Assembly (NCBI GenBank): GCA_032622095.1
Contig: CP136062.1
Location: 227,120,578-227,184,577 of the forward strand
DNA: 64,000 nt
Direction: 5' to 3'
Source of the DNA: Siphonodentalium dalli
Taxonomy: Eukaryota; Mollusca; Scaphopoda; Gadilida; Siphonodentaliidae
The translations under genes and the position numbers were made by a program. This document shows, in pieces, positions 1-64,000 of the stretch (position 1 is its first letter; every line of letters starts with the position of its first letter). Below the pieces are notes generated by a model. It saw nothing but the letters and a program-made list of their open reading frames with translations. It did not search any database and was not told the DNA's origin.

Positions 1-850
1 GTTAAACCACCAAGTCCATTAATTATAGAACAACTATATAGTATACCGTTGTTAAACCACCAAGTCCATTAATTATAGAACAACTATATAGTATACCGTG
101 GTTAAACCACCAAGTCCATTAATTATAAAACAACTATATAGTATACCGTTGTTAAACCACCAAGTACATTAATTATAGAACAACTATATAGTATACCGTG
201 GTTAAACCACCACGTCCATTAATTATAGAACAACTATATAGTATACCGTGGTTAAACCACCAAGTCCATTAATCATAGAATAACTATATAGTATACCGTG
301 GTTAAACCACCAAGTCCATTAATTATAGAACAACTATATAGTATACAGTGGTTAAACCACCAAGTCCATTAATTATAGAACAACTATACAGTATACCGTT
401 GTTAAACCACCAAGTCCATTAATCATAGAACAACTATATAGTATACCGTGGATAAACCACCAAGTCCATTAATTATAGAACAACTATATAGTATACAGTG
501 GTTAAACCACCAAGTACATTAATTATAGAACAACTATATAGTACACCGTGGTTAAACCACCACGACCATTAATTATAGAACAACTATATAGTATACCGTG
601 GTTAAACCACCAAATCCATTAATTATAGAACAACTATATAGTACACCGTGGTTAAACCACCAAGTACATTAATTATAGAACAACTATATAGTACACCGTG
701 GTTAAACCACCAAGTCCATTAATTATAGAACAACTATATAGTATACCGTGGTTAAAACACCAAGTCCATTAATTATAGAACAACTATATAGTATACCGTG
801 GTTAAACCACCAAGTACATTAATTATAGAACAACTATATAGTACACCGTG
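1..850. repeat. 50-bp satellite, 17 copies
   Basis: Head-to-tail 50-bp units starting GTTAAACCACCAAGTCCATT and ending TATAGTATACCG(T/G)(T/G). Seventeen units fit exactly into the first 850 bases and the array runs off the left edge of the window. Units differ by single substitutions (CAAGT/CACGT, GTATACC/GTACACC, AATTATA/AATCATA). The array breaks cleanly after 850, where the next GGTTGAAC no longer matches. No open frame is kept, so this is non-coding satellite DNA. Confidence 0.97.
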
Positions 851-853
851 GTT

Positions 854-1489
854 GAACTTTCACCGACTCGAATCAAGAAAACTTAGGGATAGCGGGTGTC
901 AGACCCCGCAACAAGGAAGAAGCCATTAAAAACGTAATAAACAAACAGAAAACAACACTTGTATATGCAGTAACACGCACAATCATCATACGTACTCACG
1001 TCCTTGTATCATCCATCCATCCATAGCATTAAATAAGTATAGGAGATGGCAACAATACGCTTTTAGCTAACTGTCAAACCTATTCTCATTCATGACTATT
1101 ATTTACTGATGGTATATACATATTAATATTTGATTGACTATATTTGACTATATTCCAATTATTTCCGATTACACTTCCGGTTATCGAATGTAAATAGTGA
1201 ATAAATAAAGAAATTGCAATAGCTCCCTTGGGTTGAACATTTTGCAATAGAATTTTCCAACGGGCACATCACCTTTTGACAATTTCCAAACTAACACCCT
1301 ATAAATATCACCCCTATAATTAACACACCTATGATCACCTTCAATTTACCTTCAATTTACCTTTAATTTACCTTTGATCTTCAGCCTGTGTTAAGCTATT
1401 AAGCTTTCTCTTGTATTTGGCTACTTGTCTTATGAGTTAACTTTAATGGTGTTTACGTATTAATATAAGTCAAAATAAAATTTATTTGG
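854..1489. other. AT-rich spacer, no gene seen
   Basis: No gene-like frame. It holds a short CCAT run near 1010-1024 and, at about 1340-1378, three to four near-repeats of TTCAATTTACC. It may include the 3' untranslated end of the retrotransposon to its right, but I see no diagnostic tail. Confidence 0.5.
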
Positions 1490-3232
1490 TTATCCTCACC
1501 AGCTATCGTTGAGATAGGAGTTGAATTGGTCAAGGGAGTCAGCTGTCACACATAGATTTGTCAGATTACTCAAGGTCGTCGGAGATCTTCTTGGCAATGT
1601 TGGTACCGCCTCTTATATATTTTTGCTTGGGTGTCCTCTGATTCTGTCATCTTTGGGGTTGCCCATTGTTATGTCTGTCGTATTTTATCTGTTTTGTATT
1701 TCGTAAAGCTGGGTCATTTCGTTTCTCTTTCTTCAAAATTCGAAAGTTGGTATATCAAGATGTCGTAGACTCTCTTCATAAGATTTATTTTGTGTTTTCT
1801 TCACCAGCTGTGTGGCTCTTTTATTTTATCCCTTCTTAAATATGGGTTCCAAATTGATGAGCCACATTCAAGGGTAGGTCTGACGTGTGGTTTGTGTGGT
1901 ACATTGAACATGTCTTCGTCCATATATTGAAATGTTCGCCCTATAATTCCTAACTTCTGGTTTGCTTTGTTCACAATTGTTGAGACATGTGTATTGAATT
2001 TCATATTTTGTCAAATGTATACTCCAACATCCTTTTCTTCTTCGGCTGTCCCTATAGTATGGATTTATCCGTTCTCAGAAATTGTGTATACTAATGTTGG
2101 TTATGTTTATTCCCAAGGTGCATTACTTTACATTTGTCTTCATTGAAGCGTAGTATAGCCATCATTCTGTCTGACAAGCTAGACAATGCCTATATGTCTT
2201 TAAAAAGATTCTGACAATCGATGTTCGATGCTAGGTTTTAGTATACGTTTGTATACCACCCGCAAATATCGTTATATTTCTGTCAATTACCTCTCTGCTA
2301 TCAGTTATGTAGATACGAAATGGTGTCGGACCCAGGAGAGACCGTTGTGGAATTCCGCTGGTAACTGTACTAGCAGTTGATGGTTGTCCTCCTATTTTTA
2401 ATGTGTGCAAACGGTTTGTTAAGACGTCTTTGGTCTACTGTGTGATTATTTCGTATATCCCATAGCTGTTTATCTTATTTAACAAGCGGCTGTGTGGTAT
2501 CGTATCAAATAAAATAAAATGCTTTCCTGGAGTCAAAGTATGCTGCATTTATTCCCTTACCTTGATTGTCTCATATATACCAGTCTTCTTCGACTTCTAG
2601 GAGTTGGGTTACACATTTATTCTGAGCCCAGCATCAGTGTTTCTACTCTGTGGATAGGCTGTTTGATTCCATGTGGTCCATTATATTGTCGCGGACGAAT
2701 CTCTACAGTATAGTACTTGCTACACCTGTCAAGCTTACTGGTCGATAGTTGCCTTGGGTCCAAGTTCTTTCTTTGTTGTTTATGGGAACTACAGGGAACT
2801 CCTTCTTCGATATATGTTTTTTAAATCGTTATCAGTGGTGTACTATAAGACTTGATGCAGTTACACATAGAAACACCGGATGAAGTTGGTCCCCCTCGGG
2901 TGATTTTGTTGAATCCAACGCGATGAGATTGTTCTCCGCTTGTTCTGGTGCCACTACTATGGTGTTTAGCTCGTCTAAGAATTAGCGGTCATCATGTTCC
3001 GGGAAAGGATCATCCTAATCATTTGAAAATACGCTGCTGAAGTATGCATTGGAAATCCCATGCAGCCTTGTCTTTATTGTCTCGACTAATATTTCCATCT
3101 TTATCTTATATGTCGGCTATACTTTTTTTATTTTGGTATTCTGCTTGACGTCGCTCCAGAAGGATTTTGAGTCTTTCTTGAAGTCAGCGGCAAATGTTAT
3201 TTCAAAGTCCTTGTGGGGTTGTTTGGTTCTTT

Positions 3233-4208
3233 TGGTGGTTAGATTGCGTGCAGCCACATATTATTTGAATGTTTTGGTGGTTAGATTGCGTGCAGCCACA
3301 TATGATTTGAATGTTTTGGTGGCTAGATTGCGTGCAGCCACATAAGATTTGAATGTTTTGGTGGCTAGATTGCGTGCAGCCACATATTATTTGATTGTTT
3401 TGGTGGTTAGATTGCGTGCAGCCACATATGATTTGAATGTTTTGGTGGTTAGATTGCGTGCAGCCACATATGATTTGAATGTTTTGGTGGTTAGATTGCG
3501 TGCAGCCTCATATGATTTGAATGTTTTGGTGGTTAGATTGCGTGCAGCCACATATGATTTGAATGTTTTGGTGGTTAGATTGCGTGCAGCCACATATGAT
3601 TTGAATGTTTTGGTGGTTAGGTCACGTGACAGCCACATATGATTTGAATGTTTTGGTGGTTAGATTGCGTGCAGTCACATATGATTTGAATGTTTTGGTG
3701 GTTAGACTGCGTGCAGCCACATATGATTTGAATGTTTTGGTGGTTAGGTCACGTGACAGCCACATATGATTTGAATGTTTTGGTGGTTAGACTGCGTGCA
3801 GCCACATATGATTTGAATGTTTTGGTGGTTAGGTCACGTGACAGCCACATATGATTTGAATGTTTTGGTGGTTAGACTGCGTGCAGCCACATATGATTTG
3901 AATGTTTTGGTGGTTAGGTCACGTGACAGTCACATATGATTTGAATGTTTTGGTGGTTAGACTGCGTGCAGCCACATATGATTTGAATGTTTTGGTGGTT
4001 AGGTCACGTGACAGCCACATATGATTTGAATGTTTTGGTGGTTAGACTGCGTGCAGCCACATATGATTTGAATGTTTTGGTGGTTAGGTCACGTGACAGC
4101 CACATATGATTTGAATGTTTTGGTGGTTAGACTGCGTGCAGCCACATATGATTTGAATGTTTTGGTGGTTAGGTCACGTGACAGCCACATATGATTTGAA
4201 TGTTTTGT
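3233..4208. repeat. 42/43-bp minisatellite inside R1 ORF2 linker
   Basis: About 23 units built on GTTTTGGTGGTTAGATTGCG plus TGCAGCCACATATGATTTGAAT (42 bp). Read on the minus strand, 42 bp is 14 codons, so the first half encodes repeats of KTFKSYVAARNLTT and stays open for 83 residues (3387-3638). From about 3600 a second variant of 43 bp, with the palindrome GTCACGTGAC in place of GATTGCGTGC, alternates with the 42-bp variant. The higher-order unit is therefore 85 bp, and the extra base breaks the frame. The unit is single-copy linker sequence of the retrotransposon, which continues intact on both sides. Confidence 0.93.
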
Positions 4209-4321
4209 CCGATTTGTAGTGGATATATTTCGTACGTTTTCCTTTGACGGCATTCAGCGCTTCTTTTGTCATCCATACTTTCTTCTTTTTCTTATTCTCC
4301 CCTGTCGTTGTTAGATGAACT

Positions 4322-4416
4322 GTTTGGTCTCTGATAGTTATGATATTTCTTGTTTTGGTCTCTGATAGTTATGATATTTCTTGTTTTGGTCTCTGATAGT
4401 TATGATATTTCTTGTT
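4322..4416. repeat. 31-bp triplication inside R1
   Basis: Three adjacent near-identical copies of a 31-bp unit, TTTTGGTCTCTGATAGTTAT plus GATATTTCTTG. It lies in the endonuclease-to-RT linker of R1, close to the IITIRDQ motif. Since 31 is not a multiple of three, it shifts the frame. Confidence 0.93.
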
Positions 4417-4559
4417 AAGTAGTCCGACGATTCCTCTACTGCCATCGAGTTTATTTTCATCCAATCCAATATTGTAAGTAGTTCGTTCTCTTTGTCATAA
4501 TTCGCTTTATTGTATACTGTTATGAATGAAATAGTTATTTGCATTTTTCTCAGTTATTT

Positions 4560-4939
4560 AAAAATATCCGTTGGAGGTTTATTGGTCTCAATTGACGATA
4601 TATATGTTAACTTCTGTTTGTTGTACTATTGATGGAGCCATTTGTTCATGTTTTTCTTTGTTATCAGCAATGTAACCTATACCCACTTCTATACATTGGC
4701 CCATTCAAATAGATGATAGTGTAATATAGGTTTCATCTCAACTTTCTTTAAAAAATAGTTTTGAATACTCTGGCAAGATGTATCAAAAAGTTATTTATAA
4801 TACTCTCCAATTTTCAAACTATTTGATTACAAATACAGAACTTTATCCCCTAGAATTCTTGATTACAAATACAATACAAACACTTCAAAATTTGTAACCA
4901 TTACAAATACAATACAGATACAGAATATGTTTCCCCATC
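4560..4939. other. AT-rich spacer
   Basis: No recognisable coding or repeat signal except runs of AATACA-like sequence at 4808-4925 (ATTACAAATAC repeated with variation). It sits between the 5' remnant of R1 and the SINE. Confidence 0.5.
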
Positions 4940-4953
4940 CCTGATAACGAGTG

Positions 4954-5256
4954 GGGTCCTCGGTGGCTCAATCGGTTAGGGGTACAACTCCAAGTCATTT
5001 CACCCTCCAGCGCTGGCGATAAGGGTTCAAATCCAAATGTTACCATCATAACTCGAAATCGTTATCTGGTGGAGTAGCCAGTTACTCGCCGATGGCCGGT
5101 GAGTTGCCTCACAAGGTCGACGAGTTTATCAGCTATTGAAATCACTGTTAGATTAGCCGTAAGTGGAGTGCGGATTTCCTCCACCGTTAAAACTGGCAAT
5201 ATCGTGATATGGCCTTAGTTGTTGAAAGCGACATTAAACCCCAATCAATCAATCAA
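4954..5256 (+). mobile_element. tRNA-derived SINE with 14-bp target-site duplication
   Basis: The head is tRNA-like. A box-A match (GTGGCTCAATCGGTTAGG, 4963-4980) is followed about 50 bases later by a box-B match (GGTTCAAATCC, 5027-5037), the two internal RNA polymerase III promoter blocks. A body follows with GTGGAGTGCGGATTTCCTCC near 5165-5184. The tail ends in CCCAATCAATCAATCAA, an ATCA microsatellite. The insertion is flanked by a perfect 14-bp direct repeat, CCTGATAACGAGTG, at 4940-4953 and 5257-5270. The body resembles widely spread metazoan SINE core domains, as I recall them; the subfamily is not assigned. The intact duplication implies a fairly recent insertion. Confidence 0.92.
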
Positions 5257-5270
5257 CCTGATAACGAGTG

Positions 5271-6992
5271 AGTCTCTACTCTCTAGCACAAACATTCAAG
5301 AACTAACCCAAACATATGTTTAACATTCTCTTTACTAAATACTAATTGACGAGTAGTTATCTTATGAAATTTTAAGATAATAAGTTCAACATAGGCCGTT
5401 TGTTCAACTTATTATAAAGACAATTCCCAACACTGAAAAGGAATCCATTTGTACTTGTATCATAAGTTCATATGTTTGTCGTCTGATTATATTTCTTTTT
5501 AACACCACTATAGACTAATAATAGATCATTCCATAGACCGCCATGTTTCAGGTAAAGAGAGAAGTTACGGCCCTGACAGTGACTGGTCCTCTCCTCCGTT
5601 GTTATCTGAACAGAACGCTGAACGCCATTAGCATTATACGCGACGATTATAACTGAGAGATTGTTTCCTCGTTTGGGTCTCCCATAAAGTCTATATAGTT
5701 TAGAATTCTTTCATTTCGGTTCACCGACAATGTTTCTGCACATAAGTTAATTTGATCATTTAGAATTCAAGCCCTCGTTGTTATTACGCGAAAAAAATAT
5801 TCCTCATTCAACATCGCCCATTAAACCTGTTCCTAATACCTTTATCATAGCAAGCATTCCCTGAATTTCGAAAAACGCCGCGCACGATGGCAGTTTCAAT
5901 GGAAAAACACTTCTCAGTTGTCAATGGCAGGTAGATTTATGTTCTCGCTCGTCATCGAATGCGAGAAAACGCGAGAAAAAATTGACCCCAAACATGTTCG
6001 ACAATTAGTCTGGCATCAGAATGCGTTTAACACCGGTTACGAAGTCGTATCGGTTACGATCAAACAGCTGTTGACAGAGCAAGCTAATGTTTACCGGCGT
6101 TCTCTCACTCCTCTAATTAAAAGATGATAGAGTTATGAGTACCAAGTATGTGTTAGAACATAAATCATGGAATTTTATGTTTTCACTTGCATGTCTTCAA
6201 AGCTTGGTCGTGTGAACATTCTACAAGATCCGTGACGGAGGCGTAGTCATGCAGTCAATGTTGATTTTAAATGCATTTGGATATTTTCTTCGCAAATGCC
6301 GCATGTTAGCAATTGATATTTTAAATAAATTTGGATATTATGGTCTCAAATGCCGCATGTTTGAAATTGATCTTATTTTCAGAAGGACGAAGATCAATAT
6401 GTGGAATTAATTACATATTATTTATTTTTGTTTAAGATACCGAGGATTTGAGATCATATTAAGGATGGCAATGGCCGTATTCACACAGCGGCGGCGACGA
6501 TGTAGACATCTGGGGTCGGTTTAGATCATGCCAAGAATCTCTACTCTGGCTAACGCCCGTAGAGATCATATTCCACCAATACAAAACGTTGGAACTTTTT
6601 GAAGTGTTGACAGGGAGCCTTATAAAGTCGAAAAAATAACGCGGGGAATATATTACTTAATTATTATCTGTTCCTTAGTAATGTACTTGCAGCCCACCAA
6701 TTTATAATATCTAACATTTCCTCCTTACTCACAGGGATATCATCAGAATCGAATCGACGCAAAGAAATTCTTTTCCATTTTGTTTACTCATACATTTCAT
6801 CAACGAAACGCTTTAATTAGGCCCCCTCCGCTAACAAATATAGGCGAGATCCTCCTTTGCGTTAAAAATGTTGACTACCTCAGATGAAATTTCAAAAGCA
6901 GGATAGGACTGACAGCAATCACAACCACACCATACATCATCCTGTATATATGTTATGCTCGTCATCTACGTTGTATTTGTTAAAATGTTAAT
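5271..6992. other. Unassigned unique-looking sequence
   Basis: I see no recognisable gene. A 69-codon frame at 5918-6127 has no domain I know and lacks coding support. A degenerate copy of the 43-bp unit found in quantity at 59.2-59.9 kb (ACTAAATACTAATTGACGAG) sits at 5334-5353. A short direct duplication around 6270-6365 shares the words GATATTTT and AAATGCCGCATGTT. Confidence 0.4.
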
Positions 6993-7075
6993 GGGAGAGG
7001 GGCGGATTTAAGTTGTTATAACTTGTGCCCCGATCCCTCTTGTAATATAATATTATATTACAATAAAATATGTTT
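6993..7075 (+). repeat. Dispersed repeat, inverted partner at 51971-52047
   Basis: An 80-bp block (GGGGCGGATTTAAGTTGTTA, then TTGTGCCCCGATCCCTCTTG, then an AT-rich stretch with TAATATTATATTAC) recurs almost unchanged, reverse-complemented, at 51971-52047. A weaker relative is near 57085-57130. It looks like the 3' end of an interspersed element. Confidence 0.8.
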
Positions 7076-7119
7076 AAACAAAAAATGTACTTCACTGTGT
7101 AGGTGAAGGCCATTAGAAG

Positions 7120-10100
7120 CTATGGGACACCCGGTGGCTCGGTAGTTATAGGTATACATGATAGTATGTGGCTCGGTAGTTATAGGTATACATGATAGTA
7201 TGTGGCTCGGTAGTTATAGGTATACATGATAGTATGTGGCTCGGTCGTTATAGGTATACATGATAGTATGTGGCTCGGTCGTTATTGGTATAAATGATAG
7301 TATGTGGCTCGGTAGTTATAGGTATACATGATAGTATGTGGCTCGGTCGTTATAGGTATACATGATAGTATGTGGCTCGGTCGTTATAGGTATACATGAT
7401 AGTATGTGGCTCGGTCGTTATAGGTATACATGATAGTATGTGGCTCGGTCGTTATAGGTATACATGATAGTATGTGGCTCGGTCGTTATAGGTATACATG
7501 ATAGTACGTGGCTCGGTCGTTATAGGTATACATGATAGTATGTGGCTCGGTCGTTATTGGTATACATGATAGTATGTGGCTCGGTCGTTATAGGTATACA
7601 TGATAGTATGTGGCTCGGTCGTTATAGGTATACATGATAGTATGTGGCTCGGTCGTTATAGGTATACATGATAGTATGTGGCTCGGTCGTTATAGGTATA
7701 CATGATAGTATGTGGCTCGGTCGTTATAGGTATACATGATAGTATGTGGCTCGGTCGTTATAGGTATACATGATAGTATGTGGCTCGGTCGTTATAGGTA
7801 TACATGATAGTATGTGGCTCGGTCGTTATAGGTATACATGATAGTATGTGGCTCGGTTGTTATAGGTTAGTATGTGGCTCGGTTGTTATAGGTATACATG
7901 ATAGTATGTGGCTCGGTCGTTATAGGTATACATGATAGTATGTGGCTCGGTCGTTATAGGTATACATGATAGTATGTGGCTCGGTCGTTATAGGTATACC
8001 TGATAGTATGTGGCTCGGTAGTTATAGGTATATATGATAGTATGTGGCTCGGTCGTTATAGGTATACATGATAGTATGTGGCTCGGTAGTTATAGGTATA
8101 CATGATAGTATGTGGCTCGGTCGTTATAGGTATACATGATAGTATGTGGCTCGGTCGTTATAGGTATACATGATAGTATGTGGCTCGGTCGTTATAGGTA
8201 TACATGATAGTATGTGGCTCGGTCGTTATAGGTATAAATGATAGTATGTGGCTCGGTCGTTATAGGTATACATGATAGTATGTGGCTCGGTCGTTATAGG
8301 TATAAATGATAGTATGTGGCTCGGTCGTTATAGGTATACATGATAGTATGTGGCTCGGTCGTTATAGGTATACATGATAGTATGTGGCTCGGTCGTTATT
8401 GGTATAAATGATAGTATGTGGCTCGGTCGTTATAGGTATACATGATAGTATGTGGCTCGGTCGTTATATGTATACATGATAGTATGTGGCTCGGTCGTTA
8501 TAGGTATAAATGATAGTATGTGGCTCGGTCGTTATAGGTATACATGATAGTATGTGGCTCGGTCGTTATATGTATACATGATAGTATGTGGCTCGGTCGT
8601 TATTGGTATACATGATAGTATGTGGCTCGGTCGTTATAGGTATACATGATAGTATGTGGCTCGGTCGTTATAGGTATACATGATAGTATGTGGCTCGGTC
8701 GTTATAGGTATACATGATAGTATGTGGCTCGGTCGTTATAGGTATACATGATAGTATGTGGCTCGGTAGTTATAGGTATACATGATAGTATGTGGCTCGG
8801 TCGTTATAGGTATACATGATAGTATGTGGCTCGGTCGTTATAGGTATACATGATAGTATGTGGCTCGGTCGTTATAGGTATACATGATAGTATGTGGCTC
8901 GGTAGTTATAGGTATACATGATAGTATGTGGCTCTGTCGTTATAGGTATACATGATAGTATGTGGCTCGGTCGTTATAGGTATACATGATAGTATGTGGC
9001 TCGGTCGTTATAGATATACATGATAGTATGTGGCTCGGTCGTTATAGATATACATGATAGTATGTGGCTCGGTCGTTATTGGTATACATGATAGTATGTG
9101 GCTCGGTCGTTATAGGTATACATGATAGTATGTGGCTCGGTCGTTATTGGTATACATGATAGTATGTGGCTCGGTCGTTATTGGTATACATGATAGTATG
9201 TGGCTCGGTCGTTATAGGTATACATGATAGTATGTGGCTCGGTCGTTATAGGTATACATGATAGTATGTGGCTCGGTCGTTATAGGTATACATGATAGTA
9301 TGTGGCTCGGTCGTTATAGGTATACATGATAGTATGTGGCTCGGTCGTTATAGGTATACATGATAGTATGTGGCTCGTCGTTATAGGTATACATGATAGT
9401 ATGTGGCTCGGTAGTTATAGGTATACATGATAGTATGTGGCTCGGTCGTTATATGTATACATGACAGTATGAGGCTCGGTCGTTATTGGTATACATGATA
9501 GTATGTGGCTCGGTCGTTATAGGTATACATGATAGTATGTGGCTCGGTGGTTATAGGTATACATGATAGTATGTGGCTCGGTCGTTATAGGTATATATGA
9601 TAGTATGTGGCTCGGTAGTTATAGGTATACATGATAGTATGTGGCTCGGTCGTTATTGGTATACATGATAGTATGTGGCTCGGTCGTTATTGGTATACAT
9701 GATAGTATGTGGCTCGGTCGTTATAGGTATACATGATAGTATGTGGCTCGGTCGTTATTGGTATACATGATAGTATGTGGCTCGGTCGTTATAGGTATAC
9801 ATGATAGTATGTGGCTCGGTGGTTATAGGTATACATGATAGTATGTGGCTCGGTCGTTATAGGTATATATGATAGTATGTGGCTCGGTAGTTATAGGTAT
9901 ACATGATAGTATGTGGCTCGGTCGTTATTGGTATACATGATAGTATGTGGCTCGGTCGTTATAGGTATACATGATAGTATGTGGCTCGGTCGTTATAGGT
10001 ATACATGATAGTATGTGGCTCGGTGGTTATAGGTATACATGATAGTATGTGGCTCGGTCGTTATAGGTATACATGATAGTATGTGGCTCGGTCGTTATAG

Positions 10101-11070
10101 GTATACATGATAGTATGTGGCTCGGTCGTTATAGGTATACATGATAGTATGTGGCTCGGTCGTTATAGGTATACATGATAGTATGTGGCTCGGTCGTTAT
10201 AGGTATATATGATAGTATGTGGCTCGGTAGTTATAGGTATACATAGTATGTGGCTCGGTCGTTATAGGTATACATGATAGTATGTGGCTCGGTCGTTATA
10301 GGTATACATGATAGTATGTGGCTCGGTCGTTATAGGTATACATGATAGTATGTGGCTCGGTCGTTATAGGTATACATGATAGTATGTGGCTCGGTAGTTA
10401 TAGGTATACATGATAGTATGTGGCTCGGTCGTTATAGGTATACATGATAGTATGTGGCTCGGTCGTTATAGGTATACATGATAGTATGTGGCTCGGTCGT
10501 TATAGGTATACATGATAGTATGTGGCTCGGTCGTTATAGGTATACATGATAGTATGTGGCTCGGTCGTTATTGGTATACATGATAGTATGTGGCTCGGTC
10601 GTTATAGGTATACATGATAGTATGTGGCTCGGTCGTTATAGGTATACATGATAGTATGTGGCTCGGTCGTTATATGTATACATGATAGTATGTGGCTCGG
10701 TCGTTATAGGTATACATGATAGTATGTGGCTCGGTCGTTATAGGTATACATGATAGTATGTGGCTCGGTCGTTATAGGTATACATGATAGTATGTGGCTC
10801 GGTCGTTATAGGTATACATGATAGTATGTGGCTCGGTCGTTATAGGTATACATGATAGTATGTGGCTCGACACTATGCATTAACATGTAAAAAAGTTGAT
10901 TCGATTCCAGATAAGTGCGGGTGTTAAGTTGTGACCGGCACAAGGGTGCGGTGACACAATTCGTGTAGCTGGCTATGTTGGTCACTTGAGCATGGAGCTC
11001 AGTATTAGTGAAGTAATTTCACATTCAACCATCTCCGTGTTATGTCCTCCAATAAAACTGATAGCGGCGT
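7120..11070 (+). mobile_element. Probable SINE disrupted by internal satellite expansion
   Basis: The sequence before the array, CACCCGGTGGCTCGGTAGTT (7129-7148), looks like a SINE head with a box A. Just after the array, TTGATTCGATTCCAG (10897-10911) looks like a box B. Removing the array would leave the two boxes at normal SINE spacing. A body follows with GCACAAGGGTGCGGTGACAC. No target duplication or tail could be fixed, so the ends are approximate. Confidence 0.5.
7139..10869. repeat. 34-bp satellite, about 110 copies
   Basis: Near-perfect head-to-tail array of a 34-bp unit, TATGTGGCTCGGTCGTTATA plus GGTATACATGATAG, over 3.7 kb. Variants are few (GTCG/GTAG/GTGG; TATAGG/TATTGG; TACATG/TATATG/TAAATG) and are scattered or locally shared, so the array has homogenised. 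A few units are shorter, for example near 7860-7875 and 10235-10250. Each unit contains GTGGCTCGGTCGTTA, close to an RNA polymerase III box A. No reading frame is maintained. Confidence 0.98.
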
Positions 11071-11794
11071 GATTAACCTATATGAATGCGACAGTGATCA
11101 TAAACCTCATCAAACCACCTTATGGGTGTTATCCAATGCATATTTCATTATGTCAGTGATAATACTGCACGTCTCTCACAGAATTGTAAATATATATCGC
11201 ACATTTCGAATCAGAACACCAACTAACCCCATATATGTTCCCCCTTCGTTCCCTAGCATACATATGTGTACACCATATACACTTCCCGTAGTAAAAGAAA
11301 CAGTACTTCTGTGCACCGGAAATTTGATTATCTCAACCTGATACCATACACCTGCCAAACCAAGAAGCGTGGGTGTTCAAAGGGGCACAACTCCAACGTT
11401 TGAATCAAATCATTTCCTGCGAAGTGGTCGAACGTGTGAGCCACAGAAACCGACAGTCAAACGCTGATGAAAGAGCTGTTCGTCAGAAAGAATGTCCTGT
11501 TTTCAGTTTGGCAACAGGAATCGATCGAATTGATGCTGTGTGGAGGCCGATTCAAAACCCGAATAAAAGAAACTAAATCATGAATGAGTGTCTTGTCTCG
11601 CAGGTTCTGTAAAGGGCGAGTTCCGATTGAGACGAATAAACGCACACCCTGACCAGCTTCATCTCATTAAGACACAAAGCGAGCATACTTTGCTGCAATT
11701 AACACCGCAGCACCTGAAGAAGTAGTTAGCTCGTTTTTTATCTATCCTACGAAAACATCTTAATGTGTCGAACAATTACTTCACGGCTGCACTT
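10870..11794. other. Spacer after the 34-bp array
   Basis: It contains the tail of the presumed SINE (to about 11070) and then sequence with no recognised gene. Open frames of 99 and 67 codons (11042-11341, 11373-11576) show no domain I recognise and overlap frames on the other strand, so I do not call them. Confidence 0.4.
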
Positions 11795-12470
11795 GTTACG
11801 TTATACATCAACTGCTGCCATAACATCTCAACAGTATGCTGAATGTTCGCTTCTTATCGGAGATCACATCAAAGCGACTGACTGGATGGGGTCCAAATTC
11901 CCAGCCAGAATCTCGCGTGAAGAGCAAGCTCCCGAGAAAACGCGCATTGGTTAACTTGCATGGTTTACATTCTGTTGCAAGCGCCGGTTTGTGTGGGCTC
12001 AATGGTGGCAGAGAGCAAGAGGGCATAATGGGGTTTCAGTCCAACTTTCCTTTTAGAATCATTGCCTCAAACCTTAGCATTACCAAAAGTCCGACATACA
12101 AGTGTATCTCTATGTTGTATAGACACACACCATTTGATTTAAATGATAAATGTTTAGTGATTGTTTTTTATCTTAATCAAATATATTACTAGTATATTAC
12201 TTTGAGTATATAACTAAATTCGGAGTCTCATGCACTTCTGCATGTTCGCGTATATTCTAACTGCAATTATTCAGTCATTGGGCGGCGTTACTGTTTGCAT
12301 TGTAGATTACCACACTTAATTACATGCACGTCACGTTATATATCAACTGCTTGCTGTCGTTAAAACCCAACACTATTCTGAATGGATGGATGGGTTCCGA
12401 AATCCCAGCCAGGATTTACCGTGAAGAGCCAGCTCCCGAGAAAACGTATTGATTTACATTCTGTTGGGAG
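11795..12470 (+). repeat. Two diverged direct copies of an unknown segment
   Basis: Segment 11795-11965 and segment 12328-12470 share the words CGTTATA(C/T)ATCAACTGCT, ATGGGGTCCAAATTCCCAGCC versus ATGGGTTCCGAAATCCCAGCC, and AGCTCCCGAGAAAACG in the same order. Translated forward, both read roughly W(V/G)P(N/K)SQP followed by K(S)QLPRKR. That could be decayed coding sequence, but no family is recognised. Confidence 0.65.
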
Positions 12471-12479
12471 CATCGGCTC

Positions 12480-13100
12480 CGGGTGGCAAAACAACAGAAG
12501 CTTCAGTCCCTTGCTCTCGACTGCCGCATTTACACATGCACATATGCCTATGGCTTATGGGTATGTAGGTGTGCGTACATGACCATCTGGTGGACACTTG
12601 TGTCTTCGGACCTGTCATAAATGATCACGTGACAATTTTTATATACATGTCCTGTGTATGTCTAAATGTGGAATGTGATTTCTGGACGATAAATCTATGT
12701 CTATGTCTACATTGGGGACCTTCTGTATATTGTGCCCGGACATTGACCTTGTCATTCAGTGCTTCCGCCGCCCCTATTATATGTGGGATCTTGTTCGAGA
12801 AAATTCACTTGTGTCATGATGGGCTACATACGCAACTCTATATAATCGATTGCGCCAATCAAATTCCATATCACAATTTTGGAGGAAATATCACCATAAA
12901 ACAACATAACATCTGAAAAGATTCATCAGTATTGAGTATTTTCGTCTGCCAAATTACATGTTTTGCAAACGTGGTTGAATAATATTTATGGTGTCTATGT
13001 GGTTTTGGTCCTTCACACGATAACAATTATTCTGCAAATTGCTACCAAAACAAAATAAAATATGCAATTAAAAATGTTTTATTACATACCTAGTTGGTTT
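12480..13100. other. Spacer
   Basis: I see no gene. A 115-codon frame (12569-12916) has a hydrophobic, cysteine-rich composition with no recognisable domain and is not called. Confidence 0.4.
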
Positions 13101-13106
13101 CCTAAG

Positions 13107-13388
13107 TATGGAAGCGTATTGGTGCCACATAAAAATAAAAATTTGGGTCCCAGTATGTCCTAATTAGGAGATAGTAAGTCCTAATTAGGAGATAGTAAGT
13201 CCTAATTAGGAGATACTATCTCCTAATTAGGAGATACTAAGTCCTAATTAGGAGATACTATCTACTAATTAGGACTTACTATCTCCTAATTAGGACTTAC
13301 TATCTCCTAATTAGGACTTACTATCTCCTAATTAGGACATACTGGGACCCACATTTTTATTTTTATGTGGCACCAATACGCTTCCATA
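13107..13388. mobile_element. Palindromic foldback MITE, 282 bp
   Basis: Left arm TATGGAAGCGTATTGGTGCC and right arm GGCACCAATACGCTTCCATA are perfect inverted repeats. They continue inwards through AAAAATAAAAAT and GGGTCCCAGTATGTCC. The core is a stack of 21-bp units built on the self-complementary CCTAATTAGG plus AGATAGTAAGT, in inverted orientation in the two halves. The element is flanked by CCTAAG on both sides (13101-13106 and 13389-13394), a likely 6-bp target duplication. A 2-bp TA reading is also possible. Nearly the whole element could form one hairpin. Confidence 0.9.
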
Positions 13389-13810
13389 CCTAAGCTAGAT
13401 AATGCAGTGCTTTTTTTTTTTTGCAAATATTTCCTGCGGTATTATACTAGATGTAAAATTTATTTTTATATTAGTCCAAATCAGGTATCCACAATAACTT
13501 CTAGCGTAAGACAAACCTTAGACAATTCAATTCAATTTAACTTTAGATATTACAGAGTATGTGCATAATTACATAATTATGTGCAATATAGAACACAATA
13601 TATAGTGAAATTCAACAATTATTTAATTCAACAACCCATAGTGGTGTCCTAACGTGTGCGGTTATAGAATGCCTCAGGAGAGCCTAAAGAAGGGCATAAC
13701 CATTTTAATGAATAGTGAAAGATGTTGTGTTCTCTTCCCCTTTCCCGAATTGAATATAGTTCATTCAATTTAATAATATTCGGTTTTCGGTAGAAGTTGG
13801 GTTTTATATA

Positions 13811-13999
13811 TTACTCTCGTAGAGTCTGTAACGCAGGGCATTTTAAAATTACATGGAATTCATAACCGAGTACTAAGTTACATAAAGTACTCTTTCTATC
13901 TAAGTAATCTGAACCTACCCTGGATCGCGATTCAACTGGTAAGTAGTGATTTCTGTTCCTGAACCGTAAACAAATATTTGGCACACCCACCGTCATCAC
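13811..13999 (-). pseudogene. Non-LTR retrotransposon C-terminal fragment (R2)
   Basis: A 62-residue minus-strand frame contains LCNLVLGYEFHVILKCPALQ. This is the Cys-x2-Cys...His...Cys zinc-knuckle-like motif typical of the C-terminal end of many non-LTR reverse-transcriptase ORFs (LC..C....DEYH...CP). Only this end is present, so it is a 5'-truncated or rearranged copy. An AT-rich region at 13740-13810 may be its 3' UTR. Confidence 0.7.
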
Positions 14000-14076
14000 A
14001 ATATAGATCAGCAGTCTCTGTCAGGTTTGTTCTTTGCATTTATTTTTAATTTTAAAAACACGCACAAATGTGGCAT

Positions 14077-14255
14077 TTAAAGGTACTCAATCCGATTAGA
14101 TGTCCACATATCATCAGATTCCAACAACAATTTTTTTTTTGAAATGCCGCTTCTGTTATCAGAATCGAGTAATTGCTCAAAATTAATGCTAACCACAGTC
14201 AACTATATCATAAAATTGCCCAAAACCTGTTATTTATCAACATTTTGTTCAACGA
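14077..14255 (+). mobile_element. MITE family E, left part (E1)
   Basis: It begins TTAAAGGTACTCAATCCGAT, the terminus shared with the copies at 40564 and (inverted) at 52933. It matches the 40.6-kb copy through ATCAGAATCGA and TGTTATTTATCAAC. It stops near 14255 at a short repeat, GATAACTTCTAGCGTAAGAC, that also occurs at 13493-13512. The right terminus is missing. Confidence 0.75.
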
Positions 14256-14667
14256 TAACTTCTAGCGTAAGACAAACTTTAGACAAAGACGTGCAGACGT
14301 GCATGACAAGTGAAGCATACTGAGATGTGATGTTGCCATTCGTGATAGTCTATAGACATATATACGTCGGTGCCTTTTTTCGCATATATGTGTAACTGAA
14401 CCTGACCCATATCTTAACACATTTATAGGTAGACCGTATTCGAATATACGGCATCACCCCTGTGAAACGGTCCTGTACAGCGAGGTATAGCAGTGCATGG
14501 TTGTGGTACTATGTAAACGCGTTCGCAGGGGACCCAAATCACACCGGTAGAAGATATCACGAATTGTCTTCAGCGAACATATATAAGGATATAAGACATA
14601 ATGGGTGAGTTATTCATATAGGGAATTTCATATAATTACCACAGATGACATAGATGCAATCAGGATC

Positions 14668-14868
14668 CATAAACACTGCGAGCATGCGGGCCAGTCAACA
14701 TAAACACTGCGAGCAGGGCCATTCAACATAAACACTGCGAGCAGGGCCATTCAACATAAACACTGCGAGCAGGGCCATTCAACATAAACACTGCGCGCAG
14801 GGCCATTCAACATAAACACTGCGAGCAGGGCCATTCAACATAAACACTGCGAGCAGGGCCATTCAACA
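14668..14868. repeat. 28-bp minisatellite, about 7 copies
   Basis: Units of CATAAACACTGCGAGCAGGG plus CCATTCAA. The first copy is divergent (GCATGCGGGCCAGT) and one copy has GCGCGC. The sequence is otherwise uniform. Confidence 0.95.
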
Positions 14869-15420
14869 GTTTCTTTAATTTAAAAAAATAGCAGTTAAAT
14901 AATAACGTATTACTCGCCGTTCAGAATACAAGTATATATATGGGAACAATTACTAATGAACCATTCGACGTCTATTTTAATATATTATTTTTTGTCTTTT
15001 GTCAAAGATAATCAGTATTTTCTTATTAAAAATGGGATATGAATACATAAATTGTGGAGTGTCAACGTTATATCTAAATGGATGTTAACACAAAAGCAGT
15101 ATATCCTGCATAGTTTATTTTGTAGTTCACTCGGCCGCTAACATGTTCTAAGATGCATGTTTGTCCTCGCCGCGTGTTTCTTCCATCTGTGTGTGGCATT
15201 TGCATTCATTTTACATGTACTACCCAAACTGTTCCCTGTGACCAGGAGCTTAACCACTGCTACCTCGATGTGCATGACCGGTTCACGGGGGTGGGGAGGG
15301 GTAGGCATATTATCACAAATATTTGCACATTATGGACAGTGGACTAGTATATTACTTGTCTAATGCTGATGCAGAACCTATACACTGCACACCTGGCTGC
15401 TGGCTAATCTACGGACTAAT
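14869..15420. other. Spacer
   Basis: I find no repeat partner or gene here. Two overlapping 64- to 68-codon frames at 15153-15363 show no domain. Confidence 0.4.
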
Positions 15421-16268
15421 AGACCATTTTACAGATAACCATTTTGATTGTTGCATTGTGGGCCAGAAAGTATCCAAACAAAGCCATGTACTTTACGGCC
15501 GCATGCATTTACTATGGGAGATTTAGGGTGGGTCTATAAAACTAATTATAACTTTGGTATCTGTCATAGTTTACGCGAGAAATTTTAAACATATATCAGG
15601 GACATGTACCCCTTCTAGCATGTTCAAAAACATTTCCAGTGGCTTGTCGTATTTTAATTGATTTTATGCGATGAAATAATGCGAAAATTCAGAAAATTGC
15701 ACTAATCTCTCAATATTTTGCGGTTTTAGTAAACGCCTGATAAAAGTCATTCTTTTGGGAATTTTTAAACCAAATTTTCATAGAATATAGAGTAAACACA
15801 GTATACTATCGGAATATCGTCAAGGAGTTCTGTGCATTTGGTATTAATTAACCCTCAGACTGCCGAAGCTGCCGTCAATAAATTCGCTTTTTCGTGTTCG
15901 ACGAAAATGAAACTTGTCTGTTTAAAGGTCCCATTTTCGTGTCGAATGGTGATAGAATCTCCATTTGTCAAGTTCATGGATACATCACACTTAATCGGCT
16001 TATGTCCGCGGCCATAAACCTGTGTTTTTATAACAATTTATTTGAGACAAACTGTTGCGCGCATACGTAGCAGACGGCGCTTATCAGTTGAAGTTAATAA
16101 TCGTGAAGCCTGTGTAACAAATGTTCAAATACAACATAATACAACAGAAAAAAACTACGTAAAATAAATAGCGTGACCAATGAGCATTCACAAAACAATA
16201 TACATCAGTTTTGGAAACGATTATAAATGAAAACGCTCTTTATCGTGAACCGGCGCTTTTGCGCAAGC
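15421..16268 (+). repeat. Left arm of a large inverted repeat
   Basis: This arm is about 850 bp and matches the reverse complement of 19533-20317. Shared words run from the outer end (CCATTTTACAGATA, GTGGGCCAGAAAGTATCCAA) through GCATGCATTTAC, ATGCGATGAAATAATGCGAA and CTGCCGAAGCTGCCGTCAAT to the inner end (AACGCTCTTTATCGTG, CGGCGCTTTTGCGCAAG). Arms differ by small indels and substitutions. The 4.9-kb structure between the outer ends may be a transposon with long terminal inverted repeats. Confidence 0.9.
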
Positions 16269-16470
16269 TCAATATTTTGCGGTTTTAGTAAACGCCTGAT
16301 AAAAGTTCTATTGGGAACTTTTACACCAATTTTTTAGAGAATATAGAGTAAACACAGTACTATCGGAATATCGTAAAGGAGTTCCGTGCATTTGGGATTA
16401 ATTACCCCTCAGACTGCCGAAGCTGCCGTCAATAAATTCTCTCTTCGCACATCTGGCTTCGCATGCGTTT
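16268..16470 (+). repeat. Direct duplication of part of the left arm (15703-15910)
   Basis: CTCAATATTTTGCGGTTTTA, AGTAAACACAGTA, ATCGGAATATCGT and CTGCCGAAGCTGCCGTCAAT recur in the same order and spacing as in 15703-15910. The second copy begins exactly where the inverted-repeat arm ends. Confidence 0.9.
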
Positions 16471-16795
16471 CACGAAAATGAAACTGTTTTATGAAAAACT
16501 TCATGTTTTAACTGACAACTGAAGCATGTGAGAGGGCGAGGTGATACTATTTCATGTCTATTGTGACATGTTGAACCTAATCCATATGCTAGGGTTTCTT
16601 CAAAAGTTGTCTGAAAATGCCGCCACTGCCTGCTATATAGGCGACTTGGTTTGGAGAACAAAATCACCGGGGTGAAGGAGAAGATCTCTCGATCTTTTCG
16701 ACCATCCCGGGCCTCTTCACACCCTTCTACTCTCATTCAACAAAATCACTTCGCTTCGTGCCCATCTACTACCCTTACAAAATCATAAATTGAAA

Positions 16796-16854
16796 ATGCC
16801 TTCAAATCTCTGTGCAGTTTTCGGTTGCAATAATGACCGACGTAACCAAGAAAC
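16796..16854 (+). CDS. THAP-domain first exon (partial)
   Basis: ATG at 16796 opens MPSNLCAVFGCNNDRRNQET, cut by a consensus splice donor (GTGAGT at 16855). THAP domains start at the N-terminus with Met, a few residues, Cys-x4-Cys and a basic stretch, which is what is seen (CAVFGC, then DRR). THAP is a zinc-dependent DNA-binding domain found in cellular factors and in transposases such as the P element. I could not find the remaining C2CH residues or later exons nearby. The position inside a 4.9-kb region bounded by inverted repeats favours a transposase remnant over a host gene. The 300 bases upstream are more GC-rich than the surroundings. Confidence 0.6.
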
Positions 16855-17118
16855 GTGAGTATTATTTAATTTGATATGAATATTCGTACATGTACTATAA
16901 GTTTATTGATTTCCTACAAAAAACTTTCAAGTTTAGAGTAATTCGGAAGGTCATTTTATACCATATAAAACGGAACCAATAAAGAGCGTTTATGTTCTCA
17001 TTACTTGACCGCAAATATGTCTTTTTCAATCTACATCGATGTGTTAAGATGGAGATGCACGTTTTGCATAAATACAGCAAAATATGGCAAGAGATTTCAA
17101 CAAAGGATTTCTTTGGAT

Positions 17119-17440
17119 CTATATCTGGTGAAAAATCTTGAATTTCACATCTTCGTTGTATGTAGAATCTGAGCATTTATTAAGAGACAACAAAAACTCC
17201 AGGCATAACAACTTCGCTTTTTGGGTATTAACCGTTTTCTGTTGATCATCTGCCGACTGAATAACTGGAAATTTCTGTTTGTGTGCCAACTCGGCTAGCT
17301 GCACTTTCTCATCTTTTTTTCGTCTAGTAGTTGATGGAACACCACGGTCGTTTAGGAAGGTTTTTAGTTCGCTGTCTGTACATCAACTGGCCATGCTTCT
17401 ATTTTATATACCCCATAAAACTTCCGTTAGATGTTCTCGC
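17119..17440 (-). pseudogene. SAP-like domain fragment
   Basis: On the minus strand, PVDVQTANLKTFLNDRGVPS, a short basic stretch and VQLAELAHKQKFPV can be read through 17370-17240 and continue to about 17119. The pattern L..FL.DRG(V)....(R/K)K..L..LA is that of SAP-type helix-turn-helix DNA-binding motifs. Several invertebrate transposon-linked proteins start this way. The frame then meets stops and shifts (a 93-residue frame at 16895-17176 continues downstream). It may be part of the same element as the THAP exon, but it lies on the opposite strand. Confidence 0.4.
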
Positions 17441-17582
17441 TTGTGTTTCAACAATTCACTGAAAGTGACGACGTGTCATGTATACTAAACATGTGTGATA
17501 TACGGCATGAATTTGGCAAAGTATGACTTGTGTTCACTGCGTGCTCACCAAAGAATCACAATAGACTGTAACAACACCCGTG

Positions 17583-19505
17583 ATGTTTTACTTCAATTTC
17601 AATTCAATTCAATTCTTTATTTTCTCCGTCCACTAATATGTGGGACTGGAGGTGGACATATATAGCATCATAATTATATAATGTCAACAAAAGTTTAAAA
17701 ATAATAGAGATAAATAAAGTAGGGAAACTCACACAAAAAAGATAACAAATTCGAGATAATAACAGAGAAATATAATTAAATTAAATACACACTTAGCTGG
17801 GAAAGCTGCACTGGCACCATGTTTATATACGTACAGGAGGGCATGCATGTAGATTCAATGTTATCCACTGGGACCATGTTTATATACGTACAGGAGGGCA
17901 TGCATGTAGATTAAAGCTGCACTGGGACCATGTTTATATACGTACAGGAGGGCATGCATGTAGATTCAATGTTATCCACTGGGACCATGTTTATATACGT
18001 ACAGGAGGGCATGCATGTAGATTAAAGCTGCACTGGGACCATGTTTATATACGTACAGGAGGGCATGCATGTAGATTCAATGTTATCCACTGGGACCATG
18101 TTTATATACGTACAGGAGGGCATGCATGTAGATTAAAGCTGCACTGGGACCATGTTTATATACGTACAGGAGGGCATGTATGTAGATTCGACTTAAACCA
18201 ATTTAAATGGCTGCTTTGGTAACTATTTCCGATGCGAATCTGGTTAATTTCAACATGTTTGTTTTATTTCCGTCATTAAAAAGAGTTTTTAGTTTTTCAT
18301 AAGTCGGATTACTTTGAAAGTATGTTTTCAGATAGGTTCTTCGGAAGGACGAAAGTTCGTTGCATATGAATAGATAATGGTATTCGTTGCCCGGTGTATC
18401 CTCACCGCAAAGTTGGCAACGTGAACAAGGAACTTCTGAGTTTTTCCAACTGGAAACTTCAATAGGGAGCCGATTATTTCTAGTTCTCAATTTGATCAGG
18501 TATGAACTGAATTTTGGCGGCAGTTCTAAAAGATATTTCTCTATGCCAAAAGATATTTTAAAATGTTTATATAGACTACATTTTGAGCTCTGGGCTAAAG
18601 TTTCGTTCCATGATTGCAAGTATTGGTCCTTTAACGACTGTTCAACATATCGAGCAAGGTATTCACCACCACCAACCGACTGAGCATCCCATATATAGGT
18701 GAGACCACATTTATTGAGTATATCTTTTACTCTATTAAGCCATGGGTGTTCAATCCCAGATCGAAGGGCATAAGAGTACAAATATTGATATACAACACTC
18801 GACAGATTATATGAATATCGGTTGACAAGTTTCGCCCATAATCTTATCATAGACGTTTCAATATGAATATATATCGGATAGCATCCACTTTCTCCATAAA
18901 CCATACAACTAGGCGTACTTGGTTTCATTTTTAAGATTATTTTCAAAAAATTTAGTTGCACCCGTTCAAAGCAATCAGTTTTCTCAAACCCAAACACATC
19001 ACACCCATATAGCATCACTGGGAGGACCATTTTATTAAAAAGGTCAATTTGGCAATCGAAAGCAAGATTAATTGTCTTATTTTCCTTATCACGCCAAACA
19101 TAGACGAAATCGCTTTTTTCTCATTATTGCGTCTTGCTCTGTAGAATGAGCCAGTGTGAAAAAAAGGTATCCCAAGATATTTGTATTCGTTCACTACCTC
19201 GATGTTGGAATCGCCCAGCTTGAATTTTTGTTGTTTTATGTGTCGGTGCGAGGAAGCAAAAATTTTCACTTTCGTTTTGGCAGTGTTAACGGTTAACCTC
19301 CAGTCTTCACAGTATTCATAAAATGCATTTAAAGCTTTCTGTAGGCCATCCTTAGATTCAGCTAGCAGTACAGTATCGTCAGCATATAGAAGTACAAAAA
19401 TTCTTAGATAAATCGCCACTGTGTTTTCTATGTCATTAACTTCAACTTTCAAAAGAGGAAGTTTGAACACATTTTGTATTGTTTGTTTTTTTTAGCCTAG
19501 AACAA
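17583..19505 (-). mobile_element. 5'-truncated non-LTR retrotransposon (R3): RT palm to C-terminus
   Basis: Minus strand. The frame at 19015-19470 holds the reverse-transcriptase catalytic motif LLYADDTVLLAES (YADD box), then WRLTVNTAKTKV and KYLGI. After one frameshift near 19110, the frame at 18203-19030 continues with MVLPVMLYGCDVFGFE, the C-terminal domain with MVYGESGCYP, and the zinc-knuckle-like CSRCQLCGEDTPGNEYHYLF...C (about residues 200-225 of 275). A 3' UTR with a minisatellite follows, and the element ends near 17583 in a TTGAATTGAATTGAAATTG-type tail. A second, shorter copy of the same lineage lies at 59870-60776. The endonuclease domain and RT fingers are missing. The long open C-terminal frame suggests a fairly young copy. 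Confidence 0.9.
17802..18188. repeat. Alternating 54/57-bp minisatellite in the R3 3' UTR
   Basis: Seven units in the order A-B-A-B-A-B-A. A (54 bp) starts AAAGCTGCACTGGGACCATG, B (57 bp) starts CAATGTTATCCACTGGGACC, and both share GGAGGGCATGCATGTAGATT. Four A plus three B units equal exactly the 387 bases seen. The sister retrotransposon at 60 kb has a single A unit, so the 111-bp dimer expanded in or near this copy. Confidence 0.95.
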
Positions 19506-19532
19506 ATTCCAATGATTGCGTCCATTAAAAAC

Positions 19533-20317
19533 CTCTTGCGCAAAAGCGCCGGTACACGATAAAGAGCGTTTTCATTTATAATAATTTTTACTCGTTTTCA
19601 AAACTGATGTATATTGTTTTGTGAATGCTCATTGGTCACGCTATTTATTTTACGTATTGTTTTTCCGTTGTATTTGAACATTTGTTACACAGGCTTCACT
19701 ATTATTAACTTCAACTGATAAGCGCCGACTGCTGCGTATGCGCGCAACATGCAGTTTGTCTCAAATAAATTGTTATAAAAACACAGGTTTATGGCCGCGG
19801 ACATAAGCCGATTAAGTGTGATGTAATTTATCCATGAATTTGACAAATGGAGATTCTATCACCATTCGACACGAAAATGGGACCTTTAAACAGACAAGTT
19901 TCATTTTCGTCGAACACGAAAAAGCGAATTTATTGACGGCAGCTTCGGCAGTCTGAGCCTCACTGAGGGTTAATTAATACCAAATGCACAGGACTTTTAT
20001 CAGGCGTTTACTAAAACAGCAAAATATTGAGAAATTAGCGCAATTTTCTGAATTTTCGCATTATTTCATCGCATAAAATCAATTAAAATACGACAAGCAA
20101 CTGGAAATGTTTTTGAACATTCTATAGAAGGGGTACATGTCCCTGATATGTGTTTAAAATTTCTCGCGTAAACTATGACAGATACCAAAGTTATAATTAG
20201 TTTTATAGACCCACCCTAAATCCCCCATAGTAAATGCATGCGGCCGTATAAAGCACGTGGCTTTGTTTGGATACTTTCTGGCCCACAATGCATCATTCTC
20301 GCTATCTGTAAAATGGT
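19533..20317 (-). repeat. Right arm of the large inverted repeat
   Basis: Reverse complement of 15421-16268. The inner end begins CTTGCGCAAAAGCGCCGG and the outer end stops after TCTGTAAAATGG. Just outside the arm is a copy of MITE A (20377), whereas the left arm has no such neighbour. Confidence 0.9.
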
Positions 20318-20376
20318 CACAAAACAGTTCCACAGCAAGCATGGGCACATTGAGCAAGATAAAACACATTATGCTA

Positions 20377-21140
20377 GATAAAAGGGGTGCTGTATATACC
20401 AAATCCGATCATTTATGGGAACATCTCCTTTCATACTCAACAGAATATATGCAACAAATGAATAAATTTGAGCCATGCATGGACGAGTGCAAAGTACAAT
20501 CATGTGCTCTATGAACGACGCAAATGGCAAATATAATGAAAATGACTCCAGCCATTAATTAATTTTCATGATAATTACCATGCTGTTTAAATCGTTCATA
20601 GAGCATATGTGTATATTTTTCACTAATCCAGCTCAAATTCATTCATTGGTGGCATATATTCTACTTAATATATAGATAGAACGACACAAGTGTGTGAACT
20701 GGGTTATTGCACGAGATTGTTCTGACGCGATGGTAAAACGAGAACCGGAGGTTCGTGTTTTACCTCGCGGCATGACAAAGGAGTGCAATAACGTTAACAT
20801 GTTCACACAACTGTGTTGTTCTATGTTTATTGCACACTCTGAAGACTGCAGCTTGTAACATTCTAACATTTATGTCGATATTGTTGTATTTAATTGAACA
20901 AACGTGTTCTTAATGCAGACTATACCCCATAATTTAGCGAAGACATTTTCTGTCAAAGTTGACGTCGCCAGTGACGTTGTTGTAATATGTTTGTATTGTT
21001 CAAGAACAATACACATTTTTTTATTGAACATTTCAATTCTTCTGTATTTTGCTGTATTTCGCACAAATAAGCAATTGGGTGTGCAATAAAAAGGAGATAG
21101 TCCCATAAATGGCCGGATTTTGTGTACAGTACCCCTTTAA
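20377..21140. mobile_element. MITE family A copy (A1) with internal insert
   Basis: Left terminus AAAGGGGTGCTGTATATACC and right terminus GTGTACAGTACCCCTTTAA match family A termini elsewhere (28761, 31863, 34283). The inner halves, with CATACTCAACAGAATATATG and GAGCCATGCATGG, fold back on AGCTCAAATTCATTCATTGG. About 440 bases without family A similarity sit between 20650 and 21090, so another element has landed in the right arm. The right TTAA is intact; the left one is degraded. Confidence 0.8.
20690..20822. repeat. Imperfect palindrome within the A1 insert
   Basis: AGAACGACACAAGTGTGTGA at the left pairs with TCACACAACTGTGTTGTTCT at the right, and GGTTATTGCAC pairs with GTGCAATAAC further in. 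This is a foldback end pair of a separate small element or of the insert. Confidence 0.7.
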
Positions 21141-21206
21141 GCAAGTATTATTGGCCGAGACTTTACAAGAAACTAAACTTCTATATAAATATAAATGCGT
21201 GACCAG

Positions 21207-21584
21207 CAGGGGCGCCGGAAGCATCCAAGGGCCGGGGGGGGGGGAGAGCCTACAAAAAGGGCACTTTTCCGCAAAAAGGGCATTTTCTCCGCAAACTCGG
21301 GAAAATAACCATAAATTCATTGGCAAAAATCCCTATTTTAATGGTATTTGTCGGTTTTTATGGCCGTTTTGTGATAAAATTGACAACAAATTAATATTCC
21401 TTGTGAAATTGGTGGTATTTGGACCAAAAAAGTCACATTTTGCTATAAAAACACGAGATTAAACACACAAAAAGCATTTTCTGTCCCCAGAAAAAGGGCA
21501 AGTCCTGCCCCCGCCCCCCCCCTTGGTCAAGGGCAGGGGGGGGGGGGTCAGCTGCCACCTCTGCCCCCTCTTCCGGCGCCCCTG
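21207..21584. mobile_element. hAT-type MITE, copy 1 (378 bp)
   Basis: Termini CAGGGGCGCCGGAAG and CTTCCGGCGCCCCTG are perfect inverted repeats. A perfect 8-bp target duplication, GTGACCAG, flanks it (21199-21206 and 21585-21592). CAGGG ends and 8-bp duplications are hallmarks of the hAT superfamily. Near-terminal G-rich and C-rich runs and several AAAGGGCA words lie inside. It has no coding capacity. Confidence 0.95.
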
Positions 21585-21592
21585 GTGACCAG

Positions 21593-22298
21593 GGAAGTTA
21601 TACGTCCCTTTAGCGACCAATCACCTAACACCCAGGAAACAGATAGGTCTTGATATTTTGGGGGAATAGAGATAGAACATCCAGCACATTCGGGCTCATT
21701 GTGATGACGTCATTATTATTACATTGCATAATATCGGGTTATAATAAGAGAATCAAGTCACCCATGGCGATGCGGAATTCTTGAACAAGTGTGATGTTAA
21801 TGATATGTTAATCATCCACTTAATGGACATGTTATCTGTTTGAACAGGCGCGTGCCACGTGCAGACCTGCGCACTGGAATAAACAGACGATGCGCGATGT
21901 CCGAATCGATCGATCAGGAACGACAACTGTTGCCAATTATCGTTTGGTTTATGTTTGGATGAGTATTTAATGTTGCACCCTTCAGAAGACGGACACTGCA
22001 GCCTGATGTCCAGTCTTTGATTATTGCTCTTAATTAGTCTTTAATGTTTGCCGACAAGTCAAATGAATGGGCGATCATAACAAATTGCTCGTTTTACAAG
22101 CAGCAGAACATGTTGATTTGTAACAGGTAACCAGATATATCGTACCTACATGATCGCACAAGAAGAGCGTTCAGCGACCACGGCAAAGTCCGAAGTCTCA
22201 TCATTCGGTCTTATATATAATGCTATAAATATATTGACGTATATACTTATCTGAGTACGACTCACACGAATTCTGATATAGCATTAAAACATACAATA
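21593..22298. other. Spacer
   Basis: I see no gene or repeat partner here. The stretch 21840-21920 is GC-richer (GTGCCACGTGCAGACCTGCG) but shows no supported feature. Confidence 0.4.
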
Positions 22299-22300
22299 TA

Positions 22301-23220
22301 CACTCACAAAAATCGGGGTCCTTATAGCTACTATATAGTGCCTATTGTAACTATAGTGCCTATCTGTGTAACACCTATAGGTTATTGGGGTGATATCGTA
22401 GCTATATCGTAAATGGTGCCTATAGCGTGGAATTGATATCGCATTCAGGATAAACCAAATTACGCCCACCTGTTATTTGACAGACGCTCTCGCCAGAGCG
22501 CATATTCGCAGGCGGCGTTTCTAATTTTTCGAGCAGCCATTTTTAGTCGAAGAATTAAGACAAAGAAAGATGGACGCTTCCAATGACTCTGTTGAACTTT
22601 GGACGGAAGATGCTGTTGCGAAATGGCTGGACGACTTTGGATTGTCTGAATTAAAATCGGCATTTAGAGGTTAGTATTAGCACCACATTTGTTGGAAATT
22701 ATTATCATTATATCAACATCAAATGATAAACACACACACGGCCGTCACCATTACTTCAATAATAATCCAACCTCTTGTTAATTTTGTTTTCAAATTAACC
22801 AGCGAATTATTATGTTCTCATTCCACAAAGTTGAGTTCCAGAACATTGACACTTGAATTAAAAAATTTATTGAACTTTATTGAACTTTTTAAATTCTTCT
22901 TTTCAGCTCTTAGCAGAGATGAACAATCAGAGGTCTGCAAATGTGGATGAGTCGGTGAAGATGAGTTTATCAGACCTCCGTTATAAAATATTGAATAAAG
23001 CAAGCTATATATTACCTAAAGTTAGGGACCATATAATACCTAATTGATGTATAGCTACTATATAGTAGCTAATTGTGTACCATATCATATCTAATTAGGT
23101 ACTTTATAGTAGCTATATCATATAGGCACTATATAGTACCTAAACTTAGGCACTAACCCAGTGGCAAGGATAGTGCCTATATAGGTACTACATGTATATA
23201 GTAGCTGTATTTTAAGAGTG
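22301..23220. mobile_element. TA-flanked element with CACTC ends, carrying a SAM exon
   Basis: It begins CACTCACAAAAAT after TA and ends ATTTTAAGAGTG before TA. Both ends are followed inwards by many copies of the words TAGCTACTATATAG, GTGCCTAT and GGCACTATATAGTACC in both orientations, at 22320-22440 and 23010-23210. The ends match those of a larger element at 24798-27826, CACTCTT...AAGAGTG flanked by TA. The middle contains a splice-signal-bearing SAM exon. The superfamily is not assigned. Confidence 0.6.
22570..22950 (+). CDS. SAM-domain exon (partial gene or transposon-captured)
   Basis: ATG at 22570 opens MDASNDSVELWTEDAVAKWL followed by DDFGLSELKSAFR (33 codons), ending at a donor GTTAGT (22670). 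WTEDAVAKWL..FGL..L...F is the first helix pair of a SAM (sterile alpha motif) protein-interaction domain. An acceptor with a pyrimidine tract, TTCTTCTTTTCAG, ends at 22906. Joining there adds about 14 codons, then a stop at 22948-22950, leaving SAM incomplete. A cryptic acceptor a few bases later keeps another frame open to 23043. Either the last helices are lost or the real exon 2 is elsewhere. Flanking inverted transposon termini make it likely part of a mobile element. Confidence 0.5.
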
Positions 23221-23222
23221 TA

Positions 23223-24109
23223 CATAGATGATAGAATAGGCTAAGCACGTTATATATAGATATTGTCACTTATTGGAGGTAAATCCACAGGTCCCTGGCA
23301 AAATGTGTCCTTAAGACTTATAGTACCTTAGGTTATTGAGGAAACATTGTGTAAGGGACATGTGGGTAAATCCAGGATATTTATAATGGGGTCAATGGCA
23401 TGGCTATATTCTATACAATAGTTTAGTGGTTTTGTGTGGAAAATATGAAAAAGACATTGGATATTTCACTGAGCCACCTGGGGAGGATTGCACGACGAAG
23501 TTGGGATACTGATACTCCCCATGCACACACATCCTGAAATGTCTTGTATGGCAAGAGCTAGACTCTATGGTATACGATTCCTTATTTCAAAACAACTTGT
23601 CACGTATAGGCGTACGAGCGCCAGAATTGTTAGGGGGCTGAGACTTTTTGCCATAATTATTTTTACATGATATTATGCATGTATTATATATAGAAATATA
23701 ACATAATAGATGCAAATTAACCTTAAATATGTACAATCGGGCAGAAATGTGAAATATACTGTAATGTGCCACGATTTCCCCCTGAAATATCATTAAATTT
23801 GTCCGGAAATTGCTCGAATTTGACCGAAAATATCTCAAAATTGCCCTCGAATTGCTCGAATTGCCCCGCCCTGCATGGCCCGTACGGCTATGTATTTGTG
23901 AGTTAGTAACTCAAATTATGTTTTCTGATCTGACGTTTCACATGTGACTACGGGAAGCTATGCGAGCAAAGATAACAATGAAAAGAAAGTTCAATGTTAA
24001 CCTTTCCTGTAATAAATGGATTCTCCCATTCAGTTATTAAAGTATACATTGGAATGGTCCATTATTCATCTGGAAGGGTGTTCAGGAAATGTAAGCGGAC
24101 AACGGGTAA
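23223..24109. other. Spacer with a dispersed-repeat edge
   Basis: No gene is seen. The stretch 24015-24075 (GGATTCTCCCATTCAGTTAT and ACATTGGAATGGTCCATTAT) is a copy of a repeat that recurs at 47680-47735 and 47815-47870. Confidence 0.5.
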
Positions 24110-24573
24110 TTAACCCTTTCAGTGCCAGGTCAGATTTTTGTATCAACCCATATACCCTGTGCCAATGCATTCTCTTATATATGCGAGTCGACCATAGGTC
24201 GCCTCGCATATATAAGAGAATGAATTGGCCTAACAATTTTTCATAATTTTTTATTATTTTTTACAATTTTTCACAATTTTAATAACTTTTTATTATATTC
24301 TTTAACAGACTTATTTTGTAGGTTTAGTGCCAGGGAATCTTTCGTTTTTCATGGGCATCAACATTATTACTATGAATACTTGGTGATAGTTTTGAGTTAT
24401 AAAATGTCCCTACGGTTTTAACCAGTTTGTTTTTAAATTCGCTATAGCATGCTTAAGCATACCCAAAACAAATTCAACCCAAAAAACAAAACAAAAAAAA
24501 ACTTTTTTAGGGCCGATTTTACAGACCGTAAATTAGGGTCGATGAGATCGGCCCCTGGCACTGAAAGGGTTAA
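24110..24573. mobile_element. TTAA-type MITE, family C
   Basis: Termini TTAACCCTTTCAGTGCCAGG and CCTGGCACTGAAAGGGTTAA are perfect inverted repeats starting with TTAA. The first ten bases equal those of family B; the rest differs. Inside, after TATACCCTGTGCC, lies one copy of the hairpin module (24161-24229) followed by an AT-rich run of ACAATTTTT words. The second, inverted hairpin seen in families B and D is absent. Confidence 0.85.
24161..24229. repeat. Hairpin module in family C
   Basis: A 33-base arm, GCCAATGCATTCTCTTATAT then ATGCGAGTCGACC, is followed by loop ATA and then the inverse arm GGTCGCCTCGCATATATAAG...TTGGC. There is one internal A/C mismatch (GAGTCGACC against GGTCGCCTC), plus a GAATTGG variant. 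The same module is found eleven times in this window. Confidence 0.95.
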
Positions 24574-24649
24574 TAGAAAGTTCAGAATGATTCCTATTCA
24601 ATGATGGTCAATTTTCAGATAATAAGGTAGGTTGTTGAGCTTATTATAT

Positions 24650-24745
24650 GAGCATTCCCCAAGGGATTATTTAGCAATTATAATTTAGTTTATAATCTGA
24701 GCATTCCCCAAGGGATTATTTAGCAATGATAGTTTAGTTTATAAT
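24650..24745. repeat. 48-bp direct duplication
   Basis: Two copies of GAGCATTCCCCAAGGGATTA then TTTAGCAAT, AT-rich sequence and GTTTATAAT stand head to tail. Confidence 0.9.
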
Positions 24746-25155
24746 GAACTTCTAATTGTGTAGAAGTAATTAGGAAGGAGTGATATATCAATAAATACAC
24801 TCTTGTGACTAGGTTTTCTGCACAAAATGTGTAGCCCTGCTGCACAATCATTCATATTTGATCTTAAACATATTTGTATAGTATATATATGTGTAGTTTT
24901 ATATACATAACAATTTTACACAATAAATGGGTCAATTTCTACACATTTATACACAAAGGTGTGCATAAAATCAAGAATGTAAGTTCAGTATTCAGGCCTG
25001 TGGGTATGTAGTATTGATATATGGAGATTTATATGTTAAAACTTTCATGGCGTACAATGGTACGTAATATTTCGCTCTGTAATGTGTGAGTTTTTGTTTT
25101 AACTGAACAAACCAGGGTCGTGGCGTAGTTGCAACAGTCACACAAAAGAGTCTAA

Positions 25156-27465
25156 GGGTGGATACACACATGCATGTAATCTCTGTATGTAAAATACATG
25201 TATTTTACATGGCCATACCAATAATTGACAACATTAATCACCTGCGCGCGAGCTGTTCATTGTTTCCAGGCCAGACAAGTGAGTAGTCATAAGCGAAATC
25301 AAACTCTCTGCTATCAGGACATTTAAGGCCAGTCCAAAACATGTCTTCTCTTACGAATGTGGAAATTAGTTAAGTTTGTGTGATAACTGACATTTTATTA
25401 ATGCACATCACCAGAAGCGACACATCTGGTGTATACACGCAGGCTTGATATAGAACATTTTCGACCATGATGCTTGCTTGGCGTGGGGTTTCGAAAGCTT
25501 CAAATCGCTAAGTGACTTAGTTGAATGTATCGGTCGGAATAATCTGGGCAAGAAGGTACAATATATGTTTTACTTAAATAGCTCAGAGTTAGCCACCCCG
25601 TCTGGTAGCTTTCGGGGTCATATATAGCCCCAAGTCGGTGTCATGTTTAGCCCCTGCGTCAGGAAATCCTGATAATATTGCCCCCATGTTGGGAATCATA
25701 GCCCCTGGGTTGGGGAACTCCTGGGGCCATCATCGGTATAAAAATCAGGAGAAGACTGACAATGATTTGAACAGAAAGTCCAACATTTGGGTTATCGCGC
25801 GAACAATTATTCTAAGCGGCCTTGCGACTTCGTTCAGTCAACGGTTCTCTGCACGATCAGAGCTTGGCTCACTGTGGTCAAACATAGCCGCAATGATTGG
25901 GTTGTCAACGGACACATATTACATGGTCTGTATGATCCATGTAAAACGCCAAATACACGATAATTACAGAGATTACATGCATGTGTGTATCAACCCTAAG
26001 GGTTGATACACACATGCATGTAATCTCTGTAAATGTCGTGTATTTGTCCTTTTACATGGATCATACAGACCATGTAATATGTGTCCGCTGACAACCCAAT
26101 CATTGCGGCTGTTTGACCACAGTGAGCCAAGCTCTGACTGTGCAGAGAGCCGTTGACTGAACGAAGTCGTCAGACCGCTTAAGATAATTGTTCCCGCGAT
26201 AACCCAAATGTTGAACTTTCTGTTTAAATCATTGTAAGTCCTCTCTTGATTGTTATACCAGTGATGGCCCCATGATTTCCCCAACGCAGGGGCTATGGTC
26301 CCCAACATGGGGGGCTATATTATCACGGAAGCTACCGGACTGCCCATTGCATATTACCTCGACGGGTGGGGTGGGGGTATGCAGCACGCTAAGTCCTGAC
26401 CCCCTCCACACATGAAGCCACCCCTGACTTATAAATATTGTAGTTGACAGTCATTTCTGTCGTGTCTGTTTGCTACGAGTGATTATTATAATATTCAGCA
26501 ATTTATGCTATTCATATAATTATGAACATAGTATTACAGCTTTATATTTGAGAGTAAGAAGGTGGTGTTGCTGTGTGTCTTCATTCGGAGGAAAGGGTTG
26601 TCTAGCTGTACGAGCTCCCAACTACGTCACCTTTCCTCTCTTGTGTTATATATGTATACGCAAAATTTACAACTATGGAATATTTAAGTTAAACATATTG
26701 TACATTAATGCCGGATGATACATTCAACTAAATCCATTCGTTATTCGAAGCTTTCGAGAACCAGCCCCTCCCTCAATAATGGATTATGGTCCAAAATATT
26801 ATAATTCAAGCGTGTACAAGCTAAAATAGTAACAGTTAGGAACTTGTTCAACCTTTAATTTGGTTTGAGAAACATATACTGTTATGTAAATTCTGCCATG
26901 GGTGAAAAATTAAAAATATATATATTTGCATGGAAATCCCAATTGAATGTTATCACATGCGCTCGCTCTGAAACTATCCGAGGAATCTCAACGAACCGGT
27001 ATTGTCTGTCTTAATTTTCCAATGCCTGTTATTCATGGCATGAGAGCACCGCATCGGATTGTTATTGGGACATTAAAGACTCGTGTATCATAATCGCCAT
27101 AAAAGAGCTTCAAATTTTGCACATTTTATTTTTATTTTGGATGACCCTGAAATGACGAGAAATAAATCGAGTATAAAATCGACGGACTCAAATCCACTTT
27201 TCGAAATGAATTATAAAAAACTCGTGAAAAATAGCAACAGATATCAGATAGGATTTATTCATTTCGGCATCCATAAAATAATTTATGACTGGCCTGAAAT
27301 TTCTTGATTGCAGTTAGTTTGATAATGGCTTATAACTACTCATTGGTCACGCCTGTTGAAATGGACCGATCGCGCGCAGGCGATTACTACTATAAATGAT
27401 TGGTGTGACCATGTAAAATACATGGATTTTACATACAGAACTTACATGCATGTGTGTATACACCC
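25156..27465. mobile_element. PIF/Harbinger-like element with TAA target duplication, 2.3 kb
   Basis: Termini GGGTGGATACACACATGCAT and, inverted, ATGCATGTGTGTATACACCC are flanked by TAA at 25153-25155 and 27466-27468. Matching termini extend inwards: ATACATGTATTTTACATGG, the CGCGCG(A) block and ACTCATTGGTCAC versus GTGAGTAGT. The 3-bp TAA duplication is typical of PIF/Harbinger. A second copy enters at 63282 and runs off the window. It matches the right half of this one (ATTTCAGGCCAGTCATAAA, AAGTGGATT) and also the left half (TTATCTGGGCAAGAA). The middle is occupied by a large palindrome. No transposase is seen, so it is non-autonomous. Confidence 0.75.
25594..26372. repeat. Long palindrome with two transposon ends fused at one TAA
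   Basis: Arms of roughly 390 bases mirror each other around position 25998. The centre reads CAACCCTAAGGGTTG: two GGGTTGATACACACATGCAT ends pointing away from each other and sharing a single TAA. Arm identity is high (CCCAAATGTTG(G/A)ACTTTCTG, AGAGCTTGGCTCACTGTGG), with small indels. Each arm, read from outside in, holds an open frame of over 110 codons (25638-26006 plus strand; 25973-26308 minus strand) with similar residues. I recognise no domain in it. Confidence 0.9.
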
Positions 27466-28079
27466 TAAGGGCAGTAATCGCCACAAAAGTTTAAACAACT
27501 AAATCCTCATCGTTCGTGAATACTATATCCACAAGTCGGAATTCTTAACTATAACATTCCTTGTCTACGATCGCTGTAGATTGTATTCCGAAAAAGATTC
27601 TCAAGCTTCTCTTATTGGCCGTCATGCAGCAGACTACATGAAACAGAAGGCACCACAATGCACATGCGCTACGCTCTTACACAATCGTGTGTAACAAAAT
27701 ATACACAATATGTGTAGAACTGCTCTTGGTCAATGTAATGATATGTAAAACTACACATTGCTGTGTGTATTAACCGGGTTTGCACATTTGATGTGCAATC
27801 GTTTCTACACATTAGTTTTAAGAGTGTATAAACCTATCCTCGTGTAAATATGTGTATATGATGATGAGAATCGTATACGAGATATCTCCACGAGTCTTTG
27901 ACGAGTGACAATTTTTAGTAAAGTATTATCACCATGAAATAACCTACTTATAGCACACAATAGGAAATGTATTATTTACTGAATTTAAAATCAACAACTG
28001 CATGCCCAATTTCGTCTTGATTAAACACGGATGATCAGTATACTCATACATGCGTGCATGATATCGGCCTAATCAACAC

Positions 28080-28661
28080 CAGGGTCCGCGCTGGACCGAA
28101 GTTTACTTTTGCCACATGCAAATATTTTTTGCCAAATTCGTTTAGAATTTGCCAAATATTATCCCTGATAGTATCATTTTCAACAACCTTGATTGAGTCT
28201 CAAGCTTCAACACTCGCGTTTGATATCGATAGAAAAGCAGTTAGTTAATGATTATGATCCCATCTATTGTGGTTTATCATACAACAATAAACCAATCACC
28301 GAACAATACAATGGTAGAAGAGTTGCTTCGTCAGAAGGGAACACCACAAGAGGATTAGCTATGTAAACACCACCATCACACCAAATGAGGGTAATCCCTC
28401 CACCCATCGATACTAATGCTATCAAAATAACTGCATCTTAATGGAGGTGTTATTTTTTTCCGAAACCATATAAATCACAACTAATATAATTACATTGTAA
28501 TAATTTCCTAAAATGAATGGTATTGATAGATAGATATTTTTCAGCTTTGTTGAGGAATTAAAATGTGACTTGCCAAAACTTTTGCCAAATGAATATATTT
28601 TTTGCCAAATGTGAATTATTTTTGCCATTGGCAAATTTGGCAAGTGGCAGGGCGAACCCTG
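28080..28661. mobile_element. hAT-type element, second family (582 bp)
   Basis: Left end CAGGGTCCGCGCTGG and right end CAGGGCGAACCCTG are inverted repeats with two or three mismatches. The flanks ATCAACAC (28072-28079) and ATCAACAT (28662-28669) are an 8-bp target duplication with one difference. The sub-terminal sequence repeats TTTTGCCAAAT words. A 64-codon frame in it shows no transposase motif. Confidence 0.8.
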
Positions 28662-28760
28662 ATCAACATTACCTGGACAATTAGATAGAAAGTATTTTCG
28701 GTCACTTCGCTAGATATAAGACACCAGACACGCACAGGGCATTGTGGCTTTATTTGTTTA

Positions 28761-29615
28761 TTAAAGGGATACTTTACACTAAATCCGACCAGAGTTGGGA
28801 CCATCTCCTTTTATACTCAACAGATTATATGCAACAAATGAATGAATTTTAGCCATGGATTAGTACAAACTCATGTGCTCTTTATATGAACGATGCAAAC
28901 AACATGGTAATTATAATGAAACTGAATGTATGACTGGGGTCATAAAATTCATTTTCATTATATTTACATACTAAGTGTTGTCATCACTAAATCCAGCATT
29001 CTGATTGGTCGGCGCCCACATGGCTAGTTGCAGTTATTTCTCGGTGAATGCGGAACGCCTCATAACACCAAGCTCATAACACCATCGATACGTCATTGGG
29101 TTTGGAAAGACGAACGCGTAATGTTTTGGGCGCATTTGGACTCGCGCAGGATTGACTTAATACATCATCGGGTTTCAATATGAAGAGAAATTGTTCCTAT
29201 TAACTATTGCCAAGGGTGCTAGCTATTTGGGTATTTTGGGCTGTTTTTGTCACGATACACTTTTCGATTTAAATACATTTACAAAAGTGGCTTTTTCGCT
29301 AAATGTATATAAATATAAGGATTAACTGTCATGTGGAGTATTTTTATGGAGATGTAACCGTGAGGTAAGTGGTCATAACTTGTATGTGAAACCCTTCAGG
29401 TTTTACACAGGTTATGTCCACTTACCTCACGGTTACATCTCCATAAAAACAGTCCACATGACAGTTAATCCTTATATAATTACCACGTTGTTTGCATCGT
29501 TCATAGAACACATAAGTGTATTTTGCACTAATCCATGGCTCAAATTCATTCATTTGTTCATTCATTCACTAATCCATGGCTCAAATTCATTCATTTGTTG
29601 CTTATATTTACTATG
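28761..29615. mobile_element. MITE family A copy (A2), interrupted
   Basis: It starts TTAAAGGGATACTTTACACT and follows family A through CTCAACAGATTATATGCAAC and GATGCAAACAACATGGTAAT to about 28968. About 500 foreign bases follow, and family A resumes at 29476 with ATAATTACCACGTTGTTTGC. It runs to about 29610, with a short local duplication of CTCAAATTCATTCATTTGTT. The right terminus is lost. Confidence 0.8.
29318..29476. repeat. Foldback at the edge of the A2 insert
   Basis: AGGATTAACTGTCATGTGGA and TATGGAGATGTAACCGTGAG in the left arm pair with CTCACGGTTACATCTCCATA and TCCACATGACAGTTAATCCT in the right. The loop is only a few bases near 29394. Confidence 0.9.
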
Positions 29616-29619
29616 TTGT

Positions 29620-31480
29620 TTGAGATATCCTGTGTCTTTTTGCAACATACCATACGACAATGACCAATTCAGCCCTGTCATGACGAGATCTGCGCTAGTG
29701 CAGCATTATAGATCATGTGCCATTGCAATCTATATACTAATAAAACTCAATTCTGTTTTGTTCGTTTCGTTGTTTGTCCGCTTGTAGGCGATCAAACGAC
29801 TGGATCATCATAGCTGATTTTTTTTACATAGTGGTAATTTGACTCGGTGAGCATTATAAATAGGTACCGTGTACCTCAGACCAGCTGAGACTCCACGCGG
29901 AATGTAGTTAACATGTTGTGCACAACATATCAAATGGAAGACATACAAGAAAAATACTGACCGGACACCACTGACAATAATATAAGCTTTGAAGGCTTTC
30001 GCGGTGTCTTAAAAATTAACTCACAAAATCGGTATTAAATGGGTCAAAATTGTTGTGTTACAAGATGTATTCATGATTCGAGAGCTCCAATTAAAACAAC
30101 ATTCATAATCTAACTTAATTTATTGGTGTGGGGGCAAGTGTAGGGAATTGAGGTTCTTGTATACTATTTTAGTAGAAGCAAGTCATATACATGAAAATGA
30201 AGCTTAGGTTCCAAAGAATCTTTTTAGACTCTATTCCAATTTTTTAATCTACGTGACATTGAAATTCAAGATGGCCGCCAAAATCACAATTTTGGCCATA
30301 AAATCACTCGTTCTGAGATTTGACACATTCATTTGTGAAATAAAACCAAGTTAACATACTATAAAAACATTATTTCATAACTGTTCACCTATTAGTCACT
30401 AATTTCCTTCATCTACCACATTTTTCATCGAGAAAAATGCTTTTGATGAAAAAAAGTCCCAGTTTTTATGGCAATTTATTTGTATGCAATAGACCATACT
30501 TTAGGTTTAGTATTATTAACATGCTCATAGACATAGGCTTATAATGTGGTCACTTTTTTTCGATATATATATATATATTTTTTTTAGATCATTAACAAGA
30601 ATATATTGATGAATATTTAACGATTAATTATCTGAATATCAATTAAAAGGAACATAGAGTAGTAACAACAATATGGTGGTCTACATATATATAAGGCTGG
30701 AATTTTCTCACTTATTGTTCAACGACTATATCACGTAATTAGCCCCTAAATCCGGCATCATATTTTTAGTAAAACACATGTGTATTACCAGCACGCGCAG
30801 TGACGTAAGAGCTTAGCACAATGATGTTGATGCAATACCGGGACTTTATTATTATGTTAATTAGAATATAAGTATGATATTCGATTTGTGTTGGGTTATT
30901 TAGTGTTGATTGAGATAAACATGGGTGATAAGGATTTTGTCAACATGAAAATGAAGGTGTCTTTACTTCCTCTTTGGTTGTGATAAGGAGATCAATATTA
31001 ATGTTTTAATCCCAGCCGTTTTGAGATGGTTTTTCTTCTAAAATGTGATTATGTATAAATTGGGACTCAAATTCGTCATATTTATATACGAAATGTATTA
31101 ACCTCGTCCACTACAGCTCGGCTCGAATCGAATTTAGTGCATTGGGCTTATAAATGTCGTATGTAATTGGACTCATTGGAGATCCCCTATATCACTAATG
31201 GCTTTGGGCCTTTGCAATATTGTTAAAAATCCAAAAGTGAATTATAGGGAAGTTTATAAATAAGAAATAAATCCATTTTATTATTGATAATTAACCCAAT
31301 TAATCACCAAAAACTGTATGAAGTAAATATATCGGAATAGGCGAAGGCACCACATCCATTGTGATATGTTCAACGGGTCTTAGTGCGTGAACAAACAATA
31401 ATTTTCTCAAATACGATAAATCGTGTCATTCGGGCAACATTCCTTACCACAGACACGTTAATGTGTAGACTAAAATCTAA
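29620..31480. other. Mostly unassigned; one THAP-like start
   Basis: At 30039 an ATG opens MGQNCCVTRCIHDSRAPIK, whose CCVTRC resembles the Cys-x4-Cys of a THAP N-terminus. The frame soon ends, with no convincing donor. CTATATACTAATAAAACTC at 29730-29748 resembles some Helitron 5' ends, but no 3' end was found. The rest shows no gene. Confidence 0.3.
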
Positions 31481-31855
31481 ATAAAAAGCAGGTGGAACTC
31501 TTCATGATACATTTTAAAATTGTTCTTGTAAATCGTATTTCAATAGCTTCGGGCAGTATATATAATTGCTGCGATCAAACACAGTTCTTGGACCCGTTAA
31601 GCAGAGGAACCGCTCGCCACTGCATGCATGATGTGGTTGGGATTCAAAGGCGAATATTATTAGGTGTATTTTGGAGCGCAAACCGCCAATTGGCTTTAAC
31701 TCAATTAACTAATCACCCAAACTGGCAAAACAAAAACCTGAATACATCTTAAAATTGTTCTTGTAAATCGAATTTCAATAGCGAGCGGATGATTCGGGCA
31801 GTAATTTCTGCAGTCAAACACAGTTCTTGGATTCGTTATGTGGAGGAGGAACCAT
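31480..31855. repeat. Dispersed repeat with internal duplication
   Basis: ATTGTTCTTGTAAATCG(T/A)ATTTCAATAGC occurs twice (31509 and 31753), each followed by CAAACACAGTTCTTGGA. The words CGAATATTATTAGGTGTATT and TTTGGAGCGCAAACCGCCAA recur at 40225-40265, 42855-42900 and 62080-62130, so this belongs to an interspersed family of unknown type. Confidence 0.65.
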
Positions 31856-31862
31856 ACATGAG

Positions 31863-32470
31863 TTAAAGGGGGACTGTACCCTAAATCCGGCCATTTATGG
31901 GACCATCTCCTTTTATACTCAACATAATATATGCAACAAATGAATGAATTTGAGCCATGGATTAGTGCAAAATACACTTATGTGTTCTATGAACGATCAG
32001 GGGCGCCGGAAGCATCCAAGGGCAGGGGGGGGGGCAGAGCCTACAAAAAGGGCACTTTTCTGCAAAAAAGGGCATTTTCTCCGCAAACTCGGGAAAATAA
32101 CCATAAATTCATTGTGGCAAAAATCCATATTTTAAAGGTATTTGTCGGTTTTTATGGCCGTTTTGTGATAAAATTGACAAAAAATTAATATTCTTTGTGA
32201 AATTAGTGGTATTTGGACCAAAAAAGTCACGTTTTGCTATAAAAACACGAGATTAAACACACAAAAAGCATTTTCGGTCTCCAGAAAAAGGGCAAGTCCT
32301 GCCCCCGCTCGCCCCCTTGGTCAAGGGCAGGGGGGGGGGGGGGGTCAGCTGCCCCCACTGCCCCCCCCCTCTTCCGGCGCCCATGTGAACGATGCAAACA
32401 ACGTGTTAATTATAATTGAAAACGAGTTAATGACCCGAGTCACTATAATTAACATGTTGTTTGCTGGATA
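31863..32470. mobile_element. MITE family A copy (A3) hosting a hAT MITE
   Basis: It starts TTAAAGGGGGACTGTACCCT and follows family A to TTCTATGAACGAT at 31997. It is interrupted by the hAT MITE and resumes with TGAACGATGCAAACAACGTG. It continues through an inverted centre to about 32465. The right arm is lost. Confidence 0.85.
31998..32385. mobile_element. hAT-type MITE, copy 2 (388 bp)
   Basis: Same family as 21207-21584. The left end CAGGGGCGCCGGAAG is intact; the right end is CTTCCGGCGCCCATG, with one change. A perfect 8-bp duplication, TGAACGAT, lies at 31990-31997 and 32386-32393. That sequence belongs to MITE A, proving that this copy inserted into a pre-existing A copy. Confidence 0.95.
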
Positions 32471-32479
32471 TACACACAG

Positions 32480-33460
32480 GGAGAATTACCCACCACTGCA
32501 TATATGGATATTCCTTATTTCGAAGGACTTGTAATTGTGTGGTAAAAATTGTTTGATTGCAAACACAACATACAGAACCACTAAAATATAGCCACCGAGA
32601 GATGTCAGATATTGAGAGCAAATATATTAGAGACATTTTGTTTATTTTGTTAATAAATAAAATAAGTTATTTATCTATACATAATATTACATTAAGCATT
32701 CCCATATATACACATGATAATTTATTAAATGGAATAAGTGATGTGAAACAATAATTCTTCAGCCGCAGACAGACCACTCCACTTGTTTCTGGTTTGATTT
32801 ATCCCCGACCGCGATTCAAGATTTTACCAATATTATAGTTCAGATTTAAATTTAGTTCTGTAAAAACGTATAAGTTGGAAAGGTCCACGCTTCGTCTGAA
32901 TGGATATTCAGCTACAATATATATAGACACTAAAACGAGTAAAGGAACAGTCTATAAGGGTACGTTCATACGATGGAAAGTTTGTCCGGTATTTTTTTTT
33001 TCGTCATAGAAAACCATATGGTACCAGAATATGAATGGAAACATGCGTATAAAATGCATCAATACAAAAGCTAACGACACGAGGAGTAAAAATTAATGCT
33101 TGTAGTTCCACACGTAACGCCGCTACTGACATTTACCTTCATATACACCTGTATGATTGAAGCAAATTTCGGTAGCCGTCGCAGCAGGAAAAATTACTGA
33201 GTTTGACATTTACCTTTTTCGTTTTGTTCTCTTATGTCTTATGATTAGGAGAGAACTTGAGAAATTAAAATCTTGAATCTTGAAATACCTGTATATGAGT
33301 GATGCAAATTTCGGTATCCATCGAAGCAGGCAAAATTACTGAGTTTTTAATCTCATATAGTTTTTATAAGAATTGTTAAGTTCGTTTTCTGGCACATTAC
33401 AGATTTCTGTATTTAAATGCATGTAAAACAAACGTCAGGTAAATTAGCCACCTGTGTGAA
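32480..33460. other. Spacer with a short diverged duplication
   Basis: The stretches 33142-33208 and 33283-33346 share ACCTGTAT, GCAAATTTCGGTA and AAAATTACTGAGTTT in order. No gene is recognised in the rest. Confidence 0.45.
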
Positions 33461-33826
33461 TTAAGCCTTTACCCAACAGAAGGACCCTGTGCCAATGCAT
33501 TCTCTTATATATGCGAGTCGACCATAGGTCGCCTCGCATATATAAGAGAATGCATTGGCTTAACACATTAAAAATTATCAAATTGTTAAAGAATGTAAGA
33601 AAAAATGGTAAAAAGTGTTAAAAAAATATTATTTTTAGGCCAATGCATTCTCTTATATATGCGAGGCGACCTATGGTCGCATAACTGTAACCATCACAAT
33701 GTGGTCAATGAGCCGGTTCCAATGATATCCATATTTGTATGGTTTTATTGAGACAGACCCAAGATAATTTAGGCTGTTGCAGCTTTATTTGGCCGTTTTT
33801 GGCCGGTTTGTTGGGTAAAGGGTTAA
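33461..33826. mobile_element. TTAA-type MITE family B, copy B1
   Basis: Ends TTAAGCCTTTACCCAACA and TGTTGGGTAAAGGGTTAA. The left hairpin module is full (33491-33559). The right, inverted module (33639-33680) lost its outer arm and the CACAGGG tip: GACCTATGGTCG runs straight into CATAACTGTAACC. Between the modules lies an AT-rich core. Confidence 0.9.
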
Positions 33827-33902
33827 GCCTAAGCATTTATTCGTATAGGAATGTTGAGCTATAATGGGTTCAGCAAACAACCACGGGTCAAACTCTCTAT
33901 CT

Positions 33903-34262
33903 TTAACCCTTTACCCAACAAACCGGCCAAAAACACCCAAATAAAGCTTCAACAGCCTAAAATATCTTCGGTCTGTCTCAATAGAACCATACACATATGG
34001 ATATCATTGGAACCGGCTCCTTGACCACATTCTGATAGTTACAGCTATGCCCTGTGCCAATGCATTCTCTTATATATGCGAGTCGACCATAGGTCGCCTC
34101 GCATATATAAGAGAATGCATTGGCCTAAACAAAATCTTTTTTTAACACTTTTTACCATTTTTTCTTACATTCTTTAACAATTTTATAATTTTTATAATGG
34201 TCGACTCGCATATATAAGAGAATGCATTGGCACAGGGCCCTTCTGTTGGGTAAAGGGTTAAA
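33903..34262. mobile_element. TTAA-type MITE family B, copy B2 (opposite orientation)
   Basis: Ends TTAACCCTTTACCCAACA and TGTTGGGTAAAGGGTTAA. The long sub-terminal side (CTTCGGTCTGTCTCAATAGA, GGATATCATTGGAACCGGCT) is on the left, so it is inverted relative to B1, 76 bases away. The left hairpin is complete (34056-34124). The right one keeps only its outer arm (34199-34231). Confidence 0.93.
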
Positions 34263-34346
34263 TTAACTTCGGAACAACGATTTTAAAGGGGGACTACACT
34301 AAATCCGACCATTTATGGGACCATCTCCTTTTATACTCAACAGAAT

Positions 34347-34885
34347 CAGGCCATGCGCACGGGTGTAGATATCAAACAATATGTGATCCTCCGTAGGATA
34401 GGGTATCATATAATATGTGATCCTCGTCTCAGGAGTCACTCGTGGCTCAATGAAGGCAGGATCATATATCAAAATGAGAGGATATGGTGATCCCATGAAA
34501 AGGAGATCACCATATCCTCTCATTTTGATATGTGATCCTAAAATAAGAAAACATTTTTATTAACTAAATAACGGAGATATTTAAAGAAGTGTTTTTGACG
34601 AAATAACGGAAATATTTTAAGACGTGTTTTAAAGAGCGTACCCCAAACCTGCCCAAGCCCACCGACCATATAGAAGAATTTGACTTATATTTCACCAGAG
34701 TTGATCTATTGTGGTGTTGTAATTTCTCATACAAATCGCCGTTATTTAGTAAAGGGACATTCTTTATAGAGTTATTACCCTTCATATCAAATCACTAAAA
34801 ACAAATAAAGATCGCATATCAAAACCTATGTTATCCTCCGTAGGATCAGATATCGTTTATAGTCTACACTCGTGCGCATTAGGTG
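34347..34885. mobile_element. Nested element inside A4
   Basis: It lies between two copies of ACAGAAT (34340-34346 and 34886-34892). That sequence is single in other A copies, so it is a 7-bp duplication, or 8 bp with one change. The ends are CAGGCCATGCGCACGGGTGT and ACACTCGTGCGCATTAGGTG, imperfect inverted repeats. The CA start and duplication length hint at hAT. The words TGTGATCCT and CCTCCGTAGGAT recur inside in both orientations. Two open frames of 73-74 codons show no domain. Confidence 0.75.
34461..34545. repeat. Strong hairpin within the nested element
   Basis: GGATCATATATCAAAATGAG and AGGATATGGTGATC pair almost perfectly with GATCACCATATCCT and CTCATTTTGATATGTGATCC around a loop of about 12 bases (CCATGAAAAGGA). 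Confidence 0.9.
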
Positions 34886-35492
34886 ACAGAATATATGCAA
34901 CAAATGAAGTAATTTTAGCCATGGTTTAGTGCAAAATACAATATTTAGTTCTATGAATGATACAAACAACATGGTAATAATAATGACAATGAAAAAATGA
35001 CTGGAGTCATAAATTCATTTTCATTATAATTACCATGTTGTTTGCATCGTTCATCGAGTACAGGAGTGTATTTTGCACTCACCAATGGATCAAATTCATT
35101 CATGTGTTGCATATATTATGCTGAGTATAAAAGGAGATGATCCCATAAATGGCCGGATTTAGTCTACACCCCTTTAATTAAAAACAATTCAGTTATGAAT
35201 ATCTCCGTTATTTGATCAATATAAATTTGTTTGAAAGAAAAGAAAAACGCTCATTAAAAGAAACGTTTTATATTATTTATAAAAAAAATTAAATTTCTGA
35301 ATATCTCCCTTATTTCGTCAATATAGTCATCATGTTGTGTCCTTCGGTTCAGTATTATGCTTGATATATAGTGGTAGACTCGATGGGCGTATATATACGG
35401 TACATAATTAAGTATATATTAGATGGAAAATAAACATTCGCAAACAAGTACATGTATCTATATCTGATAATGGGGACGAGAGATTGAATATG

Positions 35493-35946
35493 TGACCCGC
35501 AATATCAAATCCAGTCGTAAGTCGGGATTTTTGTACCCTGTGCCAATGCATTCTCTTATATATGCGAGTCGACCATAGGTCGCCTCGCATATATATAAGA
35601 ATGCATTGGCCTAACAATTTTGTATAATTTTTGTTTAATAAATGTTTCTAACAATTTTTAGGACATAAAATAAAAAACATCCATTACACTGCAGGGAGCC
35701 CCACACATATATAGAAGCATATAGAAGAGTGTCGTCTGCTCATGTTTCTCTGGGGCTCTGTATGGGTGAAATTATAAAATTGTTAAAGAATACAAGAAAA
35801 ATTATTAAAATTGTAAAAAATTGTTAGGCCAATGCATTCTCTTATATATGCGAGGCGACCTATGGTCGACTCGCATATATAAGAGAATGCATTGGCACAG
35901 GGTAAAACAAATCCCGACTTACGACTGGATTTGATATGGCGGGTCA
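35493..35946. mobile_element. MITE family D carrying two hairpin modules
   Basis: Inverted termini TGACCCGC(A/C)ATATCAAATCC and AGTCGTAAGTCGGGATTT run about 38 bases and share nothing with families B or C. Inside, TACCCTGTGCC leads into a hairpin module (35542-35610), and the mirror module (35828-35896) ends GGCACAGGGTA. Here the cassette is flanked by TA on both sides. The AT-rich core has an extra insert at 35660-35770 with AGGGAGCCCCA and TGGGGCTCT arms. Confidence 0.92.
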
Positions 35947-35989
35947 AATATATCGCTGATCATGGCTATATCCTTATCTCAAATTAAAT

Positions 35990-36155
35990 AGAGAGTGATC
36001 ACTTGATTGAACTGGTAACGTCAAATAATAACATGAGAGGCGGGGACCTTCTACAAACATGAGAGTGCATTACGCTCGAGTGTTTTACAAAATAGTCCCT
36101 GCCTCGAATTAATGATTTCATGTCATCAGTTCAATTAAGTGATTATTATATTCCA
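35990..36155. repeat. Foldback between family D and the snail 3' end
   Basis: TGATCACTTGATTGAACTGG, then ATGAGAGGCGGGGACC, mirrors GGTCCCTGCCTCGAATTAAT-like sequence and ATCAGTTCAATTAAGTGATT. Identity is moderate (several mismatches). The loop contains ACAAACATGAGAGTGC. Confidence 0.7.
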
Positions 36156-36159
36156 CTAT

Positions 36160-36634
36160 AAACATCTGATTTACCAGAAATCCGAATAATATCGCCATTA
36201 TACCCATGACGCATACATTTCGATAGCGCGTATAACTATATAACGCGCTAGTTAAAGTGACATCACTCACCAGCGAAATTATCGTTAAATTACCGTTTAT
36301 AAATAAAAGTAAATCACATATAGGTATGTAATAATACTAATTATGCACGGAGTTAAATCAAAAAGAAGAAAACTCATTGGTACTGATAAGATATAGCAAA
36401 AAGTTGTATCATATATGCATGTGAATGTCCGGCCTACATATATCGTATATATTAGTTGTTTTTGATAACTGTTTCCCAAAATAATTCAAACGAAATCAAG
36501 GGTAAAATTTCATATATATATGGCCGTTAAGTATATATTGTCTCTTGCACATCAAGGGACGGGATGCCGATGGAAGGTCTCTGATCGAGAAACCAGCTCT
36601 GGTATTTGAGAAGCTATCGATGTGGCTCAGTTCG
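36160..36634 (-). other. 3' flank of the snail gene
   Basis: Immediately downstream of the snail stop codon on the minus strand. It should hold the 3' UTR. I do not see an exact AATAAA on the minus strand here, so the polyadenylation site is undefined. Confidence 0.4.
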
Positions 36635-38015
36635 TTAACGCATAAGTCTCGGGCAGCTATTTTCACTATGTTTTAACAGAAGGGACATCCTTGAAAATGT
36701 CTTGGCGCACAGTTTACAGCCGTATTTCTTAACCTCGCTGTGGGTTTGTAAGTGCGCTCGCAAATTGGACCTGTCCGCAAAAGCACGACCACAGTGCTGA
36801 CAATGGAAAGGTTTTTCTCCTGTGTGTGTTCGAACGTGTCCCTGGAGCAACCAGGGGCGAGAAAACGCCTTCCCGCATAGTTTGCACTTACACGGTAGAG
36901 TGTGTGTTCGAATGTGCATCTTGAGTGCTCCCAAAGAAGAGTAAGTCTTGTCGCAGCTTTTACAAGAGAATTCCTTCTTCACGTGACTAACGCAATGAAA
37001 TTGTTTGTGTTTAGAAAGTCCGCCGAACGTGGCGTAGCTTTTACTACATCCATCGCATTGGTACCGGGGTGGTCCGGCATGAGGAGGTTTGGTTGGCGAA
37101 GGTTCATGAGACCCGTTGTGATTTCGAACGGAAGCAGCCCAGACAGGATGTACTCGATTGGTGACACATAACGCGGAAGCAGGTGAAATGTTATCTGTCA
37201 CTGGAGCTAATACACGTCCGTGTTGTTTGCCAACCATCTGTTGAATTTGAGCCATTTTAGCACTATAATGGTCGTGTGTGTTATTGAATAATTCCCGTAT
37301 GGCAGCGTTCGGTGCAATATTACAACATTGTGTCAGCTGATTAGCCACACCCTGTTGTGGAGAAACCATAGCGTCTCTGTAATAATTACCAAAAACATTT
37401 GGTAATTTCAAGAAGTCATTTCTCATCCCTTGAACATACTGGTGACAACCGACTCCCAGATGGTATCTTGTAAATTTGGTCGGCGAGAAGGCACTAATTG
37501 GTGGGATCCTTGTAGAGTCAGAATATTCCCCTGGCGAACTCCCTGGGGAGTCTGAATCACTGCTGTACATTGTCATTCTTCCGTTGAGGATACTACTGTC
37601 TCTGTAATCACTCCCCGGGGATGTGTCTGGTGAATCCACACCCGCACGGAGCATAGAATGGCCATCTGGGCTTCCTGCCCCCACTGATTCAGCGACACTA
37701 ATAGTTTTAGGCTCAGTTTTCTTGTCTGGTAAAGCATATGGACGGAACAAGTCTTTTCTGTTTGAATTAACGTCGGTTTTCGGCATATCTTTTTCACGTA
37801 TCATATTTCTTGGGTACTCTCTGTTCGTGTGCAATATCTGAAAAAATAAGTAAACGTTTATGTAAGTACAAACGTCTCGTAAACAATTTCCGACGGGCTT
37901 AATTGAAGTTAATTCAACTTGTGTATAAGTAAAAGGTCGACTTCTCAATGCCGCATAATGGACACGGTATACTTACTGCACTTGTCGCCCTAACCGCGCC
38001 ATGAGGCTTGTCCAT
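36635..38015 (-). CDS. snail: Snail-family zinc-finger transcription repressor
   Basis: The main exon (36635-37837, minus) encodes 400 residues, with an acceptor TTTACTTATTTTTTCAG at 37838-37854. A phase-0 intron of 139 bp leads to a GTAAGT donor at 37971-37976 and a possible first exon (37977-38015, [13 protein letters not shown]), giving 413 residues. Five C-terminal fingers: ZF1 272-295 ([20 protein letters not shown]), ZF2 303-325 ([18 protein letters not shown]), ZF3 329-351 ([20 protein letters not shown]), ZF4 357-379 ([20 protein letters not shown]), ZF5 385-408. ZF1 and ZF5 end His-x4-Cys as in Snail proteins. Fingers 2-5 match the family nearly invariantly. Snail factors bind CAGGTG E-boxes and repress targets in mesoderm formation and epithelial-mesenchymal change. 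The N-terminal half is Ser/Pro-rich ([23 protein letters not shown]). No SNAG motif and no CtBP-type PxDLS is visible. The first exon is the least certain part. Confidence 0.93.
37838..37976 (-). other. Proposed short intron of the snail gene
   Basis: On the minus strand it begins GTAAGTATACC and ends TTTACTTATTTTTTCAG, both consensus sites, and keeps frame across the join (phase 0). The frame is also open through most of the intron but has no ATG, so retention would not give a normal start. Confidence 0.6.
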
Positions 38016-39362
38016 TCGAACAATATGGCCGATTTCTTAATTAGTTTTGTGTCGGAATTATCAAGAAATGTTTTTTTCATGGTACATTAAAATTGTAATA
38101 ATCGAATTTGTGAAACATTTAATGTTATTTTGTAATTAATAGCGAAGGTCCTGGATAGCGAGTATAATAAATATGAAACTAAGTCATTCCATTCTAGCGA
38201 AGATAACGATCATCCTTGATTGTTTTGTTTGTTTTGATTTACACAGATATAATTCGTGCAAATCATCAACAAATCACAAGAACTGGTTGTGCTAAATTAA
38301 CATACATGTACTTTACATAAATTATATCTATATGGTTATATAGTACTTGATTTTATATTTCTTTTTATTCATAATTTGATCCTGGTGAAATTTAGTGGTA
38401 CAGAGTCATAATATAATTCGATTTATAATGGAGAATTTGATATTAATTTGTATTTTATACGACTCTGGTAATTTGTGTTACAAAGAAGGGGTTTGACACC
38501 CCAGTTTATAAAACAAAGAACAAAAACGTCGACAGTACCAGTATCATCATTAGGGTAAAAGTATTAAGTGATATATCTAATTCACAATGTCACCATTCTA
38601 CATGAGATGGTAAAACATATATATTATTCACTTTGTCACCTTTCTACACGAGTCGTACAGATATTTGCTTTATTTTACAAAAAAATATATTGTTTTGCGT
38701 TCGGTGTTCTGTGTCAACAGATATAAATGTTTGTATATGCGAAGGTTATTTGCCAGAGAGAATAAACACAGCGACACTGGTTAGATCCGTATAATGCGAC
38801 ACTGGTTAGATCCGTATAATGCGACACTGGTTAGATCCGTATAATAAATGAATAAATATTAATCACTCAATATTAACTTGGTGAAATTTTCGAAATAATT
38901 TCTCATAGCGGTGTTTTTAATCTCAAAGATCCCAAGCACAACGCCCGCTGTGTCGATTTTACAAACGAAGGCACCCGATGTTTTATAATGATTTTTAAAG
39001 AAGTCGAATTAGATAAAAACATAATAACACATGGTACCACTCCGATTGCTACACGCGGAATGAGTATTATGGCAAGGAGTCGAGTGTTTTTATTACTTCT
39101 ATCAGCAAATGAATCTATAAATGTTTGACAAATGGGAGAAAGGAACTAATTTTCTTGTTGCGCGAAGACGACTATTACACTATTTCTAAAATGTCGACTT
39201 TCTTCCATCAGATACTTAAGTTAATAAATCAAAAATATTTAGATTTAAATCTTGAACATTTGTCACACGAGAGTGGACTGGAAAACCATTCGCATTTCCG
39301 TAATATATAGAGTGAATTTTCTTTAAATATCAAGGGTCTTAGACTAAAAACCCATGAACGTG
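38016..39362. other. Upstream or intronic region of snail
   Basis: AT-rich, with no gene recognised. Under the distal-promoter model it is the 3' part of intron 1. It contains a 25-bp triplication at 38771-38845 and a GATGGTAAAACATAT-type run near 38608. Confidence 0.4.
38771..38845. repeat. 25-bp tandem triplication
   Basis: Three perfect copies of GCGACACTGGTTAGATCCGT plus ATAAT, exactly 75 bases. Confidence 0.97.
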
Positions 39363-39780
39363 TTAACCCTTTACCCAACAGAACGGCCCTGTGCCAATGC
39401 ATTCTCTTATATATGCGAGTCGACCATAGGTCGCCTCGCATATATAAGAGAATGCATTGGCTTAACACATATTAAAAATTATCAAATTGTCAAAGAATGT
39501 AGAAAATATTATAAGAAAAAATGGTAAAAAGTGTTAAAAAAAGAATTTGTTTAGGCCAATGCATTCTCTTATATATGCGAGGCGACCTATGGTCGACTCG
39601 CATATATAAGAGAATGCATTGGCACAGGGCATAACTGTAACCATCACAATGTGGTCAATGAACCGGTTCCAATGATATCCATATTTGTATGGTTTTATTG
39701 AGACAGACCGAAGATATTTTAGGCTGTTGAAGCTTTCTTTGTATGGGCGTTTTTGGCCGTTTTGTTGGGTAAAGGGTTAA
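39363..39780. mobile_element. TTAA-type MITE family B, copy B3 (most complete)
   Basis: Ends TTAACCCTTTACCCAACA and TGTTGGGTAAAGGGTTAA. Both hairpin modules are complete (39393-39461 and 39555-39623), in inverted orientation around an AT-rich core of TGTTAAAAA/AGAAAAAATGGT words. Same orientation as B1. It lies in the presumptive snail intron. Confidence 0.95.
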
Positions 39781-39974
39781 AGAATCTAACACATGTATTC
39801 ACGAACACAACAATAACGAAGACGCTGTTAACTCTCTTAACGCTCTTCTGTGTTCCATGTCGTGCAAATGGCTGTGTTTTTTTTTGGACCCAAACATCTT
39901 GTTTAAAGTTGTATTTTAATGGCTTCATGCGTATTTATGGGACATATAATGCTCATAGAAAGGTAGTTCAATGA

Positions 39975-40186
39975 CAGTAATGCTCTAAGTAATCGACTCC
40001 TTAACCACAGCAGAATTATGGGTAATTTTTCAGGATTTAGTCGGAAATATGGCTTGTTGCCATTCATCGGAAAGCTCCCACTGAGAGCTCTCCGATGAAT
40101 GGAACAAGTCATATTTCCGACTAAATCCTGAAAAATTAACCATAATTCTGCTGTGGTTAAGGAGTCGATCACTTAGAGCATTACTG
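39975..40186. repeat. 212-bp perfect-type foldback
   Basis: CAGTAATGCTCTAAGTAATC at the left pairs with GATCACTTAGAGCATTACTG at the right. Pairing continues through TTAACCACAGCAGAATTATG and CAGGATTTAGTCGGAAATAT to the loop at AGCTCCCACTGAGAGCT. The arms are about 95 bases. No matching target duplication is visible. The CAGTAATG start is compatible with hAT-like MITEs, but this is not secure. Confidence 0.9.
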
Positions 40187-40563
40187 TATTTATCGACCTA
40201 TTTAATACCGGTAAAAATTCTAAGGCGAATATTATGAAGTGTGTTTTGGAGCGCAATCCGTCATGTGGATTTATGTCGGCGCTCTCATATATGACACATT
40301 CTGTCGTTGTTTGATAACCATAACAGCTAACATATATATTCATTTTTAGATTCATGTATTCACTCTCATAAACATGTTTATGATATGACAGCTACAAAAA
40401 TAAATTAATAATTAATAATAAATACATCCACCAAAGAAAATTTAGATATATGTATAAACCAATGACTGTATTGTACATTTTCTCTCGATAATTGTGCTTT
40501 CAGAAGAACTAAACAGAAATATGGGTTGCAGCGTGTCTTACTATTTAATAATGTTTGTTCTAC

Positions 40564-40953
40564 TTAAAGGTACTCAATCTCAATATATTATCAGAATCGA
40601 CTAATTGCCGAACAATAATGCGAACCATTGTCAACTATAGTACAAAATTGCCCGAAACGTGTTATTTATCAACTTGTTGTTCGACGAAAGTTGGCCTTAT
40701 TAGCAACAGAAAGCCTCTTGAATTTAGAGCTATCCATCTTCATCAGCAATTTGGTCCGAGATCGTATAGGCTCGTCGACTGTTTACTGGGCCACTAATAA
40801 TTCTCGATGGTGAAAAATAATATATGTCAAAAATCGATATCTAATAACTCTGAGCATTGATAGGTGGGTTCCTCGACTCGAATAAAATATTTTTTACCAC
40901 CGAATCAAAATAAATAGTAATTGAGGGGCGCATAATCGGATTATGCATTTTAA
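40564..40953. mobile_element. MITE family E, copy E2 with observable empty site
   Basis: It begins TTAAAGGTACTCAATCTC and ends, degraded, ATCGGATTATGCATTTTAA. The host sequence is one unit of a tandem duplication. The other unit (around 41205-41225) reads TGTTCTACTTAATATTTGTA without the insert, so the element landed in a TTAA and duplicated it. Its interior matches 14077-14255 and 52610-52933. Confidence 0.85.
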
Positions 40954-40954
40954 A

Positions 40955-41415
40955 ATTGGTAATTCACTTTTAACTGGTAAACGATCTCCATTTGATATTA
41001 TACTATATCGATTAGTATAACTCAAGATATCTTCATTAGAGTTTAGTGGTATCACAACTTCACAATTCTCGGTTTTGAAGGAGAACTGTTTGTACAAATA
41101 TGGGGGAAATTTTCAAGGCAATGCCGTCTCAATTCCCAGGGTGGATGAAGAAACTATACATAGATTTCGGTTAGAGTGTGTCTAATTACTTTTTGGAAAA
41201 TGTTTGTTCTACTTAATATTTGTAATTCAATTTTAACTGGTGAACGATCTTCCTTTGATATTACATTATATCAATTAGTATAACTCAAGAGTTCGTCATT
41301 AGAATTTAGTGGTATTGTATCTTTACAGACTTCACAGATCTCGGCTTTGAAGAACTATATTTGTTAAAATATGGGGAAAATGGTCAAGTCAATGCCGCCC
41401 TAATGCCCAGAGCGG
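40955..41415. repeat. Tandem duplication (~200 bp units) in the snail upstream region
   Basis: Units 40955-41150 and 41216-41415 share TTTTAACTGG, TATCGATTAGTATAACTCAA versus TATCAATTAGTATAACTCAA, TTTAGTGGTAT, CTCGG(T/C)TTTGAAG and CAATGCCG. The preceding words AATGTTTGTTCTACTTAA also repeat (40550 and 41200), so the unit is really about 250 bases with E2 inserted in the first copy. Confidence 0.85.
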
Positions 41416-41487
41416 ATTTTGGTAAAGATAATACCATTGGTGATAGACATTCGATGGAATTATGGAAAAGAAAATAAGTATACTTAC

Positions 41488-41590
41488 TGTACGTTTCTGC
41501 TAAATCCGTTGATTATAATAGAATCATTTCACAAGTTTCTTTTCGTATTCTAAGTTGTCTATTCTCGCAAAATCTTCATAAGAACAAACA
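41488..41590 (-). other. Candidate distal non-coding first exon of snail
   Basis: On the minus strand it ends AGCAGAAACGTACA followed by GTAAGTATACTT, a consensus donor, about 100 bases below a TATA box. It has two very short upstream frames (six and four codons), so it would be untranslated. Spliced to the acceptor at 37838, translation would begin at MIREKDMPK and give 389 residues. This is inference from position and signals only. Confidence 0.4.
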
Positions 41591-41599
41591 AAAAATCTC

Positions 41600-41770
41600 T
41601 AGGCACCTGAACTCTTTTATATCGGAATGCTAACGTGGAACTCAAGCACTAATTAGTAATTAAGTAATGAACCTACCCGATTTTATCAGCAAACAAATTA
41701 CCGCCGTTTATTTTTTTCAACCAATCAGGATGCTGGATTGCTGCAGCAGAAGAGAAGCCCCGCCCATCTC
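41600..41770 (-). promoter_or_regulatory. Promoter-like block with TATA, CCAAT, GC box and E-box
   Basis: On the minus strand, in order: a GC box GGGCGGGGC (about 41757-41765), an inverted CCAAT (CTGATTGGTT, about 41722-41731), a TATA box TATAAAAG (41614-41621) and CAGGTG (41604-41609) just below it. The block is locally GC-richer than its surroundings. Spacing is normal for a start site near 41590. CAGGTG is the classical Snail-binding E-box, so autoregulation is possible. A second CAGGTG lies at about 41839-41844. Confidence 0.5.
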
Positions 41771-42160
41771 TCTGTCGTCTGCGACTCTCGCCGACCATCT
41801 GGGTGAACTGACAGGAATCGTGGTTCGGCGTTTTTCAACAGGTGCGTTTCTAATCCCGGGCCCGACATGTAACGTTTAACAAATTGGTTCTTGTTTGGTC
41901 AAACGAGGCTTAGAATGTTTTAACAGATTCCAATTTGCGCTTAAATTCCACCGCATCTCCCCGAACATTAATACATAATTGAACAAGTGGCAAGTTCAAG
42001 ACTCGGTGAATCGAGAGACTGTTTTCTTGTGTGAACGTTTACATAATAATTATTTCCCGTAAGGGTACTTACTTGTCATATATAACGCCACACGGGAGAA
42101 ACGCCTCAATTTAATTTGGTCATAACGTCACATTGCATGTTCAATGCTCCAAGAAATTTT
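41771..42160. other. Upstream region, no gene seen
   Basis: It contains the second CAGGTG at about 41839 and otherwise AT-rich sequence. No coding or repeat signal is supported. Confidence 0.4.
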
Positions 42161-42161
42161 A

Positions 42162-42236
42162 GCCAGAACGCCAACTAAATTTAGTCAGAACGCCACATAA
42201 ATTTAGCCAGAACGCCACATAAATTTAGCCAGAACG
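42162..42236. repeat. 22-bp short array, about 4 copies
   Basis: AAATTTAGCCAGAACGCCAC(A) units in tandem, with AACT and GTCAG variants. Confidence 0.9.
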
Positions 42237-42459
42237 CCGAATCAGACTGATTAACGTATAACGTATTTTTTTAAATATCAGACAACGAAAGCACAAACGC
42301 TCTTTATGAAATATGACTTGTGTGACGAAATCAAATAATTAGCTATGGCGCTCCTCTCTATCTATTTCCGATGATGTTATAAAAAATGGTGTTTTTGTGT
42401 CAACAGTATAGATGGAGAAAGAGAGAAGAGTATACGGAAAGTAGAAATAATTAAATCTA

Positions 42460-42700
42460 AAACAGACATGCCTCATTCGAGCTTCCAAATTATGTCTACG
42501 AAATTTGGAAGGAGGTATAGGATCGACTGACAAATACACGAAATATTGACATACCGGCTTCATATGCTCTGAAAAACACTTTCCACCGTCACATGCAGCA
42601 ATTTCCATCTGTTTTCAATTCGTCGTCCAGAAGGAAACAAACACTCCTAATTTATTTCTACATCAGTAATAGACTAACACGGATTACTATTTTCTGCCGT
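42460..42700. repeat. Dispersed repeat, relatives at 45870-46100 and 48340-48520
   Basis: Shared words are CGAGCTTCCAAATTATGTCT / CGAACTTCTAAATTCTATCG, AAATACACGAAATATTGA, ATACCG, TTTTCAATTCGT and ACTAACA. In each copy it is followed within a few hundred bases by AACGCTCTTTA or a variant. An 89-codon minus frame here is not supported as a gene. Confidence 0.55.
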
Positions 42701-43021
42701 GAAAAGTTTGTTTTATTGTTTGGGACCCAAACATCGTGTTCAAAGTTGTATTTGTTATGACTTCAATGCGTCTTTCTGTGACATGATATAATGCTCGTAT
42801 AAATGTAGATCAAGTCATTATCTACCAATTTCGATATACAAGTGAAAATTCAAAAGCAAATATTATTTTGTGTATTTTGGAGCCCAAATCGCCATGAGGC
42901 TTTAAGCAGGGTATTAAGCATTGCGGAAATGACATCATTCTCCTGGTCTCCAAGTTTTCTTGAAATTGTATTTACCGTCGTTTTCTATCTTTATGTTATT
43001 TGATAAGAAATTTAATACAAT

Positions 43022-43104
43022 GATCCAGTGACTGCACCCATATAAGGCGATTCACGCACATCATATACTGATCCAGTGACTGCACCCATATAAGGCGATT
43101 CACA
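43022..43104. repeat. 35-bp direct repeat pair
   Basis: ATCCAGTGACTGCACCCATA plus TAAGGCGATTCAC occurs twice, 44 bases apart. Confidence 0.95.
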
Positions 43105-43204
43105 ATGTTCGCGTAATGTTTGGCCTCATCTAACCTGGTTTATTACTCGCCTTGATCACATTATTCGGATGAAAATAGGCCGGTAAGTATAAATTTAGTT
43201 TTAT

Positions 43205-43640
43205 ATACTAAAGTATACAAGATACAAGATTTTATTGCAATAACACTTCAATTGGTAGTTGCAAACATATAAAATACACATAATTATAACAGTAATGACA
43301 TGAATTTTAAACCATAACCTGACTCACTCAAAATTTATTTTCTGTCTACTCAATCATAAGTTGTTCATATAATTATTATGCAATTAATAAACTCTGTCGC
43401 CTTTCAATGGACCGGATCATGTCGCATATGATATTTATGGTGGCATTGTGCCTATTTTCCATTATGAAATGGAATTTACTGTCATTCTATGGAAATCGGT
43501 TGTGCACTCGCCTATTGCTGCGAAACAACTAATGCGAAAGGTCTTCGAATGTCGGACAATTCATAACAAAGTGTGGTTCGGTTTCAACCATATCTCACAT
43601 ACAGGACATATATAGTCTATCCTCTATTTATGACGGGGGC
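43205..43640 (-). pseudogene. Non-LTR retrotransposon 3' fragment (R4)
   Basis: Near 43560-43625 the minus strand reads MVETEPHFVMNCPTFEDLS, the His/Cys motif found near the C-terminus of non-LTR RT proteins (E..FHF...CP.F...R). It is followed by stops. Lower coordinates run into AT-rich 3' UTR ending in a CTTGTATCTTGTATAC-like tail at about 43205-43230. Confidence 0.65.
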
Positions 43641-43644
43641 TGTT

Positions 43645-44660
43645 TGTGTTCTATTAGAAGAGGTGTCGAAGTGACATAAATTCATTGTAAGTATTCGAAG
43701 AACAAATATCCGCGAAAACGCTCTTTATTAATACCAAATCAGAATTCATGTAACAAATTAACAAACTCTTTATTGCAGCATCGCGTAGAAAATGTCTTGT
43801 CTTCCTCTGATGGTAAACCTTATCTCTTCCCTTCCACATGCTTTGCTGGGTTTTTATAATTTATGTAGATCGATATTTCATTATATATAGTTATTGTTAT
43901 ATCCTTAGTGTAAATAATAATAATAATAATATTATTTGAACAAAAAAAAGCTGAACATCACATTGACACTTTATGCATAAACAAACAAATAGCTTAAATG
44001 AGGATGCGATAACAAGCCAAAACATATGGCTTTTATCAAAATCATTCCTCTGGAAATTACCCCAAGTTACCCCAAGGTTCAATACAACGAGCTATATAGT
44101 ATAGGGTAAAGAAGACAGGAATGTGAAAATAGTTCTGCGTTTTCTCATAGATGTTGGGAAGATAGTTCGTTGAGTGCAGGGATGAGAAAGAGGGAGGTGT
44201 GATAATAAGGAGAAAACAATAAAATATATTCGTTATTCCTCCAAATTGAAGGGCAGGTAAATTTACATGTGTACATTAATTTTATACATTATGTTCAATA
44301 TAATGTGCGTCTACTATATACAGTAGTGTTGTGGCACAACTGAAGCTAGAATGTTCACGATAGCTTAGAATTGTCAGTCCCAAGATTCAGACGAATAATC
44401 ATGTGATTGTTGCTTCTAGGAGAGTGGCAGAGTTCCATCTCTGAATAGAGTGCACACATTTAGTTAAAAAAAACTGGCAATGTCTATTAACAGGCAATGT
44501 GCATTTCCATCGTGTGAAGAGCTGTGGTATACTTGGTGTGTGGTGCCCCCAAGAGCGAACGACAAGAGATTTTTAATGGGCAGTGAATAAAGTGATATGA
44601 ATATGTTTACGCCATGACGATCAAATATCACATCCCAAAGATGGTTGCGCATGCTGGTCA
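43645..44660. other. Spacer
   Basis: It includes AACGCTCTTTATT at 43717-43729 and a TAATAATAATAAT microsatellite at 43914-43930. No gene is seen. Confidence 0.4.
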
Positions 44661-44671
44661 CAACAAACGAA

Positions 44672-45142
44672 GAACAGTTCAGATTCAGATTCAGATTCAT
44701 TTTATTCTGTTCATCGATATGTGGATATATACAGAAACGTTACAGAAAAGGGTATTACAAATATTATGGCATCAAGATATTCAAATATGGCATATAATAA
44801 CAATAAATTTCACCTGAGGAATACATGAGTGCATTATTATATATTTGGTAAGTTCATGGAATATCAGTGTTTTAGCCTCAAGTGTACTTGCCGAAAATAT
44901 CCTGGACTTTCCTTATGAAAGTTGACAGATTCCTAATAATCTTTCTATTTCTAGTTGAATGCGTGAATCATCTCATTGTTGTATATGGTTCCACACATTC
45001 CACACAGAATATTATTGGGATATGTAGATTTATTCAATAGCAGGGCCATATGTCTGCATGAGTTCAGCAAATATATAACGATGATTGTTCTACCCTTCCC
45101 ACCTTCCAAGGTTCGTAGACATGTCCGTTTGGAAGCAAACAA
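44672..45142 (-). pseudogene. Non-LTR retrotransposon 3' fragment (R7)
   Basis: The minus frame 44951-45142 contains NNILCGMCGTIYNNEMIHAF, again a Cys-x2-Cys...His zinc-knuckle-like end. The next frame continues TRNRKIIRNLSTFIRKVQDI to a stop near 44888. The 3' end at 44672-44700 is a (TGAATC)n tail on the minus strand, typical of elements ending in short tandem repeats. Confidence 0.65.
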
Positions 45143-45148
45143 TTACTA

Positions 45149-45757
45149 GATTTACAGCGAGTTGTGGACATCATCAGTCGCCTTACAGACATATTGTGGA
45201 CTATTTCATTGAATAAAACCAATCTGTTAGTATTAAAATATTATCCCCTTTGGAAGAATTTAGCAATGAACTAAGATATCGAAAATTACAAACACATCGA
45301 CTATAACATTTCAGAGAACACAACTGTAAAGTTGTACGCACAAATACAAATATTTATTCGGGACGTATTATTGGACATAAACATGACGGAACTGGTGGTG
45401 CCAATAATAGTCACTGCGTATAATTCCTTTATAACATTGACTAGATTTGCAGCCAGGTGTGGACATTATCAGTCGCTTTACAGAAATATTGTTTCATTGA
45501 CTAAAACCAATCTGTTATAATATAGTATCCAAATATTATCCCCTTAAGACCCATTTGGAAGAATTTGGCAATGAACTAAGATTATCTAAAATTCCAACCA
45601 TATCGACTGTACCATTTCAGAGAACACAACGGTTGAACTACGCACAAATGTAAATATTTACTAATTTATTCGGGACGCATTATTGGACATAAACATTACT
45701 GAAATGATTGCTCCAATAATAGTCACTGCGTGTATAATTCCTTTACAACATTGACGC
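45149..45757. repeat. Tandem duplication, ~300-bp unit, two copies
   Basis: The words TGTGGACAT(C/T)ATCAGTCGC, AAAACCAATCTGTTA, TTTATTCGGGAC, TTATTGGACATAAACAT and CCAATAATAGTCACTGCGT occur in the same order in 45149-45437 and 45443-45757. Confidence 0.9.
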
Positions 45758-46184
45758 TGTTTTCTGACTATTTGGATATCAATCTAGGAAAATAACTTAT
45801 TTTGGCATAATTATTTGTTATTCCATTCGAAACACCTGATCTGAGTGTTTCACATCACTTTAAATGATCGTGGCTAATTTGAATATCCAAATTATGTGTA
45901 CGCCATTTTGTCAGTGGAATAAGATAGGTTGCTAAATACAAGAAATACCCATCACACGCTGTAGCATACATATATATCATTTAAATTCCGTACTACTATT
46001 GTCATAAAAAATTCCCAGCTGTTTTCATTTTGTTCGCCCAGAACTGAGACAAACGTTTTTTTATTATACCATATCAGAAGTACACTAACAAGAAACGCTC
46101 TTTAATTATGTTGATTTTTCAAAATTTTGGGACTTTAATAAGTCTTTATGAAGTCCACATAACAGTAATTTGCGTTTATGTCTG

Positions 46185-47389
46185 GCTACACCATTAGAAC
46201 CAGAAGTCCTTCAGAGAACCCAAAAGGTTCTTCACCTTGTTACAATAGGAGCACCTTATTTGGTCTTCAAAGGACCCCATCATAAGATTCCACAGAAGAA
46301 CCACAAGAGATTCTTCAGAGAACCCTGTTCATAACAGAACAGGGTTCTTAAGGAAACCATAATATATCCCAACATGGTTCTTCAGGGAACCTTTTATTAT
46401 AAGTCTTCACACGACATCGATAGTTCATAAATCAACTTAACAATCGTTCTTCACAGACGTTATAGTTCAGGACAAACATAATTATGTTAAATTGAATGAT
46501 AGGTCCAACAGCGAAATAGCGTACGATGATAATATAATATGTTTGCGCTCTTGCGTATATCGCGACGTTCCGTAAACTTTGAGGTTTTTTATAATAACTA
46601 ATAGATTGTCATGAAATTGAAGCATTTGGGGAATGATATATACATGGCAGCTTACACCTACACATTCCATATACAATTCGCTTAATTTTGGTGTGATTCA
46701 TATTCTTGAATACACGAAGGTTGTGAATTAGTCTGCACTTGAACACATATTTGTGTGTATTTTACGATTAGCCGACGAACGTGCGATAACGTTGTCGGAT
46801 CAACGTATTCAATACGTTGATATTGTAAACAAACTTTTCTCAAGTGTCGTTTTGGTCCAACTATCACTTATTCGACGGGGAGAGCTGATCCGAATAATAG
46901 CTAGGATGTATTTAGATAGAATTATCGAAAGAATTTAACCGATTAGGGTTCATTTTAAGAGAATCGAGTGGAGAAAACTTGGTAACTGTAGTCTGTAGAC
47001 TGTCGACTATGCCCAACCTGACCACCGATCGATGCCGACCCAATGCTGAAACGACTCGCGTCTCCTACTAATTGTTCCAGGAATTCTGCCAGCCGATGGC
47101 ACTTCACTATTGACTAATCATTTAAATTCTATTGTTCAGAGTAACTTACTAAGTTTGCCGCCAAATTCCGATTCCGAATCATCGGCGAATGGGTAATACA
47201 AAATGTATCAACTGCATTATTGTTTGGTCATGAAGAACCCTTCAGCATCCAAGAGAACCCTAGTTACACACCGACGAACCCTATCGATTACAGAGAACCT
47301 TTTCTGACACCGAGGAACCTTTGAGTTCTTACAGAGAACCCTTGAGTTCTTCAAAGAACCCTAAAGAACCCCTAATTCTTATAGTGTAG
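46185..47389. mobile_element. Putative DNA transposon with AGAACC-rich ends
   Basis: The left end CTACACCATTAGAACCAGAA and the right end TTCTTATAGTGTAG are inverted with two mismatches over 14 bases. The sub-terminal 200 bases at the left (46195-46400) and 170 at the right (47225-47380) are packed with AGAACC/GGTTCT words. The middle 800 bases show no coding domain. Target duplication not seen. Confidence 0.6.
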
Positions 47390-47649
47390 TTTAACAATTT
47401 CTATATTATAAATAAGCATTGGAGAGTAGTTCCCATTGATCTTATTATCTGAACATTTCCCTCCACTAAGTATGAATCGTTCAGCACTTATATTATCTGT
47501 TCGTCTGGCTGACGTCTGCCAATTTATCCTGAACATCCCTTCAAATGAATAATAGTCCATTCCTAAGTATATCTTTATAGCTGGTGGGAGAATCTATTTT
47601 TTTCAACGAAAGGGGACCAGAATGTCACCAGATCGAGCTATAACACGAG

Positions 47650-47885
47650 TGAGCAACGGGGATTTAACCCTTTCTATACTGAATGGATTCTCCCAGTCAG
47701 TTATAAAAGTCAACATTGGAATGGCCTATTATGTATATGAAGATTTTAAGCCTGATATAGTATGTACAATTGTGCAAGTTATACCCCGGTTTAGTTCCAT
47801 TTCTTTGTAAAAATGGATTACCCCACTCAGTTATATAAGTCAACATTGGAATGGTCTATTATTAATTTGGAGTTATATTCAGGTG
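47650..47885. repeat. Dispersed repeat, two copies here and one at 24015
   Basis: TGAATGGATTCTCCCAGTCA ... CAACATTGGAATGGCCTATT (47678) and AAATGGATTACCCCACTCAG ... CAACATTGGAATGGTCTATT (47811) match each other and 24015-24075. Confidence 0.85.
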
Positions 47886-48573
47886 ATAAAAGTAGACGAC
47901 AAACATACTACAAGATGATACAAGAGGAGTAGGACTTATATCATTTGGTGGGAAATGTTCAGATAATAAGTTCAACAAACGGTCTATTGTCGTCTGCTAA
48001 ACATATTATCTGAATATTTCCTACGGGAACTAATCGTCGATGAGTATTAGCATATAAAGCGTTAATACATCCCAAGCGACAAAGGGGAGCAAACTTAACA
48101 AAAGCCCCTGGTCTTGTTGTTTAATCCCATTTCCAATCAATCCATATTTACTATTCTATTTATTACTGTCAAAAATTGTGCTAAATGTTTATATATATAT
48201 TATTATGATTGGAATAAAATATGTTTACTCTAAGCGACAACGCGCATGCGCAACGACAAGACTATATATAACGAAATATAGTTCATGGTCTTGAATCTTA
48301 TCTTGTATTTATGTACATTGAATGGTATTAAACGGGCATGGCTCTTTCGAACTTCTAAATTCTATCGAAGTAATTTGGATGAAGGGATAAGATAGGTTGA
48401 TAAATACGCGAAATATTGATATACCGTCAGATATATTTTCCAGCTGTATTCAATGTGTGCACACGAGAAACCAACGCTCGTTACTTCTACACATAAGGAC
48501 CTGACTTGTCAGGAACGCTCTTTATTGTTCCGTGCCGAGGATAGTTCGGGACCCGAACGTTCTCATCGATTAC

Positions 48574-49023
48574 TTAACCCTTTACCCAACAAACCGGCCA
48601 AAACCGGCCAAATAAAGCTTCAACAGCCTAAAATATCTTCGGTCTGTCTCAATAAAACCATACAAATATGGATATCATTGGAACCGGTTCATTGACCACA
48701 TTGTAATGGTTACAGTTATGCCCTGTGCCAATGCATTCTCTTATATATGCGAGTCGACCATAGGTCGCCTCGCATATATAAGAGAATGCATTGGCCTAAA
48801 AAAAAATATTTTTTTAACACTGTTTTTTACTCTTTAACAATTTTATAATTTTTTCTTACATTTTTTAACAATTTTTATAATATTTTTCTACATTCTTTGA
48901 CAATTTTATCATTTTTAATATGTGTTAAGCCAATGCTCTTATATATGCGAGGCGACCTATGGTCGACTCGCATATATAAGAGAATGCATTGGCACAGGGT
49001 CCTTCTGTTGGGTAAAGGGTTAA
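48574..49023. mobile_element. TTAA-type MITE family B, copy B4
   Basis: Ends TTAACCCTTTACCCAACA and TGTTGGGTAAAGGGTTAA. It has the same orientation as B2. The first hairpin is complete (48727-48795). The second (48929-48993) has a 4-base deletion in its inner arm. The core is AT-rich, with ACAATTTTATAATTTTT words. Confidence 0.95.
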
Positions 49024-49029
49024 ACTCAT

Positions 49030-50290
49030 CTTGCTGTGGCACAAAGAGGTCGTATAAAACTGTTTATCGTTTTTATCGACATATGCCGATGATTGGAACC
49101 GGGCCGCGATGTAACACAAGTAAGCATCATTATGACCTTCAACCCTTCAAACCGTATTTAAAAGTGTCTTTGATACATCTCAAGCGACAGCGTTCGTGCT
49201 GAACTACAAGAATAGATATCATGATATATATTTCATGACTTTGAACTTTATCATATATGTTGGTACTTTGAACGGTATTACCAATTTTTATCGGGGATCC
49301 ATGACTACAAACACACAAATCATTAGATCATTACTTTACTCACACGCCAGGTACGTTATTGATTAACTATATGTACTTATTGATTAACTATATGTATTTA
49401 TTGATTAACTATAGTTGTAATACGACCCTGCCTAACTATGCTTAAAAGCCATGTCCTGATTGGCCAGTGGCCCGAGTTACCATGGCTATCTCGTTCCAGT
49501 TTTGTGGTACAATTCTACTATTTCCAATTGTACCACGAAAAAAATCGGTTTATTCAGATCGCCGCACGCGACTTTTCCCGTCTTTTCTAACTCCGCGCAA
49601 ACGGGGCATCAACGGAGTACACCCGCAACCCTTTGAATTTTGCATCTTGACAATCTTGCGAATTTTCTAGCGATTTGTCGCTTGAAACCAGTTTGGTTGC
49701 CAATGAATATGGTCAAAATGATGTTATGGTATATTGATATATGTTAGGACCAAAGAAAGTTACTTAACAAGTATATTAAATGACAAAATAAATCAATGGG
49801 GCCGGGCTGTGCATTCGTCGATTCGAATCTCGATCATATTCGATATTTCGGAATCAAGTTGAAAATGAAAGCGTTTGTTCACCAGTACAGAAGGGGAATA
49901 AGATTAGTTTAGTAAACTAGATCATTTTGATCGCTTTGTGTAAGGAAAATGGTCCATAGTCGATGATCATATTCATGTTGTCCCAACAACGTTCAAAACA
50001 GAAATGACCGCAATCGTATTTCCTGTACAATTTAAATGAAACGCACGGGCGCCGCTGAAAACACATCGTTTTTTAGCCAATCACAACGATTATTTCTAGA
50101 AGAGGTGCCTCGAAAAGTCAACGGGGGAATTTCATAACAAGACAAGACATTACTAGAGTACTCCATGCAAAGAAATCGAGTACGCCCAATACGAATTACA
50201 CCACGAAATGTTTTCTCACCTGAGACCGAAAAAGCGCAGTATTTCGTTGACTATTCAGTCGAATTGTGACCATAAACTTTCAGTCGTATT
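49030..50290. other. Spacer with a short 22-bp array
   Basis: The array is TTATTGATTAACTATATGTA, three copies at 49350-49415. TTGTGGTACAATT and AATTGTACCACG at 49499-49538 form a stem. No gene is recognised; a 67-codon frame at 49467-49670 has no domain. Confidence 0.45.
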
Positions 50291-50295
50291 ACAAA

Positions 50296-50441
50296 AGAAA
50301 TAAATACACGGTGTATCGGTGTGTATGGTCAAGTTGTACCACAAAAAACTGATTGTAGGACTCCGCTACGCGTCGTCCTACAATCATTTTTTTGTGGTAC
50401 AACTTGACCATACACACCTCTACACCGTGTATTTATTTCTT
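50296..50441. repeat. 146-bp foldback
   Basis: AAGAAATAAATACACGGTGT and TGTGTATGGTCAAGTTGTAC mirror GTACAACTTGACCATACACA and ACACCGTGTATTTATTTCTT. The apex is GTAGGACTCCGCTACGCGTCGTCCTAC, a secondary hairpin. Confidence 0.93.
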
Positions 50442-50680
50442 AAGTATTGATGTGTCTTTGAGCTCCACTCTGATACACACCGCACCTATCTCAAGAATTC
50501 TCATCTTTAATGTCAGATATCTAAGGTGCATGAGGTCACCATTTCTCGTTGAACTTTTCAACAATTAATGTGTGATATTACTTGCATCGTAGATCATCAC
50601 AGCACATCAACTGAATAGTCGCTGTGAAGGTGCGCACCACAAAGAAGTCTATCTGCAAAGCCTGCAAATAGCGTGTCTGT

Positions 50681-51062
50681 CATTTGCAGAATGAGGTCCC
50701 GCAGATGGTGAATTTAGTGACGATGGACTAGCATCACAAACTTCACCCTCCGGGAACCTCATTTTACTTAGGCCTCAACTGCCATGGGAGGCATATAGGA
50801 TCAGATTGAAGTCCCCCAGTTTAAGTTGGTGATGTTCACCTCGAATGTGCATTTTATCTTCTGCAAATTAGGGGATATAGAATCTTCCCAGAAGTGAAAA
50901 AGTAACTAAAACATGGTAATTTGAGAATATAGCTACTTCACAGAAGATGAATCCTAAGCAGAATGAGGTTTCCAGAGGGTGAATTTGTTGATGCTATCCC
51001 GCTGTGCAAGGTAGCGTCACTAAATTCACCCACTTGGGACCCCATTCTGCAAATGACAGAGA
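50681..51062. repeat. Family F: paired ~100-bp hairpins, copy 1
   Basis: Two diverged hairpins (50681-50770 and 50955-51062), each of the form GCAGAATGAGGTCCCCAGAG, GGTGAATTTAGTGACGCTA, a short loop and the inverse. They face each other across about 185 bases. The interior has CTTAGGCCTCAACTG and CAGAAGATGAATCC. A 96-codon frame starting here is a by-product. Confidence 0.8.
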
Positions 51063-51960
51063 CACTATTTGCAGACTTGATACCAAGTGAAAAATTCAGT
51101 ATCATTAGTGATAAGAAAAACGAGAAGTCTATCTGCAGACAATGTCACTATTCAGCTTTGTTTTTACATCACACTCTCAAAGAGGAAGATCAACACTTTG
51201 TCAAGTGGTATGCAAGTACGAAACACGTGGAGTACGAAAAGTCAAGCGGCTAAATAAAGCAGCCGTGTCGGACATCAGAAGCGGGTAAGTTAATGGTTTC
51301 CGGTCGCGGGAAGAGAAAGCGTTTGATGATGCCATTGATATAAGAGACAGCACCGAAGAAAGAAAGTTTCTCTAAGTATAATGTAAAAGATTAATTTATC
51401 AAACGAATATTGTATTTTACATCCAGAAATATACTTTTTTTCTTGAGTTAACCGCGGAAATAACTCCTTTATAACGATGAATGCAATGGTAGCCATATCT
51501 CTTGAATTAATTCATGTCATATTAATGTATATATTATATTTTTATCCGTTTGCGCTGTTTCTCACAGAACAGCCAGGAAGTTGTTTTATAGTTCTTGTTA
51601 AGATTATCGACACAGCCCGGATAATACACTGACATAATAATAATAATATAAACGGTTAGTCCAATAAATCCTTAATCAAAGGGATTAATGTATACCAGAT
51701 TGGACTTTACTGCCGGAGATTCGGCAGGAAACACTGATGTTCGTATGATGCCAAAGGTGTGGGCTACAGTCGGTCAACTATTGACTCATGGAATGATATC
51801 GTATATAGGAAAATGAATGAATGAACGAATGCATGAATGAATGAATGAATTAATTAATGAAAGTCTATCTCAAAGTCATGCACTAAATAGCGAAACAAGC
51901 ACAAACATATATATTTACACTATGGTTATATACACATTCAATCGTACACGCATTCGTGTA
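51063..51960. other. Spacer
   Basis: It contains an ATGA/ATGAATGA microsatellite at 51813-51858. No gene is seen. Confidence 0.45.
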
Positions 51961-51970
51961 TATATTTTTA

Positions 51971-52047
51971 TTTAAACATATTTTATCGTAATATAATATT
52001 ACAAGAGGGATCGGGGCACAAGTTTTAACAACTTAAATCCGCCCCTC
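51971..52047 (-). repeat. Inverted partner of the repeat at 6993-7075
   Basis: AAGAGGGATCGGGGCACAAG and AACAACTTAAATCCGCCCCT are the reverse complement of the 7-kb copy with only two or three differences. Confidence 0.85.
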
Positions 52048-52137
52048 GTGTGTATATATAGGTGTTGTACAGATTCAGATACAGTATATAAATATTATTT
52101 TCATAAAAAAAACTTAACAGAGAAGCACCATTTATAG

Positions 52138-52299
52138 ACAGAACACTACGCGCATCTTAATCTCGAATCTTTTATCGAACTCGTTGCGGATGGCGCAAGG
52201 ATATATTTCGCGAAAGCGTAGCTCGAGCGAAATATAACTTTGCGCCATCCGCAACGAGTTCGATAAAAGATTCGAGATTATGATGCAAGTTGTGTTCTG
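52138..52299. repeat. 160-bp foldback
   Basis: ACAGAACACTACGCGCATCT, TCGAATCTTTTATCGAACTC and GTTGCGGATGGCGCAA pair with TTGCGCCATCCGCAAC, GAGTTCGATAAAAGATTCGA and TTGCAAGTTGTGTTCTGT-type sequence. The loop is GAAAGCGTAGCTCGA. Confidence 0.95.
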
Positions 52300-52499
52300 T
52301 ATTTATTCTCCACCGTGTAGTCAGATAAGTTCAATCCACGAATGTCACCTTCATTGTTACTACAGCTAACTATATTGTGATTTTAAGCCTGACAAATAAC
52401 CAGTAATTATGGGGGGATCACCGGAAGTGGATGATCGACGTAATATACGTCATCTTTCTTGGCGACAACGTCAACAAGAATAGTGGTTACTATTAACAA

Positions 52500-52933
52500 T
52501 AATAACCACTTGATTTTAGAGTTATCCACCTTACAACCAATTTGTCCGTTTGAGCACCAAGTCCTGGAAAAGATCTGGTCCACAAAGGATATAAACAGCA
52601 AATTTAGGAGCGTCCGATAGGTTGAGTACAACATATTACGGCCACAAAAAGGGTTTTGGTTCTCAGCTAGGTCCTGCCCCATTGAATAATATGCACAACG
52701 TTGATTTTCGAGTTATCAATCTTACAACCGCAATTTGTCCGTTTGAGCACCAAGTCCTGGAAAAGATCTGGTCCACAAACAATAGGAACAGCAAGTCTCA
52801 GACATCGATATTTAATCACTCTGAGCTTTGATGTGTGGGTAATTCCTCGACTAGAATCAAATATTTTCTACCACCGGAAGCCAAAACAAATTATAGTATT
52901 TTAGGAGCGTCTGATCGGATTGAGTACCTTTAA
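52500..52933 (-). mobile_element. MITE family E, copy E3 with internal duplication
   Basis: It ends ATCGGATTGAGTACCTTTAA, the inverse of the E terminus. The segment GAGTTATC(C/A)A(C/T)CTTACAACC ... GTCCTGGAAAAGATCTGGTC occurs twice (52519 and 52709). The first copy runs into TTTAGGAGCGTCCGATAGGT, another E-type end, so two E copies are probably joined here. Confidence 0.75.
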
Positions 52934-53329
52934 AGTTTATGAACTCACTTCAAATTAAATGAAGAACAATTGACTGCAATGAATTTGATTGCGTTGATGT
53001 TTGTTTATAAGGTAAGATGAAAATTTGTTTCAAATTAACAAGAAAATTAAGATGATATTTCTTAAATCAATTATTCGTGTGTATATATAGATCAAATTGA
53101 ATTTTAACTATTTAACAACGTTGACATGAAAATTAAAGTATTGAGGTGAAGTAGAAGTGTATATCAGGAAATAATATAGACTGTTCGGCAAAAACGATGA
53201 GGGAGTTCCAAATTTATTACAATTGGTGGAAGTGAGATACATGTCTACACTATAGAACTACTTCACAGTCCACCCGTATGGTCGCCATCCTAAGCTTTGT
53301 TATATAGCGGGGATGGCAAATTTTAGGAT

Positions 53330-53690
53330 ACTATAGAATTGAGCGGTGTCCGTCCACAAGTGCGTCTGTGTGTCCGTCCATACATTTGTTGTCCGGGTGA
53401 TAACTTGAATAATATCCGACAGGATTTGATCACACATGGTATGTGTCCTTAAAATGAGAAAGACCCGATCAAGTTCGAATTTGGATACGTTGCGACCATT
53501 TCTAGCGGAGTTATGCTCCTTATCGACATTGAATTTGTTGATTATTTTGTTATCCGAATGATAACTCACGTAATGATATTATCTTAAAGCTTTCACATTT
53601 AGTGAATTATGTAAATACTGATCAAGTTCGAGTTTGTGTTCGTCCCAACCATTTCTGATTGAGTTATGTATAGATATGCCCTTTTTCGAC
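53330..53690. repeat. Two diverged direct units of a CCGTCC/ATAACT repeat
   Basis: GTTGTCCGGGTGATAACTTG / TTGTTATCCGAATGATAACT, GATCAAGTTCGA(A/G)TTTG and ACCATTTCT(A/G)...GAGTTATG occur in order in 53385-53520 and 53545-53675. This resembles long, diffuse invertebrate repeats of that word type. Confidence 0.65.
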
Positions 53691-53821
53691 TTAGATTTTT
53701 CAAGTATTATTCCGGTATCTAATCAAATATATCAACAACATAGACATGTGAAAGCAAACTTGGCAAAGTTTGAACACGTTGAACATCGATGCCCTTAATA
53801 TGAATTGACCTATATATCTTT

Positions 53822-54224
53822 TGCAGAATTAGGTCAGCAGAGGTTGATTTTAGTGACGCTATCCCGCATAGCGGGCTAGCATAACCAAATTCACCCTCTG
53901 GGGACCTCATTCTGCTTAGGCCTCATCTGGAAAGATTATTTACTATGAAATTTCTATAGAAACTTCTTCACAAAGATTATATTTCTGTTTTAGTTTATTT
54001 TCTCTATCCCCAAATTGGCAGACGACACATTGAATAATCGAGGTTCAGAATGGATGTACATCACAATATTCACCAGTTGGGAACTTCAAGCTGAGTCTAT
54101 GTCTCCCATAGCAGATGAGGCCATGCAGAATGAGGTCCCCAGAGGGTGAATTTTGTGACGCTAACCCGCTATGCAAGATGGCGTCACTAAATTCACCCTT
54201 TTGGGACCTCAATCTGCAAATGAC
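53822..54224. repeat. Family F: paired ~100-bp hairpins, copy 2 (inverse of copy 1)
   Basis: Hairpins at 53822-53920 and 54122-54224. The second is the clearest: CAGAATGAGGTCCCCAGAGG, GTGAATTTTGTGACGCTAAC and CGCTATGC, then GGCGTCACTAAATTCACCCT and GGGACCTCAATCTGCA. The spacing and the CTTAGGCCTCATCTG / CAGATGAGGCC words match copy 1 in reverse orientation. Confidence 0.85.
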
Positions 54225-54229
54225 ATGCA

Positions 54230-55615
54230 AGCACACTAAACTCAGACTTGGTCATGCACCTTACCGGGTGAGCCATCGCGGGCCTCTGTTGCTCACTATA
54301 TGATGCTTCGTTCCGGCATTGCACATACTCTACATACTGAAGTTCAGGTTATTGGTGCTTCTGGTTAAGTACTGTGTTAGTTAACACGCATCTCGTCATC
54401 AAACAAACCCTCTCAATTTGCTCGACTTTGAAGCCAACAGCGAAAGGTGGAAGCACTTAACACCGTTAACTTGTCTTCAACAAAGACTTGAATGTTCGAG
54501 AGCGTGGGTACACTTGTTTCCTAATTCCAGAAGTGCCGCTCTATACTTGAAGGAGTCTGCCACTTAACGTCTTCCGACTATCAAACGACTTCAAAGAACG
54601 AAACACAACAATTTATTGAAATAAATAGTTTTTGAAGAAAAACTTTGTTCCGTGTCCTTTTCCGGGAGATTAATAATTTATGTTGTTCCGCTCGGGAGTT
54701 CTTAAATCAAGTGCGCGGGAGCGGATCGTTGATGGTGGGTAAACCGTTGGATGGGCGCAGCGTGTAGCGAGATGGTGCGTATGAGTTGAGTTGGGGTCAC
54801 CAAGTTGGAAGTGTAACTAAGGATCTGCGGACGTGATGTTCAGTGGATCGAATTTGTTTGATGAGTTTGTAGCTATAGGGTTCGCGGGCGATACTTGTGA
54901 GTTCTATGTTTGACGTCGTCATGCACGTGTTAGGACATGAGGGCACACCTGCATATTATACCACATCAACGGACCAGACTGTTGATGAAAGCTTAATATA
55001 TAACATGTTCGGTCCATCGAACTTCTCCGATAGAAACATCTGATCTGACATTTGTCTGTAACTTCTTGGTAGAAGTGCGTATTCTTACACCTCGAAAGCG
55101 TGACCCAAATAAAACAGCTTGTCAAAATCTTATCAAACTATATTTCAAATACTCCGTACAGAAAGTACCTAGCCACAATATATTATTTGGGAAACATTGA
55201 AATTTACCTATATTTTGATATACAACATATAATATACATGCCCACCTTACTTATTACGAACCATGTTTATAATCACCATTATGAAGTGCTACTAATTGAA
55301 ACATACACAACGTTGTACTTGTGTCAATAAACTATTCTGAATTTAATTCTTCCAAATACATGTAATTTGTCCTATGATCCGCAGATTATTATCCGCAGGC
55401 GATGAGCGTCGTATAAATACTCACTGAATACACGCAGACGAGACGGAACATCACCTTCTATTGGTATCATTTATCATTATACTGTTCACTACACAATGTA
55501 TATTTATATGTTATTATGTATGCATATATACTCTCTTTGTAAGGATGATGTGTGCATGTGCATGATTGTAAGTCTGATTTTTAATTCACGGATTCTAGGA
55601 CGAGTGGTGTTAAAT
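54230..55615. other. Spacer, no gene recognised
   Basis: No supported feature. CGTCGTATAAATACTCACTG at 55408-55427 contains a TATA-like word but no gene follows that I can identify. Confidence 0.4.
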
Positions 55616-55618
55616 AAA

Positions 55619-55777
55619 CACAGGACGACCCGAGTGTGTTAATTGGTTTGTCGGTACGGCACTTGTGCCATCGCCGAAGGATAGAACTCATGACTGTGCC
55701 ACTCGATCTATTGTTCCGCGCTTGCACTCGTGCCGTATCGACAAACACATTAACACACTCGGGTCGTCGTTCTGTAT
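55619..55777. repeat. 158-bp foldback
   Basis: ACAGGACGACCCGAGTGTGT and GTTTGTCGGTACGGCAC mirror GTGCCGTATCGACAAAC and ACACACTCGGGTCGTCGTTC. Confidence 0.93.
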
Positions 55778-55840
55778 ATATGTATAGTTTTGGCACTGAA
55801 TTTGAAGGAAGGTCGATAACTTAGCACCAAGAGCCCCCAC

Positions 55841-57049
55841 CAATCACATTATTATGTGGTGTGGAAAACTGACAAGTAATACGTTTACTGTGTCCAATCA
55901 CATTATTACGTGGTGTAGAAAACTGACAGGTAGTACGTTTATTGTGTCAAATCACATTATTATGTGGTGTGGAAAACTGACTAGTAATACGTTTATTGTG
56001 TCAAATCACATTATTATGTGGTGTGGAAAACTGACTAGTAATACGCTTATTGTGTGAAATCACATTACTACGTGGTGTGGAAAACCGACTAGTAATACGT
56101 TTACTGTGTCCAATCACATTATTACGTGGTGTAGAAAACTGACAAGTATAGTACGCTTATTGTGTGAAATCACATTATTATGTGGTGTAGAAAACTGACT
56201 AGTAATACGTTTACTGTGTCCAATCACATTATTACGTGGTGTAGAAAACTGACAAGTAGTACATTTATTGTGTCAAGTCACATTATTATGTGGTGTAGAA
56301 AACTAACAAGTATAGTACGTTTATTGTGTCAAATCACATTATTAAGTGGTGTAGAAAACTGACAAGTAGTACGTTTATTGTGTCAAATCACATTATTATG
56401 TGGTGTAGAAAACTGACAAGTATAGTACGTTTATTGTGTGAAATCACATTATTATGTGGTGTAGAAAACTGACTAGTAATACGTTTACTGTGTCCAATCA
56501 CATTATTACGTGGTGTAGAAAACTGACAAGTAGTACATTTATTGTGTCAAGTCACATTATTATGTGGTGTAGAAAACTAACAAGTATAGTACGTTTATTG
56601 TGTCAAATCACATTATTAAGTGGTGTAGAAAAACTGACAAGTAGTACGTTTATTGTGTCAAATCACATTATTATGTGGTGTAGAAAACTGACAAGTATAG
56701 TACGTTTATTGTGTGAAATCACATTATTATGTGGTGTAGAAACTGACTAGTAATACGTTTACTGTGTCCAATCACATTATTACGTGGTGTAGAAAACTGA
56801 CAAGTATAGTACGTTTATTGTGTGAAATCACATTATTATGTGGTGTAGGTGTAGAAGACTGACTAGTAATACGTTTACTGTGTCCAATCACATTATTACG
56901 TGGTATAGAAAACTGACAAGTAGTACGTTTACTGTGTCCAATCACATTATTAAGTGATGTAGAAAACTGACAAGTAGTACGTTTATTGTGTCAAATCACA
57001 TTATTACGTGGTGTAGAAAACTTAAGTAGTATACGTTTATTGTGTCAAA
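55841..57049. repeat. 54-bp satellite, about 22 copies
   Basis: Units AATCACATTATTATGTGGTG, TAGAAAACTGACAAGTAGTA, CGTTTATTGTGTC. Variants (TAATACG, TAGTACG, ATAGTACG; CCAATC/AAATC; TTACG/TTATG) recur in blocks: the group at 56170-56460 is repeated at 56455-56745. That indicates a multi-unit duplication of about 285 bases. Open frames through it are by-products. Confidence 0.97.
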
Positions 57050-57257
57050 TCTTACTTAAACATATAGTATTGTAAATTCGTTTAGAACGGGGTTGTGGTG
57101 CACATTTTAACAACATACAATGCCCCGCTTCCAAATATTATCTATATACATGTATGAAGTAAACAAGATGACAGCGAATATATTCACGATGAGGTTGCAT
57201 ACGTTTGGCTAACAACAAAGAAGAAATGATTGTAAAGAGTGCGTTTGTATTTCGAGT

Positions 57258-57395
57258 GTTCTCTCTTTCTCTCTCGCTCTCTATCTATCTCTATCTCTAT
57301 CTCTCTATCTCTCTATATCTCTATCTCTATATCTATCTCTCTCTCTCTCCCTCTCTCTCTCCCTCTCTCTATCTCTCTCTCTCTCTCTCTCTCTT

Positions 57396-57487
<92 letters not shown>

Positions 57488-57494
57488 CTCTCTC
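57258..57494. repeat. CT/TATC microsatellite
   Basis: About 235 bases of pyrimidine-rich (CT)n. The 5' third is mixed with TATCTC words and the rest is almost pure CT. Confidence 0.99.
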
Positions 57495-57499
57495 ATTAG

Positions 57500-58068
57500 T
57501 TATGTCCGTATAGCTTGAATATAGTCAGTGGTGGCATTTATTCAATATTGACTTATCTGCATATTATCGTGGTCGGATATGATGTGAAAAGATCTATCAT
57601 TCGGTGTGTTCGTCGAAAGTTAGTCGGGTTTAAAACGCTTTGTTGCAGCTCTATACGCCTGCACAATTCGGAACATCTTTACATTTCTTGATGAATTAGT
57701 TTTACTTGGAATTCCCCAAAGCAAATGCTTGAACTCACTAATTTGAAAGTTGTCAAATCGAAAGGGGCGTTCACATAACGAGTATTCTAATGGTATCTTG
57801 GAAATAATACTTCACAGAACAAATCGATCATTACCATTGTACGACAGCAGATCATCAAGTAGATGAAAAATGGTAAACAGCGGCGAACATCAAACGTTTA
57901 TATTTGTTGATATTATGGAATTGTCGACTCATCGCAGACCGGGTGCCGAGGTAATTAAATCAGCATTTGCGCACGCGCACTGCGTATCGCATGGCAAATG
58001 AGGCTACCTGCTTAGAGGGTCAGTGTAAACAAATGGACCTCGGAGAAAACAAGGACAGACACGGCCGG
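57500..58068. other. Spacer
   Basis: I recognise no repeat partner or gene. A GC-richer patch lies around 57940-58070. Confidence 0.4.
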
Positions 58069-58440
58069 CCCCATGCGTCGATTCATTATTGTATATTTAT
58101 GCAAGCGGGGGCATTTACTTGTAAATGGAGATGATTGTTAGAACCCGAGGTAATTAGTTCTGACTGTCGGGTGGGCATGGGATGACGAGTTACCGTATCA
58201 GGTTCATTACAGGTATATGTTGCAATTATCCCTATTAATCTACACATCCAACTGTTTTCGATGGTTTTATTATTTTACGTAATGTGGACACGGGTGGGCG
58301 GTTATGTTGTGGTGTCGAGTGCAGCATGTCCAGAGGGATGATTAACATGTGCGTCTCCTGCCGCAAATTGCCTGTTTTAAATACAAGTGGATGTATAATT
58401 TCACCATCGATCGAAATAAATATCGTGCGCACGCAAGTGA
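58069..58440 (+). repeat. Segmental duplication copy 1 (partner 61091-61790)
   Basis: TTTACTTGTAAATGGAGAT, TAATTAGTT, TTACCGTATCAGGTTCA, TAATCTA, ATGATTAACATGTGCG and GCAAATTGCCTGTTTT align with the partner in order. The partner contains an extra 370-base retrotransposon fragment, so this is the empty-site allele. Confidence 0.88.
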
Positions 58441-58472
58441 AGTAAACTGAACATGATTACTTAACCTTGTTT

Positions 58473-58556
58473 AAACTAAATACTCATTGATGAGTAGTTC
58501 CCTTATTATCCCTTTATACTAAATACTCATTGATGAGTAGTTCATTTATTATCTCT
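58473..58556. repeat. 43-bp unit, two copies (outlier of the 59.2-kb array)
   Basis: ACTAAATACTCATTGATGAG plus TAGTT(C)CCTTATTATC occurs twice, separated from the main array by 650 bases. Confidence 0.9.
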
Positions 58557-58623
58557 TTTTATTATATGCTTCCCCATTAAATAGTGGGAAATTGCCGTCG
58601 CGTAGAGCGTTATATCCATCGCC

Positions 58624-58690
58624 TGGACCGACTCGATGGATAACACTGACCGACTCGATGGATAACACTGACCGACTCGATGGATAACAC
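58624..58690. repeat. 22-bp tandem triplication
   Basis: Three copies of GACCGACTCGATGGATAACA plus CT, perfect apart from the edges. Confidence 0.97.
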
Positions 58691-59082
58691 AATAGTATTA
58701 CTTTTTCGGAGATTACTTCCGGTTTATAGCGGCGAATCACATTAAGTTTCAAAGCGTATCAATAACAGCGGACTATTGTTTTAATTATTGATTTTCACGG
58801 TTCATAAACTGTTATTTAATTGTTATAATGTTAACTCATTTGTTTTAATATATTCTTATCACTAAATTATGTATGCATTAATTTTCTCGCATCATTTCAG
58901 AATAAACAATGGGGACTATTTCTTATGGCGGCTATGCTCGATATTTGTCATTCAGTGGTGAGCAAATCAATTGATGGAATGTAAACAAAATGCAAATGTC
59001 GAAGCTTTCTAACAATTTGAAGTGAACTGTAGGACACAATTAGCAGTTTTGGTGCGGTTTATAGCGCATATAATAAAAAGAA

Positions 59083-59205
59083 AACCTACGGGTTTTGGTT
59101 GAATACCCGGATTATCTCATTCGTGGGTGCAAGGAAGTACAGAATTCTGTACTTCCTTGCACCCACTCATGAGATAATTCGGGTATTCAACCAAAACTCG
59201 TAGGT
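59083..59205. repeat. Loop-less palindrome
   Basis: ACCTACGGGTTTTGGTTGAA, TACCCGGATTATCTCATTCG and GTGCAAGGAAGTACAG meet their inverses at CAGAATTCTG with no loop (centre near 59141). Two or three mismatches over about 60-base arms. It directly abuts the 43-bp array. Confidence 0.93.
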
Positions 59206-59208
59206 ATT

Positions 59209-59858
59209 CTCTATATACTAAATACTCACTGATGAGTAGTTCCTTTATTATCCCTTTATACTAAATACTCACTGATGAGTAGTTCCCTTATTATCACTTT
59301 ATACTAAATACTCATTGATGAGTAATTCCCTTATTATCCATTTATACTAAATACTCATTGATGAGTAGTTCCCTTATTATCCATTTATACTAAATACTCA
59401 TTGATGAGTAGTTCCCTTATTATCCCTTTATATTAAATAATCATTGATCAGTAGTTCCTTTATTATCACTCTATACTAAATAATCACTGATGAGTAGTTC
59501 CCTTATTATCACTTTATACTAAATACTCATTGATGAGTAGTTCCCTTATTATCACTTTATACTAAATACTCATTGATCAGTAGTTCCTTTATTATCACTC
59601 TATACTAAATAATCACTGATGAGTAGTTCCCTTATTATCACTTTATACTAAATACTCATTGATGAGTAGTTCCCTTATTATCCCTTTATATTAAATAATC
59701 ATTGATCAGTAGTTCCTTTATTATCCCTCTATACTAAATAATAACTGATGAGTAGTTCCCTTATTATCACTTTATACTAAATACTCATTGATGAGTAGTT
59801 CCCTTTTTGTTATCCCTTTATACTAAATACTCGTTGATGAGTAGTTCCCTTAATAAAT
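59209..59858. repeat. 43-bp array, about 15 copies
   Basis: Units TATACTAAATACTCATTGAT, GAGTAGTTCCCTTATTATCC, TTT. Each contains the palindrome ACTCATTGATGAGT. Variants (ACTC/AATC, GATGAG/GATCAG, CCCTTA/CCTTTA) alternate in patterns that suggest two- to three-unit higher-order repeats between 59430 and 59760. Confidence 0.96.
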
Positions 59859-59869
59859 ATTCAGATAAT

Positions 59870-60776
59870 AAGTTCAATTCAGTTTTTGTATTGTCTCCGT
59901 CCACTAATAAGATATAGTCAGTGGAACTGGAGGTAGTGCAACTGGAGTAGACAATTATGTTACCATACATAATGGCAACACAAGTTTAAAATAATAGAGA
60001 GAAATAAAATAGGAAAACTCACGCAACAGCACTAAAGATAACAAATTCGAAGTGATAAGATACGGAAATATAATTAACTGCACACTTAGCTGGGAAAGCT
60101 GCACTGGGACCATATTTATATACGTACAGGAGGGCATGCATGTAGATTCAATTTAAACCAATTTAAATGGCTGCTTTGGTAACTATATTTCCGATGCGAA
60201 TCTGATTACTTCTGCTAATTTCAACATGTTTGTTTTATTTCCGTCATTAAATAGAATTTTAAGTTTTCCATAAGTCAGATTACTTTGAAAATATGTTTCC
60301 AGATAGGTTCTTCGGAAGGACGAAAATAGGTTGCATATGATCAGATAATGGTATTCGTTACCCGGTGTATCCTCACCGCAAAGTTGGCAACGCAAACAAG
60401 GAACTCCTGAGTCGTTCCAACTGAAATCTTCAATAGGGTGCCGATTATTTCTAGTTCTCAATTTGATCAGGTATGAACTGAATTTTAGCGGCAGTTCTAA
60501 CAGATATTTCTCTGTGCAAAAAGATAATTAATTTTGTTTATATTTTGAGCTCTGGGCTAAAGTTTCGTTCCGTGATTGCAAGTATTGGTTCCTTAACGAC
60601 TGTTCAACATATCGAGCAAGGTATTCACCATCACCAACAACATATCGAGCAAGGTATTCACCATCACCAACCACATGTCGAGCAAGGTATTCACCATCAC
60701 CAACAACATATCGAGCAAGGTATTCACCATCACCAACCACATGTCGAGCAAGGTATTCACCATCACCAACCACATG
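59870..60776 (-). mobile_element. 5'-truncated non-LTR retrotransposon copy (R5), sister of R3
   Basis: The minus strand carries the same C-terminal domain as R3 (60183-60461: CLRCQLCGEDTPGNEYHYLI, SSFRRTYLETYFQSN) with separate substitutions. It has the same 3' UTR with a single GGAGGGCATGCATGTAGATT unit and a tail at about 59869-59890 (TTGAATTGAACTT on the minus strand). The 5' side ends in an in-frame 33-bp array, after which unrelated sequence begins. Several frame breaks make it inactive. Confidence 0.88.
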
Positions 60777-60779
60777 TCG
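60609..60779. repeat. 33-bp in-frame array inside R5 coding sequence
   Basis: Five copies of GTATTCACCATCACCAAC(A/C)A plus CAT(A/G)TCGAGCAAG. On the minus strand each is the 11 residues VVGDGEYLAR(H/Y). In R3 the matching site is single (VGGGEYLARYVEQSL), so the expansion happened in this copy and preserved the reading frame. Confidence 0.95.
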
Positions 60780-61090
60780 TTTTGTTTAACTTATTATCTG
60801 AACTTTTCCCAACAAAGAATATAAATATACGTTTGCACTTGTAGTACCTCTCCATCATACTGTCGTTTGCTGATTTTTTAACACGTATTTATGCATGTTG
60901 TTTCCGTGTACTTATAAATAAAATGTCGATTTGCAGACTTGTTACTGCAGAGATAAGAAAACATTGCCAAATTCACATCCAAACGCTCTTTAATTGTTTA
61001 CAACACCCGGAATAGACCGTCAAGGGACGCTCTTTATTATTCCACGAATTTTCTAAAATATATGATTTGAATAAACCTTTTCTGCGGACA
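60780..61090. other. Spacer with two CGCTCTTTA motifs
   Basis: AAACGCTCTTTAATT at 60981 and GACGCTCTTTATTATTCC at 61026. No gene. Confidence 0.5.
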
Positions 61091-61790
61091 CATGCGCCGC
61101 CCCCATTATAGTGTACATTTATGTTAACGAGAGAATTTACTTGTAAATGGAGATCACTGTTAGAATCCGCTGTAATTAGTTATGTAAATCGGTGTGCATG
61201 GAATGCGATTTTACCGTATCAGGTTCAGGGTATCTGTTGCAAATATCTCAATTAATCTATATATCGACTGCGCTTCGATATTATAATATTATAAGAAAGT
61301 ACATATGTCAGTGCATGGTGATGTTATGGAGACGAGCGCAACAGAATAGAATAGAATATAATTTATTAAGCAAAATACGTCCCTGGGTTGGGACAGGTTG
61401 CCATACATATATATAATATTAATATGGTACATGAACATATATAAACTGTATAATAATAACATCACTCAGTCAAGTAACTTAATATACATTATATAATAAT
61501 ATTTATGTATTGTTCAATCTGCACTCGAAAAACCTCCTGACTATGTTGCAAACTTTCGCACAATGTTGTGTAAGGTCATTATCTAATATATGCTTCAGTT
61601 GGTCCCATCTACTCATCATTCGAAAATTAGTTTTAGTAATTCACTACGCTGGGTGGAATAATGGGGGCAGTCAATTAAGAAGAGTCTTTCGTCTTCAAGA
61701 GATAAGAACATGTCCAATGGATAATTAACTTGTGCACGGACTCCGGTCGCAAATTGTCTGTTTTCAATACAAGTGTATACGTACTTTATG
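61091..61790 (+). repeat. Segmental duplication copy 2 (partner 58069-58440), filled
   Basis: Aligns to copy 1 over 61091-61340 and 61709-61790, with R6 between. Confidence 0.85.
61341..61708 (-). pseudogene. Short non-LTR retrotransposon 3' fragment (R6), boundaries set by empty site
   Basis: The minus strand reads NCPHYSTQRSELL-like sequence (with two stops) near 61690-61620, then MSRWDQLKHILDNDLTQH, the usual C-terminal end of a non-LTR RT. A 3' UTR follows, ending in an (ATTCT)n tail at 61341-61360. The sister segment at 58.3 kb runs GAGTGCAGCATGTCC straight through this point, so the insert is about 368 bases, heavily 5'-truncated. Confidence 0.8.
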
Positions 61791-62870
61791 CATTGTGTAT
61801 GCCTAGATCACGCCACGAATCTCTATGTATAGCTATACTCCCGTATAGATGATGGTCCACCATTACAAAACGTGTGAAGTTATGGGTGTTCTGAACCATT
61901 CTGGCATGGAACAAATAAGGCAGAGAATATATTTATTTGTTATTAAAACTTGTTGCTCAATAGTCTACTTCATAGTTGGGGGTGATCTCAGCTCGATATG
62001 GCATGCTTTTTGTGACTGTTGTGAGCTGAACCTAATTCAAGTATTTATCGACTTATTTCGATACCGGACAACAATGAAAGCGAATGTTACCATATGTGCA
62101 TTTTTGGAGCATAAACAGCCAAGTGGCTTTAACTAATATATACAAACTGTATCGCACATAGGTGATACATGTACACAGTTGTTTAAACATATTGTATGTG
62201 TAACAAAGTTATAATATAACAACTTAATAAATAGTGGATTTGCAACGAGTCCCCAGTTTATAGCGAAATTTCAACGCGAGTCCAGTAAATTAGGTCTGAA
62301 CCGAGTATTTGGCGAGGTTTTGTAAATTTCGTTATAAACTAGGATCGAGCTGTAGATTCTATTTATCACTTGACCCAAAACTTCCATAAAACGTGCTTAA
62401 ATAAATAAATAAATGGGACAACGGCTTCTATAAGGCGCGTAAATATGTGTTGTTTGTCCGCGTAAAGAAATAGTCCCTACATATATAAATAAAACTATTT
62501 GGCATTTAATGGCGTAAAATTAATGTAATAAATTCAAACTATATCGATATCAGTCACAGACACCGATTCTTTTCCATTCCTCGTCCCCCGATTACGAATC
62601 ACGTTTGCGCAACAATAATACATTTTGGTACAACTGGCACTTTTTCCTGTTATGCAATGACCGTTGCATATCATTATTATCATATCATTTATTATATAAT
62701 ATATAAATCTCCTCTCCGAGCACTATAATATGCATACATATATGCTTAAACAAGATGGTGGATGAAATTGGGGTTTACAAAGTTACAAACACTCTTTATT
62801 ATTATCGTAACAGGAAAAATGAAACATGAACGCTCTTTAATCTTCCACACAGAATAAAACATTAAGAGGA
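61791..62870. other. Spacer with dispersed-repeat pieces
   Basis: The stretch 62040-62130 (TTATTTCGATACCGGA, TTTTGGAGCATAAACAGCCA, AGTGGCTTTAACT) belongs to the family also seen at 31.6, 40.2 and 42.9 kb. AACACTCTTTATT (62788) and AACGCTCTTTAAT (62829) are the recurrent motif. No gene. Confidence 0.45.
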
Positions 62871-62884
62871 GATATAGAGGATCT

Positions 62885-63020
62885 CACATGAGTTTCTATT
62901 TTATACGGAATTTATCAACCGAGTTCACTAAATTCGATTTGAGCCGAGGTTTACCGAGGCTCAAATAGAATTTAGAGGACGAGGTTGATAAATTACATAT
63001 AAAAAAGGACGAGTTTGAGA
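62885..63020. repeat. Foldback, ~135 bp
   Basis: CTCACATGAGTTTCTATTTT through GAATTTATCAACCGAGTTCA and AAATTCGATTTGAGCC mirrors GGCTCAAATAGAATTTAGAG and GAGGTTGATAAATT. The loop is around GAGGTTTACCGA. Some mismatches near the ends. Confidence 0.85.
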
Positions 63021-63281
63021 TACCTTTTATCACATGATCAAATAAACCCGAAGCAACGCGAAATATTCATCGAAAACAACAATCATAACTACAGCGATCG
63101 CAAGTTATTTGAAGAACGCCGTGACGTCATCGCACGCGCTGATATTAAACGTGTCTATTACCGATAATTATGAAACTGCTTTTATGACCAAATTATGTGA
63201 TAAAAATACTTTCCGACTGCTGTTATGTTCATGGTGCGCGAAAATATCGGAATAATTGGCCAGAAGGCGATTTCGGTGTAA

Positions 63282-64000
63282 GGGTGGATACACACATGCA
63301 TGTAATGTCTGTATGTAAAATACATGTATTTTACATGGCCACACCAATAATTGACAAAATTAATCACCTCCGCGCGAGAGGTCAATTTCACCAGTGAGTA
63401 GTTATAAGCCATTATCAAACAAACTGCCATCAAGAAATTTCAGGCCAGTCATAAACATGTCTTCTTTCATGGATGTTTCATGGATGCCGAAATGAGTAAT
63501 TCTTGTCTGATATATGTTGCTGTTTTTCACGAGTTATAATTCATTTCGAAAAGTGGATTAGAGCCGGTCGATTTTATACTTGATTTGTTTCTGTCATTTC
63601 TTGGAAACAGGGTCATCCAAAACAAAATAAAATATGCAGAATTCTTTTATAGGATGATACCGGCTTGTTGATTCTCTGATAATTTGAGAGCGAGCTCATG
63701 TGATACCATTAATTCAATTGGGATTGCAAATATTCATCATAGCGCCAAAAAATAATGCAGGTCCAGCGTTGAAATTAAAAAGAGTGACACCCCCCCCCCC
63801 CCATTTATATATATATGTCTCAAGCCAAAGGTTGAACAAGCTCCTAACTGTCACAAGCTTGAATTATAACATTTTCGACCATAATCCATGATTGGGGGAG
63901 GGGCTGGTTCTCGAAAGCTTCCAATAACTAAGGGAGTTAATTGAATGTATCAGCCGGGATTATCTGGGCAAGAATTACAATATAATGTTTTACTTAAATA
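63282..64000 (+). mobile_element. PIF/Harbinger-like element, second copy, cut by window edge
   Basis: It starts GGGTGGATACACACATGCAT after TAA (63279-63281). It follows the inverse of 27465-26750 (TTTCAGGCCAGTCATAAACA, CATTTCGAAAAGTGGATTAG, GAGGGGCTGGTTCTCGAAAG) and the left half of the 25-kb copy near 63940-64000. A C13-14 homopolymer lies at 63790. Confidence 0.85.

Follow-up and report, generated by a model that had tools for sequence, protein, structure and literature searches.

Nested and composite MITEs are a known kind of element, and MITE interiors are often regarded as filler of unknown origin. The nested MITEs of grasses, in which one MITE lies within another as at the locus described below, represent scattered events, whereas here the same insert seems to have founded several large families. 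As presented in PMC6887750, a foreign non-coding block, the V domain of a SINE, resides in the Tc1/mariner-type MITE MER6 and spread because its host MITE multiplied; that account concerns a single host MITE, along with a variant of it, and names V-SINE as the donor. The Anopheles AgaP2-P12MITE is likewise built from parts of different elements, with ends from two P subfamilies, and its description proposes ectopic gap repair as the source of MITE interiors and gives 5 to 310 copies for the P-MITE families (PMC1562414). KolobokP of bivalves and other animals is described as a mobile unit with short inverted ends of its own that occurs at the ends of a larger TTAA element and also alone, its paired units being direct and its interior encoding a transposase (PMC9587614). 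Finally, the satellite-bearing Helentrons of oysters are reported as non-autonomous elements whose cargo is a shared block of tandem repeats (PMC7492417).

In a 64,000-nucleotide stretch of the Siphonodentalium dalli genome (hereafter the window), at least four transposon families have the same non-coding hairpin module at their core, parasitic DNA inside parasitic DNA. Like the MER6 block, the module is a foreign non-coding insert, like the Helentron repeats it is the common cargo of non-autonomous elements, and like KolobokP it has short inverted ends of its own and occurs both within TTAA elements and alone. It differs from them in having hosts of two target classes rather than one host MITE, a constant core with changing ends rather than ends from two subfamilies, an inverted rather than direct pair of units, and a hairpin pair in inverted-ended elements rather than a tandem array. 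One interior is thereby common, at six-figure copy number, to families with differing ends and target sites; it is this scale and the crossing of target classes that are new.

The hairpin cassette and its copies

The repeated unit is a 69-nt hairpin predicted to fold on its own with 32 pairs, one internal mismatch and an energy of −54.3 kcal/mol, equalled by none of 200 shuffles. The first-pass annotation had correctly recognized a 69-base hairpin with one fixed mismatch but read the latter as A/C; it is T opposite C, which the complementary strand shows as A opposite G. Of 40 aligned hairpins, 39 have the T-C mismatch and one has C opposite C. A hairpin alignment was made without L011:5083-5182 and partial hairpins, and with L011:8466-8543, whose end is misaligned. 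Arm-to-arm repair of the palindrome was rejected, the mismatch being unrepaired in all 40, and the earlier suggestion of one founder cassette is supported. A cassette typically has an AT-rich core between two hairpins that face inwards, with ends CCCTGT...ACAGGG; two facing copies are thus the usual case, as first described, but not in family C, which has a single hairpin. Interpretation as an RNA gene was rejected, since comparison of the window with 4227 Rfam families gave no hit that exceeded the gathering score. No match suggesting a phage or viral origin was found in viral_contigs, genome_contigs or phages, a negative result that says little because all three are non-animal collections.

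The 14-base cassette end CCCTGTGCCAATGC, proposed earlier as a genome-wide query, has 168,509 exact copies in the 2.23-Gb genome, which is assembled in nine long contigs, against none for the reversed control; six of its exact copies lie on the + strand and four on the − strand of the window. A 31-nt apex pattern of 25 fixed bases, including the T and C mismatch positions, has 127,959 exact genome matches (control, 0). Elements were compared in 20 chosen 10-kb loci (200 kb), in 40 loci from listed exact hits (L031-L070, selected through exact 14-base hits) and in the window; when the 200-kb sample is compared with itself, the hairpin is the deepest repeat. L001-L010 overlap one another and were excluded from most counts, three of them entering an early conservation count. 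L053, L056, L058 and L070 duplicate other loci and were excluded from the end-divergence and hairpin-versus-arm substitution counts and included in the junction-TA counts. Four loci on contig C1 recur elsewhere on C1.

All eleven hairpin positions reported for the window are correct: nine are near-full (24161, 33491, 34056, 35542, 35828, 39393, 39555, 48727 and 48929) and two are halves (33639 and 34199), distributed over four B elements, one C and one D (Table 1). At 33639, the outer half of the hairpin is missing together with the CACAGGG boundary. Both halves break near the loop, where palindromes hamper sequencing, and this, together with the recurrent C1 loci, would fit an assembly artefact in which collapsed or folded hairpins were copied into several contexts; such an artefact is extremely improbable in view of the nine long contigs, the six-figure counts, the families' own target sites and the ordinary mutations scattered among copies.

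Table 1. Coordinates of cassette-bearing elements and their parts in the window.
Feature	Positions	Strand
Family C element, TTAA-flanked MITE; one hairpin, truncated cassette core	24110..24573	+
C: CCCTGT end and hairpin	24155..24229	+
Decayed EF end, then decayed hairpin start	29673..29725 (start approximate)	+
Family B element B1, TTAA-flanked; cassette without right outer arm and boundary	33461..33826	+
B1 left hairpin	33485..33559	+
B1 half hairpin; break few bases beyond loop	33639..33679	-
Family B element B2, in opposite orientation to B1	33903..34261	-
B2 hairpin, long-flank side	34050..34124	+
B2 half hairpin; without inner arm as far as loop	34197..34237	-
Family D element, TA target, ~46-bp outer arms, full two-hairpin TA-flanked cassette	35491..35948	.
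D left hairpin	35536..35610	+
D-type cassette central sequence; found in solo cassettes too	35650..35775	.
D right hairpin	35828..35902	-
Family B element B3, two-hairpin cassette complete	39363..39780	+
B3 cassette, CCCTGT to ACAGGG	39387..39629	.
Family B element B4, AT-rich core longer	48574..49023	-
B4 hairpin, long-flank side	48721..48795	+
B4 hairpin, short-flank side, 4-base deletion	48929..48999	-

Host families, ends and target sites

Across the sample, the listed-hit loci and the window, the cassette is hosted by families B, C and D and by an older family, EF; the copies do not share one outer terminus, and B, C and D do not align outside the cassette. That one cassette is carried by families of two target classes, TTAA for B, C and EF and TA for D, is well supported, and bears out the proposal that several families with unrelated ends contain it. 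Beyond the shared tip TTAACCCTT, with which B, C and EF all start, outer ends show no alignment across families: the closest cross-family pair is equalled by 30 of 500 shuffles, and, within B, C and EF, the match of one end to the other by 0-1 of 500 each. The two ends of D also match each other, in a separate comparison outside the shuffle test. The termini of B and C, first listed as distinct, are so only after the tip TTAACCCTTT that they have in common, beyond which they diverge.

B, C and EF occupy TTAA sites and have piggyBac-like CCCTT ends. TTAA is present at both ends in 11 of 12 printed copies (in one of the 11, TTAA is still legible although the right edge was cut a base beyond its place), the twelfth being an EF copy in L034 with a decayed left end. 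In D, two-ended copies have TA on the left in 8/8 cases and on the right in 5/8, and single-ended copies on the left in 2/3, which identifies a TA target duplication and makes D a candidate Tc1/mariner-type MITE. A Kolobok-type TTAA element was rejected, as B, C and EF begin TTAA-CC, against the 5'-RR and YY-3' stated for Kolobok termini (PMC9587614). PF13843 (piggyBac transposase) has at least 128 matches; at the ten loci whose flanks were examined, the ends TTAACACGTTGAGTGCC and TTAACCCTTTATCTGC, seen at two loci each, are similar to C and B for no more than the first 11-17 bases, and no hairpin was found within 1.4 kb on either side (0/10).

Mean divergence from consensus is 8.4-9.0% for E and F ends versus 2.5-2.8% for those of B, C and D. 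A single ordinary family with diverged ends would accommodate the TTAACCCTT start of B, C and EF, for which a remote common piggyBac ancestor is possible, but is largely refuted, and very improbable, because divergence within the B, C and D ends is so low while cross-family ends are unalignable, and because D targets TA rather than TTAA. Each of the 19 elements of families B, C and D in the sample and window contains at least half a hairpin; a hairpin-free TTAA family, X, is matched at 7 of the 20 loci sampled.

Cassette borders and the origin of the composites

TA lies at the cassette border in 31/31 classified junctions of D and 11/12 of C, and in 1/33 of B, 0/13 of E and 0/6 of F; 70 of the 165 matches in this count were unclassified (31/69 and 39/96), mostly inner arms read from the core, with outer junctions among them coming from the solos or from individual variants of C, D and F. 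The search for solo cassettes with TA found such elements, albeit few: among the 25 cassette elements of the 200-kb sample, one is solo. Solo cassettes lie at C2:30006946 and C1:3672192. Two (L014 and L059, the latter with an altered left end) have TA on both sides and T/A runs outside, and another (L057/L070) has TA on its one surviving side; because T-runs lie outside the TA on both sides in the solos, as they do in D, the true ends of the solos are uncertain.

Genome-wide, no clean empty site was found for D or B. A cassette-free pattern (exact flanks, short gap) occurs at two places for D, one retaining core letters and the other having T3A9 at its centre and one arm with an 11-base gap, and at three for B, all with remaining cassette letters; four of the five places thus retain core or cassette letters. 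With cassette-free D and B at only two and three places, there is no visible surviving population of invaded MITEs of these two families.

These observations divide on the earlier idea that the cassette is a TA-inserting MITE that invaded other MITEs: the TA borders of D, C and the solos speak for it, and the B and EF borders and the empty-site results for D and B against it. Past independent movement of the cassette into TA sites may explain D, C and the solos, while for B and EF the junction counts leave TA insertion unsupported; in C, moreover, the single hairpin makes a complete two-ended unit unnecessary. Alternatively, gap repair after a B-, C- or D-ended transposon left could have used a cassette elsewhere as template and produced a short element with its own ends around the cassette, the composite then spreading, along the lines of the repair scheme proposed for Anopheles P-MITEs (PMC1562414). 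Such a swap would explain the near-absence of cassette-free B and D, the B and EF borders without TA, and the one-sided, truncated cassette of C; we regard it as rather unlikely, since all six junction types (Bs, Bl, C, D, E and F) have their outer joint at CCCTGT, a regularity not expected of random repair, and since TA lies at the cassette edges in D and the solos.

We lean, by a modest degree, towards the cassette being a discrete non-coding passenger, with defined ends CCCTGT...ACAGGG, that was acquired by several elements, each composite then founding a family. On several separate occasions, the cassette would have ended up inside elements with transposase-suited outer ends, piggyBac-like (TTAA) for EF, B and C and TA-type for D; the composite would then have been copied en bloc by a putative transposase recognising those ends. 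The hairpin resided in EF earliest and in B, C and D afterwards. Each host family does seem to have been founded by a composite copy. A bolder reading, plausible but short of an even chance, makes the cassette a hyperparasite of non-autonomous transposons that repeatedly took TTAA- and TA-class ends, a 75-bp sequence copied by unrelated transposases; no dispersed repeat would then be deeper in the part of the genome that was sampled. The families offer a natural experiment on MITE birth, by nested insertion versus repair-made composites, and annotating repeats only by their interiors would lump together elements that were probably moved by different transposases.

Hairpin conservation and a decayed EF copy

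The hairpin could instead be functional and preserved by selection in each host family, serving for instance to enhance transposition or to bind the transposase. Substitutions were counted in hairpin and outer arm over junctions rather than elements, with copies separated by source, the 14-base search end omitted, most of the outer end and hairpin required to align, and the D T-run skipped; an early count for C was unused as it contained one misaligned copy (L011). In B copies of the window the hairpin has 0/224 substitutions against 26/592 in the outer arm (p=0.00043), in those from listed hits 3/363 against 24/847 (p=0.033, weak), and B pooled across all sources gives p=0.00066. Random copies, however, show no such difference in B (6/305 versus 15/700, p=1), C (2/183 versus 3/132, p=0.65) or D (10/549 versus 9/307, p=0.34), nor do pooled C (p=0.28) and pooled D (p=0.42). 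Selection on, or homogenisation of, the hairpin was accordingly rejected, the early strong signal being gone in random copies once these were separated by source, although B may be an exception.

Other features of the hairpin are similarly divided. Its rank as deepest repeat of the sample would suit a function, as would the distance of 42-46 bases that, going by the query strings, separates cassette start and element end in C, D, E and F; in B the cassette begins 24 and ~147 bases from the ends, so that a fixed spacing fails. The apex of EF differs from that of the other families by paired changes, and two statistics, the covariation score and the count of cells in which both sides are changed (16), are higher than in any of 500 shuffles; the four pairs changed on both sides are equalled by 62 of 500 shuffles and are not decisive. 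Considering also the hairpin-free family X and the piggyBac transposase loci without a nearby hairpin, we judge a functional hairpin kept by selection improbable.

The window contains one further element, an EF copy at ~29673 that was absent from the first-pass annotation; its hairpin is too decayed to give a match in the hairpin profile search, and its end matches the F end at 85% over 40 bases.

Hairpins and the elements that carry them

All eleven positions at which the first-pass annotation had placed 69-base hairpins in the window were confirmed, and its view that MITEs with unlike ends act as their hosts is borne out by four elements of family B, one of C and one of D, alongside the decayed end of a family missing from its list (see table). 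The single mismatch described as fixed in every full copy is indeed constant in the nine near-full window copies, left and right hairpins being read in one direction before comparison, but pairs T opposite C. A lone hairpin folds at −54.3 kcal/mol with a single internal mismatch, and 0 of 200 shuffles fold as well. Half hairpins, whose one break falls at the loop or close to it, are found in the window (33639-33679 and 34197-34237) and at genome loci L036, L038 and L069; their recurrence suggests that the palindrome tip is a favoured break point.

Host elements in the window and solo cassettes (without host ends) at genome loci
Feature	Position	Remarks
B element	33461-33826	window
B element	33903-34261	window
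B element	39363-39780	window
B element	48574-49023	window
C element	24110-24573	window
D element	about 35491-35948	window
Decayed end of a further family	29673 on	window
Solo cassette	L014:6946-7305	TA and T/A runs on both sides
Solo cassette	L059	TA and T/A runs on both sides; left end altered
Solo cassette	L057, repeated as L070	one side lost

Target sites are TTAA for B, C and the EF family, whose two ends (E and F) are TTAACCCTTCCATGACTGGAGC and TTAACCCTTTCATGACGGGAGC, and TA for D. A hairpin variant with another apex is usual in EF, the apex of B, C and D type being present in some copies (L064, L065); one EF copy (L018:2374-2555) carries several hairpin outer arms in tandem, followed by a full hairpin. 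In a shuffle test that took in the ends of B, C and EF, alignment across families beyond the TTAACCCTT tip was no better than chance (closest pair equalled by 30 of 500 shuffles), and alignment of the two ends within B, within C and within EF was equalled by 0-1 of 500. Hairpin-free TTAACCCT families are also present, one example being X, which occurs in the window and at 7 of the 20 sample loci. E and F ends have a higher mean divergence from consensus (8.4% in 14 copies and 9.0% in 10, respectively) than those of B, C and D (2.5-2.8%; 16, 14 and 27 copies), which places the multiplication of EF earlier.

Genome-wide abundance

The search for the 14-base cassette end called for in the first-pass annotation, run over the genome in which the window lies (2,226,750,531 bases in nine contigs), returned 84,399 + 84,110 exact matches to CCCTGTGCCAATGC and 0 to the reversed control; TA precedes 23,897 + 24,058 of them (28.5%). 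A 31-nt apex pattern with the mismatch positions fixed as T and C gave 64,025 + 63,934 matches (control 0). Combined end and hairpin matches in 20 stretches of 10 kb, taken at round-number positions spread over all nine contigs, were read as 25 elements that carry the cassette, some of them incomplete or decayed (5 B, 3 C, 5 D, 10 EF, 1 solo and 1 unassigned at L025:3404), with no end or hairpin match in 9 of the 20 stretches. When this 200-kb sample was compared with itself, hairpin depth, raised about two-fold by the palindrome, exceeded 50, versus at most 12 for other repeats.

On contig C1, cassettes recur every ~11,175 bp at about 820-926 kb and every ~14,558 bp at about 728-786 kb, a regularity indicating that long-period tandem arrays carry them. 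Four locus pairs on C1 (L043/L053, L046/L058, L052/L056 and L057/L070; about 1.79-2.08 Mb and 3.35-3.59 Mb) have the same outer flanks in opposite orientation, as would result from duplication with inversion or from a second haplotype kept in the assembly.

Cassette boundary and origin of the composites

The shared sequence opens with CCCTGT in all six outer-end kinds, its start lying six bases beyond the palindrome. TA directly precedes the cassette at 31/31 classified D junctions and 11/12 C junctions, and is rare or absent at the two ends of B (Bl 1/17, Bs 0/16) and at those of EF (E 0/13, F 0/6), counts that include four loci repeating others. Solo cassettes with TA edges, which the first-pass annotation had advised looking for, were found at L014 and L059, and all three solos have a D-type core. 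Judging by the TA edges of D, C and the solos, the cassette may once have moved independently. The earlier proposal of a TA-inserting MITE invading other MITEs fits these junctions; those of B and EF give it no such support, and the search for empty B and D sites yielded no clean one.

Genome-wide, an empty-D pattern (exact 11-base flanks, gap 2-24) matched two places, one of them an internal deletion that retains core letters. The other, whose central bases are T3A9 and one of whose arms has a gap of 11 bases, may be either a deletion or an old empty copy. The empty-B pattern (gap 0-16) matched three places genome-wide, none clean, each retaining cassette letters. At least half a hairpin is present in 19/19 B, C and D elements of the sample and window; at L062, a D end among loci chosen through exact cassette-end matches, only the outermost cassette bases remain. 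This near-lack of cassette-free B and D elements implies that present-day B and D were founded by cassette-holding copies. Such founding speaks against a thriving MITE family having been invaded, and is compatible both with one nested insertion per founder and with a repair-made composite. The window D flanks, joined across the cassette, form a near-perfect palindrome, so that in D the cassette occupies the middle of an inverted repeat.

In the best account, the cassette is a passenger that codes for nothing and has defined ends; on several occasions it would have become the core of an element with usable ends, each composite then being copied as one block, presumably by two kinds of transposase. 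In the main rival account, a scheme put forward for P-MITEs (PMC1562414), the cassette was captured in the course of ectopic gap repair. Among the published cases considered, the closest analogue is the V domain inside MER6 (PMC6887750); among the top matches listed from the open-access literature, no title or opening of an abstract describes one core common to TTAA and TA MITE families.

The piggyBac transposase domain PF13843 has at least 128 matches genome-wide; as many of these lack stops, piggyBac could still be active or have been so recently. No hairpin was seen at 10 such loci within 1.4 kb on each side of the conserved domain; at four of them ends of two kinds were seen, whose likeness to C and B is confined to the first 11-17 bases.

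Hairpin conservation and other window elements

In the window B copies the hairpins are invariant and the outer arms variable, but selection on the hairpin, as read from these copies, is weakened by the random-copy control. Counting differences from consensus with the first 14 hairpin bases omitted, copies from the 20-stretch sample changed at 6/305 hairpin versus 15/700 outer-arm sites in B, 2/183 versus 3/132 in C and 10/549 versus 9/307 in D. With window, random and listed copies pooled, the B hairpin is less changed (9/892 versus 65/2139, p=0.00066), and pooled C (p=0.28) and D (p=0.42) have no deficit of hairpin changes. In four stem pairs, most of them in the apex of EF, both partners have changed, a count within the shuffle range, and the T-C mismatch is repaired in 0/40 copies.

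Among other window features, a different MITE-like element (34283-35177; related pieces near 28761 and 31863) has inverted TTAA-AGGGG ends that are 5'-RR and hence Kolobok-like rather than piggyBac-like. The ~4.1 kb between inverted TTAACCCTCA ends at 15848-19973, in which the remnant of a reverse transcriptase lies together with a 54/111-bp tandem repeat, is a TTAA element that has a retroelement nested inside it. An open frame with C2H2 zinc fingers, for which SNAI1 ranks second among PDB matches, spans 36635-37972 and gives the window the appearance of animal DNA. A satellite with a 34-bp unit, present in about 110 copies, occupies 7134-10869, a region of strong GC skew.
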